A DNA stretch of 64,000 nucleotides, taken from NCBI GenBank assembly GCA_030016635.1, contig JASEJQ010000006.1:1-64000 (forward strand), written 5' to 3'. The translations under genes were made by a program, and so were the position numbers. This DNA comes from Thermoanaerobacteraceae bacterium (GTDB lineage Bacteria > Bacillota > Thermoanaerobacteria > Thermoanaerobacterales > UBA4877). This document shows positions 1 through 64,000 of this stretch, one piece after another (within the stretch, counting starts at the first letter, position 1; every line of letters starts with the position of its first letter). The notes below the pieces were generated by a model, which worked only from the letters and a program-made list of their open reading frames with translations, was not told the DNA's origin and made no database searches.

Positions 1-78
1 CGAGGTTGATAGGCCGGAGGTGTAAGTGCAGCAATGCATTCAGCTGACCGGTACTAATATGTCGAGAGCTTGACCTAT
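1..78 (+). rRNA. rrl: 23S ribosomal RNA, 3' end (partial)
   Basis: The window opens inside the last helix region of a 23S rRNA. The run ACCGGTACTAATATGTCGAG followed by GCTTGACC is the highly conserved 3' terminus of bacterial 23S genes. Only the last ~75 bases are present; the 3' boundary is estimated. A 5S gene follows about 80 bp downstream, the usual order of a bacterial rRNA operon. No tRNA gene is seen in the spacer. Confidence 0.93.
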
Positions 79-158
79 AAAATCCGGATATTATATATTT
101 GTCATAAAAGCAGAGGATAGATAACAAGAGGCAAAGTAAAAACTACCATCCGAAGTTT

Positions 159-268
159 GGTCTGGTGGCCATAGCGGAGGGGCAACACCTGTTCCCATCC
201 CGAACACAGAAGTTAAGCCCTCCAGCGCCGATGGTACTCGCAAGGGGAGAGTAGGTCGCTGCCAGACT
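159..268 (+). rRNA. rrf: 5S ribosomal RNA
   Basis: Contains the conserved 5S core CCCATCCCGAACACAGAAG and AAGCCCTCCAGCGCCGATGG, and the ends TCTGG/CCAGA pair to form helix I. Boundaries are set by that pairing, giving about 110 nt, several bases shorter than the usual ~117. The missing bases lie in the helix IV hairpin, where TACTCGCAAGGGGAGAGTAGG replaces the usual longer stem. A strong terminator follows. Confidence 0.95.
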
Positions 269-276
269 TTATATTA

Positions 277-323
277 AAAACCCTGTGATAGATACTTTAT
301 TGAGTAGCTATCACAGGGTTTTT
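277..323 (+). terminator. Rho-independent terminator of the rRNA operon
   Basis: Perfect 13-bp inverted repeat, AACCCTGTGATAG (279-291) and CTATCACAGGGTT (308-320), with a 16-nt loop and a T run. It sits 10 bp after the 5S gene, so it ends the rRNA transcript. Confidence 0.9.
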
Positions 324-399
324 GTGTTTAGTGAAAGGTGTAATATGAGAAAATAATAATTTAATATGTATTATTATACAAAATATTTACAAGATTATG

Positions 400-428
400 T
401 TGACGCGGTGAAATTATGCATTTATAAT
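400..428 (+). promoter_or_regulatory. Sigma-A type promoter
   Basis: TTGACG (400-405), a 17-bp spacer and TATAAT (423-428). This is near-consensus and lies 36 bp before the start codon of the frameshifted secreted-protein gene at 464. Confidence 0.75.
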
Positions 429-463
429 GAATATATATTAAAAATTTGATTGGAGGCATAATT

Positions 464-830
464 ATGCGGAAATTTTTAGAATAATTTATTGTATGCTGAT
501 ATGTATATTGGTTTTCCAAACATCAGCACTTGCTTCAACTGGACAAGCAAAAATTATCAAACAAAATAAAGAAATTACAGGCTTGGACGAACTAATTGAA
601 CGAGCTAAAAATCAGGTACTAACGCATATAACGGTGAATACGCCAATCAAAGTAAAAGTATAAATAAAAGTATAAAGTTATCAACAAATTCTTTTAATAT
701 TTCAGTAAACTATGATTGGGCCCCTGTAAAAATTACTGATAAGATGTATGAAGTAGGTGCTAACTCAAATGTTACATTGAAGCGTGGCACGGGGAGTTCG
801 TGGACATTATCACTTGTAAATAATTACTAA
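464..830 (+). pseudogene. Frameshifted small secreted protein
   Basis: A good ribosome site (GGAGG at 452-456) precedes ATG 464, but the frame stops after six codons. Restoring one base in the T run at 473-477 gives a convincing signal peptide starting MRKFFRIIYCMLICILVFQ and continuing through a TSALA cleavage-like site. A second one-base loss near 617-628 is needed to reach the last segment, which encodes SFNISVNYDWAPVKITDKMY and ends ...SLVNNY at 830. Frames shift by -1 both times. The mature product would be a secreted protein of about 100 residues with no family I recognise. It could also be two sequencing errors, but a strong promoter and clear coding character on all three segments make a decayed gene more likely. 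Confidence 0.6.
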
Positions 831-886
831 TTGGATTATTAGTATTTGCCTGACTTCAGGTGTTTATTAGTGAGGAGCTGTTGAAT

Positions 887-1285
887 GTGAAAAAACAGAT
901 GATTAAACTTACCCAAATTGTTCCTTTCCTTGCCTCTATTTTGGTTGGATATTTAATTGGTGTCTTCGAAAGTAATGCTGAGGCCACATATAATAACCTG
1001 CCCTACCTTTTAGGCACCATAGTTTTTCCAATGATCGTGGGGATATTTTTGGGACTTGAGGATGCTATTAAGGAATGGCGAAGAGAAGGAAAACTCAGGT
1101 TTAACTATATTATGTTTTTGCTGTTCACTGTGATACCATTATTGGGCGTTATCAACTATTATTTTATAGGTCTTAAGATAATACCGGGTTTACATGAGCT
1201 TTTTGGTTCAATCTACTTTAACTGGACGATTATGATTATATCCGGCTTTTATTTTATCAGGTCATTTTACAAGGAGAAAGAATAA
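887..1285 (+). CDS. Small integral membrane protein, unknown function
   Basis: The product is 132 residues with four predicted hydrophobic segments (about 8-24, 36-55, 75-92, 108-125) and a charged loop with LEDAIKEWRREGK between segments two and three. I chose GTG 887 because GAGGAG at 872-877 is correctly spaced for it; an upstream GTG at 860 in frame has no such site. No family is recognised. It follows the secreted-protein relic and precedes another tiny membrane protein, so the three may have been one unit of small envelope genes. Confidence 0.65.
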   Translation: MKKQMIKLTQIVPFLASILVGYLIGVFESNAEATYNNLPYLLGTIVFPMIVGIFLGLEDAIKEWRREGKLRFNYIMFLLFTVIPLLGVINYYFIGLKIIPGLHELFGSIYFNWTIMIISGFYFIRSFYKEKE

Positions 1286-1365
1286 AGAATAATTTGTGGC
1301 TGCATTTTCATCTGCTATAAAGTATAATAGAAATGAGGAGTATAATTTAGATAGGGGTTGGCATA

Positions 1366-1518
1366 GTGGAAGCCATAATAGCAATTTTGGGTATGATATT
1401 TTCAATTGCATTACTTTGGTGTTACGGTACACTTCTAAAGGCAGCGTTGGGTATCTCAAAGTGGAATATTCTGCTTATACTTATACCTGTGGTAAATATA
1501 GTGATGGTGATAATCTGA
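1366..1518 (+). CDS. 50-residue hydrophobic membrane peptide
   Basis: GTG start at 1366 with AGGGG at 1352-1356 about 9 bp upstream. The product begins MEAIIAILGMIFSIALLW and has two hydrophobic helices separated by a short LKAALGISKW loop. It would be a double-spanning membrane peptide of unknown function. A longer open frame overlaps it in another register (1296-1538), but that one has no hydrophobic pattern or ribosome site. Short length keeps confidence moderate. Confidence 0.45.
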   Translation: MEAIIAILGMIFSIALLWCYGTLLKAALGISKWNILLILIPVVNIVMVII

Positions 1519-1622
1519 GGGATGCAGGCTCACAATAAGTTAATTGAGCAGGACTATATTGATGGGTAATGCTATGGTTACCTTTTTTCTTTTATCTGTT
1601 ATAATATAACAGGGTGAAGGAA

Positions 1623-2972
1623 ATGAACAAAAAAGTGATGAGGGCTAAGATCTTTGCCATGGTATGGCCGGCTGCTATTGAAGGGGTACTTCAGATGACC
1701 GTTGGTTTTATTGCTACCGCTATGGTTGGGCATATAGGGGTGACGGCCATAGGTGCAGTAGGCCTTACCAACAGAATAACGCAAATGGTATGGGCCATGT
1801 ACAATGCAGTGACCACAGGAGCTACCATACTTGTAGCACAGAGGTATGGGGCTAAAGATATAGAAGGTGTAAAAAAGACTGCAATGCAGGCATTGGTGAT
1901 AGGAATTACAGCAATTATTATTCTCTGCGGCATTATTATATTTGCCGGAAGGTATTTCCTTATAGGATTGGGCGCAAGGGGACAGTTACTATCTGATGCC
2001 GTTATTTATTTGAATACTATTGTGTACAGTCTTCCATTTATGGTCATTGTCCTCATATCAGGGAGTGTTATGAGGGGAATGGGGAACGCCAGAACACCTA
2101 TGAATATTGCACTTATTATTAATTCAGTAAACATCGCAGCAGGTTATATTTTTATATTTGGGCCTTTTGGACTTCCAGCTTTTGGAATTAAAGGTGCAGC
2201 AATGGCTGCGATAATAGCTCAGGGTGTGGGTACTATGCTTGACTTCTATGTACTGTTTGGGGACAATGGAATAATGAATGGATATGTTAGTATGGAGAAT
2301 TTAAAATTAAGGATAAAAGAGGCATACGAGATCCTTCATATAGGTATACCAACTGCAATGGAATCCGTCTTCTGGCAGATAGCGCACACAGTGCTCACTA
2401 TTATTGTCATAGGGTTTGGTGATGTGGCATTAGCTGCCCATCAGCTTGGCATCCAGGCTGAGTCCATATCGTATATGCCGGCTCAAGGTTTTGGCATAGC
2501 ATCTACTGCACTGGTTGGACAAAGCATAGGAGCAGGAGATGAAAAAGCGGCTGGGGAGTATGTAAGAGAGATATCACTTTGGACAGGTATAGTTACAATA
2601 TTCTGTGCTGCCATGCTCTTTATCTATCCCCAGATATTTATGACCATTCTTACTGATGAAAAAGAGGTAATTGACCTCGGCTGCATATACTTGAGGCTTA
2701 TGGCCTTAGCGCAGCTTCCTCAAAATCTATCAGGTGTCATAAATGGAGCATTGCGAGGTTCAGGTGATACAAAAGCGCCTATGATTGTAGCTGGGACAGG
2801 GCTATGGGCAGTAAGGGTGCCTCTTGCTTTTTTGCTCACCAGATTTTTGGGTATGGATGTAGTTGGTGTATGGATATCTATGACGCTGGATCTTTTTGTG
2901 AGATTTGCCTTGAGCCTTATAAGGTATTCAAGGAGAGGTCTTAAAGCCAGCATTACTGGTAATGAGGCGTGA
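1623..2972 (+). CDS. MATE family multidrug/cation efflux transporter
   Basis: This 449-residue polytopic protein has the twelve-helix pattern and repeat structure of the MATE family (NorM/DinF branch), which exports drugs or metabolites with Na+ or H+ antiport at the cytoplasmic membrane. Diagnostic stretches are PAAIEGVLQMTVGF in helix 1, GAVGLTNRI, MRGMGNARTPM near the end of the first half and the matching GALRGSGDTKAPM in the second half. An in-frame GTG lies at 1614; ATG 1623 was preferred because it matches the family N-terminus, although GAAGG is close to it. A hairpin made of two GGCCAGGCC motifs follows, so it is probably transcribed alone. The substrate cannot be told from the sequence. 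Confidence 0.88.
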   Translation: MNKKVMRAKIFAMVWPAAIEGVLQMTVGFIATAMVGHIGVTAIGAVGLTNRITQMVWAMYNAVTTGATILVAQRYGAKDIEGVKKTAMQALVIGITAIIILCGIIIFAGRYFLIGLGARGQLLSDAVIYLNTIVYSLPFMVIVLISGSVMRGMGNARTPMNIALIINSVNIAAGYIFIFGPFGLPAFGIKGAAMAAIIAQGVGTMLDFYVLFGDNGIMNGYVSMENLKLRIKEAYEILHIGIPTAMESVFWQIAHTVLTIIVIGFGDVALAAHQLGIQAESISYMPAQGFGIASTALVGQSIGAGDEKAAGEYVREISLWTGIVTIFCAAMLFIYPQIFMTILTDEKEVIDLGCIYLRLMALAQLPQNLSGVINGALRGSGDTKAPMIVAGTGLWAVRVPLAFLLTRFLGMDVVGVWISMTLDLFVRFALSLIRYSRRGLKASITGNEA

Positions 2973-2990
2973 GATTTGCTGTTCTAATCA

Positions 2991-3023
2991 TTGGCCTGGC
3001 CGAATTGGCCAGGCCATAAAAAT
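2991..3023 (+). terminator. Hairpin built from an inverted pair of the GGCCAGGCC motif
   Basis: GGCCTGGCC (2993-3001) and GGCCAGGCC (3007-3015) form a perfect 9-bp stem with a 5-nt loop, 20 bp after the MATE stop codon, followed by an A/T-rich tail rather than a clean T run. It probably terminates transcription. Both arms are exact copies of the 9-mer that is repeated throughout the window. Confidence 0.65.
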
Positions 3024-3042
3024 TTCCTATTCATCGTGCTTT

Positions 3043-3070
3043 TTGTAAAAATAGGATAAAAGGGTACAAT
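3043..3070 (+). promoter_or_regulatory. Putative sigma-A promoter for the OYE gene
   Basis: TTGTAA (3043-3048), 16-bp spacer, TACAAT (3065-3070), placed just before the ribosome site CTGGAGGTG and ATG 3091. The leader would be very short. Confidence 0.5.
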
Positions 3071-3090
3071 TATATCTGGAGGTGTTTTGT

Positions 3091-4113
3091 ATGAGCAAGC
3101 TTTTTACACCATATGAGATTAAGGGACTCAAACTTAAAAATCGTATAATGATGTCTCCTATGTGTATGTATTCGGCTGGTGACGATGGCCAGGCCAATGA
3201 CTGGCATTTTGTCCACTATGGCACAAGGGCCATGGGTGGGGTTGGTCTTATCATGCAGGAGGCTACAGCAGTAGAGAGGCGGGGCAGGATTACTGCCAAT
3301 GACCTTGGTCTCTGGGATGACTCTCAGATAGGACCGCTTAAAAAGATTGTTGATTTTGTGCACTCTACTGGATGCAAGATGGGTGTGCAGCTAGCCCATG
3401 CCGGTAGGAAATGTGAGGTTAAGGGTGAGAGGATAGTTGCCCCTTCAGCCCTGCATTGGAGCGATGAATACCCTGTGCCGGCAGAGCTGACCAAGGATGA
3501 TATTAAGGATATTGTAATGGCATTTGGCCAGGCCGCCGCCAGGGCTGTAAAAGCAGGATATGATACAGTGGAGGTCCATGCAGCCCACGGCTACCTCATA
3601 CATGAATTTCTCTCGCCACTATCTAACAACAGGGCAGATGAGTATGGCGGCTTAAGGGAAAACAGGGTGAGATTTTTAAGGGAAGTCCTGACAGAGGTAA
3701 AGAAAAACATACCTGAGGACATGCCTGTATTTATGCGGGTATCTGCCACTGACTTTGTTGATGGTGGTATAGACATAAATGAGACAGTGGAGATAGTGAA
3801 ACTTGTGAAAGACCTTGTGGATATTGTGGACTGCAGCTCAGGCGGTTTATTATCGCCCAGGATAGATTTATATCCAGGCTATCAGATAGGTTATGCGGAA
3901 GCTGTAAAGAGAGAGGCCGGTATCCCATCTGTGGCTGTAGGGCTTATATCCTCACCTGATATGGCCGAGGAGATAATAGGAAACGACAGGGCAAACCTGG
4001 TTGCACTGGGCAGAGTACTGTTGAGGCAGCCATACTGGCCTGTATATGCGGCCCATGAGCTTAAGGATGGAGATATAATAGCAGGGCAGTATTACAGGGG
4101 GAGATACAGATAA
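3091..4113 (+). CDS. namA: NADPH dehydrogenase, Old Yellow Enzyme family (YqjM/NamA type)
   Basis: This is a 340-residue FMN-dependent TIM-barrel ene-reductase that uses NADPH to reduce electrophilic alkenes such as enones and quinones in the cytoplasm. It matches the YqjM class in length and key residues: MSPMCMYSA near residue 25 holds the flavin-tuning Cys and the Tyr typical of this thermophilic-like subclass. VEVHAAHGYLIHEFLSP supplies the two substrate-binding His and the following Tyr, and the C-terminal ALGRVLLRQPYW is the phosphate-binding end. ATG 3091 fits GGAGGTG at 3078-3084; an in-frame GTG at 3082 overlaps that site. It carries two GGCCAGGCC motifs (3187, 3526), both read as Gly-Gln-Ala. 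It is monocistronic, with its own promoter and terminator. Confidence 0.92.
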   Translation: MSKLFTPYEIKGLKLKNRIMMSPMCMYSAGDDGQANDWHFVHYGTRAMGGVGLIMQEATAVERRGRITANDLGLWDDSQIGPLKKIVDFVHSTGCKMGVQLAHAGRKCEVKGERIVAPSALHWSDEYPVPAELTKDDIKDIVMAFGQAAARAVKAGYDTVEVHAAHGYLIHEFLSPLSNNRADEYGGLRENRVRFLREVLTEVKKNIPEDMPVFMRVSATDFVDGGIDINETVEIVKLVKDLVDIVDCSSGGLLSPRIDLYPGYQIGYAEAVKREAGIPSVAVGLISSPDMAEEIIGNDRANLVALGRVLLRQPYWPVYAAHELKDGDIIAGQYYRGRYR

Positions 4114-4139
4114 AGGCAGTACTCTTTTATGCAATTTTT

Positions 4140-4168
4140 AAGGATACGGATACAAGCGTATCCTTTTT
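4140..4168 (+). terminator. Rho-independent terminator
   Basis: AAGGATACG (4140-4148) pairs with CGTATCCTT (4157-4165), followed by a T run to 4168. It ends the OYE transcript. Confidence 0.85.
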
Positions 4169-4388
4169 CGTTTTCAGATACATAATTTGTGATAAGCATT
4201 TCACTTATAAGCCATCTCCGTTTATCATTGTGGTCTGTTATACGCCTGACCTGCACCCTGCATCTATAACAATCGCCGGAGAGCTCCTCAGACAAAATTG
4301 CACCACTGCCGGCAAAAGGTTCTATGCATCTTTTTATATTACCGTATATAAGCTCTTCTGGGGAAAATCTTTGTGGCGTATTGGGCAA
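4159..4388 (-). pseudogene. Internally deleted Dam-type DNA adenine methylase relic
   Basis: On the minus strand an open frame reads FSPEELIYGNIKRCIEPFAG, then SGAIL, which matches the conserved FYPEELVNGNVKRYVEPFVG followed by SGAVL of the intact D12-class methylase at 55325-56269. It then jumps to YRCRVQVRRITD and HNDKRRWLISEMLITNY, matching that enzyme's last 30 residues. About 220 residues between them, including the DPPY catalytic motif, are gone. This is the remains of a gene with one large internal deletion. The C-terminal end runs into the terminator region and there is no ribosome site, so I regard it as dead. Confidence 0.75.
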
Positions 4389-4426
4389 CTGACCTCTCCG
4401 CCGGCACGCTTTGCAAATGTCTTGCC

Positions 4427-4466
4427 ATATGCCATGTATATAAAAATAGAGGTATACATGGCATAT
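4427..4466. repeat. Perfect 14-bp inverted repeat
   Basis: ATATGCCATGTATA (4427-4440) and TATACATGGCATAT (4453-4466) are exact complements separated by 12 bp. No T run follows, and it lies between the Dam relic and the nucleoside phosphorylase gene. It could be a regulator-binding site or the relic of a mobile-element end. Confidence 0.6.
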
Positions 4467-4607
4467 TAAAAGAAGTTATGGTAAAATAATACAACAAGGT
4501 ATGATATAATAAAAATGTATAATAATTGATATGGATAAATCGTGAGAGCAGCTGATTACCATTGCCGTAATATAGAACCAAAAATTAGAAAAAGGAGAAG
4601 AGAACAA

Positions 4608-5357
4608 ATGAATGAGATTTTACAGCCGCATATCAGGCTTAGCAGCAAAAATGCTGCAAAATATGCCCTACTTCCTGGTGATCCTGGGCGAGTGACAAGG
4701 ATTGCAGATTATCTTGAAAACGTAAAGGAACTTTCTCACAATAGGGAGTATTACTGCATATCCGGTACATACAAGGGCATTGAAGTAATGGCTGTTTCAA
4801 CAGGCATTGGCGGCCCTTCCACAGGGATTGCGGTTGAGGAATTGAGTAAAATAGGGGTTAAAACCTTAATACGCATCGGGAGCTGTGGGGCATTGCAGAG
4901 TGACCTGAAAAAAGGGGATTTAATAATTGCTTCTGGCGCTGTTAGGGACGAGGGTACATCAAGGACATATATTTCTACTGTTTATCCGGCAATTCCAGAC
5001 ACTGATGTGCTGTTTGCACTGATAGAAAGTGCGAGAAGGCTTGGGTATCCATTCAGATATGGATTAATAAGAAGCCATGACAGTTTCTACGTGGATAAAG
5101 AGGATGAAATAGACGATTTTTGGAGGAACAAGGGAATTTTGGGTGCAGATATGGAGAGTGCGGCACTATTTGTGATTGGTGGCCTTAGAGGTCTAAAGAC
5201 AGGTTCAGTATTAAACGTAATTACAGAATATCGAGGAGATCTTAAAGAAGACATTAACCAATATGCCGAGAGAGAAGATATAAGCATGGAGGGAGAAAGA
5301 AGAGAAATCTTAACGGCATTAGAGGCATTCGTTAGGATTGACAGGATGAATCCGTAA
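4608..5357 (+). CDS. Nucleoside phosphorylase, uridine phosphorylase-like
   Basis: This 249-residue member of the PNP/UDP (NP-I) family splits nucleosides with phosphate into base and ribose-1-phosphate in the cytoplasm. Motifs visible are YALLPGDPGRV (phosphate-binding Gly and Arg), STGIGGPSTGIAVEEL, IRIGSCGAL and GADMESAALF, whose Met-Glu pair binds the ribose hydroxyls. The uridine-type subclass is favoured by length and by RIGSCGALQ, but purine specificity cannot be excluded. ATG 4608 sits 8 bp after AAGGAGAAG. It is followed directly by a complete ECF transporter, which suggests uptake and cleavage of a nucleoside as one salvage module. Confidence 0.88.
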   Translation: MNEILQPHIRLSSKNAAKYALLPGDPGRVTRIADYLENVKELSHNREYYCISGTYKGIEVMAVSTGIGGPSTGIAVEELSKIGVKTLIRIGSCGALQSDLKKGDLIIASGAVRDEGTSRTYISTVYPAIPDTDVLFALIESARRLGYPFRYGLIRSHDSFYVDKEDEIDDFWRNKGILGADMESAALFVIGGLRGLKTGSVLNVITEYRGDLKEDINQYAEREDISMEGERREILTALEAFVRIDRMNP

Positions 5358-5450
5358 GGTCAAAATGACGTTTCAATACATTTGTGCCTCTTAAAACGTA
5401 TCGAGGGAGCACTGATGTATTTGAAATAAAAATAAGTTGGAGGGATTTGT

Positions 5451-6053
5451 ATGGGTAAACGAAGCATGTGGTCTTTTAAGTTCACAACAGCATCACTGGT
5501 CCTTATACCTACTGCTGTAGGCATAAACTACATTGGCAAATTCTTTGCAAGTCTCCTTAAACTTCCACTCTGGCTTGACTCTATAGGTACTATGCTGTCA
5601 AGTATGATGGCAGGGCCAATTGTTGGTGCAATATCAGGTGCAATAAACAATATAATATACGGGCTGACAGCCGACCCCATCTCACTGGTTTATGCCATAA
5701 CAAGTGTGGCCATTGGTTTGACGGTTGGTATACTTGCCTATATAGGCTGGTTTAAGAGCTGGTCCATGGCAGTTGTTTCAGGGTTGGTTGTAGGACTGAT
5801 AGCCGCCATAGTGTCAACACCTCTGAATGTTATATTCTGGGGCGGTCAGACCGGCAATATATGGGGAGACAGTGTGTTTGCATTTCTATCAGCGAGAGAA
5901 ATTCCTATCTGGATTGCATCATTTGCGGATGAGATTATAGTAGATGTGCCGGACAAGATTGCAACAGTGCTTATAAGTTATGGTATTTATAAGGGACTAC
6001 CCAGGCAACTGACATCCATTTATAGAAATGATGATGAGATAAAAGAGTTGTAG
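5451..6053 (+). CDS. ECF transporter substrate-binding (S) component
   Basis: A 200-residue very hydrophobic protein with about six membrane helices, the size and pattern of ECF S components that bind the vitamin or nucleoside substrate within the membrane. SGAINNIIYGLTADP in the middle and the N-terminal positively charged MGKRSMWSF stretch fit this class. GGAGGG at 5440-5445 places the start at ATG 5451. The dedicated EcfT and two ATPases are encoded immediately downstream, making a group I ECF system. Because the preceding gene is a nucleoside phosphorylase, a pyrimidine or purine nucleoside is the likely substrate; this is inference from context. Confidence 0.78.
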   Translation: MGKRSMWSFKFTTASLVLIPTAVGINYIGKFFASLLKLPLWLDSIGTMLSSMMAGPIVGAISGAINNIIYGLTADPISLVYAITSVAIGLTVGILAYIGWFKSWSMAVVSGLVVGLIAAIVSTPLNVIFWGGQTGNIWGDSVFAFLSAREIPIWIASFADEIIVDVPDKIATVLISYGIYKGLPRQLTSIYRNDDEIKEL

Positions 6054-6062
6054 TTAGTCCAT

Positions 6063-6087
6063 ATAAGACTGTATTATACAGTCTTAT
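6063..6087 (+). other. Intercistronic stem-loop between S and T components
   Basis: ATAAGACTGTA (6063-6073) and TACAGTCTTAT (6077-6087) make an 11-bp stem with a 3-nt loop, followed by GTTTTAG. It could attenuate or protect mRNA so that the S component is made in excess over EcfT and the ATPases. Confidence 0.6.
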
Positions 6088-6109
6088 GTTTTAGAAGGGA
6101 TGAAATTAA

Positions 6110-6877
6110 ATGAGGACTTTAAGCCTCTATCAGGAAGGGGACTCCATTATTCATAAAATAGACCCTATTACCAAAATAATATTTGTACTTATTACTATAC
6201 TTATACCAATAATTATGGGGACATTGAATTCAGCGTTTGCATTTCTAATAATCAGTTTGACTTTAGTGATAATTGCAGGGGTCATCAAAAAGGTGCTCCC
6301 TATTGTGGGATTTACAAGTATAATCCTTGTAACAGTTATAATCATTCAGGGTCTGTATTACTTTAATAACAGGACACCATTCTTTGCTATTGGAACTGTT
6401 GTTTTTTACAAAGAAGGGCTTTTGTATGCTCTCGAAATAATTTTGAGGATATACAGCATAATTAATTCTGTATCTCTGCTGATGTTTACAACAAAACCCT
6501 CGGACCTTGTGGAGGCACTTGTGAAAAAAGGTCTTTCACCCCGGATAGGATATGTTTTTAGCTCGGTCCTTCAGATTATTCCGCAGATGATGTCGACTGT
6601 CGACACAATAATTGATGCACAGAGGTCAAGAGGGATGGAGGTTGAGGGCAGTTTTTCCAGAAGAATAAGGGCCTTTATACCACTCATAGGACCTGCTGTG
6701 ATAAGTTCACTCATAGATACCAAAGAAAGGGCTATGGCGTTAGAGGTCAGGGCTTTTAATTCAAGGTATAAAAAGACATTTTTAAATGAAGGCACAACCT
6801 TTAAATATGCTGATGTTATGCAGGTGTCATTAATATCTATTCTCATAATTTCTATTGTTTTACGCTTTGTACACTGA
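6110..6877 (+). CDS. ecfT: ECF transporter transmembrane (T) component
   Basis: EcfT is the scaffold subunit that couples ATP hydrolysis by the A components to the S component. The 255-residue product has hydrophobic segments near residues 20-60, 65-85 and 235-255 and the two cytoplasmic coupling helices. The diagnostic Ala-Arg-Gly-type motifs appear as DAQRSRGMEVEG and ERAMALEVRAFNSR. The start ATG follows AGAAGGGATG. It lies 56 bp after the S gene and 74 bp before the EcfA gene. Confidence 0.88.
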   Translation: MRTLSLYQEGDSIIHKIDPITKIIFVLITILIPIIMGTLNSAFAFLIISLTLVIIAGVIKKVLPIVGFTSIILVTVIIIQGLYYFNNRTPFFAIGTVVFYKEGLLYALEIILRIYSIINSVSLLMFTTKPSDLVEALVKKGLSPRIGYVFSSVLQIIPQMMSTVDTIIDAQRSRGMEVEGSFSRRIRAFIPLIGPAVISSLIDTKERAMALEVRAFNSRYKKTFLNEGTTFKYADVMQVSLISILIISIVLRFVH

Positions 6878-6951
6878 TTTATCTTCATATGATTTTAAAG
6901 CATCTTTTTAACCTATGCCTTCAAAAGATGTTTGACACAGGGGAGGGAATG

Positions 6952-7800
6952 ATGTTTTTCATGAAAATTATAACTGTAGAACACTTGAAGTATAAATACC
7001 CTTTGAGCGATAAACTTGCATTGGATGACATCTCCTTTGAAATTGAGCAGGGTGAATTCATAGGTATAATAGGGCAGAACGGTGCTGGAAAATCGACCCT
7101 GTGCCAGGCGCTGGTAGGTCTGGTACCAAACTTTTACAAGGGGTCATATGGAGGAACAGTCTTAGTCAACGGTATAAATGTATCAAAGACAGAGGTGTCT
7201 GAGGTAGCAAGCCATGTTGGTTTAGTATTCCAAAACCCATTTAATCAGATTACCGGCTCAAAACTAACTGTCTATGAAGAGGTAGCTTTTGGACTCGAGA
7301 ACTTGGGTCTTCCTGTTGAAGAAATGAAACGACGTATTGATAATGTTTTAAATCTACTTGGCCTATATGAATTTAGGGATAAAAACCCCTTTGACCTGTC
7401 AGGTGGTCAAATGCAGAGGCTGGCAATTGCAGGTATTATTGCAATGCAGCCAGAGGTGATTGTGCTGGATGAGCCGACATCTCAGCTTGATCCGCAGGGG
7501 TCAGAGGAGGTATTCCGGGTTGTACAGAGGCTTAGCGAACAGGGGATGACAATTGTCATGGCTGAACACAAGATGGAAAAAATTGCAGCATACTCTGACA
7601 GGGTGATGCTGCTACATGACGGAAAGTTGATTGATTTTGATATCCCAAAAAAAGTCTTTTCAAGAGAAGACATTGAAGAGTACGGAGTCATAACACCGGT
7701 GTATACAAGGATTTGCAAAAACCTTGACATCAAAGATGAAAACGGATTTTATCCCATTACTATTGATGAAGCCCATGAGAGGTTGGAGAAAATATTATGA
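6952..7800 (+). CDS. ecfA1: ECF transporter ATPase (EcfA1)
   Basis: This ABC ATPase has Walker A GQNGAGKST, Q-loop VFQNP, signature DLSGGQMQRLAIA, Walker B VIVLDEPTSQLD and an H-loop His in MAEHKM, all intact. The C-terminal extension is typical of ECF ATPases. Three in-frame ATGs (6949, 6952, 6961) follow GGGAGGG at 6941-6947; 6952 gives better spacing than 6949, and 6961 gives the classic MKIITVEHL start, so the exact start is uncertain. The stop overlaps the start of the second ATPase by 4 bp, indicating translational coupling. Confidence 0.88.
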   Translation: MFFMKIITVEHLKYKYPLSDKLALDDISFEIEQGEFIGIIGQNGAGKSTLCQALVGLVPNFYKGSYGGTVLVNGINVSKTEVSEVASHVGLVFQNPFNQITGSKLTVYEEVAFGLENLGLPVEEMKRRIDNVLNLLGLYEFRDKNPFDLSGGQMQRLAIAGIIAMQPEVIVLDEPTSQLDPQGSEEVFRVVQRLSEQGMTIVMAEHKMEKIAAYSDRVMLLHDGKLIDFDIPKKVFSREDIEEYGVITPVYTRICKNLDIKDENGFYPITIDEAHERLEKIL

Positions 7801-8597
7801 GTGAGATTGAGGTTAGAAATCTGCATTTTTCATATACAAAAGGGCAGGAAGTACTGGCCGGCATAACCCTTGATTTAAATTTAAGGCCGACAGCTATTAT
7901 TGGGCAGAATGGAGCAGGCAAGACGACTTTTGTCAAGTTATTAAAAGGGCTTTTAAAGCCAACTGAGGGGGATATCTTTGTAAAAGGGTACAACACAAAG
8001 GAGAAATCTGTAGCATTTTTAGCACGATATATGGGACTTGTTTTTCAAAATCCGAATGACCAGATCTTTAAAAGCAAATTAATTGATGAGGTTATGTTTG
8101 GGCCTTTAAATATAGGGCAGGATGAGAAAACAGCAAAGCGCAATTCCTTAGAAGCCCTTGACCTGGTAGGACTTAGGAATCGTATAAATGAAAATCCCTA
8201 TGACCTTAGCCTTTCCGATAGAAAACTTGTGAGCATTGCCTCAATCCTAGCCATGGATACGGATATCGTCGTGTTTGATGAACCTACAATTGCCCAGGAT
8301 TACCGTGGAAAAGAGAAAATCAAGGATATAATAAGATACTTGAAGGACAAGGGAAAACTTGTAATAACGATCATACATGATATGGATTTTGTGGCAGAGA
8401 CCTTTGAAAGGGTCATCGTTTTTAATAGAGGAAAGGTACTTCTTGACGGTGACACACGCTTTGTGTATTCCTATAGGGATAAATTAAGGACGGCATCTCT
8501 GGAGCAGCCTTATGTTATGCAGCTGGCACAAAAGCTTCATATAGGAACGCCGTTATTGACGGTGGATGAGTTTACCGATTGGTTCAATAAAAGGTAA
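7797..8597 (+). CDS. ecfA2: ECF transporter ATPase (EcfA2) with degenerate signature
   Basis: The partner ATPase of 266 residues has Walker A GQNGAGKTT, Q-loop VFQNP, Walker B IVVFDEPTIAQD and switch His in IIHDMD. Its ABC signature is degenerate: the LSGGQ position reads LSLSDRK. In an EcfA1/EcfA2 heterodimer this would weaken one of the two composite ATP sites, the one using the EcfA1 Walker motifs. ATG 7797 overlaps the upstream stop by 4 bp. A symmetric hairpin follows directly. Confidence 0.87.
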   Translation: MSEIEVRNLHFSYTKGQEVLAGITLDLNLRPTAIIGQNGAGKTTFVKLLKGLLKPTEGDIFVKGYNTKEKSVAFLARYMGLVFQNPNDQIFKSKLIDEVMFGPLNIGQDEKTAKRNSLEALDLVGLRNRINENPYDLSLSDRKLVSIASILAMDTDIVVFDEPTIAQDYRGKEKIKDIIRYLKDKGKLVITIIHDMDFVAETFERVIVFNRGKVLLDGDTRFVYSYRDKLRTASLEQPYVMQLAQKLHIGTPLLTVDEFTDWFNKR

Positions 8598-8604
8598 TTT
8601 GAAA

Positions 8605-8629
8605 AGGAGATAGGGAATCCCTATCTCCT
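8605..8629. terminator. Bidirectional terminator hairpin
   Basis: AGGAGATAGGG (8605-8615) and CCCTATCTCCT (8619-8629) form a perfect 11-bp stem with a 3-nt loop between convergent genes for EcfA2 and rubredoxin. Confidence 0.8.
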
Positions 8630-8634
8630 ATGTA

Positions 8635-8793
8635 TTACAGCTTTTCAAACATATCCTTTGTAGCACCGCACTCCGGGCAAACCCAGCTATTTGGCAGGTC
8701 TTCAAAAGCTGTGCCTGGAGCTATTCCCTGGCTTGGATCACCCACTGATGGGTCATAGATGTAGCCGCAGACTGTGCACTGCCATTTTTCCAC
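8635..8793 (-). CDS. Rubredoxin
   Basis: This 52-residue protein starts [15 protein letters not shown] and has the second knuckle [13 protein letters not shown]. The two CxxCG-type pairs bind the single FeS4 iron of rubredoxin, and [17 protein letters not shown] is the conserved middle. The start is GTG with AAGGAGGAA upstream on the minus strand (rc of 8800-8808). It is a small cytoplasmic electron carrier, divergent from an NADH:rubredoxin-reductase-type flavoprotein, so the two likely supply electrons to oxygen or peroxide detoxification enzymes encoded elsewhere. Confidence 0.96.
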
Positions 8794-8832
8794 GACAAAT
8801 TCCTCCTTAATTAAAAATTTTTAGACAAGCTC

Positions 8833-8861
8833 TTGCATTTCTCAGCCACATATACTATAAT
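8833..8861 (+). promoter_or_regulatory. Sigma-A promoter for the rubredoxin reductase gene
   Basis: TTGCAT (8833-8838), 17-bp spacer, TATAAT (8856-8861), about 120 bp before ATG 8985. The -10 lies inside a short dyad, ACATAT-N9-ATATGT, that could bind a regulator acting on both divergent genes. Confidence 0.6.
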
Positions 8862-8984
8862 GATATGTAGTTGATAATAATTTTCCTGGCGTCTAATTTT
8901 ATCATAATTTATATCAATTGTATATTATGTAAGTTAATTTTTCAATAGAAAATTAATATTATAATTAAGGGAGGGAACAAGAAT

Positions 8985-10178
8985 ATGGAAAGCTACTTAG
9001 TAATAGGTAACGGCATAGCCGGCTTAAACGCTGCAGAGGCAATAAGAGACAGGGATAAGGACGGAAGGGTCACCATTATTAGTGAGGAAAAATATAATAC
9101 ATACAGCAGGCTTATGCTATCACACTATCTTGGAAAGGATGTAGAACCGGAAAAGCTCTATATACATCCTGTCAGCTGGTACGAGGAACGGAATATAGAG
9201 ATATATTTAAATACAAAGGTAGAGAAGGTTGACACAGAAAAAAAGGTGGTAAAGACCACCAGCGGGGAGTTTCCCTATACCAAGCTTATAATTGCCAGCG
9301 GGAGCTACAGTTTTATACCGCCGGTAGAAGGATCAAATAAGGGGAATGTGTTTGCCTTAAGGTCCTTAGATGATATGAAAGCTATAACCAATGCCATAAA
9401 GTCTTCTAAGAAGGCCATAGTTATCGGCGGCGGTGTGCTGGGGCTGGAGGCTGTATGGGCTATAAGGCAGGCCGGCCTTGAGGTGGATGTGCTGGAGTTC
9501 TTCCCCAGACTACTGCCCCGTCAGATGGATGAAGAGGGTTCAAAGATACTAAAGGATATTGTTGAGGGGACAGGCGTGACTACCTATCTTGGTGTGGAGA
9601 CAAAGGCCATACTGGGAGAAGACAGGGCAGAAGGGGTTATCCTGAAGGGTGGACAGGAGATTAAGGCCGACTTTGTAGTCTTCTCATCCGGTGTAAGGCC
9701 ACATATTGAGTTCTTGAATGGCCAGCCAATAGAGATAAAGAGGGGAATAGTGGTAGATGAATATATGAGGACCAGTTTAGATGGTGTTTATGCAGCAGGG
9801 GATGTTGCAGAGTTTAAAGGAGCCATGCCGGCCATATGGCCAGTAGCGCAGGAGCAGGGCAAGATAGCGGGTATGAATGCAGCCGGCGAGGAGGCAACCT
9901 ATCATCCCATACCACCCTCCAACATGCTTAAGGTGATGAATGTGAGCTGTTTCTCTGTAGGCGAGATAAACAATGAGAAGGGTGAGCTAAAAGAGCTCAA
10001 ATATACAGGGAATAAGGAATACTACAAGCTATTTTTGAGAAACAATGTGCTTGTTGGCGCCATGATGATAGGAGATGTTTCTAAATCCACTAAGATAAAG
10101 TCGTATGTAGACCAGAAAAAGGACATTTCTGAGTTTCTCATTTCTGATAATGCAAAAGAAATCATCAGTAGTTTATAA
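8985..10178 (+). CDS. NADH:rubredoxin oxidoreductase-type flavoprotein
   Basis: This is a 397-residue FAD/NAD(P)-dependent pyridine nucleotide-disulfide reductase-like enzyme without a redox-active disulfide. The FAD dinucleotide fold is GNGIAGLNAAEAIR at the N-terminus, the NAD fold is VIGGGVLGLEAVWAI near residue 148, and VYAAGDVAEF near residue 270 binds the flavin. Size and sequence type match the clostridial rubredoxin reductase/NirB N-domain group, and the divergent rubredoxin gene supports that role. GGGAGGGAA precedes the ATG. A strong hairpin follows at 10226-10251. Confidence 0.85.
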   Translation: MESYLVIGNGIAGLNAAEAIRDRDKDGRVTIISEEKYNTYSRLMLSHYLGKDVEPEKLYIHPVSWYEERNIEIYLNTKVEKVDTEKKVVKTTSGEFPYTKLIIASGSYSFIPPVEGSNKGNVFALRSLDDMKAITNAIKSSKKAIVIGGGVLGLEAVWAIRQAGLEVDVLEFFPRLLPRQMDEEGSKILKDIVEGTGVTTYLGVETKAILGEDRAEGVILKGGQEIKADFVVFSSGVRPHIEFLNGQPIEIKRGIVVDEYMRTSLDGVYAAGDVAEFKGAMPAIWPVAQEQGKIAGMNAAGEEATYHPIPPSNMLKVMNVSCFSVGEINNEKGELKELKYTGNKEYYKLFLRNNVLVGAMMIGDVSKSTKIKSYVDQKKDISEFLISDNAKEIISSL

Positions 10179-10225
10179 CTGTTTATATAAATACCCCCAC
10201 AGGTTCATTTCCTCCCCATTAAATG

Positions 10226-10251
10226 GGCACCGTCCTCCCCGGGACGGTGCC
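10226..10251 (+). terminator. Hairpin after the reductase gene, REP-like
   Basis: GGCACCGTCC (10226-10235) and GGACGGTGCC (10242-10251) form a 10-bp GC-rich stem, with A5C5T5 downstream. It probably terminates transcription. Its GGGACGG core resembles the short GGGGACGG-type intergenic repeats common in Firmicutes. Confidence 0.6.
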
Positions 10252-10295
10252 AAAAACCCCCTTTTTATAATTTTATGTCAAGGAGGAGATATTAA

Positions 10296-10633
10296 TTGGA
10301 AGGAAAAGCTTTGCTTAGCGGAAATCAGGCTGTAGCCAGGGGTTTCTGGGAGGCAGGAGGAGTAATTGCTGCCAGCTACCCGGGCTCTCCAACGGTAGAG
10401 ATTATGGAGACCATACAGAAAGAGTATCCGGAGATATACTCAGAGTGGTCCGTAAATAAAAAGGTGGCAGTAGAAGTGGCTATAGGTGGTTCTGTGGCAG
10501 GGGCGAGGTCTATGGCCTCGATGAAGCATATTGGCCTCAATATTGCTGCTGACCCGTATATGACATTTACAGAAATACGGACTAACGGTGGCTTTTTGCT
10601 GGTATCCGGAGATGACCCTGGGATGGACTCCTC
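10296..10633 (+). pseudogene. Truncated indolepyruvate ferredoxin oxidoreductase alpha subunit (IorA) N-terminus
   Basis: After AAGGAGGAG, a TTG start opens a frame with the characteristic IorA beginning: LLSGNQAVARGFWEAG, AASYPGSPTVEIMETI, EWSVNKKVAVEVAIGGSVAG, MKHIGLNIAADP and VSGDDPGMDSSK. These are the thiamine-diphosphate Pyr-domain segments of the oxygen-sensitive enzyme that oxidises aryl pyruvates. Homology stops abruptly at about residue 113, where a normal IorA (about 580-600 residues) has most of its length still to come. The frame then runs out at 10693. No iorB follows. The rest was deleted and an unrelated gene tail is joined here. Confidence 0.75.
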
Positions 10634-10837
10634 GAAGAAAACACCAGAGTCAACCTCAATGTGCCTGTGTCCATGCTCAGGATGGCGTTGAATCTCGGCA
10701 ATAAATTTGCCAGAGACTCCATGCCAGAAGGTGTTGACTTAGCCGGGATAGCCAGAGCCATAGAGGACGGTGCACAGGGTAAGATTGTGGATATAGAGAG
10801 CGGCAGCGGTGAAAAAGTAGAGATATATGTAGAATGA
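10634..10837 (+). pseudogene. C-terminal fragment of an unrelated protein fused to the IorA relic
   Basis: In a different frame from the IorA relic the sequence reads ENTRVNLNVPVSMLRMALNL, then ARDSMPEGVDLAGIARAIED and GAQGKIVDIESGSGEKVEIY, ending at TGA 10835-10837. This looks like the C-terminal domain of YvlB-like/SHOCT-like-domain proteins, where a hydrophobic patch precedes a Gly-Lys-Ile-Val-Asp segment; I make that assignment from memory only. It has no start or ribosome site of its own, so it is a fragment left by the same deletion. Confidence 0.5.
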
Positions 10838-10865
10838 AAAAAGCAGGATTTATTCCTGCTTTTTT
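10837..10865. terminator. Bidirectional terminator
   Basis: AAAAAAGCAGGA (10837-10848) and TCCTGCTTTTTT (10854-10865) with a 5-nt loop. It separates the convergent IorA relic and DUF4349 gene; the latter's stop codon lies in the loop. Confidence 0.85.
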
Positions 10866-11776
10866 CTATTCCTTCTTGTGAGGTGCGGCATTTTAAACGG
10901 TTTATATCTCCTAATCAACAATATGATAACAACAATAATGAGGATTGCAGGCAGTGCCGATATTATGAATATTACTAAGTATAGCGCTAAGTTGACAATG
11001 AAATTCAGGGTGGATACAAACCCGTTCCTTATACGGACGGCTATCTCATTGCCTGAGAGTATATTCCAGTCTACATACTTAGACACCGCCACAGTCTCCC
11101 TGGTGGGCTGAAGCTCAATATTTACAAGGGACATGGCTGTAAGCTGGTCCCAGAGCTTGAGCTGGCCTTTTAGCTGCTCTATCCTCTCCTGCACAGAATC
11201 CATCTGCTGCTTTACCTTCAAGATCTCATCCACTGTCTTGGCCTGCTTCATGATCTCCCTAAGCTGTGCTTCCTGTATGAGGGCATTATCCAGCCTGGCC
11301 TGGGCGTCATAATACTGTTCTGTGATATCCTCTGTGTTTATATTTTGATGGACGACCCTTCCAAGACCCTCTAAATAGTCCAGAAATTCCTGGAGTTTCT
11401 CTGCAGGTACCCTCACACTCAGGTTATAAAACTTCCTGCCGTCATAGTCGGATATGTTTGAGGACACCAGATATCCACCCATGGCCTCGGCCTGCTTCAG
11501 TATGGAGTCATAGGATGCCTTTGTATCCTCCACCTGGATAGTGGTGTCAACGTTTTTAACCAGTTTCCTTATGCTTATATCCGAAGAGGTAGGATCACCA
11601 CCTCCAGCCTGGTTTGCTTCAGGTTGGCCCTTGTATAGTGAAGGCGCATTGTCTTGTGAGTAGGTCACCGCCTGTTGTGTCTGCTGAGGTCTACCGCCTT
11701 GGCTGGCACAGGCAGTAATCACCAGGGCAAAAGACAGGACCATTATCATAAGCATGACATATTTTTTAATTCCCAT
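10850..11776 (-). CDS. DUF4349 domain lipoprotein
   Basis: This 308-residue protein has a lipoprotein signal (VLSFALVITACASQ, lipobox Cys near residue 23), a Q/P-rich linker, and a DUF4349 body. The body contains RKLVKNVDTTIQVEDTKASY, the segment LVSSNISDYDGRKFYNLSVR, and a long predicted coiled coil around residues 155-205 (EAQLREIMKQAKTVDEILKV onward). A transmembrane helix and a basic tail (RRYKPFKMPHLTRRNRKKQE) close the protein. It would sit on the outer face of the membrane, anchored at both ends. The family's function is unknown. It may form an envelope cluster with DUF4363 and DUF421 genes upstream on the same strand. Confidence 0.85.
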   Translation of the reverse strand: MGIKKYVMLMIMVLSFALVITACASQGGRPQQTQQAVTYSQDNAPSLYKGQPEANQAGGGDPTSSDISIRKLVKNVDTTIQVEDTKASYDSILKQAEAMGGYLVSSNISDYDGRKFYNLSVRVPAEKLQEFLDYLEGLGRVVHQNINTEDITEQYYDAQARLDNALIQEAQLREIMKQAKTVDEILKVKQQMDSVQERIEQLKGQLKLWDQLTAMSLVNIELQPTRETVAVSKYVDWNILSGNEIAVRIRNGFVSTLNFIVNLALYLVIFIISALPAILIIVVIILLIRRYKPFKMPHLTRRNRKKQE

Positions 11777-11882
11777 TGCTGCTCCCCCTTATTCCTTTTA
11801 CTATTTAGATGTGCAAAAAGCAAAAAAGTTCCATATACTATAAAAATATTATAACAGTTTATGGCGGTAATGGAAATAAAAT

Positions 11883-12266
11883 TTAGAATATATTCACCAA
11901 GCTGAACCTCTGGTTTTCAGGTATATGCTCTACGAGCATCTTTAATGTATTGTACTCAGCCATTGCCTCCTCCGTGTCGTTATACTGGACGAAACTTCTA
12001 AGCCTTACTAAACTCATATCAATCTTATCAATCTCATCATGATTTATGAGCACTGCCCATATCCCTTTTACGGACGACCAGTTGTTAGATGCTTTGTTTA
12101 AATCATCGGTGGCCGTATCCCATTTTTCGTTTTCAATTTTTTCCGGCAGGGCTTCGATGTTTTGCGATATCGACATGGCCGTATCCTTAAGATAATAGTA
12201 TGCCCCTAAGTCTAAGGCAAGTATAAACGCCAGGACTACTACAGTGATTACTATTGCCGTCTTCAC
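11883..12266 (-). CDS. DUF4363 family membrane-anchored protein
   Basis: This 127-residue protein has an N-terminal membrane helix (TAIVITVVVLAFILALDLGAY) followed by a helical extracytoplasmic domain with LPEKIENEKWDTATDDLNKA, WAVLINHDEID and YNTLKMLVEHIPENQRFSL, the pattern of DUF4363. Its start overlaps the stop of the DUF421 gene by 4 bp, so they are translationally coupled. DUF421-DUF4363 pairs recur in spore-forming Clostridia; no biochemical role is established to my knowledge. Confidence 0.8.
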   Translation of the reverse strand: MKTAIVITVVVLAFILALDLGAYYYLKDTAMSISQNIEALPEKIENEKWDTATDDLNKASNNWSSVKGIWAVLINHDEIDKIDMSLVRLRSFVQYNDTEEAMAEYNTLKMLVEHIPENQRFSLVNIF

Positions 12267-12943
12267 TTTATGACCTCCTTTGCCTGTACGAATAGGTTTC
12301 CGTTGCTGTCAATAGAGGCTAATAGGACATCTGACACATCACTGATGCCGAATGCTTTTAGCTGACCTTTAAGCCACGTAAAGTCCTTATTGGCCTCCTT
12401 TAATGTCTTAAAGTCTACCGTACCGTCTATGACGACAGGAAGCGGCAGGCCTTCATATGGAGGCTTTAAGTTCAAGTCCTGCGGAGTTACAGGTCTCTTT
12501 TCCACCTTTGGTATCACACTCAGGGTGCCATTTGTCTCAAGGATGGCATATTCCACATCGGCAATATTGTAGTATCCCTGATTTCTAAGGGCCTCCAGAA
12601 GGTCATTTATGTTGTACCTCTCTTTTCTCATCTGGTCTTCTAATAGTTTCCCTTTCTCTATGAGGATTGTTGGTGTGCCGCATATTAACTCCCTACCGCG
12701 GATGCTCTTCATGGATATGTAGGATAGTGCAAGCTGGGATATAAGCAGGGTGAGGATTGGTATTATCCCTGCTAAAAGAGGTATGCCGGTATTCTGCATG
12801 GGTACAGCGCCAAGGTCGGCTATCATTACTGCTACCACAAGCTCGTAGGGCTGGAGCTCTCCTATCTGCTGCTTGCCCATTATCCTCATGACAATAACCA
12901 CTAAGAAATATAGTATCAAGGCTCTTGTAAAAATGACGAGCAT
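12263..12943 (-). CDS. DUF421 (YetF-like) membrane protein
   Basis: The 226-residue product has three N-terminal membrane helices followed by two cytoplasmic YetF-type domains, seen as ELVVAVMIADLGAVPMQ, SIRGRELICGTPTILIEKGK, LRNQGYYNIADVEYAILETN and GTLSVIPK. The family is common in Bacillus and Clostridium, often linked with sporulation, but its activity is unknown. The ribosome site GGGAGGTG lies inside the 3' arm of a perfect 11-bp hairpin just upstream, so translation may be gated by RNA folding. Confidence 0.85.
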   Translation of the reverse strand: MLVIFTRALILYFLVVIVMRIMGKQQIGELQPYELVVAVMIADLGAVPMQNTGIPLLAGIIPILTLLISQLALSYISMKSIRGRELICGTPTILIEKGKLLEDQMRKERYNINDLLEALRNQGYYNIADVEYAILETNGTLSVIPKVEKRPVTPQDLNLKPPYEGLPLPVVIDGTVDFKTLKEANKDFTWLKGQLKAFGISDVSDVLLASIDSNGNLFVQAKEVIK

Positions 12944-12949
12944 AAAAAC

Positions 12950-12986
12950 ACCTCCCTGACGTTATTATTCAAAAAGTCAGGGAGGT
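12950..12986 (-). promoter_or_regulatory. Hairpin covering the DUF421 ribosome binding site
   Basis: ACCTCCCTGAC (12950-12960) and GTCAGGGAGGT (12976-12986) are exact complements with a 15-nt loop. On the minus-strand transcript the 3' arm contains the Shine-Dalgarno GGGAGGTG 6 nt before the ATG. It could act as terminator of the SHOCT gene transcript, as a translational switch, or both; the T run expected of a plain terminator is interrupted by the start codon. Confidence 0.65.
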
Positions 12987-12999
12987 TTATACTATGCAC

Positions 13000-13251
13000 T
13001 TATTCCATAAGTTTTCTCTTTTTTTCCTCAAACTCTTCGTTGCTTATTTCACCACGTGCATAGCGCTCTTTGAGGATTTCCAGAGGGTCATTTCTTTTAT
13101 GCTGTCTTTTTGAACTGTTATTGATTAAGTAAATAACAAGATATATGACAGCCACTACAATAACCACCTGCATTATCAATGAGACGAGTCCCCATATAAA
13201 ACCATTGGTCCCCCATCCACCATACCATCTATTCATCAGCCACCACATCAT
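13000..13251 (-). CDS. SHOCT-domain small membrane protein (copy 1)
   Basis: This 83-residue protein has a Trp/Gly-rich N-terminus (MMWWLMNRWYGGWGTNG), one long hydrophobic helix (residues 18-45) and a C-terminal SHOCT motif, DPLEILKERYARGEISNEEF. SHOCT motifs are short oligomerisation-like helices at protein ends, of unclear function. AAAGGAGGC precedes the ATG. A close paralog is at 16305-16559 and a decayed third copy at 25741-25829. The upstream 56 bp are conserved between the two intact copies. Confidence 0.85.
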   Translation of the reverse strand: MMWWLMNRWYGGWGTNGFIWGLVSLIMQVVIVVAVIYLVIYLINNSSKRQHKRNDPLEILKERYARGEISNEEFEEKKRKLME

Positions 13252-13300
13252 TAATTATTGCCTCCTTTTCTTATTTTCATTATAACATTCATTATAACAT

Positions 13301-13356
13301 TAACATAATCTTTTGATATAAGTGTTAAAAACATGTGATGGAATTATGATAATATG
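13301..13356 (-). promoter_or_regulatory. Conserved upstream block of SHOCT gene copy 1
   Basis: This 56-bp stretch matches 16596-16651 at 49 of 56 positions by my alignment, with no gaps. On the minus strand it contains TTAACACTT, ATCAAAA and ATGTTA elements. A TATAAT-like hexamer lies just downstream, but there is no good -35, which suggests activator-dependent transcription. Its far end overlaps the last codons of the peptidase gene. Confidence 0.6.
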
Positions 13357-14399
13357 TGTGGCAACGCATATCTGACGTTGCCGTCCCTGCCTGTCACAGT
13401 CTCTGCTGTGTAGAGGGAGTCTATGACAGCCTCCTCGGTAGCCTCTACTACTGCCTTAAAGAGACTGCTCATGACCTCACTGTTTTGATTTATTACTTCT
13501 ATCGTATATACAGGGTTTTCCGGCGAATGTTCAATGATATTCTTTGTGGAAAAGGCCACGGCTATATCGCCGCTGCCATTACTCATGTATGAGCCTGTCC
13601 TGGCCAGGCCAAGGGGCACCCTTCTTGCCAGCCTCTTCAAGCCGTGGGGGCCTAAAGGGGCGTCAGTTGCCACAATGACTATACATGAGCCGTCATCACT
13701 ATATCCATCAGGGTAGTCTTTTAACATCTCTCCGACTGGTATGCCCTTTATCATCAGGTCTTTCCTGCGGCCAAAATTGGTTAGGGTAAGCACACCCACC
13801 GTGTATCCTTCGGGTGTTATGCGTGAGGAGGTACCTATGCCCCCCTTGAACTCGAAGCACGACATCCCCTTGCCTGCACCAATATCCCCTGTCTCTATCT
13901 CTCCACCTTTAGCATTCTCTATGGCAGAAAAGACGTGCTCTTTTTTGACGTGCCTACCCTGTATGTCATTTAAGTAGCCGTCATTGCACTCTAAGACTAC
14001 CGGGTTTACTGTGCCTGTGGTTATTCCTATCTCGGGGTTTTTGGTTATCATGTATTCTACAAGGGCGTCAGAGGCCAGGCCGACGTTTAGCGTATTTGTG
14101 AGTAATATTGGCGTCTCAATATAACCCAGCTCATCTATCTGGATAAGCCCAACTGACTTGCCAAATCCATTTCCTACATAGCAGGCTGCAGGGACCTTTT
14201 TTTTAAAGAGATTGCCTCCATGGGGCAGGACTGCTGTCACACCGGTCCTAGCTGGGCCCTTACCAGGGACGAGCTTACCCTCCCCAAAGCAGACGGTAGT
14301 ATGCCCCACCAGTACGCCTTCCACATCGGTTATGGAGTTGTATTGTCCTGTATTCATACTGCCAATAGCGATTCCGTATTCCCTTATTCTTTTTCTCAA
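13344..14399 (-). CDS. P1 family peptidase (DmpA/S58, self-processing aminopeptidase)
   Basis: The 351-residue product belongs to the N-terminal-nucleophile aminopeptidases of family S58, including D-aminopeptidase DmpA and beta-peptidyl aminopeptidases. Visible motifs are NSITDVEGVLVGHTTV, GPARTGVTAVLPHGGNLF, TTGTVNPVVLECNDGYLND and DDGSCIVIVATDAPLGPHG. The Gly-Ser in the last would be the autoproteolytic cleavage site, exposing the catalytic Ser. ATG at 14399 lies after GGGGGTG on the minus strand. It is probably a cytoplasmic peptide-turnover enzyme; the substrate is unknown. The gene carries two GGCCAGGCC motifs (13602, 14073), both read as Gly-Leu-Ala. Confidence 0.88.
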   Translation of the reverse strand: MRKRIREYGIAIGSMNTGQYNSITDVEGVLVGHTTVCFGEGKLVPGKGPARTGVTAVLPHGGNLFKKKVPAACYVGNGFGKSVGLIQIDELGYIETPILLTNTLNVGLASDALVEYMITKNPEIGITTGTVNPVVLECNDGYLNDIQGRHVKKEHVFSAIENAKGGEIETGDIGAGKGMSCFEFKGGIGTSSRITPEGYTVGVLTLTNFGRRKDLMIKGIPVGEMLKDYPDGYSDDGSCIVIVATDAPLGPHGLKRLARRVPLGLARTGSYMSNGSGDIAVAFSTKNIIEHSPENPVYTIEVINQNSEVMSSLFKAVVEATEEAVIDSLYTAETVTGRDGNVRYALPHILS

Positions 14400-14515
14400 T
14401 TTTTCACCCCCATATAAGACCCATTATATCAAACAGATGAAATTTTTCTCATTAATATTTCTGCTTTTATTTTATCTTGCGGTGACTGAATTCACAACCA
14501 GTATTTACAATATAT

Positions 14516-14544
14516 TTGATAAAAGTTTATTAAAATGCTATTCT
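14516..14544 (+). promoter_or_regulatory. Putative sigma-A promoter for the ClC gene
   Basis: TTGATA (14516-14521), 17-bp spacer, TATTCT (14539-14544), 45 bp before ATG 14589. I looked for a fluoride riboswitch in this leader and saw none. Confidence 0.5.
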
Positions 14545-14588
14545 ATTAATTAAGGAGAAAATACCTGAACAAGGGGGGACAGAGTCCA

Positions 14589-16280
14589 ATGGATCATTTT
14601 TATTGTTTAGAACGGAAGTACGGTAAATTTTTAATGATAGGTCTTGCATTGGTTATAGGACTTGGAGCTGGGTTTGGAGCCATTCTATTCAGATACCTGA
14701 TTGATTTTATTACAAGGATTTCATTTGTTGATGGAAAGGTTATATTTTCCTCATTCAATTCCTTATATATTATACTGATACCCGCCATAGGCGGATTGAT
14801 TGTAGGGCCGCTTACATATTTTCTGGCAAGGGAAGCTAAGGGACATGGTGTACCTGAGGTTATGGCCGCAGTTACATATAACAAGGGCAGGATAAGGCCC
14901 AGGGTCATATTTGTGAAGTCGTTGGCATCAGCTGTTACTATTGGTACTGGTGGCTCTGCTGGTAGAGAAGGGCCGATAGTACAGATTGGCTCGGGTATCG
15001 GTTCTGCTTTGGGACAGCTTTTAAAACTATCTGCGGAGAATATACGGCTTCTGGTGGCCTGCGGTGCCGCTGGCGGCATTTCAGCTACATTTAATGCACC
15101 CATTGCGGGCACTATGTTTGGGCTGGAGATAATTTTGGGCAAATACAATTCTTCATACTTTATACCTACCATTGTTTCTTCTGTTACTGCTGCATCTGTC
15201 TCCAGGTCAATACTGGGAGACAGTCCGGCATTCAGGATTCCACCATTGGCTTTAAATTCATATTATGAACTTATCCTGTTTGCAGTTTTAGGGGTTGTAG
15301 GAGGGCTTTTTGCTATCCTTTACATAAAAACACTATATGGCATAGAGGATGTATTTGATAAAGTAACTATACCACCATATGTGAAACCAGCTTTGGGAGG
15401 CCTTATTGTCGGACTCATAGGAGTATTTTACCCGCAGGTCATGGGTACAGGGTATGAGTTTATAGAGAGTGCTATAGCAGGAAAAATGGGGATTGCTCTT
15501 CTTGCGGTCTTATGCATTTTAAAACTTTTAGCTACATCATTTTCAATAGGGTCCGGCGGTTCGGGTGGGGTTTTTGCACCCGGCTTGTTCATGGGGGCCA
15601 TGTTGGGCGGAACCTTTGGATATATTGTCCACAGCATTTTCGGTGGAGGCCTTACACCAATAGGAGCTTATGCCTTAGCAGGCATGGGAGCTATATTTGC
15701 GGCTACAGCTCATGCTCCTTTGACAGCGATTATTATGCTTTTTGAATTAACCGATGGCTACCATCTCATACTACCAATAATGATAACGTGCGGTATAGCT
15801 ACGCTTGTATCTACACACCTCCATAGGGAGTCAATCTATACCGTAAAGCTAAAAAGGAGGGGCTTAGATATATTATCAATCAGGGAGAGTGAGCTGAATA
15901 CGGTAAGAATAAAGGATATTATGACTGAGGATGTGATATTCGTTGAAAAACAATACACTATTGGTCAGACTGTAGATAAGATGAGGCATACCGGTCATTT
16001 CACAATGCCTGTCATGGACAACGGAAACATGGTTGGTATTATAGCCTATAAGGATATTGTAAATGCAATAATAAACGGTAATGAGGATGATACTATAGGT
16101 AAGTATATGACTAAAAATGTAATAACAATATGGCCTGAGGCTACATTGAGGGAAGCCCTGCTCATAATGGGCGATGATGATATAAGTAAACTGCCGGTCA
16201 TGGAGGATGGAAAGCTGGTGGGTATCGTCTCGAGAAATGATATCTTAAAAGCATCACATACCATTGTAAAAGCAGCATAA
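14589..16280 (+). CDS. ClC family chloride channel/antiporter with CBS pair
   Basis: A 563-residue membrane protein with a ClC core (about residues 10-420) and two CBS domains at the C-terminus (IKDIMTEDVIFVEKQYTIG and IGKYMTKNVITIWPEATLR). Ion-path motifs are GHGVPEV (GSGIP position, His in place of the canonical Ser), GGSAGREGPIVQIG, which carries the gating Glu, and GSGGSGGVFAPGLFMG. The CBS pair usually senses adenine nucleotides and controls the pore. Start ATG follows GGGGGGACAGAG. It stands alone between divergent/convergent neighbours and ends at a perfect palindromic terminator. Confidence 0.9.
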   Translation: MDHFYCLERKYGKFLMIGLALVIGLGAGFGAILFRYLIDFITRISFVDGKVIFSSFNSLYIILIPAIGGLIVGPLTYFLAREAKGHGVPEVMAAVTYNKGRIRPRVIFVKSLASAVTIGTGGSAGREGPIVQIGSGIGSALGQLLKLSAENIRLLVACGAAGGISATFNAPIAGTMFGLEIILGKYNSSYFIPTIVSSVTAASVSRSILGDSPAFRIPPLALNSYYELILFAVLGVVGGLFAILYIKTLYGIEDVFDKVTIPPYVKPALGGLIVGLIGVFYPQVMGTGYEFIESAIAGKMGIALLAVLCILKLLATSFSIGSGGSGGVFAPGLFMGAMLGGTFGYIVHSIFGGGLTPIGAYALAGMGAIFAATAHAPLTAIIMLFELTDGYHLILPIMITCGIATLVSTHLHRESIYTVKLKRRGLDILSIRESELNTVRIKDIMTEDVIFVEKQYTIGQTVDKMRHTGHFTMPVMDNGNMVGIIAYKDIVNAIINGNEDDTIGKYMTKNVITIWPEATLREALLIMGDDDISKLPVMEDGKLVGIVSRNDILKASHTIVKAA

Positions 16281-16281
16281 T

Positions 16282-16311
16282 AAAGTAGACGGTCATATGA
16301 CCGTCTACTTT
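16282..16311. terminator. Perfect 30-bp palindromic bidirectional terminator
   Basis: AAAGTAGACGGTCAT is followed immediately by its exact complement, so the stem has no extra loop bases. It ends the ClC transcript, and the stop codon of the convergent SHOCT gene lies inside it. Confidence 0.85.
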
Positions 16312-16559
16312 CCTTCCAACCTTTTCTTTTTCTCCTCATATTCCTCTTCGCTTATCTCACCTCTGGCATAGCGCTCCTTTAATATTTCCAGAGCATCATT
16401 TCCCTTGCGATGTCCATTTCCATTTATGTTGATTAGATAAATGACAAGATAAATAACCCCAATTATGACAGCTATCTGTATTATCATTGAGAAAAGTCCC
16501 CAGATAAAGGTACCGGTTCCCCATCCACCATTCCATCCATTCAGCATCCACCACATCAT
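16305..16559 (-). CDS. SHOCT-domain small membrane protein (copy 2)
   Basis: An 84-residue paralog of the 13000-13251 gene: MMWWMLNGWNGGWGTGTF, a membrane helix of similar length, then DALEILKERYARGEISEEEY. AAAGGAGAA precedes the ATG on the minus strand. The two copies also share the 56-bp block about 40 bp upstream, so the gene and its control region were duplicated together or are kept under one regulator. Confidence 0.85.
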   Translation of the reverse strand: MMWWMLNGWNGGWGTGTFIWGLFSMIIQIAVIIGVIYLVIYLININGNGHRKGNDALEILKERYARGEISEEEYEEKKKRLEGK

Positions 16560-16595
16560 TTTTTTATTCTCCTTTCTCTTTTACTAATATAATAC

Positions 16596-16651
16596 TAACA
16601 TGATTTTTTGATAGAAGTGTTAAGAATATGTGAGGAAATTATGATAATATG
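16596..16651 (-). promoter_or_regulatory. Conserved upstream block of SHOCT gene copy 2
   Basis: This is the counterpart of 13301-13356, 49 of 56 identical. The order of elements (TTAACACTT, ATCAAAA, ATGTTA, then a TATTAT hexamer) is preserved, supporting shared regulation. Confidence 0.6.
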
Positions 16652-16792
16652 CATCCTGAATACAAAAAGTGGTTTATTAAGCGAACTCCGATGTCCGATG
16701 AAGCAATGACATAAAATAATTTTTTAACAAGAAGGTATTTTAATGCAATTTGTCGAATTAAAAATTAATAATTAAATGTGGGAGAGGGTCGT

Positions 16793-18760
16793 ATGATAGA
16801 GGTTAATTGGAGAAGATCCGAATCACAGGACAAACTCTGGCACAAAGCGGTTTTATCTGAAAGTGCAGATATTATATCGGACAAAGATGAAATCAAAAGA
16901 GGTTGGCAGAGATGCTTTGGAAGGGGTGTAGATTACAATGATGGTAGGTGCAGGGTCTTTCTTAGTGATGATGAAATAGAAGAAAGGCTTAAAGCAAATT
17001 ATGACCTTTTCAAGTTTGCCAAACCTTTTATGGAGAGTCTTTTTGAAGTGGTAAAGGGCTCCGGTTACGTGGTGGCCTTAGCAGATAAAGACCTGTATGT
17101 GCTTGATATTGTTGGGGATGAGTGTGTAATAAATGAGTCATCCAATCGGCTAAACTTCGTAAAGGGTGCATGCTGGTCTGAAGAGGTAGTGGGTAATACG
17201 GCCATATCCACAGCAATACTGGAGGGGACGCCAATCCAGATAGAAAATTATGAGCATTTTTGCCGCATTTTTCACTCATGGGTATGCTCTGCAGCTCCGA
17301 TATATTCTCCTGATGGAAGGGTACTGGGTGCCATAAGCATGAGCGGATTTAAAAAAGGTGGCAACACCCATACACTTGGCATGGTGATAGCAGCCGCTAA
17401 AGCAATAGAAAACCAGCTCGCCATGAATAAGGCGTACAGGGAACTGGAACTGCAGCATAAGTATCAGGATGCCTTAGTATCCTCTATGACCGATGGTATG
17501 GTGATGATCGATGCAGAAGGCAAACTTTTGTATATGAACGAGATGGGCGGGAAGATACTTGGTGTTGACCCAGAGGCTTCTATAGGTAAGGATATAAAGG
17601 ATGTGGTTGATTATCATCCCGTAGTATTAGATGTCCTTGAGACGGGAGAAGGATATGTTGATAGGGAGTTTCTCGTAAAGACAAGGCATGGCAGGTTCAT
17701 CCACTTTATCAAGACAGCATCTCCCATAAAAGATTCTGATGGGAAGGTTATAGGTGTCGTGGATACATTCAGGGAGATAAAGCGGGTTACAAAGATGGTA
17801 AACCGCATGAGCGGTGCAACAGCCAGATTTACTTTTGATGACATTAAGGGTTGTTCACCCCAGATAAGAGAAAGTCTTAGGCTGGCAAATATCGCTTCAC
17901 AGAGTATGTCCAATGTTCTGATAACCGGAGAGAGCGGTACCGGGAAGGAAATGTTTGCTCAGGCTATCCATAATGCCAGCATTCTTAAGGATGGGCCATT
18001 TGTTGCCATCAACTGTGTTGCAATCCCTCGCGAGCTTATAGAAAGTGAGCTTTTCGGGTATGAGGAGGGAACGTTTACAGGGGCAGCCAAAGGGGGGCGA
18101 CCGGGGAAGTTTGAATTGGCAAATGGTGGGACTATTTTTTTAGATGAGATAGGTGATATGCCCCTTGATATGCAGGGGAAACTTCTGAGGGTTTTACAGG
18201 AAAAGAAGGTTGCCAGGCTGGGAGGACAAAGTACCATTGATATAGAATGCAGGATTATAGCGGCTACCAATAAAGACCTCCTCAAAGAGGTTGAAGATGG
18301 GAACTTCAGGAGGGATCTGTACTACAGGTTAAATGTACTTACCATAAACCTATCTCCTCTTAGGGAAAGAAAAGATGACATACCCCTGCTTATAGGCGAA
18401 ATGATAAAAAAACTTAACCCAAGGGTGGGTAAGCATATCATAGGGATTTCAAAGGAATCAATGGAAATGCTTATGACATATGACTGGCCCGGAAATGTAC
18501 GGGAGCTGGAAAATGCCATTGAAAGGGCAGCCAACATATGTACAGGTGAGGTCATTGAGCTTGAGGATTTGCCGAGGGTTGTTGCAGATAATGGTGCTAC
18601 CGGGAAAATAAAATTAAAAAAGCTGGATGAATTGGAGGAAGAAGCAATAAAAGAGGCAATAAAGGAATTTGGGGGAAACATAACCCAGGCTGCAAAATTT
18701 TTAGGGATAAGCAGGAATACCCTTTACAGCAAAATGGATAAATATGGTATAAAGTGTTAA
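16793..18760 (+). CDS. acoR: AcoR-type sigma-54-dependent activator
   Basis: The 655-residue enhancer-binding protein has an N-terminal GAF sensor (about 50-200), a PAS domain (about 225-340), an AAA+ domain and a Fis-type helix-turn-helix. The AAA+ part has Walker A GESGTGKE, the sigma-54 loop as GTFTGA (the usual GAFTGA), and Walker B GGTIFLDEIGDM. The HTH is NITQAAKFLGISRNTLYSKM at the C-terminus. Start ATG 16793 follows GGGAGAGGG; an in-frame GTG at 16778 lies before that site. It precedes the acetoin dehydrogenase operon by 190 bp, where paired dyads and a -24/-12 promoter are seen, so it should activate acoABC and the TRAP genes in response to acetoin or a related ligand. Confidence 0.92.
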   Translation: MIEVNWRRSESQDKLWHKAVLSESADIISDKDEIKRGWQRCFGRGVDYNDGRCRVFLSDDEIEERLKANYDLFKFAKPFMESLFEVVKGSGYVVALADKDLYVLDIVGDECVINESSNRLNFVKGACWSEEVVGNTAISTAILEGTPIQIENYEHFCRIFHSWVCSAAPIYSPDGRVLGAISMSGFKKGGNTHTLGMVIAAAKAIENQLAMNKAYRELELQHKYQDALVSSMTDGMVMIDAEGKLLYMNEMGGKILGVDPEASIGKDIKDVVDYHPVVLDVLETGEGYVDREFLVKTRHGRFIHFIKTASPIKDSDGKVIGVVDTFREIKRVTKMVNRMSGATARFTFDDIKGCSPQIRESLRLANIASQSMSNVLITGESGTGKEMFAQAIHNASILKDGPFVAINCVAIPRELIESELFGYEEGTFTGAAKGGRPGKFELANGGTIFLDEIGDMPLDMQGKLLRVLQEKKVARLGGQSTIDIECRIIAATNKDLLKEVEDGNFRRDLYYRLNVLTINLSPLRERKDDIPLLIGEMIKKLNPRVGKHIIGISKESMEMLMTYDWPGNVRELENAIERAANICTGEVIELEDLPRVVADNGATGKIKLKKLDELEEEAIKEAIKEFGGNITQAAKFLGISRNTLYSKMDKYGIKC

Positions 18761-18764
18761 CTTA

Positions 18765-18779
18765 TTGAGCAGTGCTAAA
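18765..18779 (+). promoter_or_regulatory. Upstream activator dyad 1 (AcoR site candidate)
   Basis: TTGAGCAGTGCTAAA is a near-perfect dyad of the form TTnAGCAnTGCTnAA, 5 bp after the acoR stop and about 120 bp before the -24 element. Its 14-bp core recurs inverted at 18836-18849. Confidence 0.65.
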
Positions 18780-18833
18780 TTTATTAACAATCATCCGGGG
18801 GCTTTCATGATCCCGGGGGATTTGGGTTGTATT

Positions 18834-18849
18834 TATAGCACTGCTCAAT
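18834..18849 (-). promoter_or_regulatory. Upstream activator dyad 2 (AcoR site candidate)
   Basis: TAGCACTGCTCAAT is the exact complement of ATTGAGCAGTGCTA at 18764-18777. The two centres are about 69 bp apart, and this one is about 55 bp from the -24 element, typical positions for enhancer-binding-protein sites. Confidence 0.65.
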
Positions 18850-18899
18850 TTTTTAACACCATGTATTATAAAAATACATAAAAATATGTAAATTCGGCC

Positions 18900-18915
18900 T
18901 GGCATGATTTATGCT
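18900..18915 (+). promoter_or_regulatory. Sigma-54 (-24/-12) promoter of the aco operon
   Basis: TGGCATGATTTATGCT has GG and GC exactly 12 bp apart, matching TGGCAC-N5-TTGC with small deviations. It lies 36 bp upstream of acoA ATG 18951, between the AcoR-type dyads and the gene. Confidence 0.75.
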
Positions 18916-18950
18916 ATATACTCCAGTGTAAATATACTGGAGGTGGCAAG

Positions 18951-19916
18951 ATGAATTCCATTGATAAAGAACTATTAATTAAGATGTACATGAATATGGT
19001 AAAGATAAGGAGGTTTGAGGAAAAGGCCAATGAACTTTTTTTGAATGGAGAGATACCCGGTTTTGTTCACCTGTATATAGGTGAGGAAGCGATAGCTACC
19101 GGAGTCATGTTCAATTTGAACACTGATGACTATATCACGAGTACTCACAGGGGTCATGGGCATACGATTTCCAAAGGAGCGGAACTAAAACCCATGATGG
19201 CTGAGATAATGGGAAAGAAGACCGGATATTGTCATGGTAAAGGCGGTTCTATGCACATAGCCGATTTTAAGGTGGGAATGCTTGGCGCAAATGGTGTTGT
19301 AGGTGGAGGGTTTGCCATAGCCACGGGAGCAGCTCTTGCCGCAAAACTTAGAGGCTCAAAGCAGGTGGCTGTATGTTTCTTCGGCGATGGGGCATCCAAT
19401 AGAGGGACCTTTCATGAATCCTTAAACATGGCATCAGCCTGGAGACTGCCAGTAATATTTGTGTGCGAGAACAATCAGTATGCATCCACCACCCCTTACA
19501 GAACGACCACATCAGTGGAGAATATAGCCGACAGGGCTATAGGCTATAGCATTCCTGGAGTCGTCGCCAACGGAAATGACGTGTTTGATGTCTATGAGGT
19601 GGCAAAGGCTGCGGTAGAGAGGGCAAGGGAGGGCGGAGGTCCTACACTCATTGAGGCAAAGACATACAGGATAAAAGGCCATTTTGTTGGTGACCCTGAG
19701 ATGTACAGGACAAAAGAAGAGGTAAATGAGCACTTTGAAAATGACGATCCTATAAAGAATTTTAAGTCACAGGTATTAAGGCGTGGTGAACTCACCGATG
19801 AGGAAATGGATGATATAGATAAAAGGGTTGCCGATGAGATAAAAGAGGCTGTGGAGTACGGGAGGAAGAGCCCGTATCCGGAGCCAGAAGAGATATATGA
19901 CGACTTATATGTATAA
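18951..19916 (+). CDS. acoA: Acetoin dehydrogenase E1 alpha subunit
   Basis: This 321-residue thiamine-diphosphate-dependent E1 alpha subunit cleaves acetoin, passing the two-carbon unit to the lipoyl E2, with acetaldehyde as the other product. Motifs include GFVHLYIGEEAIATGV, STHRGHGHTISKG, KGGSMHIADF, and the ThDP/Mg site GDGASNRGTFHESLN through ENNQYA. Length matches AcoA and the related 2-oxoacid E1 alphas; the AcoR neighbour and sigma-54 promoter favour acetoin. GGAGGTGG gives the start. It is first in the operon, 11 bp before acoB. Confidence 0.88.
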   Translation: MNSIDKELLIKMYMNMVKIRRFEEKANELFLNGEIPGFVHLYIGEEAIATGVMFNLNTDDYITSTHRGHGHTISKGAELKPMMAEIMGKKTGYCHGKGGSMHIADFKVGMLGANGVVGGGFAIATGAALAAKLRGSKQVAVCFFGDGASNRGTFHESLNMASAWRLPVIFVCENNQYASTTPYRTTTSVENIADRAIGYSIPGVVANGNDVFDVYEVAKAAVERAREGGGPTLIEAKTYRIKGHFVGDPEMYRTKEEVNEHFENDDPIKNFKSQVLRRGELTDEEMDDIDKRVADEIKEAVEYGRKSPYPEPEEIYDDLYV

Positions 19917-19927
19917 GGGGTGATATC

Positions 19928-20899
19928 ATGAGAGAGATAACTTTTGCAGAAGCAACGCTGGAGGCTATGGCAGAAGAAATGGAAAGAGACCCACGAGTCT
20001 TTGTCATGGGTGAGGATATAGCAAGGCAGGGAGGTATTTTTGGTCAGTTTAAGGGCCTTCCACAGAAATTTGGTTATGATAGGGTGAGAGATACCCCGAT
20101 ATCTGAGACGACTATAGTCGGTTCGGGCGTTGGGGCAGCCTTAGCTGGCATGAGACCGGTTGTTGATATGCATTTTGTGGATTTTGTGGGTATCGCCATG
20201 GACGAGATATACAATCAGATGGCGAAGGTGAGGTATATGTTTGGCGGCCAGGCCACGGTCCCAGTGGTATTGAGAGCTCCGGATGGGATAACACAGTCAG
20301 CTGCAGCCCAGCATTCCCAGAGTTTAGAAGCGTGGTTTTTGCACGTGCCAGGGTTAAAGGTTGTAATACCATCCAATCCAGCCGATGCCAAGGGGCTGCT
20401 AAAGTCGGCAATAAGGGACGATAACCCTGTACTATATTTTGAAAACAAGGTTTTATACAGGCAGAAAGGTCCGGTTCCGGAGGATGAGTACCTTACACCT
20501 ATAGGCCAGGCCAACGTAGTAAAAGAGGGTAAAGATGTGACCATAGTGTCATATTCCATAACATTACAGAAATGCATAGAGGCAGCGAAAAGACTGGAAC
20601 AGGAGGGGATAAATGTAGAGGTAATTGATCTGAGGACTATTGTGCCTATGGACAAAGAGACAATCTATAACTCTGTGAAAAAGACCAAACATCTTGTAAT
20701 CGCCCATGAAGCAGTAAAGACCGGAGGAGTAGGAGCTGAAATAGCAGCCGCGGTTGCTGAGGATGTTATAGAATATCTGGATGGCCCTATCATGAGACTT
20801 GGTGGTAAGTTTACGCCCATACCTTTCAGCCCTGCTCTTGAAAAGATCTGGCCTCCTTCAGTGGAGGACATATATAGTGCAGTAAAACAAATAATTTAG
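19928..20899 (+). CDS. acoB: Acetoin dehydrogenase E1 beta subunit
   Basis: The 323-residue E1 beta partner forms the alpha2beta2 active site with AcoA. It shows the family run VFVMGEDIARQGGIFGQFKG, then TPISETTIVGSGVGAALAG, MHFVDFVGIAMDEIYNQ, and GAEIAAAVAEDVIEYLDGP near the C-terminal phosphate/E2-binding end. GGGGTGATATC precedes its ATG. Two GGCCAGGCC motifs (20246, 20504) are read as Gly-Gln-Ala. Confidence 0.88.
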   Translation: MREITFAEATLEAMAEEMERDPRVFVMGEDIARQGGIFGQFKGLPQKFGYDRVRDTPISETTIVGSGVGAALAGMRPVVDMHFVDFVGIAMDEIYNQMAKVRYMFGGQATVPVVLRAPDGITQSAAAQHSQSLEAWFLHVPGLKVVIPSNPADAKGLLKSAIRDDNPVLYFENKVLYRQKGPVPEDEYLTPIGQANVVKEGKDVTIVSYSITLQKCIEAAKRLEQEGINVEVIDLRTIVPMDKETIYNSVKKTKHLVIAHEAVKTGGVGAEIAAAVAEDVIEYLDGPIMRLGGKFTPIPFSPALEKIWPPSVEDIYSAVKQII

Positions 20900-20911
20900 G
20901 AGGGGTTTTTA

Positions 20912-21985
20912 ATGAAAAAGTTTCTGACAATCATTATTACAGTACTATTGATTGTATCACTGGTGGCAGGTTGCGGTGGACAGCAGCAGCCACAGCAGCA
21001 ACAACCGCAGCAGTCTCAACAGCCACAACAGACTGCTCAGGAGGAGCTTAAATTAAAGAGCGAATATAAGCTTACAACCAATGTAGCCAATGAGACAGTA
21101 TGGGGTCAAGGAGCTGTTAAATTTGCAGAACTGGCCAAGGAATACACCAATGGCAAGGTAAATATCAAGGTCTATCCAAGCGCCCAGCTTGTTGGTGGCG
21201 ACCAGATGAGGCAGGCAGAGATGGTCCAGAGTGGAGCCATAGACTTTATGTTGAACTCTACAATAAATATTGCACCAACAATACCAGACACTAATGTATT
21301 TTCACTGCCATTCCTTTTCCCCAGCTATGAGGCTGTGGACGCAGCATTGGCATCGGACGGAGCAAAAAAGCTTCTTGGTGCTTTTGACAAATATAACATG
21401 GTGGGACTGGCATATGGGGAAAATGGATTCCGAGAGGTAACTAACAATGTTAGACCTATTAAAACGCCGGATGATATGAAAGGAATAAAAATGCGTGTTG
21501 TTACCCCGATATATGTAGATATCATGCGTGCTCTCGGTGCTAACCCTATAGCCATGAACTGGGGTGAGGTGTTTGCCGCTCTGCAACAGAGGACAATAGA
21601 CGGACAGGAAAATCCTATAGTAGGTATAATAATTCCCAACAAAATATATGAGGTACAGAAATATCTTACCAACTGGCACTATTCCTATGATGCTTTAATA
21701 CTTGCAGTAAATAAGGATGTTTGGAACAGCTTCCCGGCCGACATTCAAGAACAATTGCAAAAGGCGGCTAACGATGCTATGAAGTGGGAGATCGACCTGA
21801 GCAGGCAGGGACTGGAGGATGGAATTAAACTATTAAAGGATAATGGCATGGAGGTTACAGACCTGACACCTGAACAGATTCAGCCATTTAAGGATAAGAC
21901 AAAAGATGTCTATAAGAAATATGCTGAACAGATCGATCCGGAAATTGTTAAGTCTTTTGAGGATGCCGTTGCAGCTTTGAAATGA
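20912..21985 (+). CDS. TRAP transporter solute-binding lipoprotein (DctP)
   Basis: A 357-residue secreted lipoprotein with a signal peptide ending LVAGCGG (lipobox) and a Gln/Pro-rich linker (residues 23-42). The DctP fold has FAELAKEYTNGKVNIKVYPS, QMRQAEMVQSGAIDFML, GFREVTNNVRPIKTPDDMKG, MRVVTPIYVDIMRALGANP and GQENP; the Arg in KGIKMRV is the usual carboxylate anchor. It would bind an organic acid or polar metabolite outside the cell and hand it to the DctQM pair. Being between acoB and acoC, the ligand could be acetoin or a linked acid, but this is inference. A hairpin follows the gene. Confidence 0.88.
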   Translation: MKKFLTIIITVLLIVSLVAGCGGQQQPQQQQPQQSQQPQQTAQEELKLKSEYKLTTNVANETVWGQGAVKFAELAKEYTNGKVNIKVYPSAQLVGGDQMRQAEMVQSGAIDFMLNSTINIAPTIPDTNVFSLPFLFPSYEAVDAALASDGAKKLLGAFDKYNMVGLAYGENGFREVTNNVRPIKTPDDMKGIKMRVVTPIYVDIMRALGANPIAMNWGEVFAALQQRTIDGQENPIVGIIIPNKIYEVQKYLTNWHYSYDALILAVNKDVWNSFPADIQEQLQKAANDAMKWEIDLSRQGLEDGIKLLKDNGMEVTDLTPEQIQPFKDKTKDVYKKYAEQIDPEIVKSFEDAVAALK

Positions 21986-22003
21986 TTATGGAGTAACTTT
22001 GAC

Positions 22004-22034
22004 AGGGGATAGTACTATCAGGTACTCGTCCCCT
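22004..22034 (+). other. Intercistronic stem-loop after the TRAP binding protein
   Basis: AGGGGA (22004-22009) pairs with TCCCCT (22029-22034), extended by AGTAC/GTACT inside. Followed by TTAATT, not a strong T run. It probably stabilises the upstream mRNA or partly terminates, giving more binding protein than membrane subunits. Confidence 0.6.
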
Positions 22035-22061
22035 TTAATTCCTTTTAAGGAGGGATACTAA

Positions 22062-22565
22062 TTGCTTAAGGTACTTGACAAGATTGAGGAATATATATGT
22101 GCAGCTATATTGATGTTTATTTCTACTATTGCGTTTATAAATGTCATCGTAAGGTATTTAACCAATTATTCATTCGCCTTTTCTGAAGAGTTGCAGATTA
22201 ACCTCTTTGTATGGCTTACACTTTTGGGTGCATCTATGGGTTTGAGAAAGGGAGCACATCTGGGAGTTAGCATGTTGGTGGAAAAATTTCCAGTAAACTG
22301 GAGAAAGGTTATAACTGTATTTATAGGTATATGCTCAGTAGGCCTGTTTGTTCTTCTGCTTGTACAGGGAATTGACCTTGTGGCAGGAGAATTCAGGAAC
22401 AAGATGACAACCTATTCTATGGGACTTCCAATGTGGTGGTTTGGAATGGGAATACCTGTGGGAGCTGTATTCCTGATTATAAGGGCAATACAGGTCATGG
22501 TTGAAGAATTCAATAACCTCTCAAAGGTCAATCTATGCGAGGTTAAAACTGATAAGACAGAATAA
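22062..22565 (+). CDS. TRAP transporter small permease (DctQ)
   Basis: The 167-residue protein has four membrane helices, with FINVIVRYLTNYSFAFSEEL and LFVWLTLLGASMGLRKGAHL, the hallmark of DctQ subunits. TTG start at 22062 with AAGGAGGG upstream. It forms the membrane complex with the DctM-like protein immediately downstream. Confidence 0.87.
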   Translation: MLKVLDKIEEYICAAILMFISTIAFINVIVRYLTNYSFAFSEELQINLFVWLTLLGASMGLRKGAHLGVSMLVEKFPVNWRKVITVFIGICSVGLFVLLLVQGIDLVAGEFRNKMTTYSMGLPMWWFGMGIPVGAVFLIIRAIQVMVEEFNNLSKVNLCEVKTDKTE

Positions 22566-22579
22566 AGGGGGTAGTGCTT

Positions 22580-23872
22580 TTGGCACTTTCAATAGATCCA
22601 GGGATATTATTGATTGTGGTGTTTTTTGCATTGATATTTCTCAAGGTGCCTATTGCTATATCACTCGGCGTTTCGGGTATGCTTTTGGTCTATTTGCAGC
22701 AGCTAGGAACACAGATGTTTGCACCGGTGTTTTTTGCTAACATATCAAAATTTTCTTTGCTGGCTATTCCTTATTTTATTTTAGCCGGAGTTGTGATGGG
22801 TAAAGCCAAAATATCTGATAAATTGATACATCTCATTTCACTTCTGGTAGGACCGGTAAGAGGTGGCCTGGCCACTGTAACCGTAATAGCCGCATTATTC
22901 TGGGGGGCGGTTTCAGGGTCTGGCCCAGCAACAGTGGCTGCTATTGGGACAATTTTGATTCCTGGTATGATAAAGGCGGGATATGACCGCGGTTTTTCTG
23001 CTGCTATTGTTTCGGCTGCCAGCGGCCTGGCCATTGTTATACCACCCAGTATTGGTTATGTGGTATATGGTACTATAACAGGCGCATCTATAAGTAAGTT
23101 ATTTATAGGAGGTATTATTCCGGGTATAGTGGTAGGTATATGCCTGATTGTAGCAGGCTATATTATATCAGTTATTCGTGACTACAGGGGTGAGGCCTGG
23201 GGGACATTGAGCGAGGTGTGGCGAGCGTTTAAGGAGGCCATCTGGGCTATCATTTCCCCATTAATAATACTGGGTGGCATATACGGCGGTGTATTTACTC
23301 CAACGGAAGCGGCAGCCGTTTCTATATTCTACGGTCTATTTGTTGGGTTTTTTATATATAAGACTTTAACTTTAAAGGACCTATATGACCTGCTGGTTGA
23401 GGCTAGCGTGTCGACAGCTGTGGTTATGCTGGTCGTATCCTTTGCAGGCATATTTGGATGGGCTATGACCACACTGGGGTTTGTGGAGAGGGTCTCACAG
23501 TTTGCAATTTCACTTACGTCAAATCAATATATACTCCTTTTCGTTATAAACGTAATTTTATTTATAGCGGGTATGCTGATGGATGCCATCTCCATATACT
23601 ATATAACTCTCCCGCTTTTAATGCCTATAATGGCATACTTTAACTGGGATCCTGTATGGTTTGGTGTAGTAATGACTATAAACCTGGCCATTGGGCAGAT
23701 AACACCTCCTGTTGCTGTAAATCTTTATGTAGGGGCAAATATTGCTAAAGTATCCATAGACGAGATATCCAGAAATGTCATTCCTTTTGTGGCTGCTGCG
23801 GTAATAGGATTGTTGATCGTTATGTATGTACCGATAATTACGACATGGCTGCCAAGCCTTATGATTCATTGA
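22580..23872 (+). CDS. TRAP transporter large permease (DctM)
   Basis: A 430-residue polytopic subunit with about twelve hydrophobic segments that carries out Na+-coupled import. Diagnostic stretches are LKVPIAISLGVSGMLLV, AIPYFILAGVVMGKAKIS, GSGPATVAAIGTILIPGMIK, LAIVIPPSIGYVVYG and GVFTPTEAAAVSIFYG. I prefer TTG 22580 over GTG 22574 because GGGGGT (22567-22572) is too close to the latter. Two GGCCTGGCC motifs (22865, 23024) are read as Gly-Leu-Ala. Confidence 0.88.
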   Translation: MALSIDPGILLIVVFFALIFLKVPIAISLGVSGMLLVYLQQLGTQMFAPVFFANISKFSLLAIPYFILAGVVMGKAKISDKLIHLISLLVGPVRGGLATVTVIAALFWGAVSGSGPATVAAIGTILIPGMIKAGYDRGFSAAIVSAASGLAIVIPPSIGYVVYGTITGASISKLFIGGIIPGIVVGICLIVAGYIISVIRDYRGEAWGTLSEVWRAFKEAIWAIISPLIILGGIYGGVFTPTEAAAVSIFYGLFVGFFIYKTLTLKDLYDLLVEASVSTAVVMLVVSFAGIFGWAMTTLGFVERVSQFAISLTSNQYILLFVINVILFIAGMLMDAISIYYITLPLLMPIMAYFNWDPVWFGVVMTINLAIGQITPPVAVNLYVGANIAKVSIDEISRNVIPFVAAAVIGLLIVMYVPIITTWLPSLMIH

Positions 23873-23879
23873 GGGCTAT

Positions 23880-24335
23880 ATGAGTATAGAGGTAAAGGAT
23901 AACAAAATAAGCCTGTGGTGTATAAGGATTGAGCCGGGAGAAGACCTCTTGAATTCCTTAAAGTCAATTTTCATAAAGGCGAATATTACAAATGGGATTA
24001 TCGTTTCATGTATAGGGAGCTTACGACATGCTACACTGATATTTCTCCAAAAGAATTTTAAATATAGCCAACCCACGAGAATAAATGGCCCTCTTGAGTT
24101 TCTATCCGCTCAGGGGACCATAGGAATAGATAATGATAAGATTAGTATTCATCTACATGGAATTATAAGTGACCATGATATGTGTGTTTATGGAGGACAC
24201 TTTGTGGATGATGAAGACGGAAACCTCGTATTTGCCACTATGGAGATCTGCGTCCTGGTACCAGAGGATATATCTTTTATAAAACAATATGATGATAAAA
24301 CAGGTTTTAAGATTTTTAATCCAAACAAAAGATAG
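23880..24335 (+). CDS. PPC/DUF296 domain protein
   Basis: A 151-residue protein built of a single PPC (plants and prokaryotes conserved) domain. It has the N-terminal IRIEPGEDLLNSLKSIFIKA, the SCIGSL turn, GPLEFLSAQGTIG and the signature HLHGIISDHDMCVYGGHF near residues 95-112. Bacterial members are stand-alone trimers often called DNA-binding, but no bacterial role is firmly established. Placed between dctM and acoC with 7- and 15-bp gaps, it is part of the operon and might sense the imported substrate. Confidence 0.75.
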   Translation: MSIEVKDNKISLWCIRIEPGEDLLNSLKSIFIKANITNGIIVSCIGSLRHATLIFLQKNFKYSQPTRINGPLEFLSAQGTIGIDNDKISIHLHGIISDHDMCVYGGHFVDDEDGNLVFATMEICVLVPEDISFIKQYDDKTGFKIFNPNKR

Positions 24336-24350
24336 GAGGCATGACATTAT

Positions 24351-25631
24351 ATGGCGACAAATATTTTAATGCCAAAGCTGGGTCTTACGATGGTAGAGGG
24401 TACTGTAACAAAATGGTATAAAAAAGAGGGCGATCCGGTAAAAAAAGGTGAGACACTTGTAGATATATCCACAGAAAAAATATCCAACCAGCTCGAAGCA
24501 CCAGATGGTGGAATATTGAAAAGGATTATGGTAAAAGAAGGAGAGACGGCACCGGTGTCGTCAGTCATAGGTATAATTGCCGCACCTGATGAAAAGTTAG
24601 AAGAGTCTGAGGAGAAGACAGAGAAGATATCGGAGACTGCTGAAGAGTTGAACATCGTTAACGAAGAGGCAAAAGAGATAAAAAGGGTAGATACCGGTTA
24701 TATATCCGCATCTCCGGCAGCCAAAAAACTGGCTAAGGAAAAAGGGGTTGACCTCAGTCTGGTTACCTCGTCAGGGGTGAGAGGTATGGTGGTAGAGGGT
24801 GATGTAGAAAAGTACCTTGCAAAAAAGGTGAAGGCTACTCCGGTGGCGGAAAAAATGGCCAAGGAATTAAATGTTGATCTATCACAGATTCAGGCAGAGG
24901 GAAGAATATCAAAAGAGGATGTGCAAAGATATGTGTCGCAGAAGATTCAGGGCGACTTAGAGGATAGGATACCTCTAACAGGCATGAGAAAAGTAATATC
25001 CGATAGAATGTCTTTGAGCTGGCATGCCTCACCCCATGTGACAGAGGAAGTCTCAATAGATATAAGTGGTTGCAATAAACTTAGAGAGGCATATAAACAG
25101 AGTGGTGTTGATTTAACATATACAGATATAATTGTTAAAGCTGTAAGCGTAGCGCTTAAAGAATTTCCATATGTTAATGCCAGTGTAGATGGAGAGTTTA
25201 TTGTGCTGAAAAGATACATCAATATTGGAGTAGCAGTGGCATTGGATGATGGCCTGATTGTACCAAACATTAAAGATGCTGATAAAAAAGGATTAAAGGA
25301 GATATCTGAAGAGTTAAAGGACCTCTCAGAAAAAGCACGCAATAATTCTCTCGCCACGGATGATGTTACTGGCGGCACATTTACCGTAACAAACCTCGGT
25401 ATGTACGGCATAGAGAGCTTCACTCCTATTATAAACCCGCCGGAGAGTGCTATACTGGGTGTGAATAAGATTGAAGACCGACTTTTCTTAGAGGACGGCA
25501 ATGTAGTATCCAGATCAATGATAAAACTTTCATTATCATTTGACCACAGACTGATTGATGGGGCTTACGCAGCAAGGTTTTTAAACCGCTTGAAAGGGCT
25601 TTTGGAAAATCCCATGTTAATGCTGGGATGA
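24351..25631 (+). CDS. acoC: Acetoin dehydrogenase E2 (dihydrolipoyl acetyltransferase) with two subunit-binding domains
   Basis: The 426-residue E2 transfers acetyl groups from E1 via lipoyl-lysine to CoA. An N-terminal lipoyl domain (1-75) has its modified Lys in DISTEKISNQLEAP. An acidic linker follows, then two tandem peripheral-subunit-binding domains: SASPAAKKLAKEKGVDLSLV near 122 and ATPVAEKMAKELNVDLSQIQ near 163, each with the Gly-Arg or Gly-Val-Arg turn. The catalytic domain ends with SFDHRLIDGAYAARFL (HxxxDG active site). Most E2s have one such binding domain. No E3 (lipoamide dehydrogenase) gene follows, so the complex must use one encoded elsewhere. Confidence 0.88.
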   Translation: MATNILMPKLGLTMVEGTVTKWYKKEGDPVKKGETLVDISTEKISNQLEAPDGGILKRIMVKEGETAPVSSVIGIIAAPDEKLEESEEKTEKISETAEELNIVNEEAKEIKRVDTGYISASPAAKKLAKEKGVDLSLVTSSGVRGMVVEGDVEKYLAKKVKATPVAEKMAKELNVDLSQIQAEGRISKEDVQRYVSQKIQGDLEDRIPLTGMRKVISDRMSLSWHASPHVTEEVSIDISGCNKLREAYKQSGVDLTYTDIIVKAVSVALKEFPYVNASVDGEFIVLKRYINIGVAVALDDGLIVPNIKDADKKGLKEISEELKDLSEKARNNSLATDDVTGGTFTVTNLGMYGIESFTPIINPPESAILGVNKIEDRLFLEDGNVVSRSMIKLSLSFDHRLIDGAYAARFLNRLKGLLENPMLMLG

Positions 25632-25655
25632 GATTGAGCGAGTGTAGTGTTTTGA

Positions 25656-25714
25656 ATATGGGGACATACCTCTTTTTAGATTGCAGGTTTTACAGATGAG
25701 GCATGTCCCTATAT
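25656..25714. repeat. Imperfect 17-bp inverted repeat after acoC
   Basis: ATATGGGGACATACCTC (25656-25672) and GAGGCATGTCCCTATAT (25698-25714) pair with two mismatches around a 25-nt loop. It is the likely operon end, and its GGGGACAT core resembles short REP-like intergenic elements. Confidence 0.55.
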
Positions 25715-25740
25715 TTATTTCACCATTTTCTAAGAAGATA

Positions 25741-25829
25741 TCTCTCAATGAACTTTTTTGTTTATACTCCTCCTCACTTATCTAAGCTCGTACAGGTCTA
25801 TGCTTCAGGATCTTCAGTGCCCTGTCATC
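25741..25829 (-). pseudogene. Decayed SHOCT-domain relic (third copy)
   Basis: On the minus strand 25829-25741 reads DDRALKILKHRPVRA, a TAG stop, then ISEEEYKQKSSLRD. This lines up with DALEILKERYARGEISEEEY of the two intact SHOCT proteins, with the stop replacing the Gly-Glu pair. No membrane helix or start remains. It occupies most of the gap between the aco operon and the GNAT gene. Confidence 0.6.
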
Positions 25830-25963
25830 GGTACGGTTGCGCTTGCCAAATTGAGGCTAAAATATGTGATGAATTATGACTTGTGTAATTACCCATTATG
25901 GGTTTTACATTGAGTGAATTTATACTATAATGGAAGTAGTAAGTATTTATGAGGGAGAGTAAT

Positions 25964-26674
25964 ATGGTAGAGGGGATAGAGGAATTCCTTGAGTTACATC
26001 CATATTTCAATGTATGGTTTCATAGTGCCATGGATAAGCCGCTCCCATACGGAGAGTTTGGATTGTATCCAGACAGTGAGGTTGAGATACACGGCCTGGC
26101 CATGAGATACTTCAACAAGCTCATTGTTGTTGGAGAAAATACAGGGCGGTTCTCAGGCATCATAAACGGCATATCCTCTATAAATGGTGAGCTTGAGGCT
26201 GTGTCAGAGATAGCTGATGAAATGGGCAGGACTGTAAGGGTGCTGGACTATTGCCTATTAGAAGATATAAAATCGGTTGAGGTAAGCCATAAGGTGAGGC
26301 GGGCATCAATAGAAGAGGCAGGGGATATTGTGAGGTTCTATGAGGGCGGCAGTTTTCCCCAGGTACTACCCGATGTGGAGTATACCATTGCCAATAACCG
26401 ATGGTATCTGGTGGAAGATGGGGGAGAGATCGTATCTGCTGCCTGCACCTTTGCTGAGACTGATGACTATGCCATAATAGGAGTTGTTTATACCCCGGAT
26501 GAATTTAGAGGCCGCGGATATGCCACATCCCTCATGACAAGACTCTCTTCAGACCTTTTGCATGAGGGCAAAAGACCGCTTCTCTATTATGATAATCCTA
26601 TAGGAGGGAAGATATACCTTAAGCTGGGATTTAAGCCCATAGATAGATGGGGCATGATAAAACTGGAGGGATAG
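25964..26674 (+). CDS. GNAT family N-acetyltransferase
   Basis: A 236-residue protein with an N-terminal region resembling predicted acetyltransferase leaders (ELHPYFNVWFHSAMDKPLPYG) and a C-terminal GNAT fold (about 110-236). The acetyl-CoA loop is GVVYTPDEFRGRGYATSLM, and YLKLGFKPIDRWGMIKL is the usual end strand. ATG 25964 follows GGGAGAG; ATG 25949 in frame lacks a site. The acceptor substrate is unknown. The HAD phosphatase gene follows after 3 bp, so both are cotranscribed. Contains one GGCCTGGCC motif (26093, Gly-Leu-Ala). Confidence 0.82.
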   Translation: MVEGIEEFLELHPYFNVWFHSAMDKPLPYGEFGLYPDSEVEIHGLAMRYFNKLIVVGENTGRFSGIINGISSINGELEAVSEIADEMGRTVRVLDYCLLEDIKSVEVSHKVRRASIEEAGDIVRFYEGGSFPQVLPDVEYTIANNRWYLVEDGGEIVSAACTFAETDDYAIIGVVYTPDEFRGRGYATSLMTRLSSDLLHEGKRPLLYYDNPIGGKIYLKLGFKPIDRWGMIKLEG

Positions 26675-26677
26675 CAT

Positions 26678-27472
26678 TTGAAATACAAGCTGGTTGTGAC
26701 AGATATAGACGGTACCTTAGTGGATAATGATAAACAGATTTCTGATGTCACGATGAGGTATATAGACGAATTCAGGGCAAAGGGAGGGCTCTTTACCATA
26801 GCTACAGGCAGGGGTGAAAGGGCGGCCAGGCCGTTTATAGAGAACTTGAAGTTGGATGTACCTGCCATTATTTTTAATGGGGGAGAGCTGTATCACCCTG
26901 AAACAGGTGCGCTTTATGCCCATTATGTTGATAAAAAGATATTTAATTTAGTTATTGACTGGTTTAAGGATACAGACCTGGGTATAGTCACATACCATAA
27001 TGATAGGATATTCATATCAGAGTATAAACCATCCCATGACCTGTACATGGCCCAAGAGAGGGTTGAGGTGGAGAGGATACCTGACATTAAAGAGGTGGAT
27101 GAGGTAAATAAGATACTTCTGGTGGGCGATATCGGCAAGGCGAGGGACCTGATGAAGGAACTGGAGGCAAAAACCGGTATAAGTATAAATCACGTACAGA
27201 CAGAGGATGTATATCTGGAAGTATTGCCAGAGGGGATATCCAAAGGAAAGGGGCTTATTGAACTCTGCACTTATCTTGATATACCTGTTGAAAAGACAAT
27301 AGCCATAGGTGACCACATGAATGATATAGATATGCTGAAGACAGCCGGATGCGGCATAGCCATGGAGAATGCCACGGATGAAGTAAAGAAGGTCGCCCGT
27401 TATATAACAAGAAAAAATACAGAAAATGGTGTGGCTCATGTATTAAAACAAGTGATGACATTTATGGTATAA
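26678..27472 (+). CDS. Cof-type HAD-IIB family phosphatase
   Basis: The 264-residue protein has the HAD motifs VTDIDGTLVDND (catalytic Asp pair), ATGRGERAARPFIENL after motif II, Lys in SKGKGLIELC, and IGDHMNDIDMLKTAG (Mg-binding). The C2B cap in between puts it with Cof/YwpJ-type phosphatases, which act on phosphosugars or flavin/pyridoxal phosphates. TTG start, tightly coupled to the GNAT gene upstream. Contains GGCCAGGCC at 26824, read as Ala-Arg-Pro. Confidence 0.87.
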   Translation: MKYKLVVTDIDGTLVDNDKQISDVTMRYIDEFRAKGGLFTIATGRGERAARPFIENLKLDVPAIIFNGGELYHPETGALYAHYVDKKIFNLVIDWFKDTDLGIVTYHNDRIFISEYKPSHDLYMAQERVEVERIPDIKEVDEVNKILLVGDIGKARDLMKELEAKTGISINHVQTEDVYLEVLPEGISKGKGLIELCTYLDIPVEKTIAIGDHMNDIDMLKTAGCGIAMENATDEVKKVARYITRKNTENGVAHVLKQVMTFMV

Positions 27473-27508
27473 TAGTATTATAAATGTGCGAAAATGGGGG
27501 GATTGAAC

Positions 27509-28030
27509 ATGGCCAGGCCTCTTTTAGTCATTTATATGGTGGCTGTTATGATAATTGTAATTGAGGAACTGTATAAACAAGATAAAGTGCTGGGCGCTTC
27601 ATTTTACAACAAAAAGAAGCTCCTCTTTGAGATGAAATACAGGAACAGTATTGAGGACAGGAACCTTTGGATGGCTTATACAGCCGGCACTGTGTTTTTT
27701 GCCATGTTCATGTATATGATGGCTTTTGACCTTTCGGATTTCTTGCTTCTTTTTGTCTCATATGCTGTCATATTCCTCTACCTTGTATATAAGAGGGATA
27801 TACTTCTGGTCTATAGAGAAAGGCTCATACACCTGGGGGCTACAATACAGGTGTTTGACTTTGACATATATGACACATACAGGATATCCTATGATGAGAA
27901 GGCACTGTATTTATATACCGAAGACCCTCTGGAAAAGCCTGTAAGGATACCCATTGATGTAAAGACAGAGGTCCTGGTAGAGCTCAATGATATACTATCC
28001 CCCTATGTACGGCAGATGGTGAAGAAGTGA
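27509..28030 (+). CDS. Membrane protein of unknown function
   Basis: 173 residues. The N-terminus is MARPLLVIYMVAVMIIVIEE, a membrane segment, and two more hydrophobic helices occur near 60-105 (AGTVFFAMFMYMMAFDLSDF and following). The C-terminal half is soluble with alternating charged and hydrophobic residues (YDTYRISYDEKALYLYTEDP), possibly a PH-like beta domain. ATG 27509 follows GGGGGG. GGCCAGGCC starts in the second codon, unusually close to the start. No family is recognised. Confidence 0.7.
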   Translation: MARPLLVIYMVAVMIIVIEELYKQDKVLGASFYNKKKLLFEMKYRNSIEDRNLWMAYTAGTVFFAMFMYMMAFDLSDFLLLFVSYAVIFLYLVYKRDILLVYRERLIHLGATIQVFDFDIYDTYRISYDEKALYLYTEDPLEKPVRIPIDVKTEVLVELNDILSPYVRQMVKK

Positions 28031-28200
28031 AAAAGGAAAAGAGCCCCAATACAGCCTCCATTATAGCAAATCCGGCATCGTTTGCGTGGGAAGATCAGGA
28101 GTATGGACGCCTTTTTAAGTATACCGAGATAGCACTCGGGAAAGAACTTAAGGGTGATGAAGAGATACCCCTTGTAGTTGAGAAAAAGATAAATTTTTAG
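28027..28200 (+). CDS. 57-residue hypothetical protein
   Basis: A GTG start at 28027 overlaps the stop of the upstream membrane protein by 4 bp. The product includes SPNTASIIANPASFAWEDQE and ends VVEKKIN, charged and soluble. The upstream coding sequence supplies no clear ribosome site, so translation would be coupled. A terminator follows the stop codon immediately, which supports it being the last cistron. Function unknown. Confidence 0.5.
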   Translation: MKKEKSPNTASIIANPASFAWEDQEYGRLFKYTEIALGKELKGDEEIPLVVEKKINF

Positions 28201-28221
28201 ACCATGAGCATTGCCCATGGT
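28201..28221. terminator. Terminator hairpin between convergent genes
   Basis: ACCATG (28201-28206) pairs with CATGGT (28216-28221), with further GC pairing inside the loop. On the minus strand CTAAAAATTT follows, so it may serve both the hypothetical gene and the DsrE-like gene. Confidence 0.55.
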
Positions 28222-28227
28222 GTTTCA

Positions 28228-28698
28228 TTATATAAACAGGTTTACATTTCCCTCATCAGCATGAGCAAGATATGTTGCAACGCCGGCGTAGTCTATGCCA
28301 TCAATGAGTTCTTCCTTCTTTATGCCCATTATATCCATAGACATGGTACAGGCTATGAGTTTCACACCCATGGCCTGGGCAGATTCCATGAGCTCATTTA
28401 AGGAGTAGACATTCTTCTGCTTCATTATCGACCTCATCATATAGCTTCCTATGCCGCCCATGTTCATCTTAGAAAGCTTTAACTTTTCAGGCCCTCTGGG
28501 CATCATCCAGCCGAACATCTTCTCTATCATGGACTTTTGCACCCTTACCTTCTGCGCCTTCCTCAGGATGTTTAAGCCCCAGAATGTAAAAAACATGGTC
28601 ACCTCGTCTCCCATAGAGGCGGCTCCATTGGCAATGATAAAGGCAGCCATGGCCTTATCCAGGTCTCCTGAAAATACTATCATCGTCTTTTTGCTCAT
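28228..28698 (-). CDS. DsrE/DsrF-like family protein
   Basis: The 156-residue protein has the DsrE-like Rossmann start MSKKTMIVFSGDLDKAMAAF and IIANGAASMGDEVTMFFTFW, and the later LMESAQAMGVKLIACTMSMD with a conserved Cys near residue 118. Members relay sulfane sulfur or act as peroxiredoxin-like sulfur carriers. It lies 8 bp after a TusA-like gene and a CoA-disulfide reductase gene on the same strand, a known persulfide-handling set. Confidence 0.85.
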   Translation of the reverse strand: MSKKTMIVFSGDLDKAMAAFIIANGAASMGDEVTMFFTFWGLNILRKAQKVRVQKSMIEKMFGWMMPRGPEKLKLSKMNMGGIGSYMMRSIMKQKNVYSLNELMESAQAMGVKLIACTMSMDIMGIKKEELIDGIDYAGVATYLAHADEGNVNLFI

Positions 28699-28706
28699 AT
28701 CCTCAC

Positions 28707-28937
28707 CTATGCCTTTTCCACTATTGCTGTAATCACATTATCGCTTTGCTCTAAGGATAAAAGTTTATTGCCTGTCTTTTTGCACCAGGCCTCCACATCC
28801 TTCGAAAATCCAAAGTCCGATGCCTCTATCTTTACTTTTTCACCAGTGGCCATGGTCTTTATCTCCTGAAACAGCTTCATTATAGGCCCGGGGCACTGAA
28901 GCCCCTTTGCGTTTATATATCTTTCTTCCATTTTCAA
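28707..28937 (-). CDS. TusA-like sulfur carrier
   Basis: 76 residues with GLQCPGPIMKLFQEI, whose Cys (residue 15) carries the persulfide in TusA-family proteins, and EASDFGFSKDVEAWCKKTGN. GGAGGAGA upstream on the minus strand. Between the reductase-rhodanese and the DsrE-like protein, it probably shuttles sulfane sulfur between the two. Confidence 0.9.
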   Translation of the reverse strand: MKMEERYINAKGLQCPGPIMKLFQEIKTMATGEKVKIEASDFGFSKDVEAWCKKTGNKLLSLEQSDNVITAIVEKA

Positions 28938-28945
28938 TCTCCTCC

Positions 28946-30583
28946 TTATACTGTCTCAAATGGATATGAGGAAATTCCTCCATCCAGTATCCTTATATTT
29001 TCAAAACCCATCTGGCTCAATATCCTGTATGCCATGTATGCCCTCTTGCCGATTTTGCAGACTAAGACTATCTCCTTGTCCCTTGGAAGCTCATCAGCCT
29101 TTTTTCTGAGCATGCCAAAGGGTACATTTACCGAACCGGGGATAGAAGATATAATGAACTCCGGCTCTATACGGACATCCACCACATAGTATTTATCCAG
29201 GTTTTCATGGAGCTCAACAGGAGATATGCCCTTTAGCTTGCCGTCCAGCTTATTTACCGCCACTTCTCCGGCTACGATGGTGGACGCCATGGCAGTGGAT
29301 ACGGGCGGAGCATAGGCCAGGTCCAGGTTTACCAGGTCATCGGCCTTTGCACCAAATGTAATGGCGGTAGCCAGTATGTCTATTGGCTTGTCCACAACAC
29401 CCTCACCCACTATCTGGCCGCCCAGCACCCGACGGTTTTTCCTATCTACGATGAGTTTGGTGGTGATCATCCTATAGCCCGGTATATAGTGGGCCCTATC
29501 CTCTGATGGCACCAGCACTGTTACCACATCAAAGCCGTTCTTCCTTGCATCGGCTTCGCTGAGTCCAGTTTTGGCGGCGGTCATATCAAACAGCTTCACT
29601 ATGGTTGTACCCAGCACCCCATTAAAGGACCATTCCCCATCAGCTAAGTTTATACCTGCTATCCTTCCCGTCTTATTGGCTGTAGACCCCATGGGATACC
29701 ATACCCTCTGGCCGGTTATCAGGTTTACATTCTCTGCGCAGTCGCCAACAGCATAGATATCCTTAATATTTGTTTCCATTTGCTCATTTACTGCTATGGC
29801 CTTTGTGGGGCCAAGCTCTATTCCAGCTTCGACTGCCAGCCTTGTATTTGGCCTTACACCAATGGAAAGTATGGCTATATCGCAGGGGAGTGTCCTCTTA
29901 GAAGTGATAACCTCATTGACCCTCCCATCACCCTTGAAGGCCTGCACAGCCTCACCAGTGAGTATATCTATACCTTTTTCCTTAAGATAGTTTTGCACCG
30001 TAAGGGCAATCTCCTTATCAAACCCGGGCAGTATCGTGTCCATCATCTCGATGACGGTAACCCCTACACCTCTTTTGGCCAGATTTTCACCCACCTCAAG
30101 GCCTATAAAGCCGCCCCCCACAATTACAGCATTTTTAATCCCTGAATTTGCCTGTCTCTTTATCCTGTCAGCATCGGTCACCCTTCTGAGCGTGAAGACA
30201 TTATCCAGGTTCACACCCTCTATGGGCGGCACAAAGGGTGATGCACCTGTGGCAAGTATCAACCTGTCATAGATAAATTCCCTTTCTTCACCGGTTTTGA
30301 GCTCCTTTGCCAGTACCTTCTTAGCTACAGGGTCAATCCTCAAAGCCTCCCAGCCGGTGAGGACGTTTATATCCTGTTCCATCTTGAAATCCTCAGGTTT
30401 CCTTACTACCAGTTCGCCCCTTTCCTTTATCACATCACCAATATAATATGGGAGACCACAGCCTGCATATGATATATCACTGTCAGATGTCAGTACCGTT
30501 ATTTCCGATGTTCCATCCTCTCTCCTTATCTTAGATGCGGCCTTTGTCCCTGCTGCTACAGCTCCTATTATCAGATAACGCAT
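28946..30583 (-). CDS. CoA-disulfide/persulfide reductase with C-terminal rhodanese domain
   Basis: The 545-residue flavoprotein has FAD fold YLIIGAVAAGTKAASKIR, the single catalytic Cys in SYAGCGLPYYIGDVI, NAD fold IVGGGFIGLEVGENLAKRG and IYAVGDCAENV. A rhodanese domain (about 450-545) has active-site loop VCKIGKRAYMA. This architecture matches CoADR-Rhd/NADH-dependent persulfide reductases that reduce CoA persulfide or polysulfide and release H2S. ATG 30583 follows GGGGGTAA on the minus strand; an in-frame upstream ATG at 30646 would run through the operator region. It heads the cluster with TusA-like and DsrE-like genes. Confidence 0.9.
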   Translation of the reverse strand: MRYLIIGAVAAGTKAASKIRREDGTSEITVLTSDSDISYAGCGLPYYIGDVIKERGELVVRKPEDFKMEQDINVLTGWEALRIDPVAKKVLAKELKTGEEREFIYDRLILATGASPFVPPIEGVNLDNVFTLRRVTDADRIKRQANSGIKNAVIVGGGFIGLEVGENLAKRGVGVTVIEMMDTILPGFDKEIALTVQNYLKEKGIDILTGEAVQAFKGDGRVNEVITSKRTLPCDIAILSIGVRPNTRLAVEAGIELGPTKAIAVNEQMETNIKDIYAVGDCAENVNLITGQRVWYPMGSTANKTGRIAGINLADGEWSFNGVLGTTIVKLFDMTAAKTGLSEADARKNGFDVVTVLVPSEDRAHYIPGYRMITTKLIVDRKNRRVLGGQIVGEGVVDKPIDILATAITFGAKADDLVNLDLAYAPPVSTAMASTIVAGEVAVNKLDGKLKGISPVELHENLDKYYVVDVRIEPEFIISSIPGSVNVPFGMLRKKADELPRDKEIVLVCKIGKRAYMAYRILSQMGFENIRILDGGISSYPFETV

Positions 30584-30604
30584 CGAATTACCCCCTTTTG
30601 AATT

Positions 30605-30624
30605 TACCCCATCCCCATGGGGTA
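30605..30624. promoter_or_regulatory. CsoR/CstR-type operator candidate
   Basis: TACCCCAT-CCCC-ATGGGGTA is a perfect 8-bp inverted repeat with G/C runs, of the type bound by CsoR-family regulators (CsoR, CstR). It lies between the -10 hexamer and the start codon of the persulfide reductase gene, where binding would block transcription. Confidence 0.55.
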
Positions 30625-30636
30625 GGATTTGTTTAT

Positions 30637-30665
30637 AATTTATCATATTGTTATGTTTATGTCAA
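30637..30665 (-). promoter_or_regulatory. Sigma-A promoter of the sulfur cluster
   Basis: On the minus strand TTGACA (30665-30660), a 17-bp spacer and TAAATT (30642-30637). The -35 is perfect; the -10 is moderate. Confidence 0.65.
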
Positions 30666-30887
30666 CAAGGAATGCGTTTAATTTTATATTCAACCTTTAG
30701 ATATACCTACGTCAATTTCTATCGACATCTGTTCAAATGCTATATACATACGCAATGGCTACAGAAAGGCTAAAACCATAGAAAGTGATAAAAAATATTT
30801 ATGTGGACTTTGTTGTAAGGGTTATAAAGGAGTGATAAAATAAGTGTTATCAGTTAGTTTGAAACAGCAAAAAGAAGGGGATAAAAA

Positions 30888-32618
30888 ATGACCAGGATTT
30901 TAAATTATTTAAAGCCCTACTGGTATCTGATAACAGCGGCGCTTGTACTTGTGTTTTTCCAGTCGATGGCGGAACTTTATCTTCCAACACTGATGGCGGA
31001 TATCGTAGATACAGGAATAGTGAATGGGGATGTCAATTATATTATTTCAGTGGGCATAAAAATGCTTTTGGTGGCACTGGGTGGTGCATTCAGTGCAGTG
31101 ATGGCCACCTTTTTCTCCTCCCGTGCATCTATGGGGCTGGGTAAAACCCTTAGAGAGGAGATATTCAAGCATGTAGAGGGGTTCTCCATAAATGAATTTG
31201 ACAGCTTCGGGGCGGCGTCCCTCATAACCAGGACCACAAATGATGTGACACAGATACAGATGGTTACGATGATGTCGCTGAGGATGGTGGCAACGGCGCC
31301 TATAATGGCGATAGGCGGTATAATTATGGCTCTTTCCAGAGCACCAAGCATTTCATGGATATTCCTTGTGGTTATACCCGTTATAGCGTTGGTGATGGTT
31401 ATTGTATCGAGGATTTCGGTCCCACTCTTTGGATCTATTCAGAAAAAGATTGATACCCTCAACAGGGTTTTGAGGGAGAACCTCACGGGAGTGAGGGTTA
31501 TAAGGGCTTTCAACCGGGTGGACTATGAGAATAAGAGATTTAATAAAGCAAATCTGGACCTTACCAATACAGCTATCAGGGTCAACAGGCTGATGGCAGG
31601 TCTTATGCCTATTATAATGTTTATCTTTAACATGACGACCATTGCTATTATATGGTTCGGTAGTGTGAGGATAGACAGGGGGATTATTCAGGTAGGAGAC
31701 CTGATGGCATTTATACAGTATGCCACGCTGATAATGTCTTCTGTGATGATGATCTCAATGATATTCATAATGTATCCAAGGGCCTCGGCATCTGCGGAAA
31801 GGATAAATGAGGTTCTGGATACAACCCCAGAGATAATAGATCCAGTTAGACCTCAAATACCCGCAGAGATTAAAGGTGTGGTGGAGTTTAGGGATGTGAC
31901 ATTCCGCTACCCAGGTGCAGAAGAACCAGTCCTTTCCAATATTACCTTTGGGGCTGAGCCTGGTAAGACCACTGCAATAATAGGCAGTACTGGTGCAGGA
32001 AAGACCACATTGCTCAACCTGATTATGAGGTTTTATGATGCAGAGAAAGGTAGCATACTCATAGATGGGGTAGACATAAGGGAGATACCTCAGGATGTTT
32101 TAAGGTCCAACATAGGCTATGTACCACAGCGTTCTACGCTGTTTACCGGGACTATAGCAGACAATATAAGATATGGGAAAGATGATGCCACAGACGATGA
32201 GGTAAGGCATGCGGCCTCAATAGCTCAGGCCCTTGACTTTATTGAGGAAATGGATGATAAGTTCGACACAATCATTTCAGAGGGAGGTACCAATGTATCG
32301 GGTGGGCAAAAGCAGAGACTCTGCATTGCCAGGGCTATTATAAGAAGGCCAAAGATATATATTTTTGATGACAGCTTTTCTGCCCTTGACTTTAAAACCG
32401 ATGCAAGGCTCAGGCATGCCCTCCATAAAGAGACTAAAAACGCCACGGTCATTATGGTGGCACAAAGGGTTGCCACCATAATGGATGCCGACCAGATTGT
32501 GGTGCTGGATGAAGGTAGAATTGTCGGGATTGGCACTCACAAGGAACTGTATAAAAACTGCGATGTATATAGAGATATTGTGTTATCGCAGTTATCAGAA
32601 GAAGAGGTGGTATTATGA
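30888..32618 (+). CDS. ABC exporter half-transporter with degenerate catalytic site
   Basis: A 576-residue type I exporter half: six membrane helices (about 1-320) and an ATPase domain. Walker A is GSTGAGKTTLLN, signature NVSGGQKQRLCIARA. Walker B reads IYIFDDSFSALD, with Asp where the catalytic Glu should be, as in the TM287/BmrC subunits of asymmetric exporters. AGAAGGGG gives the ATG. The stop overlaps the next gene by 4 bp, so it pairs with it as a heterodimer that exports drugs or lipids. Confidence 0.9.
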   Translation: MTRILNYLKPYWYLITAALVLVFFQSMAELYLPTLMADIVDTGIVNGDVNYIISVGIKMLLVALGGAFSAVMATFFSSRASMGLGKTLREEIFKHVEGFSINEFDSFGAASLITRTTNDVTQIQMVTMMSLRMVATAPIMAIGGIIMALSRAPSISWIFLVVIPVIALVMVIVSRISVPLFGSIQKKIDTLNRVLRENLTGVRVIRAFNRVDYENKRFNKANLDLTNTAIRVNRLMAGLMPIIMFIFNMTTIAIIWFGSVRIDRGIIQVGDLMAFIQYATLIMSSVMMISMIFIMYPRASASAERINEVLDTTPEIIDPVRPQIPAEIKGVVEFRDVTFRYPGAEEPVLSNITFGAEPGKTTAIIGSTGAGKTTLLNLIMRFYDAEKGSILIDGVDIREIPQDVLRSNIGYVPQRSTLFTGTIADNIRYGKDDATDDEVRHAASIAQALDFIEEMDDKFDTIISEGGTNVSGGQKQRLCIARAIIRRPKIYIFDDSFSALDFKTDARLRHALHKETKNATVIMVAQRVATIMDADQIVVLDEGRIVGIGTHKELYKNCDVYRDIVLSQLSEEEVVL

Positions 32619-34468
32619 TGGAGAGACGTCATGGAGGCCATGGTGGTGGGCCGTCTATGGCGAGGGCTGTAGAAAAGCCAAAGGACTTTTGGGGCAGTTT
32701 AAAAAGGCTCTTAGGATATTTAAAACCCTTTGCGGTACAGCTTGTCATAGTATTTGTCATGGCCGCCTTGAGTACCACATTTAATATATTGAGCCCAAGG
32801 GTTATAGGGATGGCCACCACAAAGCTTTTTGAAGGGTTTATGGAGAAGATGCGTCATATACCAGGTGCCGCCATAGATTTCCAGTATATATTGAATATAC
32901 TCATAATTTTGCTGGTACTGTATATCTTGAGTTCGCTCTTTGCTTATGCCCAGCAGTATATCATGGTGGGCATTTCTCAAAAGGTAGTCTTAAACATGAG
33001 GAAGGACATAATGCAAAAGCTCTCAAAACTTCCCCTGAGGTTTTATGACAGTAATTCCCATGGTGATGTCTTAAGTCGTGTGACCAATGATGTGGATAAC
33101 ATAAGCAATACACTACAGCAGAGCATAACACAGCTCATCACCGCAATTGTTACTCTTGTGGGTGTGATAATTATGATGCTTACCATAAGCCCTATCCTTA
33201 CACTTGTTACAGTAATAACGCTGCCGCTCAGCATAATAGCAACCGCTTCCATAGCATCACGTTCGCAGAAATATTTTGCGCGGCAACAGAAGGCCCTGGG
33301 AGAACTGAACGGCCATGTGGAAGAGATGTACGGTGGGCACAACATTGTCAAGGCATTCGGGCATGAGGGGGATGCAGTTAAAGAGTTTATAGAAATTAAT
33401 GATGAGCTATACAACGCCTCATGGAGGGCACAGTTCATGTCAGGCATTATAATGCCCCTAATGAATTTTATAAACAATATAGGATATGTCTTTGTATGTG
33501 CGGCTGGTGGGGTAATGGTGACGAGACAGAGTATAGTTATAGGGGATATCCAGGCGTTCATCCAGTATTCAAGACAGTTCACACAGCCCATAACCCAGAC
33601 AGCCAACATAGTGAATATAATACAGTCTACCCTTGCTTCCGCCGAGAGGGTGTTTCAGATACTGGATGAGCCTGAAGAGATCCCGGATAAAGAGAACGCA
33701 GCCACGATTGAAGATGCAAAGGGAGAAGTGGACTTTGAGCATGTCTATTTCAGCTACAACGAGGACGCTCCGCTGATTGAAGACCTAAACATAAGCGTCA
33801 AATCCGGACAGATGATTGCCATAGTTGGACCGACCGGCGCGGGCAAGACCACCCTTGTAAATCTCCTGATGAGGTTTTATGATGTGCAGAGGGGTAAAAT
33901 TATGGTGGATGGGGTAGACATAATGGATCTAAAGAAGGAAAACCTGCGCAGGATTTTTGGCATGGTCCTCCAGGATACATGGCTTTTTAAAGGGACGATA
34001 AGGGAAAATATAGCCTATGGGAAGGAAGGAGCTACCGAGGAGGAGATATTAAGAGCTGCTAAGGTGGCCAACGCCCATCACTTTATAAAAGCTCTTCCAG
34101 ATGGATACAACACGGTGCTCAATGAGGAGGCCTCAAATATTTCTCAGGGTGAGAAACAGCTTATCACCATTGCCAGGGCTGTACTTGCAGACCCCGACAT
34201 ATTGATACTGGATGAAGCGACGAGCAATGTGGATACGCTTACTGAGGTATATATACAGAAGGCTATGAAGAACCTCATGAGCGGCAGGACCAGCTTTGTC
34301 ATTGCCCACAGACTTTCTACTATAAGGAATGCGGATCTGATTCTTGTTATGAATAATGGTAAAATTATTGAGCAGGGGACACATGATGGACTCTTAAAGC
34401 AGGGCGGATTCTATGCTGACCTCTATAGGAGTCAGTTTTTAGGAGCCTTTGTGGAGGACGCTGTGTGA
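32615..34468 (+). CDS. ABC exporter half-transporter, partner subunit
   Basis: 617 residues with a glycine/histidine-rich N-terminus (MMERRHGGHGGGPSMA), six helices, and an ATPase with Walker A GPTGAGKTTLVN, canonical Walker B ILILDEATSNVD and His in IAHRLS. The signature is NISQGEKQLITIARA rather than LSGGQ. In the heterodimer this subunit supplies the working catalytic Glu. The substrate is unknown; TM288/BmrD-like proteins export many drugs. Confidence 0.9.
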   Translation: MMERRHGGHGGGPSMARAVEKPKDFWGSLKRLLGYLKPFAVQLVIVFVMAALSTTFNILSPRVIGMATTKLFEGFMEKMRHIPGAAIDFQYILNILIILLVLYILSSLFAYAQQYIMVGISQKVVLNMRKDIMQKLSKLPLRFYDSNSHGDVLSRVTNDVDNISNTLQQSITQLITAIVTLVGVIIMMLTISPILTLVTVITLPLSIIATASIASRSQKYFARQQKALGELNGHVEEMYGGHNIVKAFGHEGDAVKEFIEINDELYNASWRAQFMSGIIMPLMNFINNIGYVFVCAAGGVMVTRQSIVIGDIQAFIQYSRQFTQPITQTANIVNIIQSTLASAERVFQILDEPEEIPDKENAATIEDAKGEVDFEHVYFSYNEDAPLIEDLNISVKSGQMIAIVGPTGAGKTTLVNLLMRFYDVQRGKIMVDGVDIMDLKKENLRRIFGMVLQDTWLFKGTIRENIAYGKEGATEEEILRAAKVANAHHFIKALPDGYNTVLNEEASNISQGEKQLITIARAVLADPDILILDEATSNVDTLTEVYIQKAMKNLMSGRTSFVIAHRLSTIRNADLILVMNNGKIIEQGTHDGLLKQGGFYADLYRSQFLGAFVEDAV

Positions 34469-34507
34469 CCCTTGTCTGAACATTTAATCTTATTATAGAT
34501 ATAAAAG

Positions 34508-34548
34508 TACCGCCTCGACTTTATCTGCCCTGGCGGTATAATTTTTTT
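34508..34548 (+). terminator. Rho-independent terminator
   Basis: TACCGCC (34508-34514) pairs with GGCGGTA (34532-34538), followed by TAATTTTTTT. It closes the ABC exporter operon. Confidence 0.75.
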
Positions 34549-34876
34549 GAGCAGGTTTAGTGTCGGTCAAGGGTTCAGAAACATTTTGGCGTTGCTTCGG
34601 TAAGGTGGACATGTCTTTTCCATGGTTTAGTAGCTTTTGCTATCCGCGCATGACTCTCATTCCTTGGCAAAAGTTAAATTATAAGATTAATTTAAAAATA
34701 ATGCTAAAATTATGATAGTATAGTTACTTGAAGCAAAAGCATGAGATAAAAAATGAAAATAGTAGTAATGTTGGAATAAGATACTCAAAAATGCATTATC
34801 AGCATGTTCTACTATTTGCAATAATTGAGAGGAAGGGATAAGCTAAATAAAACCAATAATTTGGGAGGGGGAAAAC
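34549..34876. other. Non-coding gap before the oligopeptide operon
   Basis: About 330 bp without a supportable gene. The first part (34553-34675) has higher GC and could be an eroded gene, but I cannot match it to any family. The second part is AT-rich and should hold the promoter of the peptide transporter; no convincing -35/-10 pair stands out. AATTTGGGAGGGGG before 34877 is the ribosome site of the next gene. Confidence 0.5.
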
Positions 34877-36655
34877 ATGAAAAAGAAAGTACCTGTATTT
34901 TTAGTGCTTTTACTGACAGCTGTGCTCATACTAACATCCTGCAGTTCATCAACTTCTGGTTCTGACCAGAACCAGCCGCAGCAACAGGCTCAGCAGCCGC
35001 CTGCTCAGGGTTCAGGCCCTGTGGATGTCTCTAAATCAGAGTCTTCGGTGGTAAAGCTTATAGAGGCTTCAAACCCTGCCAACCTACCGGCTGCAGCCAA
35101 GAACAGGCCGGATACCCTGATAGTGGGTACGACAGCCCCATCAGGAAAGTTTAACCCTATCTATGCAGACTCAGTATATGACTCATATGTTACAGAGCTT
35201 GTCTTTGATGGACTTTTGATGAACGACGAGAAGGGCAACCCGACGCCCAATGTGGCAGAGAGCTGGGATATATCAGAGGACGGCAAGACATATACATTCC
35301 ATTTGAAAAAGGGTATAAAGTTTACCAGTGGACAGGAGCTTACCGCAAAGGATGTGGAATTTACATACACAGCCATAGCAGACCCTAACTATGATGGCCC
35401 CAGGATGGATTCCGTGATGGACCTTGTGGGCTATGATGAGTATCATAACGACAAGGATGGCAAAGTGCCGAAGCTTGAAGGCATCAAGGTGATAGATGAC
35501 TATACCATCTCATTTACTCTCAAGGATGTAAAGGCTTCAGCACTAATAAGCGATTTTGGCTATGGGATTATGAGTAAAGACTACTATAACTTCGAGAAGG
35601 GCAACATACAGAAGCTCAAGGACCTTTTCTTAAAGCCTATGGGCTCCGGTGCATATGTATTTAAGGATTATAAGGCCGGGCAGGAGATAGACTTTGAGGC
35701 TAACCCAAATTACTGGAAGGGCGCCCCCAAGATAAAGAATATAGTCATGAAGGTTACCAATGCTGATACGGTCATACAGGAGCTTACCACGGGTGGAGTG
35801 GATGTGGATATAGTAGCGGCCAGGCCGGAGAACATTAAGATGCTACAGGACGCAGGATTTATAAACATCATACACTATCCGTCCAACAGCTATGGATACA
35901 TGGGATGGAACATGCGCCTTGATAAATTCAAGGACAAGAGAGTAAGACAGGCCCTCATGTATGGCCTCAACCGCCAGGGTTTCATTGATGCATACTATAA
36001 GGGATACGGCCAGGTCTGCAATGCACCTGTATCCTTAGTATCGTGGGCATACACCGATGACATCAACAAATACCCCTACGACCCGGACAAGGCAAATCAG
36101 CTCTTAGATGAGGCCGGATGGGTTAAGGGCAGTGATGGCTTCCGCTATAAAGACGGCGAAAAGTTTGTCATACACTGGATGACATACACAGGCAGTAAAT
36201 ATGTTGATACCCTCATACCGATAGTAAAGGACAACTGGGGTAAGCTGGGCATAGAGGTAGTGCCTGAGCTTATGGAGTTTTCAACCCTTTCCACAAAGGT
36301 ATACGACGAACAGAACTTTGAGCTATATAACATGGCATGGTCGCTCTCTATAGACCCCGACCCATCTGGAATATTCGCCATATCCCAGGACGTGAAGGGT
36401 GGATTTAACTCAGTAGGATGGAGAAATGATGAGAGTGAGAAACTCATTGAACAGGGCCTCAGAGAAACAGACCAGCAAAAGAGAAAGGAAATCTATCAGC
36501 AATGGATAAAACTGGCAAATGATGATCTTCCCTACCTGTTCTTGAGCTATTCCGATGATGCATATGGCATAAGCTCAAGAGTAAAGGGATTGAAGATAAC
36601 ACCATATGAGGATTGGACATATTACATCTATCAGGCTGAGCTGGTAAATCCATAG
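34877..36655 (+). CDS. Oligopeptide/dipeptide ABC transporter substrate-binding lipoprotein
   Basis: A 592-residue SBP family 5 protein with signal peptide and lipobox (LILTSCSSS, Cys near residue 22), a Q/P-rich linker, then the family signature: PTPNVAESWDISEDGKTYTF followed by HLKKGIKFTSGQELTAKDVE. NMRLDKFKDKRVRQALMYGL is the second conserved block. It binds peptides (or nickel, or sugars in some members) outside the membrane. It leads a five-gene operon with two permeases and two ATPases. A stem-loop follows its stop. Confidence 0.9.
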   Translation: MKKKVPVFLVLLLTAVLILTSCSSSTSGSDQNQPQQQAQQPPAQGSGPVDVSKSESSVVKLIEASNPANLPAAAKNRPDTLIVGTTAPSGKFNPIYADSVYDSYVTELVFDGLLMNDEKGNPTPNVAESWDISEDGKTYTFHLKKGIKFTSGQELTAKDVEFTYTAIADPNYDGPRMDSVMDLVGYDEYHNDKDGKVPKLEGIKVIDDYTISFTLKDVKASALISDFGYGIMSKDYYNFEKGNIQKLKDLFLKPMGSGAYVFKDYKAGQEIDFEANPNYWKGAPKIKNIVMKVTNADTVIQELTTGGVDVDIVAARPENIKMLQDAGFINIIHYPSNSYGYMGWNMRLDKFKDKRVRQALMYGLNRQGFIDAYYKGYGQVCNAPVSLVSWAYTDDINKYPYDPDKANQLLDEAGWVKGSDGFRYKDGEKFVIHWMTYTGSKYVDTLIPIVKDNWGKLGIEVVPELMEFSTLSTKVYDEQNFELYNMAWSLSIDPDPSGIFAISQDVKGGFNSVGWRNDESEKLIEQGLRETDQQKRKEIYQQWIKLANDDLPYLFLSYSDDAYGISSRVKGLKITPYEDWTYYIYQAELVNP

Positions 36656-36661
36656 AAGTCT

Positions 36662-36687
36662 TTGTGCCCGGCTAATGCCGGGCACAA
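36662..36687 (+). other. Intercistronic stem-loop after the peptide-binding protein gene
   Basis: TTGTGCCCGGC (36662-36672) and GCCGGGCACAA (36677-36687) form a perfect 11-bp stem with a tetraloop. No T run follows. It likely stabilises the mRNA of the abundant binding protein relative to the permease genes. Confidence 0.75.
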
Positions 36688-36707
36688 TTACAAAAAGGGG
36701 TGAGATG

Positions 36708-37670
36708 ATGAGGCAGTACATAACGAGAAGACTTATACAGATGATACCTATACTCATAGGCATATCCATACTTCTTTTCTTTATACTGCAACTGGCGCCT
36801 GGCGATATATTTTCAACCATGATGAATCCGCATATGACAGCCGAAATGAAGGAAGAGCTCAGGCATCAGCTTCACTTAGACCAGCCTGCATATATCCAGT
36901 ATTTCTACTGGGTGCAGGGGGTCCTGAAGGGTGATTTTGGGGACTCATTCTATTTTAAGCAGCCCGTCACAAGGGTTATAAACACTTATATATGGAATTC
37001 ATTCCTTCTTTCTCTTGTATCCTTTATCTTGAGTGTAATAATATCAATACCCATTGGCGTAATATCCGCCACGAGGCAGTATTCAAGGTTTGACTATTTC
37101 TTTACAGTGGTAGCCCTTATAGGGATATCCATCCCTTCCTTTTATTTTGGGCTTTTGCTTATCAAATGGTTCTCTGTAGACCTGAAGCTGTTTCCTGTGT
37201 CCGGCATGATGACGCCGGGGGTAAATTTTGTGGGCATGGAAAAAGCAGCAGATATACTCTATCATATGGCCCTGCCATGCATCGTCCTAACTTTGAGCAG
37301 CGTGGCTGGACTCATGAGGTACACACGTTCATCCATGCTGGAGGTCATAAGACAGGACTATATAAAGACAGCCAGGGCCAAGGGGCTCAGGGAGAGGGTT
37401 GTGATATATAAACATGCTTTGAGGAATGCTATGATACCTGTCATAACCATTTTCGGCATGTGGCTTCCTGGCCTGTTTTCGGGTGCTATAATCACCGAGT
37501 CCATCTTTAACTGGCCGGGCATAGGGCCTATAGAGCTTTTAGCTGTGAACAACAGGGATTATCCCCTGCTGATGGGAATAAACCTGATATTAGCCCTCCT
37601 TACTCTCCTTGGCAACCTGATAGCAGACATTACATATGCACTGGTTGACCCGAGGATCAGGTTGAAGTGA
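36708..37670 (+). CDS. Peptide ABC transporter permease (DppB/OppB type)
   Basis: A 320-residue permease beginning MRQYITRRLIQMIPILIGIS, with APGDIF and six membrane helices. The EAA coupling loop is DYIKTARAKGLRERVVIYKH, the contact to the ATPases. ATG 36708 was chosen over 36705 for spacing to GGGGTGA. Confidence 0.92.
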   Translation: MRQYITRRLIQMIPILIGISILLFFILQLAPGDIFSTMMNPHMTAEMKEELRHQLHLDQPAYIQYFYWVQGVLKGDFGDSFYFKQPVTRVINTYIWNSFLLSLVSFILSVIISIPIGVISATRQYSRFDYFFTVVALIGISIPSFYFGLLLIKWFSVDLKLFPVSGMMTPGVNFVGMEKAADILYHMALPCIVLTLSSVAGLMRYTRSSMLEVIRQDYIKTARAKGLRERVVIYKHALRNAMIPVITIFGMWLPGLFSGAIITESIFNWPGIGPIELLAVNNRDYPLLMGINLILALLTLLGNLIADITYALVDPRIRLK

Positions 37671-37687
37671 TAGGGGGATGAGATGAT

Positions 37688-38605
37688 ATGGAAGCAAAGT
37701 CTATTGAGGATGTAAGAGAGCTTGCCACAGAGGACATAATGAGTCCGTGGAAGCTGGCGTGGAGACGCCTTAAAAAGAATAAGCTGGCCATGCTGGGGCT
37801 TTATATACTTGCCATTATGGTCTTGCTGTCCGTAGTAGGGCCACTCGTATCTCCATATACAATGGAACAGATGGACCTTTCCAATATACAGTCACCGCCA
37901 TCTTTGGCCCACCCCATGGGCACGGATGAGGTGGGGAGGGATGTGATGACCAGACTCTTTTATGCTGGGAGAATCTCATTATCGGTGGGCCTTTTTGCGG
38001 TGGTCATAAGTGTGGTCATAGGTAGCGTGCTGGGCGGAATAGCGGGTTACTACGGTGGATTTATTGATTCTTTGATAATGCGTATAGTGGATATATTTAT
38101 GTCATTCCCATTTTTACCGCTCCTTATAACAATTGCTGCGGTGATGTCAGACTGGAAAGTACCGCCGCAGTACAGGATGTTTGTGGTCATGATATTGATT
38201 GGAATCTTAAGCTGGCCAGGCCTGGCCAGGATAGTAAGAGGTCAGATACTGTCATTGAGAGAACAGGAGTTTATGCAGGCCGCAGAAGCCCTTGGCATAC
38301 GGGATAGGAGGAAGATATTCCGTCACCTGCTGCCCAATACCTATGCCTCCATTATAGTTTCGGCCACCCTGGACTTGGGTAGTGCCATACTCACAGAATC
38401 ATCATTGAGCTTTTTAGGTTTAGGTGTAACACCACCTACCCCTTCATGGGGTCAGATGGTGCAGGTGGCGAGAGACTTGTATACCCTGCAGATGCAGCCG
38501 TGGCTCTGGATACCCCCCGGCATATGTATATTCCTGACTGTTATGGCAATTAATCTTTTTGGCGACGGCCTCAGGGATGCCTTAGACCCAAGGCTTAAGA
38601 GATAG
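37688..38605 (+). CDS. Peptide ABC transporter permease (DppC/OppC type)
   Basis: 305 residues with the DppC features HPMGTDEVGRDVMTRLFYAG, SLSVGLFAVVISVVIGSVLG, EAA loop FMQAAEALGIRDRRKIFRH and SSLSFLGLGVTPPTPSWGQM. It forms the pore with the preceding permease. It contains two overlapping copies of the 9-mer motif (38214-38227), encoding Trp-Pro-Gly-Leu-Ala-Arg just before the coupling helix. Confidence 0.92.
   Translation: MEAKSIEDVRELATEDIMSPWKLAWRRLKKNKLAMLGLYILAIMVLLSVVGPLVSPYTMEQMDLSNIQSPPSLAHPMGTDEVGRDVMTRLFYAGRISLSVGLFAVVISVVIGSVLGGIAGYYGGFIDSLIMRIVDIFMSFPFLPLLITIAAVMSDWKVPPQYRMFVVMILIGILSWPGLARIVRGQILSLREQEFMQAAEALGIRDRRKIFRHLLPNTYASIIVSATLDLGSAILTESSLSFLGLGVTPPTPSWGQMVQVARDLYTLQMQPWLWIPPGICIFLTVMAINLFGDGLRDALDPRLKR
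38214..38227. repeat. Overlapping palindromic pair of GGCCAGGCC
   Basis: GGCCAGGCC (38214-38222) and its complement GGCCTGGCC (38219-38227) share four bases, making the 14-bp palindrome GGCCAGGCCTGGCC inside the permease gene. Confidence 0.9.
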
Positions 38606-38617
38606 GAGGGATGTATT

Positions 38618-39592
38618 GTGGCAGATGACCTGTTAGCCATACACGATTTAAGGACATATTTCTACACAGAAGACGGATTGGTTAAGGCTGTCGATGGTGT
38701 CAGCTTTAAAATAAAAAAAGGTGAGGTACTGGGCGTTGTTGGCGAATCGGGATGTGGCAAGAGCATAACGGCCATGTCAATTTTAAAGCTGATTGATCCT
38801 CCTGGGAAGATAATATCTGGAGACGTCATTTTTGAGGGAATCAACCTTATAGAACTAAAAGAGGATGATATACGTAAGATTAGAGGAGCCAGTATATCCG
38901 TCATATTTCAGGAGCCTATGACCTCATTAAACCCGGTATTTACCATTGGCGACCAGATAGGGGAGGCCATAATGCTCCATCAGGACCTTGATAAGGTAAA
39001 TGCAAGGAAAAAGGCCATAGAGATGCTTAAAACTGTGGGCATCCCACGGGCAGATGAGGTGGTGGATGAATATCCCCATGAGCTCTCCGGTGGAATGAGG
39101 CAGAGGGCAATGATAGCCATGGCCATCTCCTGCAATCCCAAGCTCCTCATAGCCGATGAGCCTACGACAGCACTGGATGTTACCATACAGGCCCAGATAC
39201 TGGAGCTCATGAGGAATCTGAAAAATGACCTGGGTTCCTCAGTCATGCTGATTACCCATGACCTTGGCGTGGTGGCAGAAATGGCCGATTATGTCATAGT
39301 AATGTATGCCGGAAAAATTGTTGAGGAGGCTGAGGTGGTAGAGCTTTTTAAAAATGCCAAACACCCATATACCATAGGACTTTTGCAGTCCAAACCTGTG
39401 ATAATGAGAGATGAGGATAGATTAAACTCCATACCCGGACAGGTGCCAAACCCATTACACATGCCATCAGGATGCTATTTTCACCCACGCTGCAGCCATG
39501 CAATGGATATTTGCAGGGAAAGCCAGCCGGAGCTCAAAGAGGTATGTGAAGGACATAAAGCGGCATGCTGGCTCTATGAAGGAGTGATATAA
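38618..39592 (+). CDS. Peptide ABC transporter ATPase (DppD/OppD type)
   Basis: 324 residues with Walker [12 protein letters not shown]-loop [10 protein letters not shown], signature [12 protein letters not shown], Walker [13 protein letters not shown] and the C-terminal Cys-rich oligopeptide extension ([20 protein letters not shown]) that in this family can bind an Fe-S cluster. GTG start after AGGAGGG. The stop codon overlaps the next start by one base. Confidence 0.93.
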
Positions 39593-40557
39593 TGGGTGAG
39601 GTTTTGCTTAAGGTGAACAACCTCAAGAAGTATTTTTCAATAACAGCAGGTGTCTTTCAACACACGGTGGGGTATGTAAGGGCAGTGGATGGAGTATCTT
39701 TTGAGATAAATAAGGGTGAGACGCTTGGCCTTGTCGGGGAATCGGGATGCGGTAAGACAACACTGGGACGGACGATAATAAGGTTACAGGATAGGACATC
39801 TGGAGAAGTATATTTTAAGGATAAGGATGTCTTTAAACTAAAAAGAGAAGAACTCAGGAAGCTAAGGCCGAAAATGCAGATAATATTTCAGGACCCATAC
39901 AGTTCACTAAACCCAAGGATGACTGTGGGAGAGATAGTAGGCGAGGCGCTCTTAGAGCATAATATGGCTAAACGAAATGAGCTACAGGACAGAGTGGTAA
40001 AGGCCTTAGAGATGTGCGGCCTTAGCTCATATCACATAAGAAGATATCCCCATGAGTTTTCAGGAGGCCAGAGACAGAGGATAGGTATAGCGAGGGCATT
40101 GATTTTAGACCCGGACTTCATTGTGGCCGACGAGCCGGTATCTGCACTGGACGTATCCATTCAGGCGCAGATTGTAAATCTTCTGATGGACCTGCAGCAG
40201 AGCTATGGTTTTACCTACCTGTTTATTTCCCACGACCTCAGTGTGGTAAAGCACATAAGCCACAGGGTAGGTGTCATGTACCTTGGTTCTATGGTTGAGA
40301 TGGCAGATAAGAAGGAACTTTACGAAAACCCGCTGCACCCATACACAAAAGCTCTTCTATCTGCCGTGCCGATACCAGACCCAACCCTTAAGCGGGAGAG
40401 GATAATACTGGAGGGCGACATACCCAGTCCTGCCAATCCGCCGTCAGGCTGTAAGTTTCATACTCGCTGCCCCTTTGTAATGAAAAAGTGCAGCGAGGAA
40501 ATACCCGAATACAAAGATGCAGGAAGTGGGCACTTTGTTGCCTGCCATCTGTTATAG
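39592..40557 (+). CDS. Peptide ABC transporter ATPase (DppF/OppF type)
   Basis: 321 residues with Walker [23 protein letters not shown], signature [12 protein letters not shown], Walker [13 protein letters not shown], and the C-terminal [20 protein letters not shown]. It pairs with the DppD-type ATPase. The last enzyme-like member of the operon; a tiny membrane gene follows. Confidence 0.93.
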
Positions 40558-40569
40558 GCGGTGGTAAAG

Positions 40570-40728
40570 ATGAAGGATGAAGATGAAAAGGATATTAAGC
40601 TGGAATGGAAGGATATACTGGCATTGATGATAGCCCAGCTTGAAATATTGCTGCCCATGGCGTTAGTCTCCATAGCCGCTATGGCAGTGGTATTGTATCT
40701 GATTATGAGGGTGTGGCTTAAGACATGA
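40570..40728 (+). CDS. 52-residue single-pass membrane protein at operon end
   Basis: Starts 12 bp after the DppF-type stop; product begins MKDEDEKDIKLEWKDILAL and contains one hydrophobic helix (LLPMALVSIAAMAVVLYLIM) then a basic end. GGTGG at 40561-40565 is a weak ribosome site; a GTG at 40561 in frame is the alternative start. Function unknown; it may be an accessory of the transporter, since it lies before the terminator. Confidence 0.55.
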   Translation: MKDEDEKDIKLEWKDILALMIAQLEILLPMALVSIAAMAVVLYLIMRVWLKT

Positions 40729-40753
40729 TCGTTTAACAATAAGCATAATATTA

Positions 40754-40800
40754 TTGGCCTGGCCATGATAAACCTTAGATATCACCGGCCAGGCTTTTCT
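40754..40800 (+). terminator. Terminator built from the 9-mer motif
   Basis: GGCCTGGCC (40756-40764) pairs with GGCCAGGCT (40787-40795, one mismatch to the motif), followed by TTTTCT. Another terminator using an inverted pair of the repeated motif. Confidence 0.7.
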
Positions 40801-40857
40801 ATTCTTATTTGACCGGTGAGTATTCTTATTTGACCGGCGGGGACGGTTCTCGCGGCT
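40800..40857. repeat. Short tandem repeat with REP-like tail
   Basis: TATTCTTATTTGACCGG occurs at 40800-40816 and again at 40821-40837 (period 21 bp), then GGGGACGGTTCTCGCGGCTC. The GGGGACGGTTCT core is typical of short interspersed repeats in Firmicutes genomes that are often linked with REP-associated transposases; no such transposase is in this window. Confidence 0.6.
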
Positions 40858-40964
40858 CATAATTTTTCTATAAGGGAAAAGCATAATATCTCATTGACAT
40901 ATGCTTGCATTATTATACAATATATATTATAATTTATTCAAAAAGCAGGTAGGGGGAGGAGAAA

Positions 40965-42614
40965 ATGAACAAAAAACTAATTACTTTAATGACCATTTTT
41001 ATTTTGCTGTTTTCACTGGCTGGTTGTTCCGGCCAGCCGACAGGAAATGAAGCACAGCAGGGGCAGACCCAGGAGGAAGGGCAGTCTGCAAAGACATCTC
41101 TTACCTACAATCTGGGGCCGCAGCCAAGGACTATAGACCCGGCCACATGCGACGAGGTGTATGGCTTTACGGTGATTAACAATGTCTTCGAGGGCCTGGC
41201 CAGATATGACAAAAACGGCAATCCTGAGCCCGGCATGGCGGAGTCATGGGAGACTTCCGATGATGGTCTAACATGGACATTCCACCTGAGAGATGCCAAA
41301 TGGAGTGATGGTAAACCTGTCACTGCTAAAGACTTTGAATACTCATGGAAGAGAGCATTAGACCCCAACACGGCAGGTCCTTATGCATATCAGCTATACT
41401 ATGTTAAAAACGGTAAGGCATACAATGAGGGAAAGGCTGATGCCTCAGAGGTAGGGGTGAAGGCTATAGATGACAAGACCCTCAAGGTAACTCTGGAAAG
41501 CCCAGCACTATATTTCCTTACTATAGTATCACTTCCGATATCTTACCCCGTAAGGGAAGACATTATCAAAGAACACCCGGAGGACTGGACAAACAATCCT
41601 GAGACCTATATAGGGAATGGACCCTTTAAGATGACAGAATGGGTTAATAACGATTCCTTCAGGTTTGTAAAAAATGAAAATTATTGGGATGCTCAAAATG
41701 TCAAACTGGAAAATCTCACTTTTACACTGATGACTGATGAAAACACAGCCCTGAGTGCCTTTAAATCCGGCGAGGTAGACTATATAGACACCGTGCCGCC
41801 GCTGGAAATACCTGGTCTTAAAGAGGATGGGCTGCTAAATACCGTCTTGACCATGAACACCACCATGGTTGAATTCAATACAACCAAAAAACCACTGGAT
41901 GACCCGAAGGTGAGGAAGGCTTTAAGCCTTGCCATAGATAGGAAAACCATAGTAGAAAACATAACACAAGGTGGAGAGAAGCCTGCCGGCGGCCTTGTGG
42001 CGTATGGTTTTCAGGATGCAGAGCCGGGAAAAGACTTTAGAGAGGTTGGCGGAGACTATTACCCTGTAGATAAAGCGGATGTGGAGACGGCAAAAAAGCT
42101 GCTGGCAGAAGCCGGGTATCCGGATGGGAAAGGTTTCCCAAAGCTCACCTATATATTCAATGACAGGTCTACAAACAAGCAGATTGCACAGGCACTTCAA
42201 CAGATGTGGAAGCAAAACCTTGGTATAGATGTGGAGCTCAAGACAGAGGAATGGCAGGTATTTATCCAGGACGTCATAAGTGGAAATTACGAGATGACCA
42301 GAATGGGGTGGCAGGCAGAGTTTATGGACCCTATAGCTATGCTGGAGCTTTTTACTACAGGCAGTCCTAACAACGACCCCAGGTGGAGCAACAAGGAGTA
42401 TGATGAGCTGATTGAAACAGCAAAGACCAGTACGGGCCAGAAGACACGTATGGAGGCACTTCATAAGGCAGAGGATATAATAATGGAGGAGATGCCCATA
42501 GCTCCTATTTTCTACAGTGTAAAGCAGAATGTGGTAAAGCCGGGACTCAAGGACTATATAGTTTTACCCAATAATGGGGTAGTACTGTTCAGAAACGCAT
42601 ATTGGGCAGAATAA
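40965..42614 (+). CDS. Peptide ABC transporter substrate-binding lipoprotein (OppA type)
   Basis: A 549-residue SBP family 5 lipoprotein: signal peptide with lipobox LFSLAGCSGQ, acidic/Gln-rich linker, then LGPQPRTIDPATCDEVYGFT, AESWETSDDGLTWTFHLRDA, SDGKPVTAKDFEYSWKRALD and a C-terminal MEEMPIAPIFYSVKQNVVKP. These are hallmarks of OppA proteins that bind oligopeptides. It has no permease genes of its own and probably works with the operon upstream or another Opp system. GGGGGAGGAG precedes the ATG. Confidence 0.92.
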   Translation: MNKKLITLMTIFILLFSLAGCSGQPTGNEAQQGQTQEEGQSAKTSLTYNLGPQPRTIDPATCDEVYGFTVINNVFEGLARYDKNGNPEPGMAESWETSDDGLTWTFHLRDAKWSDGKPVTAKDFEYSWKRALDPNTAGPYAYQLYYVKNGKAYNEGKADASEVGVKAIDDKTLKVTLESPALYFLTIVSLPISYPVREDIIKEHPEDWTNNPETYIGNGPFKMTEWVNNDSFRFVKNENYWDAQNVKLENLTFTLMTDENTALSAFKSGEVDYIDTVPPLEIPGLKEDGLLNTVLTMNTTMVEFNTTKKPLDDPKVRKALSLAIDRKTIVENITQGGEKPAGGLVAYGFQDAEPGKDFREVGGDYYPVDKADVETAKKLLAEAGYPDGKGFPKLTYIFNDRSTNKQIAQALQQMWKQNLGIDVELKTEEWQVFIQDVISGNYEMTRMGWQAEFMDPIAMLELFTTGSPNNDPRWSNKEYDELIETAKTSTGQKTRMEALHKAEDIIMEEMPIAPIFYSVKQNVVKPGLKDYIVLPNNGVVLFRNAYWAE

Positions 42615-42630
42615 CCCAGGATTTTTGAGT

Positions 42631-42661
42631 GCGGGCATCTGGTAAGTATTCAGATACCCGC
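42631..42661. terminator. Bidirectional terminator between OppA and DinB genes
   Basis: GCGGGCATCTG (42631-42641) pairs with CAGATACCCGC (42651-42661) with one internal mismatch, between converging genes. Confidence 0.75.
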
Positions 42662-43797
42662 TATTGCTTTTCAAGTTTCCTGCCAGATATTATAACTTCT
42701 CTATGGAATTTCTCATTTATTTCCTTTATCACCCTGTTTATACGAACATCATATTTCATGTCAAATATGGAAAGCTGCCTTGGCCCCTCTTCTGTCAGGT
42801 TGGAGACCGAAACACCTATGAGCCTGATGGGTTCATGGAGTTCCATGGCGTCGATTATCTTGCAGGCCAGGCCAGCTATATCCTTTTCACTGGATATCAG
42901 GTCATCTACTGTCCTGCTCCTGGTGTAAGTCTTAAAGTCCGATGTCTTGTACTTCACCGTCACAGTCTTTGCATAAAGACCATGCCTCTTTAAGGAATCA
43001 GCCAGTTCTCTTGAAAATTCCGTTACATATTTCTTCAATTCAGCCTTATCCATGGTATCCCTGTCCAGAGTGGTCTCCCTTCCCATGGACTTTGTCTCAC
43101 TGGATGTCTCTACAGGCCTATCATCTATACCCCGTATCAAATCATATATCTCAGAGCCAAACTTGCCGAAGAGGTTGATAAGCTGCTCCCTGGTAAGATG
43201 AAGCAGGTCATCCACAGTGTATATACCTATACTGTTTAGCTTTTCCGCAGATTTTTCTCCTATACCGTAAACCTTTCTCACAGGTAGAGGTTTTAAGATT
43301 TCCGGGACCATATCCTCTGTTATTACCATGAGGCCGTCGGGTTTATTCCAGTCTGAGGCCAGCTTGGCGAGAAACTTGTTATATGATACCCCTGCGGATA
43401 CTGTAAGCGAAGTCTTCTCAAATACCTCTCCCTTTATAGACTTTGCCATCTCTACAGCATTTTTTCCAGTAACGTCTAAATAAGCCTCATCTATAGAGAG
43501 GGGTTCTATCACATCTGTGTACCTATGGAGGATTTCAAATATTGAGGAAGATACCTCCCTATATCTCCCATGCCTTACAGGAAGAAAAATACCCTCAGGA
43601 CATAATGCCCTTGCCTGATACATAGGCATGGCAGAGTGCACCCCATATTTTCTGGCCTCATAGGAAGCGGTTGAGACCACGCCCCTCCCTGATATACCAC
43701 CTACTATCACAGGCTTTCCTTTGAGCTCCGGGTTATCCAGCTGCTCTACAGAAGCAAAGAAGGCATCCATATCCACATGAATGATACTTCTTTTCAT
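42661..43797 (-). CDS. dinB: DNA polymerase IV (Y-family)
   Basis: A 378-residue translesion polymerase. Palm motifs are HVDMDAFFASVEQL (first catalytic Asp), GVVSTASYEARKYGVHSAMP and LSIDEAYLDVTG (Asp-Glu). VYGIGEKSAEKLNSIGIYTV is the thumb helix-hairpin-helix and SMGRETTLDRDT begins the little finger. It bypasses damaged bases with low fidelity. GGTGAGG precedes ATG 43797, 5 bp after the upstream methyltransferase gene on the same strand, so they are likely one transcript. I see no clear beta-clamp motif other than the C-terminal region near QLSIFD, which fits the clamp-binding consensus. Confidence 0.94.
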   Translation of the reverse strand: MKRSIIHVDMDAFFASVEQLDNPELKGKPVIVGGISGRGVVSTASYEARKYGVHSAMPMYQARALCPEGIFLPVRHGRYREVSSSIFEILHRYTDVIEPLSIDEAYLDVTGKNAVEMAKSIKGEVFEKTSLTVSAGVSYNKFLAKLASDWNKPDGLMVITEDMVPEILKPLPVRKVYGIGEKSAEKLNSIGIYTVDDLLHLTREQLINLFGKFGSEIYDLIRGIDDRPVETSSETKSMGRETTLDRDTMDKAELKKYVTEFSRELADSLKRHGLYAKTVTVKYKTSDFKTYTRSRTVDDLISSEKDIAGLACKIIDAMELHEPIRLIGVSVSNLTEEGPRQLSIFDMKYDVRINRVIKEINEKFHREVIISGRKLEKQ

Positions 43798-43802
43798 AAA
43801 CC

Positions 43803-44429
43803 TCACCTTTTAACCGGCCTGGCCACGATAAACTTCACAATATCGCTGGCCAGGTTTTTCTCCTCCACTATCTCAAAGCCGGCCTTTTTGATATTATCTG
43901 CTGTCCTCCTGTTTATGTTTGCCCCATATGTGCCGACAACCAGCGGGTTGATCAGGTCCATGATAAAGCCAGCCAAAGGGTTTTCAGACCGCACATGTTC
44001 TAAGAATATGGCTTGGCCATCTCTCTTTAAGACCCTGTGCAGCTCCTTTAGTCCCTTTATGGGGTCAGGTACAGAGCAGAATACAAAGGTTGATACTGTA
44101 AAGTCAAAGACATTGTCCTCAAACTCCAGGTTTTCAATATCCATTAAACTCAGTGTTATGTCCTTAAGTCCCAGATTTCTCCTTTTCTTCTCAGCTATCT
44201 CTATCATCCCGGGGCTAAAGTCAACTGCGGTAATATCTGCACCTTCGGGATAATAATCCATGTTCTTACCTGTACCAACGCCAACCTCCAGAACTTTTCC
44301 ATTAACCTTTTCAAAGACAAGACCCCTCCACTTTTGAAAGCCCAATGCCTCCATTGGGCTTTCAAAGGCGTTGTATAGCCCTGCTATCCTATCATATCTT
44401 TTCCTTATTACATCAGTCCTGTCTTTCAT
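43803..44429 (-). CDS. Class I SAM-dependent methyltransferase (UbiE/type 11-like)
   Basis: The 208-residue protein has a Rossmann methyltransferase core: VLEVGVGTGKNMDYYPEG (motif I), ITAVDFSPGMIEIAEKKRR (motif II Asp), DNVFDFTVSTFVFCSVPD and ELHRVLKRDGQAIFLEHVRS. It resembles phosphatidylethanolamine or quinone methylases by class; the acceptor is unknown. A 9-mer copy (43816-43824) lies in its last codons (Ala-Arg-Pro). Confidence 0.87.
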   Translation of the reverse strand: MKDRTDVIRKRYDRIAGLYNAFESPMEALGFQKWRGLVFEKVNGKVLEVGVGTGKNMDYYPEGADITAVDFSPGMIEIAEKKRRNLGLKDITLSLMDIENLEFEDNVFDFTVSTFVFCSVPDPIKGLKELHRVLKRDGQAIFLEHVRSENPLAGFIMDLINPLVVGTYGANINRRTADNIKKAGFEIVEEKNLASDIVKFIVARPVKR

Positions 44430-44560
44430 AACCTATCCTCTCCTGACTGTTTGTTAATGTAATTATATCATATTTTATCTGACACTATTTGAGCTGTATA
44501 TCGATAGGTGTTGATAAAACTACGTATCTGTATTACCATATGTAATACGGAGGTGGTAAC

Positions 44561-44808
44561 ATGATTAGTATAAGGCTGCCACAGGATATAGAAGAAAGGC
44601 TCAATATAATTGCAAAAAGAGAAAAGGTAACAAAATCGGATATAGTAAAAAAGCCTTAGAAAATTATATTGCCCATTATGAGGAAACAAACCGTCCCTAT
44701 GATTTAGGTAAGGATTTATTTGGGAAATATGGTAGTGGGAAGGGCGCATTATCCACTGACTATAAAAGAATTGTTAGGGAGAAAATTAATGGAAAGATCT
44801 CTCATTGA
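44561..44808 (+). pseudogene. Antitoxin with frameshift at A-AAA-AAG (relic or -1 frameshifted gene)
   Basis: GGAGGTGG leads to ATG 44561 and a ribbon-helix-helix-like start: MISIRLPQDIEERLNIIAKR then EKVTKSDIVKKP and a TAG stop at 44657. The -1 frame continues the fold exactly: ALENYIAHYEETNRPYDLGK, then an extended tail ending KINGKISH at 44808, overlapping the PIN toxin start. The join falls on AAAAAAG (44647-44653) in the A-AAA-AAG phase of a classical -1 slippery site. So it is either a one-base deletion in an A run or a programmed frameshift. The role would be to neutralise the downstream toxin and repress the operon. Confidence 0.65.
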
Positions 44809-45199
44809 TGCTGGCCCATTGATTGCACTATTTGATAAAGATGATAAGTATCATAAATCTATTAAGGAATTTCTTGCGACCTATAATGGGCGTTTGTTTA
44901 CTTCCTGGGCGGTTATTACAGAAGCAATGTATATGCTCGATTTTGATATCAGGGCACAGGTTGATCTTCTTAATTGGATACAACGAGATGCACTGGAGAT
45001 CCCTGTGATATCTAAATTGTATATACCCAAGATAATCGAAGTTTCTAAAAAATATTCTGATGTACCTATGGATTTTGCGGATGCGACACTGATGGTTATT
45101 TCTGAAATGGAAAGTATTGGAAATATAATCACTATCGACTCGGATTTTAATATATCCAGGGATTCTCAAAAAAAGGCACTAAAAAATATTTTTATTTAA
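44789..45199 (+). CDS. PIN domain toxin (VapC-like ribonuclease)
   Basis: The 136-residue PIN protein has the four acidic residues of the fold: LIDAGPLIALFDKDD (Asp), SWAVITEAMYML (Glu), PMDFADATLMVISE (Asp) and IITIDSDFNISR (Asp). VapC-type enzymes cut tRNA or rRNA when not bound by their antitoxin. ATG 44789 is inside the end of the antitoxin frame, after AGGGAG, so translation is coupled. The toxin looks intact even though the antitoxin frame is broken, which matters for interpreting that break. Confidence 0.85.
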   Translation: MERSLIDAGPLIALFDKDDKYHKSIKEFLATYNGRLFTSWAVITEAMYMLDFDIRAQVDLLNWIQRDALEIPVISKLYIPKIIEVSKKYSDVPMDFADATLMVISEMESIGNIITIDSDFNISRDSQKKALKNIFI

Positions 45200-45256
45200 A
45201 ACCTCAAATTTTAATCCCCTTGCAGGATTTTTGAAAACGATGTAGAATATTATATA

Positions 45257-45272
45257 GTGCAAGCGTATGCAC
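45257..45272 (+). promoter_or_regulatory. LacI-family operator candidate upstream of the maltodextrin operon
   Basis: GTGCAAGCGTATGCAC is a dyad around a central CG with 12 of 16 bases symmetric, the typical LacI/MalR/CcpA half-site form. Confidence 0.5.
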
Positions 45273-45346
45273 AATAAATATATTTTATATTGCTGAAGTG
45301 CATTATAGTTATACTTATTTTAAAAGTGTTTTCTTACTGCATTTTA

Positions 45347-45360
45347 TGCAATCGTTTGAA
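45347..45360 (+). promoter_or_regulatory. Second LacI-family operator/cre-like site
   Basis: TGCAATCGTTTGAA centred on CG, about 90 bp after the first site and before the TATAAT-like hexamer near 45391. It resembles both LacI-type operators and CcpA cre boxes. Confidence 0.45.
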
Positions 45361-45453
45361 TAGAGAGGGGATGGGACAGAGCACATCTTGTATAATTTTA
45401 GTGAGCGGCAGTAAAATCTATGCATAAAAATTTAATCCTTTAGGAGGGGTATG

Positions 45454-46695
45454 ATGAAAAGGTTTTTAGCAGTTTTGTTGATTGCAGTCTTAGCCATATC
45501 CATGGCGGCATGCGGCGGCTCAAGTCAGCCACAGCAGAACACAGAGCAGGACAATCAGAGTACAGCGGTTGAAGAGAATAAGGGTGTAGAGCTTACAGTA
45601 TGGTCTCACCTCACAGAGACCGAGGTCAAGAAGGTACAGGAGGTGGCAGACAAGTGGGCCTCTGAGACCGGCAACAAGGTAAAGGTGCTCGCAGATAACA
45701 GTGACTTCCAGGCCTTTGCTACAGCAGCCAACAGCGGCAAGGGGCCAGACATCATGTTTGGACTTCCCCATGACAACCTGGGTACTTTCTACAAGGCAGG
45801 GTTATTGGAACCTGTACCGGATGGTGTGATAAACGACAGCGATTATGTGCCTCTGGCAATTGATGCAGTAAGCTACGATGGCAAGAAGTATGCAATTCCG
45901 CTATCCATGGAGTCCTATGCACTTTTCTACAACACCGATATGATAAAAGAGGCTCCAAAGACATGGGATGAGTTTGTAAATGCAGCAAAGCAGTACGGGT
46001 TTATGTATGATATAAACAACTTCTATTTCTCCTATGCCTTCATAGCCGGCAATGGTGGATATGTATTCAAGAATAACGGCGGCGGCTACGATGTGAATGA
46101 CGTAGGCCTTAACAATGAGGGCGCAAAGAAAGGGTTTGCTGCAATATATGACATGGTAAACAAGTATAAGTTCATGCCTGCAGATATAAAGGGCGATATA
46201 GCCAAGGGCAATTTCCAGAGCAAGAAGATAGGCATGTATATCTCCGGACCATGGGATGTGCAGAGCTTTAAGGACGCTGGAGTAAACTTTGCTGTGGCTC
46301 CTCTGCCAAAGCTGGAGAATGGCAGTGACATGAAGCCTTTCGTTGGTGTGCAGGCAGCCTTTGTAAATGCCAACTCCAAGAACAAGGATGCAGCATGGGA
46401 ATTGATGAAGTATCTGGCAGAGAACACCCCTATGCCGCTCTTTGAGACAGGCAACAGGATACCTGTTATAAACTCCATATTAAACAGCAGCGAGGTTCAG
46501 TCCAACGAGATATTAAAGGGATTTGCTGATTCCGCTTCAAAGGGCGAGCCGATGCCAAATATAGCTGAGGTACAGGCCATGTGGACACCAGCCAACAACA
46601 ACCTGACACTGATCACATCGGGTAAACTGGCTCCAGATAAGGCTGCAGACCAGATTGTGGCGCAGATGAAGGAAGGCATTGCCACAATGCAATAG
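45454..46695 (+). CDS. Maltodextrin ABC transporter binding lipoprotein (MalE type)
   Basis: The 413-residue SBP family 1 lipoprotein has lipobox MAACGGSS (Cys near 19) and Q-rich linker. Then the MalE signature appears: LTVWSHLTETEVKKVQEVAD, KGPDIMFGLPHDNLGTFYKA, YAIPLSMESYALFYNTDMIK and KKIGMYISGPWDVQSFKDAG. It binds maltose/maltodextrins. AGGAGGGG lies before two ATGs (45451, 45454). It is the first gene of an operon with MalF/MalG permeases and amylases. No ATPase gene is present here, so a shared MsmX-type ATPase encoded elsewhere is expected. Confidence 0.92.
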   Translation: MKRFLAVLLIAVLAISMAACGGSSQPQQNTEQDNQSTAVEENKGVELTVWSHLTETEVKKVQEVADKWASETGNKVKVLADNSDFQAFATAANSGKGPDIMFGLPHDNLGTFYKAGLLEPVPDGVINDSDYVPLAIDAVSYDGKKYAIPLSMESYALFYNTDMIKEAPKTWDEFVNAAKQYGFMYDINNFYFSYAFIAGNGGYVFKNNGGGYDVNDVGLNNEGAKKGFAAIYDMVNKYKFMPADIKGDIAKGNFQSKKIGMYISGPWDVQSFKDAGVNFAVAPLPKLENGSDMKPFVGVQAAFVNANSKNKDAAWELMKYLAENTPMPLFETGNRIPVINSILNSSEVQSNEILKGFADSASKGEPMPNIAEVQAMWTPANNNLTLITSGKLAPDKAADQIVAQMKEGIATMQ

Positions 46696-46716
46696 AAAGG
46701 TCCGGTGAGTATTACT

Positions 46717-47634
46717 ATGAAAAGGAAAAATAACGGAGACGGATGGGCGGCTTACGCCTATCTGTCTCCTGCTCTTATTTCGATGGCTATCTTGAGTTTT
46801 TTTCCAATAGCATATACGGTGTATATAGCCTTTACCGACTTTAACCTGAATCACTTTAAAAACTATGAGTTTGTGGGTTTTAAGAACTTTACCTATGTCC
46901 TTACAGGGCCGTTTAAGGATATATTTTTCTCGGTGTTCCTCTGGACATTGATCTTTGCGGTATTATCCACCATATTGTGCTATATTGTTGGACTCATATT
47001 AGCTGTTCTTTTAAATAACAAAAACATGTGGGAAACCAACATATACAGGGCAATCCTGATCATACCGTGGGCTCTCCCGGGGACCATAGCCGTACTTGCA
47101 TGGTCAGGTCTGCTAAATGAGACTTATGGAGGGATAAACCTCATTCTCGATATGCTCAACTTATCGGCCAGGCCGTGGATGACAGACCCATTCTGGGCCA
47201 AGGTAGGCATCATTATTGCCAACGTATGGCTGGGCTATCCCTTTATGATGAACGTATGTCTCGGCGGACTCCAGGCCATATCGCCGGAGATGTATGAGGT
47301 GGCAGACTTAGACGGGGCCACATGGTGGCAGAAGCTGACGAAGATTACCATCCCTATGCTAATGCCTTCATCGCTGCCTCTTTTGATCTCTACATTTGCC
47401 TACAACTTCAACAACTTCGGTACAGCATATCTCATAATGCAGGGAATGCCGCCCAGGCCGGATACCCAGTTTGCCGGGTATACGGATATACTGCTGACAG
47501 CTTCATACAAGATGTCCCTGCAGTTTAACCGATATGACCTGGGAGCTGCCTTGAGCATAATAATATTCCTGATAGTAGGTGTGCTTAGCATTATCAACAT
47601 GAGGGCGACCCACGCCTTTGAGGAGGTGGAGTAA
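46717..47634 (+). CDS. Maltodextrin ABC transporter permease (MalF type)
   Basis: 305 residues with six helices; AYLSPALISMAILSFFPIAY at the start, NHFKNYEFVGFKNFTYVLTG in the P2-like loop, and EAA loop EMYEVADLDGATWWQKLTKI. GGTGAG (46704-46709) is spaced for ATG 46717; a GTG at 46705 in frame is the alternative. Contains a GGCCAGGCC motif at 47166 (Ala-Arg-Pro). Confidence 0.9.
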   Translation: MKRKNNGDGWAAYAYLSPALISMAILSFFPIAYTVYIAFTDFNLNHFKNYEFVGFKNFTYVLTGPFKDIFFSVFLWTLIFAVLSTILCYIVGLILAVLLNNKNMWETNIYRAILIIPWALPGTIAVLAWSGLLNETYGGINLILDMLNLSARPWMTDPFWAKVGIIIANVWLGYPFMMNVCLGGLQAISPEMYEVADLDGATWWQKLTKITIPMLMPSSLPLLISTFAYNFNNFGTAYLIMQGMPPRPDTQFAGYTDILLTASYKMSLQFNRYDLGAALSIIIFLIVGVLSIINMRATHAFEEVE

Positions 47635-48516
47635 ATGCAGGAGCCAATGGCCATGGCAACGATGAAGAGGGAGGTCCACAGGGAGAGGATAAAGCCGCAG
47701 GATAAGAGACTTCTCTGGATAAGCAGGGTGATAATATGGGCGGCTATACTCATAATACTGTTTCCGGTATACTGGGTTGTGATAGCCTCATTGAGCCCGG
47801 GGGATGCCTTCTTTACAGGAAGCTTGATTCCAAAAGGAGCAAGCCTTCAAAATTATGTGGATGTTATTCAGACGACAGATTTTCTCATATGGATTAAAAA
47901 CAGCATGATACTCTGTACAGGGGTTTCCATAATACAGCTTTTCATGACAACCACATCGGCATATGCCTTCAGCAGAATGAGGTTTAAGGGAAGGAAATAT
48001 GGTCTCATGACATTGCTGATACTGCAGATGTTTCCTACAATGATGGCCATACCAGCCATATATGGCATACTGGTCAGGATTAATATGCTGGATAGCATAT
48101 ATGCCCTTATGATTGTCCTGGCTGGTGGGAACGCATTTAATATATGGCTTTTGAAGGGATATATTGACAGCATACCCAGGGAACTGGATGAGGCAGCCAA
48201 GGTGGACGGTGCCACTCACTGGCAGATATTTACCAGGATTATACTACCTCTTATTGTACCCATGCTGGTAGTCATATTCCTCTTCAGCTTCATAGGTGTC
48301 TACAGTGAGTTTGCCATTACCAGCGCTGTCATCCATGACCCGGGAAGCTACACTGTGGCTTTGGGCCTTCAGAGGTTCATATTGAACCAGTTTGCCGCCC
48401 ACTGGACACTCTTTGCTGCAGCTGCTGTCATGGCTTCGCTGCCCATAACCATAGTGTTTATGCTTTTGCAGAGATACCTGCAGGCTGGCCTGGCCGCCGG
48501 GGCAGTGAAAGGTTAA
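47635..48516 (+). CDS. Maltodextrin ABC transporter permease (MalG type)
   Basis: 293 residues with N-terminal basic region, six helices and EAA loop ELDEAAKVDGATHWQIFTRI. YPVYWVVIASLS-like start segment reads LFPVYWVVIASLSPGDAF. It begins exactly after the MalF-type stop, with GGAGGTGG inside the end of that gene. Its last codons carry a GGCCTGGCC motif (48487). Confidence 0.9.
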   Translation: MQEPMAMATMKREVHRERIKPQDKRLLWISRVIIWAAILIILFPVYWVVIASLSPGDAFFTGSLIPKGASLQNYVDVIQTTDFLIWIKNSMILCTGVSIIQLFMTTTSAYAFSRMRFKGRKYGLMTLLILQMFPTMMAIPAIYGILVRINMLDSIYALMIVLAGGNAFNIWLLKGYIDSIPRELDEAAKVDGATHWQIFTRIILPLIVPMLVVIFLFSFIGVYSEFAITSAVIHDPGSYTVALGLQRFILNQFAAHWTLFAAAAVMASLPITIVFMLLQRYLQAGLAAGAVKG

Positions 48517-48526
48517 GGTGCATGTT

Positions 48527-50278
48527 ATGAATAGAGAGGCTATATATCACAGGACTATGCTCCCTTTTGCATATCCCGTAGGGGAGCATGAGCTTAGATT
48601 GGTATTGAGAGCTGCTAAAGATGACATATATTTTTCGGAGGTCTTCTATGGCGACAGGTATGCAGAGCCGGGGAGTGAGGTAAGTACCCTTATGAGAAAA
48701 GAAGCCTCTGACAGTCTCTTTGACTATTATACCGTGACATTGTACACTGAGGAAAAGAGGGTAAGGTACTTCTTCCACCTGAGTGATGGGGAAGAGGACA
48801 TCTGGTATTCCGAGAAGGGGTTCAGTGAGGCCAGGCCGAAAGAGGGGCTGTTTCAATATCCATATATCTGCCCGGCTGACCTCTTCACAGAGCCGGACTG
48901 GATAAAGGGCAGGACCATATATCAGATTTTCCCCGACAGGTTTTACAATGGGGACAGAGATAATGACCCCGAGGGATGTGCAAAGTGGGGCAAATCCCCG
49001 AAGGCAGATTCCTTCTTCGGGGGAGACCTTAAAGGCATAACAGAGAAAATGGATTACCTGAAAGAACTTGGGATAGGTGTCCTGTATATGACGCCCATAT
49101 TCAAGTCCCCATCCAACCACAAGTATGATACATCTGACTATTACAGCATAGACCCCGCCTTTGGCGACAAGGATGACCTTAAGAACCTGGTCCGAGAGGC
49201 CCACAAGAGAGATATGATGGTGATCTTAGACGGGGTATTCAACCACTGCGGCAAGGACTTCTTTGCCTTTCAGGATGTGGCAATTCATGGCAAAAACTCC
49301 AGGTATAAGGACTGGTTTAACATATACAGCTACCCTTTGAAGGTGGGAAGAAACCCCAACTATGAGACCTTTGCCAATGGGGTCTATACCATGCCCAAGC
49401 TTATGACCCAGAACCCCGAGGTGAGGGAATATCTGATGGGTGTAGCAGAGCACTGGATAAGGGAAGTGGATATAGATGGCTGGAGGCTGGATGTAGCCAA
49501 TGAGATAGACCATGACTTCTGGCGGGAGTTCAGGAAGCGCATCAAAGCCATAAAGCCCGACGCCTTCATCATGGGCGAGATCTGGCATGACTCCATGGAA
49601 TGGCTGAGGGGCGACCAGTTTGACTCGGTGATGGACTACCCATGGAGAGAGGCAGTATTGGATTTCTTTGCCAGGGGAGAGATTGATGCGGTGGGATTTG
49701 ATGAGAGACTGGCGGGACTTCGCATGTCCTACCCATCAAATGTCTGGCCTGGCCTGGTAAACCTCCTCGGAAGCCACGATACAGCGAGGATTCTAACCCT
49801 CTGCGGCGACAGGAGAAAGGCAGCCTTAGCAGCGGTGTTTCAGATGACATACCCCGGCCTCCCCATGGTCTACTATGGGGATGAGATAGGCATGGAGGGC
49901 GGCAATGACCCCGACTGCCGCAGGACATTCGTCTGGGATGATAATGGCCAGGACAACAAGCTCTTAAATTTATATAGACAGCTCATAAAACTGCGCAGGA
50001 TATTTCCGCATCTTTCTGATGGCGACTACAGGACATGGCATACTGAGGGGAATGTGTATGCATATATCAATGGCAGTATAGGGGTTGTGATAAATAACAG
50101 TGATGAAGATATATCATTAAGACTGGATAACTTTACCATACTCAGGACAGTGGACATCCTGAGCAGGAAAAGCTATGGATTGGAGAAGTATCTATCCATA
50201 GACTTAAAGCCGTATTCAGCAGCCATTCTCCTTACAGAACATGACTATGAAAAAATGAGGGAGGCAGGGGCATGTTAA
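48527..50278 (+). CDS. GH13 alpha-amylase/neopullulanase-type maltodextrin hydrolase
   Basis: The 583-residue cytoplasmic-type glycoside hydrolase (no signal peptide) has an N-terminal CBM34-like beta domain (1-110) and a TIM barrel. Conserved regions: DGVFNHCGKDFF, DGWRLDVANEIDHDFW with the nucleophile Asp, IMGEIWHDSMEWL with the acid/base Glu, and LLGSHDTARIL with the third Asp. This matches cyclomaltodextrinase/neopullulanase enzymes, which cut imported maltodextrins or cyclodextrins. ATG 48527 follows AAGGTG; an in-frame GTG is at 48518. The stop overlaps the next gene by 7 bp. Two motif copies (48829, 49746). Confidence 0.9.
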   Translation: MNREAIYHRTMLPFAYPVGEHELRLVLRAAKDDIYFSEVFYGDRYAEPGSEVSTLMRKEASDSLFDYYTVTLYTEEKRVRYFFHLSDGEEDIWYSEKGFSEARPKEGLFQYPYICPADLFTEPDWIKGRTIYQIFPDRFYNGDRDNDPEGCAKWGKSPKADSFFGGDLKGITEKMDYLKELGIGVLYMTPIFKSPSNHKYDTSDYYSIDPAFGDKDDLKNLVREAHKRDMMVILDGVFNHCGKDFFAFQDVAIHGKNSRYKDWFNIYSYPLKVGRNPNYETFANGVYTMPKLMTQNPEVREYLMGVAEHWIREVDIDGWRLDVANEIDHDFWREFRKRIKAIKPDAFIMGEIWHDSMEWLRGDQFDSVMDYPWREAVLDFFARGEIDAVGFDERLAGLRMSYPSNVWPGLVNLLGSHDTARILTLCGDRRKAALAAVFQMTYPGLPMVYYGDEIGMEGGNDPDCRRTFVWDDNGQDNKLLNLYRQLIKLRRIFPHLSDGDYRTWHTEGNVYAYINGSIGVVINNSDEDISLRLDNFTILRTVDILSRKSYGLEKYLSIDLKPYSAAILLTEHDYEKMREAGAC

Positions 50279-51765
50279 AAAGGCAAAGATATTTAGCACT
50301 CCTATTAGTATTCATACTCATCATAGCACTGGTATCTGCTGGATGCACCCCTGCCAGGAAGACAGACTGGAAGAGCCAGGTGATATATTTTGTCATGACA
50401 GACAGGTTCTACGACGGTGACAGGGCCAATGATATAGACATAAACCCGGCTGACCCCAAGGCATACCACGGGGGAGACCTGCAGGGGCTTACTGATAAAC
50501 TGGACTATATAAAAGGCTTGGGGGCGACGGCCATATGGATAACCCCTGTGGTGGACAATGAGGAGGGAGGCTATCACGGCTACTGGGCCTATGACTTCAG
50601 GAGGGTTGACGAACACCTGGGTGATATGGCAAAGCTGAAGGAACTGGTAGATAAGGCACACCAGAAGGACATCAAAGTCATAGTTGACATGGTCTTTAAC
50701 CACACGGGCTATAGGAGTCCATGGCTCAATGACCCTGCTAAGGCAGGCTGGTTTCACGAGAAAATGGATATAGTAAACTACAATAACCAGGAAGAGGTAG
50801 AAAACGGGTGGCTTGCCGGGCTACCCGACCTCAATCAGGATAACCCGGATGTGGAGAAGTATCTCATTGATACCGCCATGTGGTGGATAGACAATACCGG
50901 CATAGATGGCTTTCGTCTGGATACGGTAAGGCATGTGCCCAGGGCATTCTGGGAAAAGCTCTCTCAGACAATCAAGGAGAAATATCCTGACTTTTTCCTC
51001 CTGGGTGAGGTATGGAGCAGTGACCCTGTATACCTTTCATCCTATCAGGATGCAGGGATAGACAGTATCACTAACTACCCGATGTATTATGCCATAAATG
51101 ATGTTTTTGCCCACGGCTGCTCGCCGGATGAACTCCACAACGTTATGGAGTTTGAGGACAGCGTCTTTAAGGACACCAATATTCTGGGCAACTTCATAGA
51201 TAACCACGATGTCCCGAGGTTTATAAACCAGGCGGGAGAAAATAGCATGGAAAAACTCAAGATGGCACTGACGTACCTCATGACCACTAAGGGCATACCC
51301 ATCATATACTATGGGACAGAGGCCAGCATGGATGGAGGATCTGACCCGGATAACCGTCGGGATATGATGTGGGATGGTGAGCCGGTTTTAGCCGGGTATA
51401 TAAATGGCCTGTCGGATATCAGGAGCAGCAGCGACGCCTTTGTTTATGGGGACTATATACCCATTGAGGATAGTGACATCGTCGGGTTTATAAGGAAGTA
51501 TGAGGATAAATATGCCCGTCGCAGGCAGCCGATGCAGTTGTTACAGTTCCTGTTTATAAGGAAGTATGAGGATAAATATGCCCTTGTATTTATAAATAAT
51601 ACTGATAAAATGATAAATAAGACTCTCGTCCTGCCGGAGGATGCAGGTATAAGAGATGGGGTCACCTTAAAGGATAAACTCTCTGCTGCCCCTGATATAA
51701 GGGTGGAGGGGACGAAGGTGGAGGTAAGGCTGGGTGCCTATCAACCGGCAATATATATGCCATGA
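50272..51765 (+). CDS. Secreted GH13 alpha-amylase lipoprotein with internal duplication
   Basis: A 497-residue lipoprotein amylase: MLKRQRYLALLLVFILI and lipobox VSAGCTP, then a TIM barrel with DMVFNHTGYRSPW, DGFRLDTVRHVPRAFW (nucleophile), FLLGEVWSSDP (acid/base) and FIDNHDVPRF. It would cut starch outside the cell to dextrins for the MalE-type transporter. In the C-terminal domain the segment FIRKYEDKYA occurs twice, separated by RRRQPMQLLQFL, from a 66-bp in-frame duplication of recent origin (repeat DNA is exact). Whether the enzyme tolerates the extra 22 residues is not known. Confidence 0.9.
   Translation: MLKRQRYLALLLVFILIIALVSAGCTPARKTDWKSQVIYFVMTDRFYDGDRANDIDINPADPKAYHGGDLQGLTDKLDYIKGLGATAIWITPVVDNEEGGYHGYWAYDFRRVDEHLGDMAKLKELVDKAHQKDIKVIVDMVFNHTGYRSPWLNDPAKAGWFHEKMDIVNYNNQEEVENGWLAGLPDLNQDNPDVEKYLIDTAMWWIDNTGIDGFRLDTVRHVPRAFWEKLSQTIKEKYPDFFLLGEVWSSDPVYLSSYQDAGIDSITNYPMYYAINDVFAHGCSPDELHNVMEFEDSVFKDTNILGNFIDNHDVPRFINQAGENSMEKLKMALTYLMTTKGIPIIYYGTEASMDGGSDPDNRRDMMWDGEPVLAGYINGLSDIRSSSDAFVYGDYIPIEDSDIVGFIRKYEDKYARRRQPMQLLQFLFIRKYEDKYALVFINNTDKMINKTLVLPEDAGIRDGVTLKDKLSAAPDIRVEGTKVEVRLGAYQPAIYMP
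51486..51583 (+). repeat. Exact 32-bp direct repeat inside the amylase gene
   Basis: The 32-bp block at 51486-51517 is repeated without change at 51552-51583; the period is 66 bp (22 codons). The 34 bp between them are not part of the repeat. Confidence 0.9.
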
Positions 51766-51940
51766 TTTAGGTGTGAGAAGATGTTTTACGAATTCAAGAG
51801 TATCATAGGCTCGCTTTAAGGTTGCATTTGATGTTGCATATCATTCTCGACATGGTTCCCATAGTGGCATCACTTTGAATATATCTGTAGTTAGAATATA
51901 GTGACAAGGAATTTGCATGCACGTATGTGAGGTGTTTAAG

Positions 51941-52981
51941 ATGGCGGTAACCATAAAGGATGTGGCGGCACGGGCAGGGGTAAACCCCTCTACGGTATCC
52001 AGGGTGCTGGCCGAGAGCCCGCTGATAAGCGAGGAGACAAAGGAAAAGGTAAGGATGGCTATAAAGGAGCTGGGCTACCACCCCAATGCCATTGCACGCA
52101 GTTTAGCCATGAGCTCCAGCCGTACTATTGGCCTTGTCATATCCAGGCCAACAGAGCAGGCCTTTGCCAACCCATTTTTTCCAGAGGTCATAAGGGGCAT
52201 AGGCACTGTCCTGGAAAGGGAGGGCTACCACCTCATGCTGGAGATGGCCTCTGATGCAGAGTCGGAGGGAAGGACAACCCTCCAGATGTTAAAGAGTAGG
52301 AGGGTTGATGGGGTCATACTCACCAGTTCCAGGATTGGAGATAGCCTGATTTCAAGGCTCATAGGGGATGACCTGCCCTTTGTCCTCATAGGCAGGCCCA
52401 TTGGCAAGGAATACCAGGAGGTAGATCCCGTCCTCTGGGTGGACAATGACAATGTGCAGGTGGGATATGTAGCGACAGAGCACCTCATATTGAATGGAAG
52501 AAAGGACATTGCCATGGTAGACGGCCCCAAGGACCTGGTGGTTTCCTACGACAGGCTTTGCGGGTACAGGAAGGCCATGCATAGGTACGGCAGGGAAATA
52601 AGGGAAGAGTTTCTGATTAATGTCCCCTTTACAGAGGAGGGCGGGATTCAGGCGGCAGAGCATTTTATTAAGTCCGGTAGGATGCCCAATGCCATATTTG
52701 CGGCTGACGACAGCATCGCCTTAGGAGCTATAATGAGGCTTAAAGAACAGGGCATAACAGTACCCGACGATGTGGCTGTGGTTGGTGTAAACGACAGCCC
52801 CATAGGCAGGGTGGCCAGGCCGTCCCTCACCACAATGAGTGTTGAGATATTCGATATGGGTGTACGGGCGGCAGAAATGCTCATAGAGAGGATAAATGAC
52901 AGGGATACACCCTCCTACCATGTAGTCTTCCCTTCGGAGCTTATAGTGAGGGAGTCCAGTACGGCTTTAAAGGCAGAATAG
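51941..52981 (+). CDS. LacI family transcriptional regulator (maltose-type)
   Basis: 346 residues. The helix-turn-helix is MAVTIKDVAARAGVNPSTVS with RVLAESPLISEETKEKV after it, then a periplasmic-binding-like sensor (60-346) with IGLVISRPTEQAFANPFFPE and FAADDSIALGAIMRLKEQGI. ATG 51941 follows GTGAGGTG. It lies inside the maltodextrin block, so it probably represses these genes by binding the CG-centred dyads before the MalE-type gene. It carries one motif copy (52813, Ala-Arg-Pro). Confidence 0.9.
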   Translation: MAVTIKDVAARAGVNPSTVSRVLAESPLISEETKEKVRMAIKELGYHPNAIARSLAMSSSRTIGLVISRPTEQAFANPFFPEVIRGIGTVLEREGYHLMLEMASDAESEGRTTLQMLKSRRVDGVILTSSRIGDSLISRLIGDDLPFVLIGRPIGKEYQEVDPVLWVDNDNVQVGYVATEHLILNGRKDIAMVDGPKDLVVSYDRLCGYRKAMHRYGREIREEFLINVPFTEEGGIQAAEHFIKSGRMPNAIFAADDSIALGAIMRLKEQGITVPDDVAVVGVNDSPIGRVARPSLTTMSVEIFDMGVRAAEMLIERINDRDTPSYHVVFPSELIVRESSTALKAE

Positions 52982-52998
52982 TTGAGGAGGTTTGTTTA

Positions 52999-55278
52999 AT
53001 GCTTGGGAAGATTATCTCATATGATTGGACTGATAACAGTGTGGTACTTAATGGAAAAGGCTTTAATATCTATATTGACGTTTTGAGCAATAATATAGTA
53101 AATATTGCTGCCTCAAGGGGAGAGAGGCCGGCCCCCAGCCAGGCAGTGGTGATGAAAAGACAGAATGTCGAACTTCAGGTTGAGGAGAGTGATGGGTACA
53201 TCGACATCTCTACAGCCTCATTCAGGCTCAGGGTGTCCATAGAGGACAGCATTATGGAGATAGATGACGGCGATGGGTTTTTACTCAAGGACATTGAGCT
53301 AAACCTGAGTGATGACGATAGGTCATGCACTATAGATGTGAGGGAAGGGGAGCACTTCTATGGCCTGGGTGAAAAGACAGGCTTTCTGGATAAGAAGGGT
53401 TACAGGTACACAATGTGGAATACAGACTGCTATGACACCCATACCGAGGGCACGGATACCCTCTATGAGAGCTATCCCTTCTATATAGGGTTTAATCAGG
53501 AGGGCAGCTATGGCATATATTTCGACAACACATTCAGGACATACTTTGACATGGGTAAGAGCGACCCTGAGAGGGTAAGGTTTGGGGCAGAGCATGGCCC
53601 TATGGGTTTTTTCTTCATATATGGACGGGATATAAAGGACGTGGTAAAGGGCTACACAGAAGTGACAGGCAGGATGGATATGCCGCCGCTCTGGGCACTG
53701 GGCTACCAGCAGAGTAAATACAGCTATTACCCGCAGGATAGGGTTGTGGAGCTGGCGAAGTCATTCAGAGAGAAGGATATACCGGCCGATGTCATTTATC
53801 TGGATATTCACTACATGGATGGGTTCAGGGTATTTACCTTTGACAAGGAGAGGTTCCCCGATCCCAAAGCTATGATAGACGAGCTCGAGGAAATGGGCTT
53901 TAAGGTGGTCACCATCATAGACCCCGGGCTCAAGGCAGACGGATCTTACAGTGTATTTGCCGAAGGGATTAAAAACCACTATTTTGTGACTGACAAAGAT
54001 GGCCTTCCCTTTACCGGCAAGGTATGGCCTGGCCTCACCTGCCTGCCCGACTTTTCCAGGGACGATGTGAAGAGGTGGTGGGGTGACAACCATAAGGAGT
54101 TTATCGAAATAGGCATAGCGGGCATATGGAACGACATGAACGAGCCCGCAGTAATGGACACACCCACCAAGACCATGCCCGAGGATATGGTACACCAGAA
54201 TAATGGTAAACCCATCAGGCATGAGGAGTTTCACAACGTATATGCCCTCAACATGGCCATGGCCACAAAGGATGCCCTCTTGAGGTTCAGACCCAATGAG
54301 AGGACCTTCATCCTCACCAGGGCGGCCTTCTCAGGCATACAGAGGTATGCGGCCGTATGGACAGGGGACAACAGGAGCTACTGGGAACATCTGAAGATGT
54401 CCATGCCCATGCTTTTAAATATAGGTCTTTCGGGTGAGCCCTTCTGTGGTGCCGATATAGGCGGCTTTACTGACGACTGTAGCGAAGAGCTGCTTATAAG
54501 ATGGACACAGGTTGGTGTATTTTATCCCTTCTGCAGAAACCACAATGGCTTAGAGTCTAAGGACCAGGAACCGTGGGCCTTTGGCAGGAGGGCCGAGGAT
54601 ATAACCAGAGAGTTCATAAAGCTGCGATACAGACTTCTGCCATACATGTATAACCTGTTCTATGAGGCTAACACCACCGGCATACCGGTCATGAGGCCGC
54701 TTATAATGGAATATCCTGGCGACGAAATGTGTGCTGAGGTATTTGATGAATTCATGCTGGGTGAGAGCATACTGGTTGCACCAGTCTACGAACCCGGTAA
54801 GAGGGTCAAGGACGTCTACCTTCCGAAAGGCAGGTGGATTGCCTGGTGGACAGGAGAGGAGTATCAGGGAGGCAGGTACTACCTTGTAGATGCCCCGCTG
54901 GATAGGATGCCTATCTTTATAAAGGCTGGGGCGGTCCTCCCGATGGCCAGGCCTATGAAAAGTACATCAGACGGCATGGTTACGGAGTTTCATATCTTCC
55001 CCGGCACTATGTCGGGCGAATATGTTTACTACGAGGACGACTGCCGTACATTAAACTACATGAATGGAGAGTATAACCTCTACAGGATAAGCTACAGCAA
55101 AGGTGCAGAGGCTGCTGACATAAAGGTAGAAAAGCTATATTATGGGTATAGCGAAGGCCAGAGGCAGTTCCAGGTTGTATTAAGAGGAGAAAAGAATATC
55201 GAAAAGGTCCGGGTAAACGGCCAGGCCGCTGAGCCGGTTGCCAGAGACGGAGATGTAATAGTAGATATGACAGTATAG
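52999..55278 (+). CDS. GH31 alpha-glucosidase
   Basis: A 759-residue glycoside hydrolase family 31 enzyme. The N-terminal beta domain includes EHFYGLGEKTGFLDKKG, the barrel has the nucleophile Asp in GIWNDMNEPAVMD and the acid/base region AAVWTGDNRSYWEHL. Other family marks are DVIYLDIHYMDGFRVFTFD and PFCRNHNGLESKDQEPW. No signal peptide, so it would release glucose from short dextrins in the cytoplasm. GGAGG before the ATG; 17 bp after the LacI gene. Three motif copies (54026, 54945, 55219), each in a different reading frame. Confidence 0.92.
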   Translation: MLGKIISYDWTDNSVVLNGKGFNIYIDVLSNNIVNIAASRGERPAPSQAVVMKRQNVELQVEESDGYIDISTASFRLRVSIEDSIMEIDDGDGFLLKDIELNLSDDDRSCTIDVREGEHFYGLGEKTGFLDKKGYRYTMWNTDCYDTHTEGTDTLYESYPFYIGFNQEGSYGIYFDNTFRTYFDMGKSDPERVRFGAEHGPMGFFFIYGRDIKDVVKGYTEVTGRMDMPPLWALGYQQSKYSYYPQDRVVELAKSFREKDIPADVIYLDIHYMDGFRVFTFDKERFPDPKAMIDELEEMGFKVVTIIDPGLKADGSYSVFAEGIKNHYFVTDKDGLPFTGKVWPGLTCLPDFSRDDVKRWWGDNHKEFIEIGIAGIWNDMNEPAVMDTPTKTMPEDMVHQNNGKPIRHEEFHNVYALNMAMATKDALLRFRPNERTFILTRAAFSGIQRYAAVWTGDNRSYWEHLKMSMPMLLNIGLSGEPFCGADIGGFTDDCSEELLIRWTQVGVFYPFCRNHNGLESKDQEPWAFGRRAEDITREFIKLRYRLLPYMYNLFYEANTTGIPVMRPLIMEYPGDEMCAEVFDEFMLGESILVAPVYEPGKRVKDVYLPKGRWIAWWTGEEYQGGRYYLVDAPLDRMPIFIKAGAVLPMARPMKSTSDGMVTEFHIFPGTMSGEYVYYEDDCRTLNYMNGEYNLYRISYSKGAEAADIKVEKLYYGYSEGQRQFQVVLRGEKNIEKVRVNGQAAEPVARDGDVIVDMTV

Positions 55279-55281
55279 CTT

Positions 55282-55302
55282 TAGCGCTCCAGATGGGGCG
55301 CT
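55282..55302. repeat. 21-bp hairpin repeat, copy 1
   Basis: TAGCGCTCCAGATGGGGCGC plus T, with AGCGCTCC pairing GGGGCGCT around an AGAT loop, then TTAATTTTTT. It serves as terminator of the GH31 gene and is identical to 57835-57855. Confidence 0.8.
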
Positions 55303-55324
55303 TAATTTTTTGGTTTATATTAAA

Positions 55325-56269
55325 TCATTTCCTAAATACAAATAAGGCTTTATAGTTTGTGACAAGTATTTCATTTATAGAACCTCTGCGGCTGCTATTG
55401 GAATTTATCATACGTTTGGCCTGTATTCGGTGGATATAATAGTTTCTGTAAAGTTCATCAAAGAATTCGTCATTTGGGTTTTCGTTTTTGGGGTCGGAGT
55501 TGCTGAGCATAATCTTAGCGCCTCTTTCATCAAGTCTTTCAAAAAATTCTGCAAGTGCTATTTGTTCTCGATCATCAAAATCAGATTTATTATATGATGT
55601 AAAGTTTGATGTATCATTAAGAGGCCTGTAGGGTGGGTCAAGGTAGACAAAAGTATTGTTTTCGACGTATTTTATACTTTCCCTGTAATCAGCCTCGAAG
55701 ATTTTAACTCTTTGCAGCAAAGCATGGGCTGCATACAAATTATCCTCATCGCATATCGTGGGTTTTTTATAACGTCCTGCTGGTACGTTGAAAAGTCCCT
55801 GCTGGTTTACCCTGTATAGCCCGTTGTAGCATGTTCTGTTTAGAAAGATGAATAATGCTGCCTTTTCGATGTCTGGCCTGGCCTCATCTATTGGGGTCAA
55901 GTTATAAACAGACCTTATCCTATAATACATTTTTTCACGTTCTTCAAAGGTGCTTTTTAAATATTCTGCCTCGAGCATTTTGAGTTTATATATCAGCTCG
56001 TCAACACAATATTTGACAGCATTGTATGAATTTATAAGGTCCTTATTTATATCAAATATGTATGCTTCTTCTATGTTGTATTTTTGCATAATATCAAATA
56101 AAACGGCACCACTGCCGACAAATGGTTCTACATATCTCTTAACATTTCCGTTGACTAACTCTTCTGGATAAAATTTCAGAAATGTAGTAAGCAGCTGACT
56201 CTTCCCACCAGCCCATTTTACGAAAGGCCTGGCCGGTATATCAGTTCTTAAATTCACTATAGCTTCCAT
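55325..56269 (-). CDS. DNA adenine methylase, D12 class (Dam-like)
   Basis: A 314-residue N6-adenine methyltransferase of the DpnM/Dam type. The SAM motif is PFVKWAGGKSQLLTTFLKF near residue 16, motif VEPFVGSGAVLFDIMQKY, the catalytic FVYLDPPYRPLNDTSNFTSY, and the C-terminal SSRRGSINEILVTNY. It probably methylates GATC or a similar site. It sits convergent to the GH31 gene and divergent from a BREX relic; no restriction enzyme gene is adjacent, so it may be a solitary methylase. A deleted paralog is at 4159-4388. Two motif copies (55875, 56226). Confidence 0.92.
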   Translation of the reverse strand: MEAIVNLRTDIPARPFVKWAGGKSQLLTTFLKFYPEELVNGNVKRYVEPFVGSGAVLFDIMQKYNIEEAYIFDINKDLINSYNAVKYCVDELIYKLKMLEAEYLKSTFEEREKMYYRIRSVYNLTPIDEARPDIEKAALFIFLNRTCYNGLYRVNQQGLFNVPAGRYKKPTICDEDNLYAAHALLQRVKIFEADYRESIKYVENNTFVYLDPPYRPLNDTSNFTSYNKSDFDDREQIALAEFFERLDERGAKIMLSNSDPKNENPNDEFFDELYRNYYIHRIQAKRMINSNSSRRGSINEILVTNYKALFVFRK

Positions 56270-56363
56270 TGGTGCATACCCCCATATGTCCCTTAATTAT
56301 TTTTATTATACCATAATTTCAGAAATGAGCGGGGTATTATATACTGTAACCTGTGATGATAGT

Positions 56364-56386
56364 GCGCCTTACTGGAGGGCGCTCAA
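56364..56386. repeat. Divergent third copy of the GGGCGCTCAA hairpin
   Basis: GTGCGCCTTACTGGAGGGCG followed by CTCAA. Right arm GGGCGCTCAA matches the 57835-57855 copy and its flank, while the left arm and loop differ; GCGCC pairs with GGGCGC. Confidence 0.45.
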
Positions 56387-56540
56387 TTTATTTATTATCA
56401 ACAACGTGTCACATCCTTTTAAAAAAATGGAGGAATTTTATATAATTTGTAGAAATATTAAACTAATAATCACGTCTTTTGATGGATACATGACACACCG
56501 TGACAGAATGGTGGTTTAAAATATAAGGGGATGGTTTGAT

Positions 56541-57020
56541 TTGGATATTGAAGAAGAAATAATGGAGTTACTGGATGATCGGGATAACTCGTATTATCGC
56601 TTGATAATCATTGTAGGCGCAGGCGGCTCTGGAAAGACGGATATTTTAAAATCCATTGCTGACCAGTGTGGGACATATGTCAACCTGGGCCTGGCCCTAT
56701 CCGAGAAGCTCCTGGAGTATCCTATAGAGGAGAGGGCATATAAGGCCACAGACTGTCTCAGGGAGATATTAAACAGCATAGAGAAGGAACCGCTCCTGAT
56801 AGATAATATTGAGCTGCTCTTTGCCCCACACCTCAAGTTAAATCCCTTGAGCCTTTTGAAGCATGAGAGCAGATACAGAAAGATTGTTGCGGCCTGGCCT
56901 GGCCGATTTGAAAACGACAAACTCATATATGCCGAGTACGGCCATCCGGAATACAGGACATACGGCAAGAATGGCATTGAGGTACCCATATTAGACTTAG
57001 AGAGGAGACAAATCCAATGA
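56541..57020 (+). CDS. brxF: BREX-3 P-loop protein BrxF
   Basis: A 159-residue P-loop ATPase: Walker A VGAGGSGKTDILKSIAD, Walker B-like PLLIDNIELLFAP, and the C-terminal VAAWPGRFENDKLIYAEYGH and PEYRTYGKNGIEVPIL. These match the BrxF family of type 3 BREX phage-exclusion systems. The start is TTG after AAGGGGATGG. Its stop overlaps the start of a truncated BrxC-like frame by 4 bp, the normal brxF-brxC arrangement, but the rest of the system is lost. Three motif copies occur within this short gene (56688, and the overlapping 56891 and 56896). Confidence 0.85.
   Translation: MDIEEEIMELLDDRDNSYYRLIIIVGAGGSGKTDILKSIADQCGTYVNLGLALSEKLLEYPIEERAYKATDCLREILNSIEKEPLLIDNIELLFAPHLKLNPLSLLKHESRYRKIVAAWPGRFENDKLIYAEYGHPEYRTYGKNGIEVPILDLERRQIQ
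56891..56904. repeat. Overlapping tandem pair of GGCCTGGCC
   Basis: Two copies of GGCCTGGCC in the same orientation overlap by four bases, giving GGCCTGGCCTGGCC and encoding Ala-Trp-Pro-Gly-Arg in BrxF. Confidence 0.9.
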
Positions 57021-57118
57021 AATACAGCGAACTCATCCATTTTGAACCCATAGAGACGGTAACCCAATTAAAGAGCGCCGATGACTATAGAGTTAAGCAG
57101 AATTTTTCCGCTTCTTGA
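57017..57118 (+). pseudogene. Truncated BrxC N-terminus (BREX ATPase)
   Basis: ATG 57017 overlaps the brxF stop and reads MKYSELIHFEPIETVTQLKS then ADD, the start expected of BREX BrxC ATPases (over 1,100 residues). After ADDY the frame turns into unrelated residues and stops at 57118. A large deletion has removed the P-loop and everything after. Confidence 0.6.
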
Positions 57119-57329
57119 CAGTAGAGTTATAAGATCGTTAAATCCCTCTCTATTAACGTTGCTTTATGATGTGTATTCCAGATATAACGGGAAAAAGATG
57201 ACCGCAGACGAAACATTGGACTTTATTATCTCTGAGGTATTTAACCTGAGCATAGATAAGATAAAGGGTGTTGAGGATTTGATTTCTGCTTTGCTTAACC
57301 TTATGGGTAAATGTGCCAGAATCCCATAG
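57081..57329 (+). pseudogene. Fragment resembling a PglZ-type BREX protein
   Basis: An 82-residue frame reads IFPLLDSRVIRSLNPSLLTL, then LYDVYSRYNGKKMTADETLD and FIISEVFNLSIDKIKGVEDL. From memory this resembles the N-terminal third of type 3 BREX PglZ proteins (pattern of DFVLRHVF-like segments). There is no ribosome site and it stops at a second junction (GKCARIP). The gene order expected in a type 3 system is brxF-brxC-pglXI-brxHII-pglZ-brxA, so a PglZ remnant would fit here. Identity is tentative. Confidence 0.35.
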
Positions 57330-57837
57330 ATTTATTCGTGATAAGGGGATTGAGCTCTATAATGTATCTGATATTGAAAAGAAAGTAATATTACATTGGA
57401 GCGCTTTAATGATGGCTTATCCAATTTTTACTGATATTGCGTCTATAGCAGGCAGATTTTTATACCTGCATGAAGCATTTCAAGTTTCATCCGTCACTAA
57501 AAGAATATATGAACTGTGGGGGGAAAGAGATACAGTAAAATATGCCACAGAAAAGATTATTTCAACAATGTCTGATATGGGAGTAATATCCCATGGTGAA
57601 AAACCTGGCGAGTATAAAAGAGGGAGGCGCATTGTAGTTAATGACCCAGAGTATAAGCTGTTTCTCGTCAATTCCTTTATGCTTGCCACTAATAAAAAGA
57701 CGCTCCAATATGACACGATAGAAGACCAGTACCCGCTTTTCCCATTTAAAATAGACCTTGCAGTACATGAGGTAAACGAATCAGAAACGGTGAGCCTAAA
57801 CAGGTTTGACAATCAGACATTTGTTGTAATGAAGTAG
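57313..57837 (+). pseudogene. BrxA-like (DUF1819) C-terminal portion
   Basis: 174 residues in a new frame, including LHWSALMMAYPIFTDIASIA, GRFLYLHEAFQVSSVTKRIY and ELWGERDTVKYATEKIISTM, the winged-helix pattern expected of BrxA-type proteins. It is the last gene of type 3 BREX operons, consistent with its place. It may be N-terminally truncated by the junction near 57310, and its ATG has no ribosome site. A 21-bp hairpin overlaps its stop codon. Confidence 0.45.
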
Positions 57838-57855
57838 CGCTCCAGATGGGGCGCT
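57835..57855. repeat. 21-bp hairpin repeat, copy 2
   Basis: Identical over 21 bp to 55282-55302; here it overlaps the stop codon of the BrxA-like frame. The two copies bracket the Dam/BREX block of about 2.5 kb. Confidence 0.8.
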
Positions 57856-57980
57856 CAAATTATTTCTAAAAAAATTTTTATAAAAAAGAAGGATTTTTAA
57901 ATTGGATGTAGAATATATATAACATAAACATAGAAAAGGTTTACTATAGAATTTCATAATGGCAGCATAAGAGGTGCTAA

Positions 57981-58991
57981 ATGGATAAGGTTACTATAAA
58001 AGAGGTTGCAAAAAAGGCAAACGTTTCAATAGCCACTGTTTCAAGGGTATTGAACAATAATTATCCTGTAAGCGAGGATGTAAGGCTTAAGGTATTAGAG
58101 GCGATAAGTGAACTAAATTATCAGCCCAATGGAGTGGCCAGGAGTTTAAAGAGTAAAAGGACGCATATGATAGGCATTGTTGTCGCTGATATAACAAACC
58201 CATACTTTATGCAGATTGCCAAGGGCGTTGAAAGTGTCGTAAGCAGTAAAGGATATAACCTCATATTTTGCAGTACAAATGAAAACCCAACGAAGGAACT
58301 AAAACTCTTAAGACTCCTAAATGAAAAGAGAGTTGATGCCATAGTTCTTGCCACGTGTGATAAAGACGGTTCCTATATTAAACAACTGATAGAACATGGT
58401 ACCCCGGTGATAATGGTGGATAGAAAGATACATGGGCTTAACGCAGATACAATCGTTGAAGACAACTTTAATGCTGCATATAACATAACCAATTACTTAA
58501 TAAATAAGGGGCATAAAAAGATATCTGTAGTAAACGGTTTACTAAGCATAAGCACCGGCAAGGAGAGGTTTGAAGGATTTAAAAAAGCGTTGGAAGACAA
58601 TGGCATACTGCTTATTGAGAAGTACGTTTTAAAGGGCAACTTTAACAGAGAAGATGCTTATAACGCAGTCAAGAATATGATTAAAGAACAAAGAGAAGAC
58701 CTGCCAACAGCTATTTTTGCAGCAAATAACCTCATGGCAGAGGGTGCAATGATAGCAATATATGAACAGGGTTTAAGAATACCAGAAGATATATCTATTG
58801 TCTCATTTGGTGATTTAAGTGTGCCGCAGCTGATAAAGCCCAAACTCACGCTAATCTCTCAAAATGCCTATGTCATAGGACAAAAGGCGGGAGAAATAGC
58901 ATTAGAAAAGATCAATGGTGAGAAAGATAACTATAGGGAGTATGTAATGGTTCCTGATTTACGTGTTGGGGAGTCTGTAAAGCAAGTATAG
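57981..58991 (+). CDS. LacI family transcriptional regulator
   Basis: 336 residues: helix-turn-helix VTIKEVAKKANVSIATVSRV, hinge NYQPNGVARSLKSKRT, and sensor domain with IGIVVADITNPYFMQIAKGV and FAANNLMAEGAMIAIYEQGL. It lies directly before the lyase/TTT cluster, where a matching CG-centred dyad is seen, so it should regulate that cluster in response to a sugar acid or similar ligand. Composition is visibly more AT-rich than the maltodextrin genes. Confidence 0.9.
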   Translation: MDKVTIKEVAKKANVSIATVSRVLNNNYPVSEDVRLKVLEAISELNYQPNGVARSLKSKRTHMIGIVVADITNPYFMQIAKGVESVVSSKGYNLIFCSTNENPTKELKLLRLLNEKRVDAIVLATCDKDGSYIKQLIEHGTPVIMVDRKIHGLNADTIVEDNFNAAYNITNYLINKGHKKISVVNGLLSISTGKERFEGFKKALEDNGILLIEKYVLKGNFNREDAYNAVKNMIKEQREDLPTAIFAANNLMAEGAMIAIYEQGLRIPEDISIVSFGDLSVPQLIKPKLTLISQNAYVIGQKAGEIALEKINGEKDNYREYVMVPDLRVGESVKQV

Positions 58992-59014
58992 GAAGGAATT
59001 GTAATTTATATATT

Positions 59015-59030
59015 TAGTAATCGTTTACTA
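59015..59030 (+). promoter_or_regulatory. LacI-type operator before the lyase/TTT cluster
   Basis: TAGTAATCGTTTACTA is a dyad about CG with 14 of 16 symmetric bases, 45 bp before ATG 59075 and 24 bp after the LacI gene. A half-site TTTACTATA also precedes the LacI gene near 57940, so it may autoregulate. Confidence 0.6.
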
Positions 59031-59074
59031 TATTGTTTTATTGATTTAATTTTTAAATATATAGGAGGGATAAA

Positions 59075-59950
59075 ATGGATAAAGAAAGATTTAAAGGCAT
59101 TATTGCACCTGTGGTCACTCCATTCACAGCCGAAGGCACGATTGATGAAGATTTATTTAGAAAGGAGGTCAAATATTTATTAAATACGGGTATTGATGGG
59201 ATTAGTCCCGGAGGAAGTACAGGCGAAGGAGCTACTTTAAGTGACAATGAATTAGTTAGGTTAGTTCAAATTATTCAAGAAGAAAACACTAAGCGTATTC
59301 CAGTTGTATGCGGAATAATTAGAAATTCGACATATGCTGCTATAAATGCAGGAATGGCTGTTAAAGAAGCTGGCGCTGATGCTCTTATGATAACTCCAAC
59401 ATTTTATTTAGGCGGTACAGACGAAGCTGGTAATTATGAGTATTATAAGAAAATAGCAGAATCTGTAGGTCTACCAATAATTATATATAATGTAATCGCA
59501 GACAATGAAATTAAACCAAAACATTTTAAAAAAATATTGGAAATTGAAAATGTAATAGGGATAAAGCAAAGTGTTGGTGGAATTCAGGGTTTTTTGGATA
59601 TGAAGATGTCATGCGGAGATAGAGGGCTTATTTATAGTGCAACAGATGATATGTTATATATGACATTTGATATGGGTGCTGATGGTGCAATTGCAGCAAT
59701 ATTATCAGTATTTCCCGAACTATGTGTAAAAATGTGGCGAACAATAAAGGAGGGTGATAACAAAACTGCGAAAGAAATACACAATAAGCTTTATCCTATT
59801 TGGAGTGTTATAAAGGGTCCACAGTTCCAAAGAAGGGTAAAGGCGGCAATAAATTTACAGGGACGCAATGCTGGTTTGCCTCGTCATCCATTGCTGGAAG
59901 CGACTGAACATGAATTGACCATGTTGAAAGATTTAATATCAAAACTTTAG
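59075..59950 (+). CDS. DapA-family lyase/aldolase (first copy)
   Basis: The 291-residue class I aldolase-like protein has the DHDPS/NAL fold: VVTPFTAEGTIDEDLFRKEV, GGSTGEGATLSDNELVRL, IIIYNVIADNEI with the proton-relay Tyr, and NVIGIKQSVGGIQGF with the Schiff-base Lys. GGSTGEG instead of the GTTGE of true DapA, and the transporter context, suggest a catabolic keto-acid aldolase or dehydratase rather than lysine synthesis. AGGAGGG before the ATG. Confidence 0.85.
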   Translation: MDKERFKGIIAPVVTPFTAEGTIDEDLFRKEVKYLLNTGIDGISPGGSTGEGATLSDNELVRLVQIIQEENTKRIPVVCGIIRNSTYAAINAGMAVKEAGADALMITPTFYLGGTDEAGNYEYYKKIAESVGLPIIIYNVIADNEIKPKHFKKILEIENVIGIKQSVGGIQGFLDMKMSCGDRGLIYSATDDMLYMTFDMGADGAIAAILSVFPELCVKMWRTIKEGDNKTAKEIHNKLYPIWSVIKGPQFQRRVKAAINLQGRNAGLPRHPLLEATEHELTMLKDLISKL

Positions 59951-59968
59951 GATAAAAGGAGGATAAAA

Positions 59969-60961
59969 ATGTTAAAAAAAGTTAGTATTTTTGCATTGAT
60001 AGCGATATTAATAATTGGGTTAACAGCATGTGGCAGTAATTCTACAAATCAGCAGCCTCAGCAGCAAGCTGAAAAGTTCCCAAATAAACCAATTACATTA
60101 GTTGTACCGTGGGCAGCAGGCGGTGGGACTGATGCAGTGGCCAGGGCATTAGCACAGAATGGAGAAAAATATTTAGGTGTACCTGTTGTTGTTGAGGATA
60201 AACCAGGTGGTTCTGGTGCAGTAGGTCTGGGTGAAGTAAAAGCAGCGAAACCCGATGGCTATACTTTGGCTATACTACCCGTTGAACTTGGTTTCCTGGA
60301 TAAACAGGGAATTTATCCATTCTCTTTTGATGATTTTACTATGATAATGAATTTAAACAGCGATCCAGCTGCATTAACAGTTAAAGCAGATGCTCCATGG
60401 AATAGTGTTGATGATTTTGTTAAATATGCTAAAGAAAATCCAGGGAAAATAAAAATAGGAAATTCAGGAACCGGTGTTTTATGGCACCTTGCGGCAGCTC
60501 TATTTGCTCAAAAAACAGGAATAGAAGTAACCCATGTGCCATTTGACGGTGCTGCGCCAGCAATGGCTGCTTTACTTGGTGGACAGATTGATGCAGTAAC
60601 TGTGAGTGGCGCAGAGGTTTCGGCACAGGTAAAGGCTGGGGAATTAAAAGTTTTGGGTGTGATGGGCGATAATAGATTGGACATTTATCCTGATGTTCCT
60701 ACGATGAAGGAACAAGGTGTGGATGCAGTTATATACACATTCAGAGGTCTTGGGGGACCTAATGGGATACCAGAAGATAGAGTAAAAATTTTACATGACG
60801 GATTTAAAAAGATGATGGAAGACCCATCTTTTATTGAAACTATGAACAAAATGGGCTTGGGGATCGATTATAGAGGCCCAGAAGATTATAAAAAATTAGC
60901 AGAGGATACAGCGAATGAACTGGAACCTGTTTTGAAAGATTTAGGTTTATATAAAGAATGA
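59969..60961 (+). CDS. Tripartite tricarboxylate transporter binding lipoprotein (TctC/Bug)
   Basis: 330 residues: signal peptide and lipobox LIIGLTACGSN, then the Bug/TctC fold with KPITLVVPWAAGGGTDAVAR, VVVEDKPGGSGAVGLGEVKA, LAALFAQKTGIEVTHVPFDG, and MAALLGGQIDAV. It captures a carboxylate outside the cell for the TctAB membrane pair downstream. AGGAGG before the ATG. A strong hairpin follows its stop. Confidence 0.92.
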   Translation: MLKKVSIFALIAILIIGLTACGSNSTNQQPQQQAEKFPNKPITLVVPWAAGGGTDAVARALAQNGEKYLGVPVVVEDKPGGSGAVGLGEVKAAKPDGYTLAILPVELGFLDKQGIYPFSFDDFTMIMNLNSDPAALTVKADAPWNSVDDFVKYAKENPGKIKIGNSGTGVLWHLAAALFAQKTGIEVTHVPFDGAAPAMAALLGGQIDAVTVSGAEVSAQVKAGELKVLGVMGDNRLDIYPDVPTMKEQGVDAVIYTFRGLGGPNGIPEDRVKILHDGFKKMMEDPSFIETMNKMGLGIDYRGPEDYKKLAEDTANELEPVLKDLGLYKE

Positions 60962-60971
60962 CGCTAGTATT

Positions 60972-61014
60972 TATATGTGAGATAGATGGCTTTTAGCTGT
61001 CTATCCCACATATA
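60972..61014 (+). other. Intercistronic stem-loop after TctC
   Basis: TATATGTG (60972-60979) and GATAGA (60981-60986) pair with TCTATC (61000-61005) and CACATATA (61007-61014), a 14-bp stem with one internal mismatch. No T run follows, so it likely favours high TctC expression. Confidence 0.7.
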
Positions 61015-61037
61015 GAACATATAAGGGAGGTTTATCC

Positions 61038-61499
61038 GTGGAATCTAAAAATAAAGGTAATTATGATTTAATAATTGGGGGCATAGGATTACTTGTATGT
61101 ATAATTGTTTATTTGCTGACTAATAATTATCCCTCTCCTCACGTTGGATATATTAGCGCAGCGACATTTCCCAGGCTATTAAGTACTTTAATTGGCGTAC
61201 TGGGAGTGGTTTTGATGATCCAATCAATATATACGAAAAATAATATTAAGATTCAATTCAAAAATAGTAAAATAGTTATAACTGTAATTATCGCATTAAT
61301 TCTGTATGCACTAACAATTAAATATATAGGATTTGAAATTACTACAGTGTGTTTCATATTTTTTACATTATATTTATTGGGAATTAAAAAATTATCATAC
61401 CTTATTTTTACTCCGATTATTACTACTTTGTTAATACAGTATATATTTAAAAACATTTTAGGGGTAGCTTTACCAGTAGGTATATTTTCTATTATTTGA
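61038..61499 (+). CDS. TctB family small permease
   Basis: 153 residues with four hydrophobic segments, as in TctB: IIGGIGLLVCIIVYLLTNNY, then PHVGYISAATFPRLLSTLIG and two more C-terminal helices. GTG start after GGGAGG. It partners TctA. Confidence 0.83.
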   Translation: MESKNKGNYDLIIGGIGLLVCIIVYLLTNNYPSPHVGYISAATFPRLLSTLIGVLGVVLMIQSIYTKNNIKIQFKNSKIVITVIIALILYALTIKYIGFEITTVCFIFFTLYLLGIKKLSYLIFTPIITTLLIQYIFKNILGVALPVGIFSII

Positions 61500-61526
61500 T
61501 TGACTCCGAAAAGGCGGTGATTTAGT

Positions 61527-63008
61527 TTGCTCAGTTTGTTATTTGAAGGTTTTTATAATCTTTTTACTGGTGGCGGTGCCCCAATGTTGTTGCTTGGCAT
61601 GATAGTTGGCACGATAATTGGAGCTTTGCCGGGCCTTACAGCTACAATGGGAATCGCTCTATTGATACCATTTACTTACGTGCTGCCGCCAGCCTCTGGC
61701 TTATCGCTTCTCATAGGAATTTTCGCTGGTGGAATATATGGAGGTTCAATATCTGCTATTTTATTAAATACACCGGGAACTCCTGCTGGTGGTGCTACTG
61801 TTTTAGATGGTTATCCTCTTGCACAAAAGGGGCAGGCGGGCAAGGCACTTGCTGTCTCCACTATTGCTAGTGCCTTGGGAGGTACAATAGGTGCGTTAAT
61901 TTTGACATTTTTGGCACCGCAGATTGCCAAAATAGCTTTAATGTTTGGACCGCCAGAATATGTATTGTTAGCAATATACGGTCTGACAATGATTTCATTT
62001 GTATCAGGTAAATCACTAATAAAAGGCTATTTTTCGGGATTATTTGGTCTTTTAATTGCTACAATCGGACTTGATCCTATTAATGGCTACCCTAGATTTA
62101 CCTTTGGAAATTTAAATTTATTAAATGGAATAAACTTACTTCCAGTTTTAATAGGGTTGTTTGCCGTAACACAAGCATTAGAGTGCGCGGAAACATATGA
62201 TGAAGAAAGACCAGCTCAGGCTGCCATAAAAAGTATAGGGATAACTTTAAGAGAATTTATCAGTATTTTACCCACCATTATAAAATCAGCATTTATTGGA
62301 ACATTTGTGGGTGCAGTGCCTGGAACCGGTACGGATATTGCTGCTTTTTTAGCATATGGAGAAGCAAAAAGATCGTCCAAACATCCGGAAAAATTTGGGA
62401 CAGGTATAATTGAGGGTATAGCCGCACCAGAGTCGTCAAATAATGCATGTGTTAATGGCGCCATGATCCCTATGTTTACTTTGGGTATACCCGGTGAAGC
62501 TGCAACGGCCGTGATGTTAGGAGGTTTGATGGTTTTAGGTTTACAGCCAGGGCCATTGCTTTTTAGGGATAATCCACAAATTATTTACACTGTGTTTGCA
62601 AGTACAATAACTTCCAACATATTTATGTTAATATTGGGCTTATTGGGTATTAGGTTGTTTGCCAAAGTCTTATCCTTACCTAAAAATGTAATTACCACAT
62701 TGATTTTTGTTCTAGCCATTATAGGCTCGTATTCGATGAGAAATAATTTATTTGATATATGGATAACTATTATTTTTGGTATTTTAGGCTACTTTATGAA
62801 TAAATATCAGTATCCAATACCACCTGTACTTTTAGGAATAATTTTGGGCCCAATGGTTGAATCAAACCTTGGTAGAGCACTTTTGATTTCACATGGAAGT
62901 TATACGGTGTTTTTTACAAGGCCAATATCTGTATTCTTTATTGTTATAATAGTCTTTAGCCTTGTTTCCGCCTATAGAAGTTCGAAGAAGGAAGTAAATA
63001 ATATTTAA
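61527..63008 (+). CDS. TctA family large permease
   Basis: 493 residues with the TctA signature GALPGLTATMGIALLIPFTY and LIGIFAGGIYGGSISAILLN then TPGTPAGGA; the second repeat has FVGAVPGTGTDIAAFLAYG and TLGIPGEAATAVMLGGLMV. This is the main membrane channel of the tripartite system. TTG start with AGGCGG upstream. Confidence 0.92.
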   Translation: MLSLLFEGFYNLFTGGGAPMLLLGMIVGTIIGALPGLTATMGIALLIPFTYVLPPASGLSLLIGIFAGGIYGGSISAILLNTPGTPAGGATVLDGYPLAQKGQAGKALAVSTIASALGGTIGALILTFLAPQIAKIALMFGPPEYVLLAIYGLTMISFVSGKSLIKGYFSGLFGLLIATIGLDPINGYPRFTFGNLNLLNGINLLPVLIGLFAVTQALECAETYDEERPAQAAIKSIGITLREFISILPTIIKSAFIGTFVGAVPGTGTDIAAFLAYGEAKRSSKHPEKFGTGIIEGIAAPESSNNACVNGAMIPMFTLGIPGEAATAVMLGGLMVLGLQPGPLLFRDNPQIIYTVFASTITSNIFMLILGLLGIRLFAKVLSLPKNVITTLIFVLAIIGSYSMRNNLFDIWITIIFGILGYFMNKYQYPIPPVLLGIILGPMVESNLGRALLISHGSYTVFFTRPISVFFIVIIVFSLVSAYRSSKKEVNNI

Positions 63009-63044
63009 TTTATAAATCTTTTAAAAAAAGGAGAGGAGATAAAA

Positions 63045-63953
63045 ATGAATAAATTTGGTAGGGTTTTATTGCCTTTGGTTACTCCATTTGATGAAAATGA
63101 AGAGGTGAATTATGACGTATTTAAAGAGTTAATTGAATATGTTATTCAAAAGGATTACTGTGACACGATAGTTGTTACAGGCACTACTGGAGAATTTAAT
63201 ACTTTAAAATTTGATGAAAGAGCAAAACTTTACGAAACAGCAGTGAAGGAGGTTAACAGGAGAAAACCAATCATTGCAGGAACAGGCTGCGGTTCTACAA
63301 AAGAGACGATTGAACTAACAAAGGTTGCAGCTGATTCAGGTGTAGATGCTTGTATGCTTGTAGGTCCATATTATTGTAAGCCAACTCAAGAAGCAATATA
63401 TGAACATTATAAAAGAATAGCAGACAGTGTTGATATAGACTTATTATTGTATAATATTCCTGTTTTTACGGGAGTAAATATAGAACCTGAAACCGTAGGC
63501 AGATTAGCTCAGGATAAGAAATTTATTGGGATTAAAGATGAAGCTGGCATGAATCCAATACAGGTTACAGACTATTATTATGCAACAAAAGATGTCAACA
63601 ACGAATTTTTAATATTTAATGGTGATGATTTAATGCTTATGCCTACCTTAGCTCAAGGGGCAGTTGGTATAGTAAGTGGTGGTTCTCATCTTGTTGGTGA
63701 TAAAGTCAAACTGGTTTTTGAAAAGTATCATGAGGGAAAGGTTGATGAAGCATTAGAAATTTATAGGCAGATATTTAAGCTATTTAGGATATTTGGGATA
63801 AACGGTAGGGTCCATCCCAATCCAATGCTTAGAGTTGCTATAGAGACGGTAACTGGTATTAAAGTTGGAAAGCCAAGAATGCCTTTGAATGGAATAACTG
63901 AGGGTGAGAAAGTAGCATTAAACAACGTACTGAGGGAATTAAATTTAATATAA
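63045..63953 (+). CDS. DapA-family lyase/aldolase (second copy)
   Basis: 302 residues: LLPLVTPFDENEEVNYDVFK, VVTGTTGEFNTLKFDERAKL (GTTGE as in DapA), LLLYNIPVFTGVNIEPETVG with the Tyr, and KKFIGIKDEAGMNPIQ with the Schiff-base Lys. It shares the fold but little sequence with the copy at 59075, so they are not recent duplicates; they probably act on successive or alternative keto-acids. GGAGAGGAG before the ATG. Confidence 0.87.
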   Translation: MNKFGRVLLPLVTPFDENEEVNYDVFKELIEYVIQKDYCDTIVVTGTTGEFNTLKFDERAKLYETAVKEVNRRKPIIAGTGCGSTKETIELTKVAADSGVDACMLVGPYYCKPTQEAIYEHYKRIADSVDIDLLLYNIPVFTGVNIEPETVGRLAQDKKFIGIKDEAGMNPIQVTDYYYATKDVNNEFLIFNGDDLMLMPTLAQGAVGIVSGGSHLVGDKVKLVFEKYHEGKVDEALEIYRQIFKLFRIFGINGRVHPNPMLRVAIETVTGIKVGKPRMPLNGITEGEKVALNNVLRELNLI

Positions 63954-63983
63954 ATTTAACATTATCAGTTGGAGTTGATTAAA

Positions 63984-64000
63984 ATGGATATAACTGAAAG
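63984..64000 (+). CDS. Start of a further gene (truncated by window end)
   Basis: TTGGAGTTG at 63970-63978 is a weak ribosome site for ATG 63984; only MDITE is visible. Probably the next gene of the lyase/TTT cluster. Confidence 0.4.

Follow-up and report, generated by a model that had tools for sequence, protein, structure and literature searches.

GGCCWGGCC, a symmetric 9-mer near saturation in two genera of one Thermoanaerobacterales family, compared with cyanobacterial HIP1

HIP1 in cyanobacteria has been without explanation since 1995. It holds GATC and CGATCG, and its sites are reportedly conserved between genomes, as Xu and others are said to have found in 2018. Other short sites, such as Chi, KOPS and matS, are read by chromosome-handling proteins, and CCWGG and GGCC are classic methylase targets; we know of no uptake motif in Clostridia. 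HIPs accompany a methyltransferase capable of modifying them, their class density is about 500–2500 copies per Mb, and near-misses of HIP1 are commonest at its outermost bases (Elhai, 2015; PMC4390886). Known uptake sequences are non-palindromic and exceed their expected frequency in non-coding DNA (PMC1939737). In Campylobacter jejuni, methylated RAATTY is a symmetric uptake signal, with adenine methylation of this 6-mer by CtsM being required (PMC10046745).

GGCCWGGCC, a W-centred palindrome with G or C at eight of its nine bases, occurs 33 times in the window, that is, the whole stretch of 64,000 nucleotides analysed (Table 1). All copies are exact, and every start position listed in an earlier sequence-only reading of this DNA was correct. 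That reading had estimated 0.2 copies by chance, assuming a GC content of 45%; the measured GC content is 42.8%, and recomputation gave 0.68 copies from dinucleotide shuffles (the largest of 100 shuffles held 4) or 1.3 from an order-2 Markov model. The motif ranks first among the outlier 9-mers of the window. Its 17 copies on the plus and 16 on the minus strand had been counted correctly, but this balance carries little meaning, being nearly automatic for a motif that is palindromic except at its centre.

Table 1. Copies of GGCCWGGCC in the window, with strand, context and match.
Position	Strand	Context	Match
2993..3001	-	intergenic, hairpin arm 1, after MATE-transporter gene	exact
3007..3015	+	intergenic, hairpin arm 2 (-22.4 kcal/mol)	exact
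3187..3195	+	codon position 1	exact
3526..3534	+	codon position 1	exact
13602..13610	+	codon position 1	exact
14073..14081	+	codon position 1	exact
20246..20254	+	codon position 1	exact
20504..20512	+	codon position 1	exact
22865..22873	-	codon position 1	exact
23024..23032	-	codon position 1	exact
26093..26101	-	codon position 1	exact
26824..26832	+	codon position 3	exact
27511..27519	+	codon position 3	exact
35818..35826	+	codon position 3	exact
38214..38222	+	overlaps 38219 copy (GGCCAGGCCTGGCC)	exact; identical in sister
38219..38227	-	overlapping pair with 38214 copy	exact; identical in sister
40756..40764	-	intergenic, hairpin arm, partner arm GGCCAGGCT at about 40787-40795	exact; identical in sister
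41193..41201	-	codon position 1	exact; identical in sister
42865..42873	+	codon position 1	exact
43816..43824	-	codon position 3	exact
47166..47174	+	codon position 3	exact; identical in sister
48487..48495	-	codon position 1	exact; identical in sister
48829..48837	+	codon position 3	exact; identical in sister
49746..49754	-	codon position 2	exact; identical in sister
52813..52821	+	codon position 3, recently exchanged tract	exact; identical in sister
54026..54034	-	codon position 2, recently exchanged tract	exact; identical in sister
54945..54953	+	codon position 3, recently exchanged tract	exact; identical in sister
55219..55227	+	codon position 1, recently exchanged tract	exact; identical in sister
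55875..55883	-	codon position 3, recently exchanged tract	exact; identical in sister
56226..56234	-	codon position 3, recently exchanged tract	exact; identical in sister
56688..56696	-	codon position 1	exact; identical in sister
56891..56899	-	overlaps 56896 copy (GGCCTGGCCTGGCC)	exact; identical in sister
56896..56904	-	overlapping pair with 56891 copy	exact; identical in sister

Comparison with Markov models beyond the window, as the earlier reading had proposed, identified GGCCWGGCC as the top 9-mer outlier of a 675-kb genome sample (241 copies against 9.5 expected under an order-4 model). The whole genome of 2.35 Mb contains 759 copies (323 per Mb) and a single copy of the reversed-motif control. 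The sister genome, which represents a different genus and is the sole other genome in the family, contains 664 (about 255 per Mb), and the other 21 genomes in the order contain 0–12 each. These counts cover whole genomes; detailed statistics cover 1.03 Mb and 1.59 Mb. Enrichment in both genomes was 48–49 times the motif-masked order-3 expectation; together with the shuffles and Markov models, this rules out chance or composition as the cause. No flanking position carries more than 0.06 bits, in line with the earlier description of the flanks as unconserved, and a dispersed repeat with conserved flanks is ruled out. With copies on nearly every contig examined, GGCCWGGCC is a genome-wide, lineage-specific, symmetric DNA unit. 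Both genera of the family are probably thermophilic Clostridia, and a literature search did not find the motif named in any bacterium.

The C/G-centred form GGCC[C/G]GGCC is rare (21 and 16 sites in the two genomes), and an A–T swap at the centre makes up 10 of the 25 single differences seen from the source genome, indicating that the reader of the site accepts W. Near-misses, counted with the motif masked, are 1.6–1.8 times as frequent as expected and lie mostly at the outer bases; in the source genome the outer four positions gave 203 against 95 expected and the inner four 84 against 68.

Within the window the motif falls on codon positions 1, 2 and 3 in 15, 4 and 11 cases, agreeing with the view that it is read in all three frames, and 3 copies are intergenic. 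Overall, 96% of copies fall within genes, where their reading frame is random; the two genomes have 16 and 15 intergenic copies (about 4% of the copies in the analysed sequence), and the motif is enriched to about the same degree in coding as in intergenic DNA (26 vs 34 times; 28 vs 26 times). Two inverted pairs had been described as terminator-like hairpins. Both fold well (2993/3007, −22.4 kcal/mol, z −4.6; 40756/40787, −20.8 kcal/mol, z −4.0), but the second arm of the latter matches the motif at only eight of nine bases. The small intergenic share rules out terminator function as the cause of the motif. Spacing is near random; regular spacing or periodicity was tested and none was seen, five long contigs yielding p values of 0.03–0.73 and nothing convincing. 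Binding by a nucleoid protein or an abundant transcription factor, in a regulatory or domain-forming role, would fit the genome-wide distribution and a symmetric odd-centred site suited to a dimer, but the random-frame genic placement, the lack of an intergenic excess and the periodicity results all speak against it, and we consider it highly improbable.

Sites at which the protein sequence permits the motif carry it in about 70–88% of cases in the source genome and 54–82% in the sister, where 1–14% would be expected. Occupancy was 68% for Gly-Leu-Ala and 83% for Gly-Gln-Ala sites, 53/60 for [WRG]-Pro-Gly-x, 56/69 for x-Ala-Arg-Pro and 8/9 for x-Ala-Trp-Pro. For codon phases 1 and 3 the log-odds of the motif were 3.9–4.7, and pooling the A and T forms gave about 4.9 for phase 2. 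The tripeptide Gly-Gln-Ala is itself 2.8 times commoner than expected, so protein sequences are also bent by the motif. Saturation did not depend on whether a gene had a match in the sister genome (70–79% either way). Conservation at orthologous positions, suggested earlier as a check, was evident: in diverged genes with conserved Gly-Leu/Gln-Ala, motif DNA was kept at 54 of 64 sites and other spellings at 1 of 15, and in regions of 70–80% identity 65% of motif copies were kept, against 6% of GC-matched 9-mers. Wherever the protein permits, both known genera hold the exact 9-mer close to saturation; the favouring force is about equally strong in all frames, on either strand and in genic or intergenic DNA. 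From this near-saturation it follows that some DNA-reading process strongly favours the exact word GGCC(A/T)GGCC. The earlier conclusion that DNA rather than protein is the unit selected is upheld by enrichment in all frames and in intergenic DNA, which rules out a codon-pair or peptide effect. Neither of the two refuting conditions named at the time applies: the genome-wide frequency is about 50 times the Markov expectation, and enrichment is not due to codon-pair use in a single frame.

One account of such a force is Elhai's model for HIPs, in which a methylase acting on GGCC, on CCWGG or on the entire 9-mer directs mismatch repair in such a way that mutations towards the motif persist. The motif contains CCWGG and two GGCC, much as HIP1 contains its own two sites, near-misses peak at the outermost bases as for HIP1 (PMC4390886), and both genera encode two methylases of the N4/N6 type (PF01555). 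However, C5-cytosine methylases (PF00145) are absent from both genomes, and both PF01555 genes lie in tracts 99.3–99.5% identical between the genera, marking them as recent arrivals, whereas copies of the motif are shared even at orthologous sites that have diverged. One of the two methylases belongs to an MjaI-type system, and relatives of the other (62–73% identity) occur in genomes with 30–81 motif copies. Among PF00145 and PF01555, no methylase matched the age of the motif, the two PF01555 enzymes having CTAG-like or unassigned specificity. We judge this account unlikely. The resident methylase C95 was rejected as the cause, being recently acquired and having relatives in genomes without many copies; the predicted structure of the putative endonuclease adjoining it was of too low quality (mean pLDDT 56) and gave no fold match. 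Vsr repair is ruled out, as neither genome encodes Vsr.

The motif may instead be a DNA uptake signal, preferred by a competence pilus or ComEA-like receptor and driven up in number by recombination, a possibility we regard as real but doubtful. The competence genes that the earlier reading had suggested looking for are present (ComEA, ComEC and DprA, together with a cluster for type IV pili), but motif-free relatives carry them too. Natural competence is reported for species of Thermoanaerobacter and Thermoanaerobacterium, of the same order (PMC4857275, citing Shaw 2010). The motif genera share recent tracts of up to 12 kb at 94–99.6% identity, against a background of 72–80%, and for one 20-kb test stretch the matches in motif-free relatives reach only 64–82%. 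Raw motif density is 0.62 per kb in exchanged tracts vs 0.35, but this excess drops to 1.1–1.45 (z ≤ 2.1) after GC stratification. GGCCWGGCC is like the DUS and USS in having a core of 9–10 bp, hundreds of copies on both strands, genic copies in more than one frame, some inverted pairs that form hairpins and a host with competence genes that exchanges DNA with a sister genus. The proposed likeness to the uptake sequences of Pasteurellaceae and Neisseriaceae is otherwise not supported: these are asymmetric and richer in non-coding DNA (PMC1939737), whereas GGCCWGGCC is symmetric and exact, with no extended flank and no intergenic excess. Symmetric uptake signals do exist, and methylated RAATTY of C. 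jejuni, a symmetric motif like GGCCWGGCC, serves self-recognition; it depends on CtsM methylation (PMC10046745), whereas no methylase was linked to GGCCWGGCC. The fuller proposal, that transformation in Clostridia has in GGCCWGGCC its first symmetric and possibly unmethylated signal for recognising self-DNA, sustaining kilobase exchange between genera 20–28% diverged and explaining saturation by drive, we advance only tentatively and rather doubt. If true, it would be the first uptake motif in Clostridia known to us.

To the remaining reading we give an even chance: that GGCCWGGCC corresponds, in one Thermoanaerobacterales family, to HIP1 of cyanobacteria, as a symmetric and highly iterated site in double-stranded DNA. 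A two-fold symmetric protein with all-or-none recognition, perhaps a dimeric DNA-binding protein or enzyme, would read it on the chromosome of the cell itself, and every copy would be favoured individually, not for spacing, via selection or biased repair or conversion. The likeliest role would be chromosome-internal, in recombination, in repair or in organising the nucleoid, and a role of this kind is suspected for HIP1 as well. Against this counts that no protein reading GGCCWGGCC was found. No methyltransferase with a plausible history was found either among PF00145 and PF01555, the density is under Elhai's HIP range, and the recent gene exchange between the motif genera fits an uptake signal too. 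An independent HIP1-like motif from a distant phylum, and from an order with working natural transformation, would provide a second test bed. It would separate general from cyanobacterial HIP features, a resident C5 methylase not being required, and log-odds near 4.5 per frame express over-representation as a force that any model must yield.

Among known chromosomal sites, Chi, KOPS and matS are likewise short and genome-wide, but Chi and KOPS have a polarity, which the symmetry of GGCCWGGCC rules out, and matS sites occur in one region only. HIP1 (GCGATCGC) and the alternate HIPs are, like GGCCWGGCC, symmetric, GC-rich, tens-fold over-represented and lineage-specific, and the partial analogy with HIP1 drawn in the sequence-only reading extends to flanks, intergenic level and the concentration of near-misses at the outermost bases. 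The closest named relative of PilB is in Thermoanaerobacterium, not in cyanobacteria. GGCCWGGCC differs from HIP1 in being an odd-centred 9-mer with W in another phylum, and from HIPs in its lower density and in that neither a C5 methylase nor, among PF01555, a vertically kept methylase was found in the motif genomes; the saturation of protein-permitted sites has here been quantified.

Each of the 33 window positions at which the sequence-only reading had placed the 9-mer carries exactly GGCCAGGCC or its complement, with 17 copies on one strand and 16 on the other; shuffles of the window (n=100) gave a mean of 0.68 copies and a maximum of 4. Since GGCCAGGCC and its complement differ at the centre only, the unit is the symmetric GGCC-W-GGCC. 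The whole genome (G000; 2.35 Mb, 114 contigs, 100% complete) contains 759 copies (391 + 368) vs 1 of the reversed control, and the only other genome of the family, from a different genus (G001), contains 664 in about 2.6 Mb. With these two family members, the motif's only carriers, left out, the order's 21 remaining genomes hold 0–12 copies each, and 13 genomes of the same class 0–2. No further member of the order was found among 300 relatives, and its sampling therefore looks complete for the genome collection searched. Two genomes of one family in the same phylum (G109 and G068) show the 9-mer mildly above the reversed control (40 vs 0 and 36 vs 4), which may be due to composition alone.

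Detailed statistics cover 44% of G000 (1.03 Mb) and about 61% of G001 (1.59 Mb), with genes called as simple longest open frames; contigs C2, C3 and C12 of G000 were all N in the stretches read. The proposed Markov-type comparison, with motif copies masked out of the training set, bore out the enrichment (368 vs 7.7 expected and 400 vs 8.1 expected, respectively). The C/G-centred form occurs at 21 and 16 sites in the two genomes, and GGCC pairs number 379 at spacing 1 and 6–27 at the other spacings from 0 to 12, none of which is enriched. Single-mismatch forms reach 1.6–1.8 times expectation, chiefly at outer bases and often as transitions (39 forms with the terminal C changed to T vs 9.5 expected), and these outer near-misses look like decay of the motif. 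Flanking bases are unconserved (≤0.06 bits per position) and copies lie inside genes in all frames, both as claimed from the sequence alone. A separate interspersed repeat, GGCATGGACGCC...GGAGGCGTACCCGGCG, matched nothing in Rfam above threshold; its 12-mer has 29 copies in 1.03 Mb of G000 vs 4 in 1.59 Mb of G001.

Predicted genes hold 96% of motif copies. Intergenic DNA is lower in GC, and after GC correction enrichment is about equal inside and between genes (26 vs 34 times in one genome, 28 vs 26 in the other). Copies in G000 follow a near-exponential spacing (median 1628 vs 1622 expected), those in G001 cluster more and track regional GC, and periodicity tests gave nothing convincing.

Saturation was measured as the fraction of sites able to spell the motif, given the protein sequence, that do spell it. 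In G000 this was 147/216 for Gly-Leu-Ala and 85/102 for Gly-Gln-Ala, where 2% and 6% would be expected from codon usage alone, and 53/60 for [WRG]-Pro-Gly-[LPHQR], 56/69 for x-Ala-Arg-Pro and 8/9 for x-Ala-Trp-Pro. Taken separately, the A and T forms gave log-odds of 3.9–4.7 in phases 1 and 3 of the codon; in phase 2, with both forms competing for one set of sites, the values were 3.0–3.6, and pooling them gives about 4.9, as derived from the separate values. Gly-Gln-Ala and Gly-Leu-Ala exceed composition 2.8 and 1.5 times and shuffled tripeptides mostly do not, indicating that amino acids have shifted too. Saturation was alike (70–79%) in genes matched in the sister genome and in those lacking such a match, the latter including genes not sampled there.

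Aligned DNA of the two genera is mostly 72–80% identical. The suggested test of orthologous positions supported conservation: in stretches of 70–80% identity, 44/79 copies were exact and 51/79 were a motif in the other genome, vs 6% of GC-matched control 9-mers kept, and all 18 window copies aligning to G001 are identical there. At conserved Gly-Leu-Ala or Gly-Gln-Ala in diverged genes, motif DNA was kept in 54/64 cases and other spellings in 1/15; codon identity for GGC, CTG and GCC was about 80% within the motif vs 36–43% outside. Of the 25 single differences counted from the G000 side, 10 were A-T swaps at the centre. Either sites were kept or both lineages were driven to the same state, causes that saturation makes hard to separate.

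Coordinates of tracts and genes in the two genomes
Feature	Genome	Location	Remark
23S rRNA gene, 3' end	G000	window 1–77	
5S rRNA	G000	window 161–267	
Interspersed repeat	G000	L011 6146–6248	also at other places in analysed G000
Mosaic tracts	G000	window 38013–39760; 52037–53091; 53525–56279	94–99.6% vs 72–80% background
Mosaic tracts	G000	contigs C17, C19, C20, C25, C26, C38, C65, C95	94–99.6% identity
MjaI-type system	G000	C89 (L189) 6091–7137	
MjaI-type system	G001	C17 (L107) 342–2262	
C95 methylase and adjoining 293-aa putative endonuclease	G000	C95 (L188) 92–1901	
C95-type methylase	G001	C6 37102–38025	endonuclease missing; transposase-like gene upstream

The two genomes also share mosaic tracts of 1–12 kb and 94–99.6% identity inside longer diverged alignments, which reflect recent homologous exchange between the genera; several have their diverged flanks in the same contigs, so the pattern is not one of simple misbinning. 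Twenty-one motif-free relatives, which are also more distant, reached only 64–82% identity to one 20-kb test stretch. Motif density was 0.62 per kb in tracts vs 0.35 per kb, and the GC-stratified ratio was 1.1–1.45 (z at most 2.1), an enrichment that is suggestive, not evidence, and cause and effect between motif and exchange may run in either direction.

Neither PF00145 (C5-cytosine) methylases nor Vsr were found in G000 or G001. Two PF01555 (N4/N6-type) methylases are present in both genera, one belonging to an MjaI-type restriction-modification system and, in G001, bearing a C-terminal nuclease-like domain. CTAG sites are scarce in G000, with 372 counted on the two strands of 1.03 Mb. The 293-aa neighbour of the other methylase, on C95, has a motif suggestive of PD-(D/E)XK nucleases. 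Both methylases lie within tracts 99.3–99.5% identical between genera, hence moved recently, and homologues of the C95 enzyme (62–73% identity) occur in genomes with only 30–81 motif copies; neither enzyme accounts for a motif so old and saturated.

The main rival reading is a DNA uptake signal. Competence genes, which the sequence-only reading had advised looking for, are present (ComEC, PilB/PilT, ComEA, DprA and a type IV pilus cluster with PilC, pilins, prepilin peptidase and PilM/N/O-like genes, assigned by reading sequences), but PilB/PilT, ComEA and DprA, those sought in motif-free relatives, occur there too. The best named match of PilB is from Thermoanaerobacterium butyriciformans (64%), which makes Thermoanaerobacterales the probable order. 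Haemophilus and Neisseria uptake sequences are described as non-palindromic and as over-represented in non-coding DNA (PMC1939737). With methylated RAATTY in Campylobacter showing that a symmetric uptake signal is possible (PMC10046745), and with competence reported within the order (PMC4857275), uptake keeps its place as the chief rival.

Highly iterated palindromes (HIPs) of cyanobacteria are symmetric, GC-rich and over-represented; departures from them concentrate at the end bases, and every HIP-bearing genome has a methylase able to modify the HIP (PMC4390886). The behaviour of GGCC-W-GGCC fits this pattern, but the motif differs in density and phylum, its host not being cyanobacterial, and the candidate methylases among the families searched are the two PF01555 enzymes that moved recently. 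It is therefore described as working like a HIP and not filed as a member of that class.

What the first reader, a model, noticed from the sequence alone, without database searches (positions are those of the whole stretch)
56541..57837. Collapsed type 3 BREX defence system
BrxF looks complete, its stop overlaps a correct BrxC start, but BrxC breaks off after about 23 residues. A possible PglZ fragment and a BrxA-like piece follow in different frames. This is the gene order of type 3 BREX (brxF, brxC, pglXI, brxHII, pglZ, brxA) with about 10 kb removed by at least two deletions. A conserved brxF left over could be inert or have a residual role.
Basis: partly seen in the sequence, partly recalled or inferred. 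Interest (0 to 1): 0.62.

Follow-up and report, generated by a model that had tools for sequence, protein, structure and literature searches.

The report
Recently collapsed type 3 BREX remnant
A bacterial anti-phage system (type 3 BREX) has been reduced to one whole small gene and three stumps, and a near relative that carries the intact system at the same chromosomal site shows exactly where the pieces were cut, so this is an ordinary, well-documented defence-gene relic.

Summary
Profiles identify a full-length BrxF (56541-57020), the first 23 codons of BrxC (57017-57085), PglZ residues 103-176 of 626 (57086-57305) and BrxA from about residue 63 to its end (57303-57837), each in a different frame. 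A same-family relative (G001) holds a BREX-3 operon open in every gene at the same site, between the same dam-type methylase and the same right flank. Aligning the two places the joins at 57085/57086 (12.85 kb missing, no microhomology) and 57303-57305 (1.54 kb missing, 3-base microhomology). No other BrxC, PglZ or PglX was found in the genome. Seven further genomes of the order carry the multi-gene operon; none has the short form. The island is 98-99% identical between the two genomes (backbone about 90%), so the collapse is recent. But brxA' is only 75% identical (dS about 1.5, dN/dS 0.15), so that stump belongs to another BREX-3 allele, and the second join may be a recombination joint, not a simple deletion. 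Another genome of the order keeps only a broken brxF, which favours an inert relic. Biological interest is low.

The parts
55325..56269 (-). dam-family DNA adenine methyltransferase, intact; left neighbour of the BREX locus in both genomes (island neighbour, not a BREX gene)
   Evidence: TIGR00571 291 bits, PF02086 4e-62; 99.4% aa identity and dS 0.016 to the copy in G001
56541..57020 (+). brxF, full length, 159 aa, Walker A (GAGGSGKT) kept
   Evidence: NF033453 E 2e-50, PADLOC BrxF 1.6e-54; 96% aa identity to the copy in the open G001 operon
57017..57085 (+). brxC 5' stump: 23 codons, followed in frame by 10 unrelated residues and a stop
   Evidence: PDLC02482 positions 1-26 E 9e-7; identical to the G001 brxC start up to 57085
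57085..57086 (.). junction 1: brxC codon 23 joined to pglZ codon 103; 12,850 bp of the G001 operon missing; no microhomology
   Evidence: blastn pieces 56416-57085 = G001 20060-20729 and 57086-57305 = G001 33580-33799; junction check
57086..57305 (+). pglZ internal fragment, residues 103-176 of 626; the rest of the protein, including the C-terminal half, is gone
   Evidence: NF033449 positions 95-175 E 6e-16; 98.2% DNA identity to G001 pglZ
57303..57305 (.). junction 2: ATG shared by pglZ (G001 33797-33799) and brxA (G001 35334-35336); 1,537 bp missing relative to G001
57306..57837 (+). brxA 3' part, residues from about 64 to the stop, still open; divergent allele (68% aa and 75% DNA to G001)
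   Evidence: PDLC02437 positions 63-235 E 4e-52; alignment; dS 1.51, dN/dS 0.15
57838..57882 (+). terminator-like tail of the operon, still alignable to the sequence after G001 brxA
   Evidence: blastn 57341-57882 = G001 35372-35913; sequence
57883..64000 (+). LacI-DHDPS-TctC/B/A-DHDPS catabolic and transport cassette that in G000 sits between the BREX relic and the shared right flank (continues to C81 66329); not a BREX gene
   Evidence: Pfam; absent from G001; right edge at C81 66330 = G001 36915

Best explanation
This is a recently inactivated type 3 BREX operon. The ancestor had brxF-brxC-pglX-brxH-pglZ-brxA at this site, as the same-family relative G001 still does. One break removed everything from codon 24 of brxC to codon 102 of pglZ. 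A second break joined pglZ codon 176 to brxA near codon 63. The methyltransferase, helicase and scaffold ATPase are gone, and so are most of PglZ and the BrxA N-terminus, so no BREX modification or restriction can work. BrxF is probably still made but has no partners and is inert. Shown: piece identities, frames, junctions, the open operon at the same site, absence of further BrxC, PglZ and PglX copies in the draft genome. Inferred: loss of function, order of events, inertness of BrxF.
For: Profile hits for all four pieces. All BREX genes open at the same site in G001 with the same neighbours on both sides. Clean junctions with 0 and 3 bases of microhomology. No other BrxC, PglZ or PglX in the genome. 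Five other genomes of the order keep the canonical six-gene order and two more keep it without brxH or with brxC in two frames; none has the short form. A second relic, two brxF fragments with stops and no other BREX gene, exists in G021 of the same order.
Against: brxA' is 75% identical to the G001 copy while the rest of the island is 98-99%, which a plain two-deletion history from a G001-like operon does not explain. A BrxHII search of the own genome was not run. The genome is a 114-contig draft, so a second BREX locus in a gap cannot be fully excluded.
Confidence: 0.95

Rival explanations
1. Replacement instead of a second deletion: DNA from a different BREX-3-bearing strain (carrying brxA' and probably the LacI-DHDPS-Tct cassette behind it) replaced the pglZ 3' part, the old brxA and the sequence behind it. 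The left end joined illegitimately at the ATG microhomology, the right end by homology in the shared right flank. This is a variant of the best explanation (the locus is still a collapsed BREX-3), not an alternative to it.
For: The 75% patch starts exactly at junction 2 and is followed by the 8.4-kb cassette absent from G001, while both flanks of the patch are 98-99% identical. brxA dS 1.51 with dN/dS 0.15 means the allele diverged long before, mostly as a working gene. Such joins are known as homology-facilitated illegitimate recombination (term found in PMC6382021 by search; paper not read).
Against: No donor found in the class, nor in 399 sampled genomes of the phylum. The same data fit an older homologous swap of brxA followed by an ordinary deletion.
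Confidence: 0.35
2. BrxF survives as a functional stand-alone protein, for example a DNA or nucleotide sensor or a regulator of the neighbouring genes.
For: Its frame, Walker A motif and upstream region are intact.
Against: Collapse is recent (pglZ' 98% and brxC' 100% identical to G001), so an open frame says nothing about selection. brxF differs from G001 by 7 nonsynonymous changes, 6 of them in a 12-SNP cluster at 56556-56648. The comparable relic in G021 has a broken brxF.
Confidence: 0.05
3. Assembly artefact: a misjoin of reads from an intact operon.
For: Draft genome in 114 contigs.
Against: Both joins are inside a 66-kb contig, no repeat is present at junction 1, the fragments keep operon order, and the removed brxC and pglX are not on any other contig.
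Confidence: 0.02

Closest known systems
Type 3 BREX (brxF-brxC-pglXI-brxHII-pglZ-brxA)
   Same: All four surviving pieces belong to it and keep its order; the open operon at the same site in G001 is of this type
   Different: pglXI and brxHII are absent here; brxC, pglZ and brxA are stumps; only brxF is whole
BREX-3 operon of G001 (same family, same chromosomal site)
   Same: 98-99% DNA identity over brxF, brxC', pglZ' and the near flanks
   Different: G001 is open in all genes and carries a second brxC; its brxA is a different allele (75%); G001 has 2.2 kb extra in front of brxF and an IS fragment in place of the LacI cassette
Decayed brxF relic in G021 (same order)
   Same: BREX-3 reduced to brxF with the other genes gone
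   Different: brxF itself is broken into two pieces with stops; no brxC, pglZ or brxA stump found

Membership tests
Type 3 BREX | BrxF present | tested here: met
   NF033453 170 bits over a cut-off of 50
Type 3 BREX | BrxC (DUF6079) complete | tested here: not met
   only 23 codons left; no other copy in the genome
Type 3 BREX | PglXI methyltransferase present | tested here: not met
   no match in the own genome to the G001 PglX, which matches at about 48-75% in seven other genomes of the order
Type 3 BREX | BrxHII helicase present | tested here: not met
   absent from the locus; the rest of the genome was not searched for it
Type 3 BREX | complete PglZ | tested here: not met
   residues 103-176 of 626 only; no other copy in the genome
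Type 3 BREX | complete BrxA | tested here: not met
   first 62 or so residues missing
Remnant of type 3 BREX | fragments in operon order at the site where a relative has the open operon | tested here: met
Remnant of type 3 BREX | short form not conserved elsewhere | tested here: met
   not seen in 24 genomes of the order, 37 of the class or 399 sampled of the phylum

The most novel reading that the evidence does not exclude
The collapsed form is kept for a reason: a lone BrxF (an AAA+/STAND-like protein with an intact Walker A) acts without the rest of BREX, for example as a sensor, a dominant-negative guard against an incoming BREX-3 system, or a regulator of its neighbours.
Probability: 0.04. 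Interest if true: 0.5.

Novelty: new member of a known kind. Interest (0 to 1): 0.22.

Why it matters
Loss of defence systems is common, but the joins and the intact parent are seldom seen together. Here a parent operon at the same site with about 1-2% divergence lets both joins be read to the base, shows the loss is recent, and shows that the end of the operon had a different allelic origin. It is a tidy case study of turnover in a defence island, not a new system. It also warns annotation pipelines that a complete brxF hit does not mean a working BREX.

Tried and rejected
Direct search of 85,000 species genomes with the window BrxA alone found nothing. With an alignment it found only distant relatives at 32-41%. 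No donor of brxA' plus the LacI cassette turned up in the class or of brxA' in 399 sampled genomes of the phylum. Plasmids gave two weak BrxA hits at 21-26% and phages gave no BrxF hit, so there is no sign of a mobile element as carrier. Rfam gave nothing around the locus. The BrxA profile (A1) matched no solved structure by sequence. The founding BREX paper (Goldfarb 2015, PMC4337064) is not held. Structure prediction was not used, since the pieces are identified by sequence.

Full report
Identity of the pieces. The window ORF 56541-57020 is a full BrxF (NF033453, 170 bits against a cut-off of 50; PADLOC BrxF 1.6e-54). Its stop overlaps an ATG at 57017 that opens a 33-residue frame. The first 23 codons are those of BrxC (PADLOC BrxC positions 1-26, E 9e-7; DUF6079 positions 1-29, E 1.7e-5), and the last ten residues are foreign. 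The next frame, 57081-57329, is the inside of PglZ (NF033449 positions 95-175 of 642, E 6e-16). The next, 57313-57837, is BrxA without its N-terminus (positions 63-235 of 238, E 4e-52). The three stumps lie in three different frames, so both joins shift the frame.

The parent at the same site. The only other genome held from the same family, G001, encodes BrxF at 96% amino-acid identity, followed by brxC, pglX, a second brxC, brxH, pglZ and brxA, all open; all but the second brxC were confirmed by PADLOC profiles, the second brxC by its 34% identity to the first over full length. The left flank of the window (51852-56445, with a glycosidase and a dam-type methylase) is colinear with G001. The right flank of G001 is found at the end of the window's contig (C81 66330-66361) and on contig C95. 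The locus is therefore the same.

The joins. Window 56416-57085 equals G001 20060-20729 and window 57086-57305 equals G001 33580-33799. The first join drops 12,850 bp with no microhomology. The second join uses an ATG common to pglZ (33797-33799) and brxA (35334-35336) and drops 1,537 bp. Left over are 23 of 1219 BrxC residues, PglZ residues 103-176 of 626, and BrxA from about residue 63. The own genome has no further BrxC, PglZ or PglX, so the lost part was not moved and the joins are unlikely to be assembly errors. BrxHII was not searched genome-wide.

Is the short form conserved elsewhere? In the order, 10 of 24 genomes have a BrxF match. Five (G003, G006, G008, G015, G023) hold the full canonical set in order. 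G013 lacks brxH, G017 has brxC in two frames, and G001 has the doubled brxC. G021 has only two brxF fragments with stops and nothing else of BREX. None has the window's short form. The literature describes type 3 BREX as six core components, with BrxF as a homologue of the BrxB AAA+/STAND protein (PMC12839542, PMC10164562), so the remaining pieces cannot make a working system. That last step is inference.

Age and mosaic. Divergence between G000 and G001 is roughly 2-18% per 250 bases over much of the left backbone (88-91% identity over 36.7-50.5 kb), falls to about 1% from about 54.5 kb, and stays at 1-2% over the methylase, brxF, brxC' and pglZ', and at 0.7% over C95. The dS values are 0.19 for the glycosidase, 0.016 for the methylase, 0.06 for brxF, 0.02 for pglZ' and 1.51 for brxA'. 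The island was therefore shared recently and the collapse is more recent still. brxA' is an exception: 75% DNA identity, dN/dS 0.15, so it diverged mostly as a functional gene and is a different allele. It is nonetheless the nearest relative of G001 brxA (68% aa, against at most 41% for all others). Two histories fit: an older homologous swap of brxA followed by a deletion, or a single replacement with an illegitimate left end at the ATG and a homologous right end, which would also have brought in the LacI-DHDPS-Tct cassette. I could not find a donor.

Function. The most likely state is inert. BrxF is open, but with a collapse this recent that proves nothing. A 12-SNP cluster at 56556-56648 carries all but one of its amino-acid changes from G001, which looks like a short conversion tract.

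Taxon. The window's own genus is unnamed in the tools; from memory Caldanaerobius would fit, untested.

Noticed in passing
L004:16922-20000 and L005:1-530 (G001 C6 26921-30529): The BREX-3 operon of G001 carries a second, full-length BrxC-like gene (1202 aa, 34% identical to the first, Walker A kept) between pglX and brxH. It was seen in no other operon of the order.
   Followed up: partly
L054:92-973 against G001 C6 37042/37041: Opposite decay in the shared island: G000 keeps an 882-bp ORF (no family hit; in the usual restriction-enzyme slot) in front of an N6/N4 methylase, while G001 has lost about 809 bp of it and keeps only the methylase.
   Followed up: partly
L004:7840-10060 (G001 C6 17839-20059): G001 has 2.2 kb in front of brxF that the window lacks, bounded by a near-identical direct repeat of about 30 bases, holding a type III-D cas7 fragment, a DUF4160-DUF2442 pair and a transposase-like ORF. 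The window copy is a left/right hybrid of the repeat, as expected of a repeat-mediated deletion.
   Followed up: partly
window:57857-57939: A roughly 60-base A+T-rich element (AAGAAGGATTTTT-N7-ATGTAGAATATATATAA) in front of the LacI gene matches many places in nearly every genome of the class, with a possible weaker copy in front of brxF near 56430. No Rfam match; perhaps a class-wide promoter or leader element.
   Followed up: partly
window:56556-56648: 12 of the 13 differences between the two brxF genes lie within 93 bases, like a gene-conversion tract from a third allele.
   Followed up: partly
window:56598-56640: BrxF here and in Thermoanaerobacter keeps a canonical Walker A motif (GxxGSGKT), although a recent survey groups type 3 BrxF with inactive STAND proteins (PMC12839542).
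   Followed up: no
L025 (G021 C1 998668-998999): Another BREX-3 relic: two brxF fragments with stops and no other BREX gene within the 20 kb looked at.
   Followed up: yes
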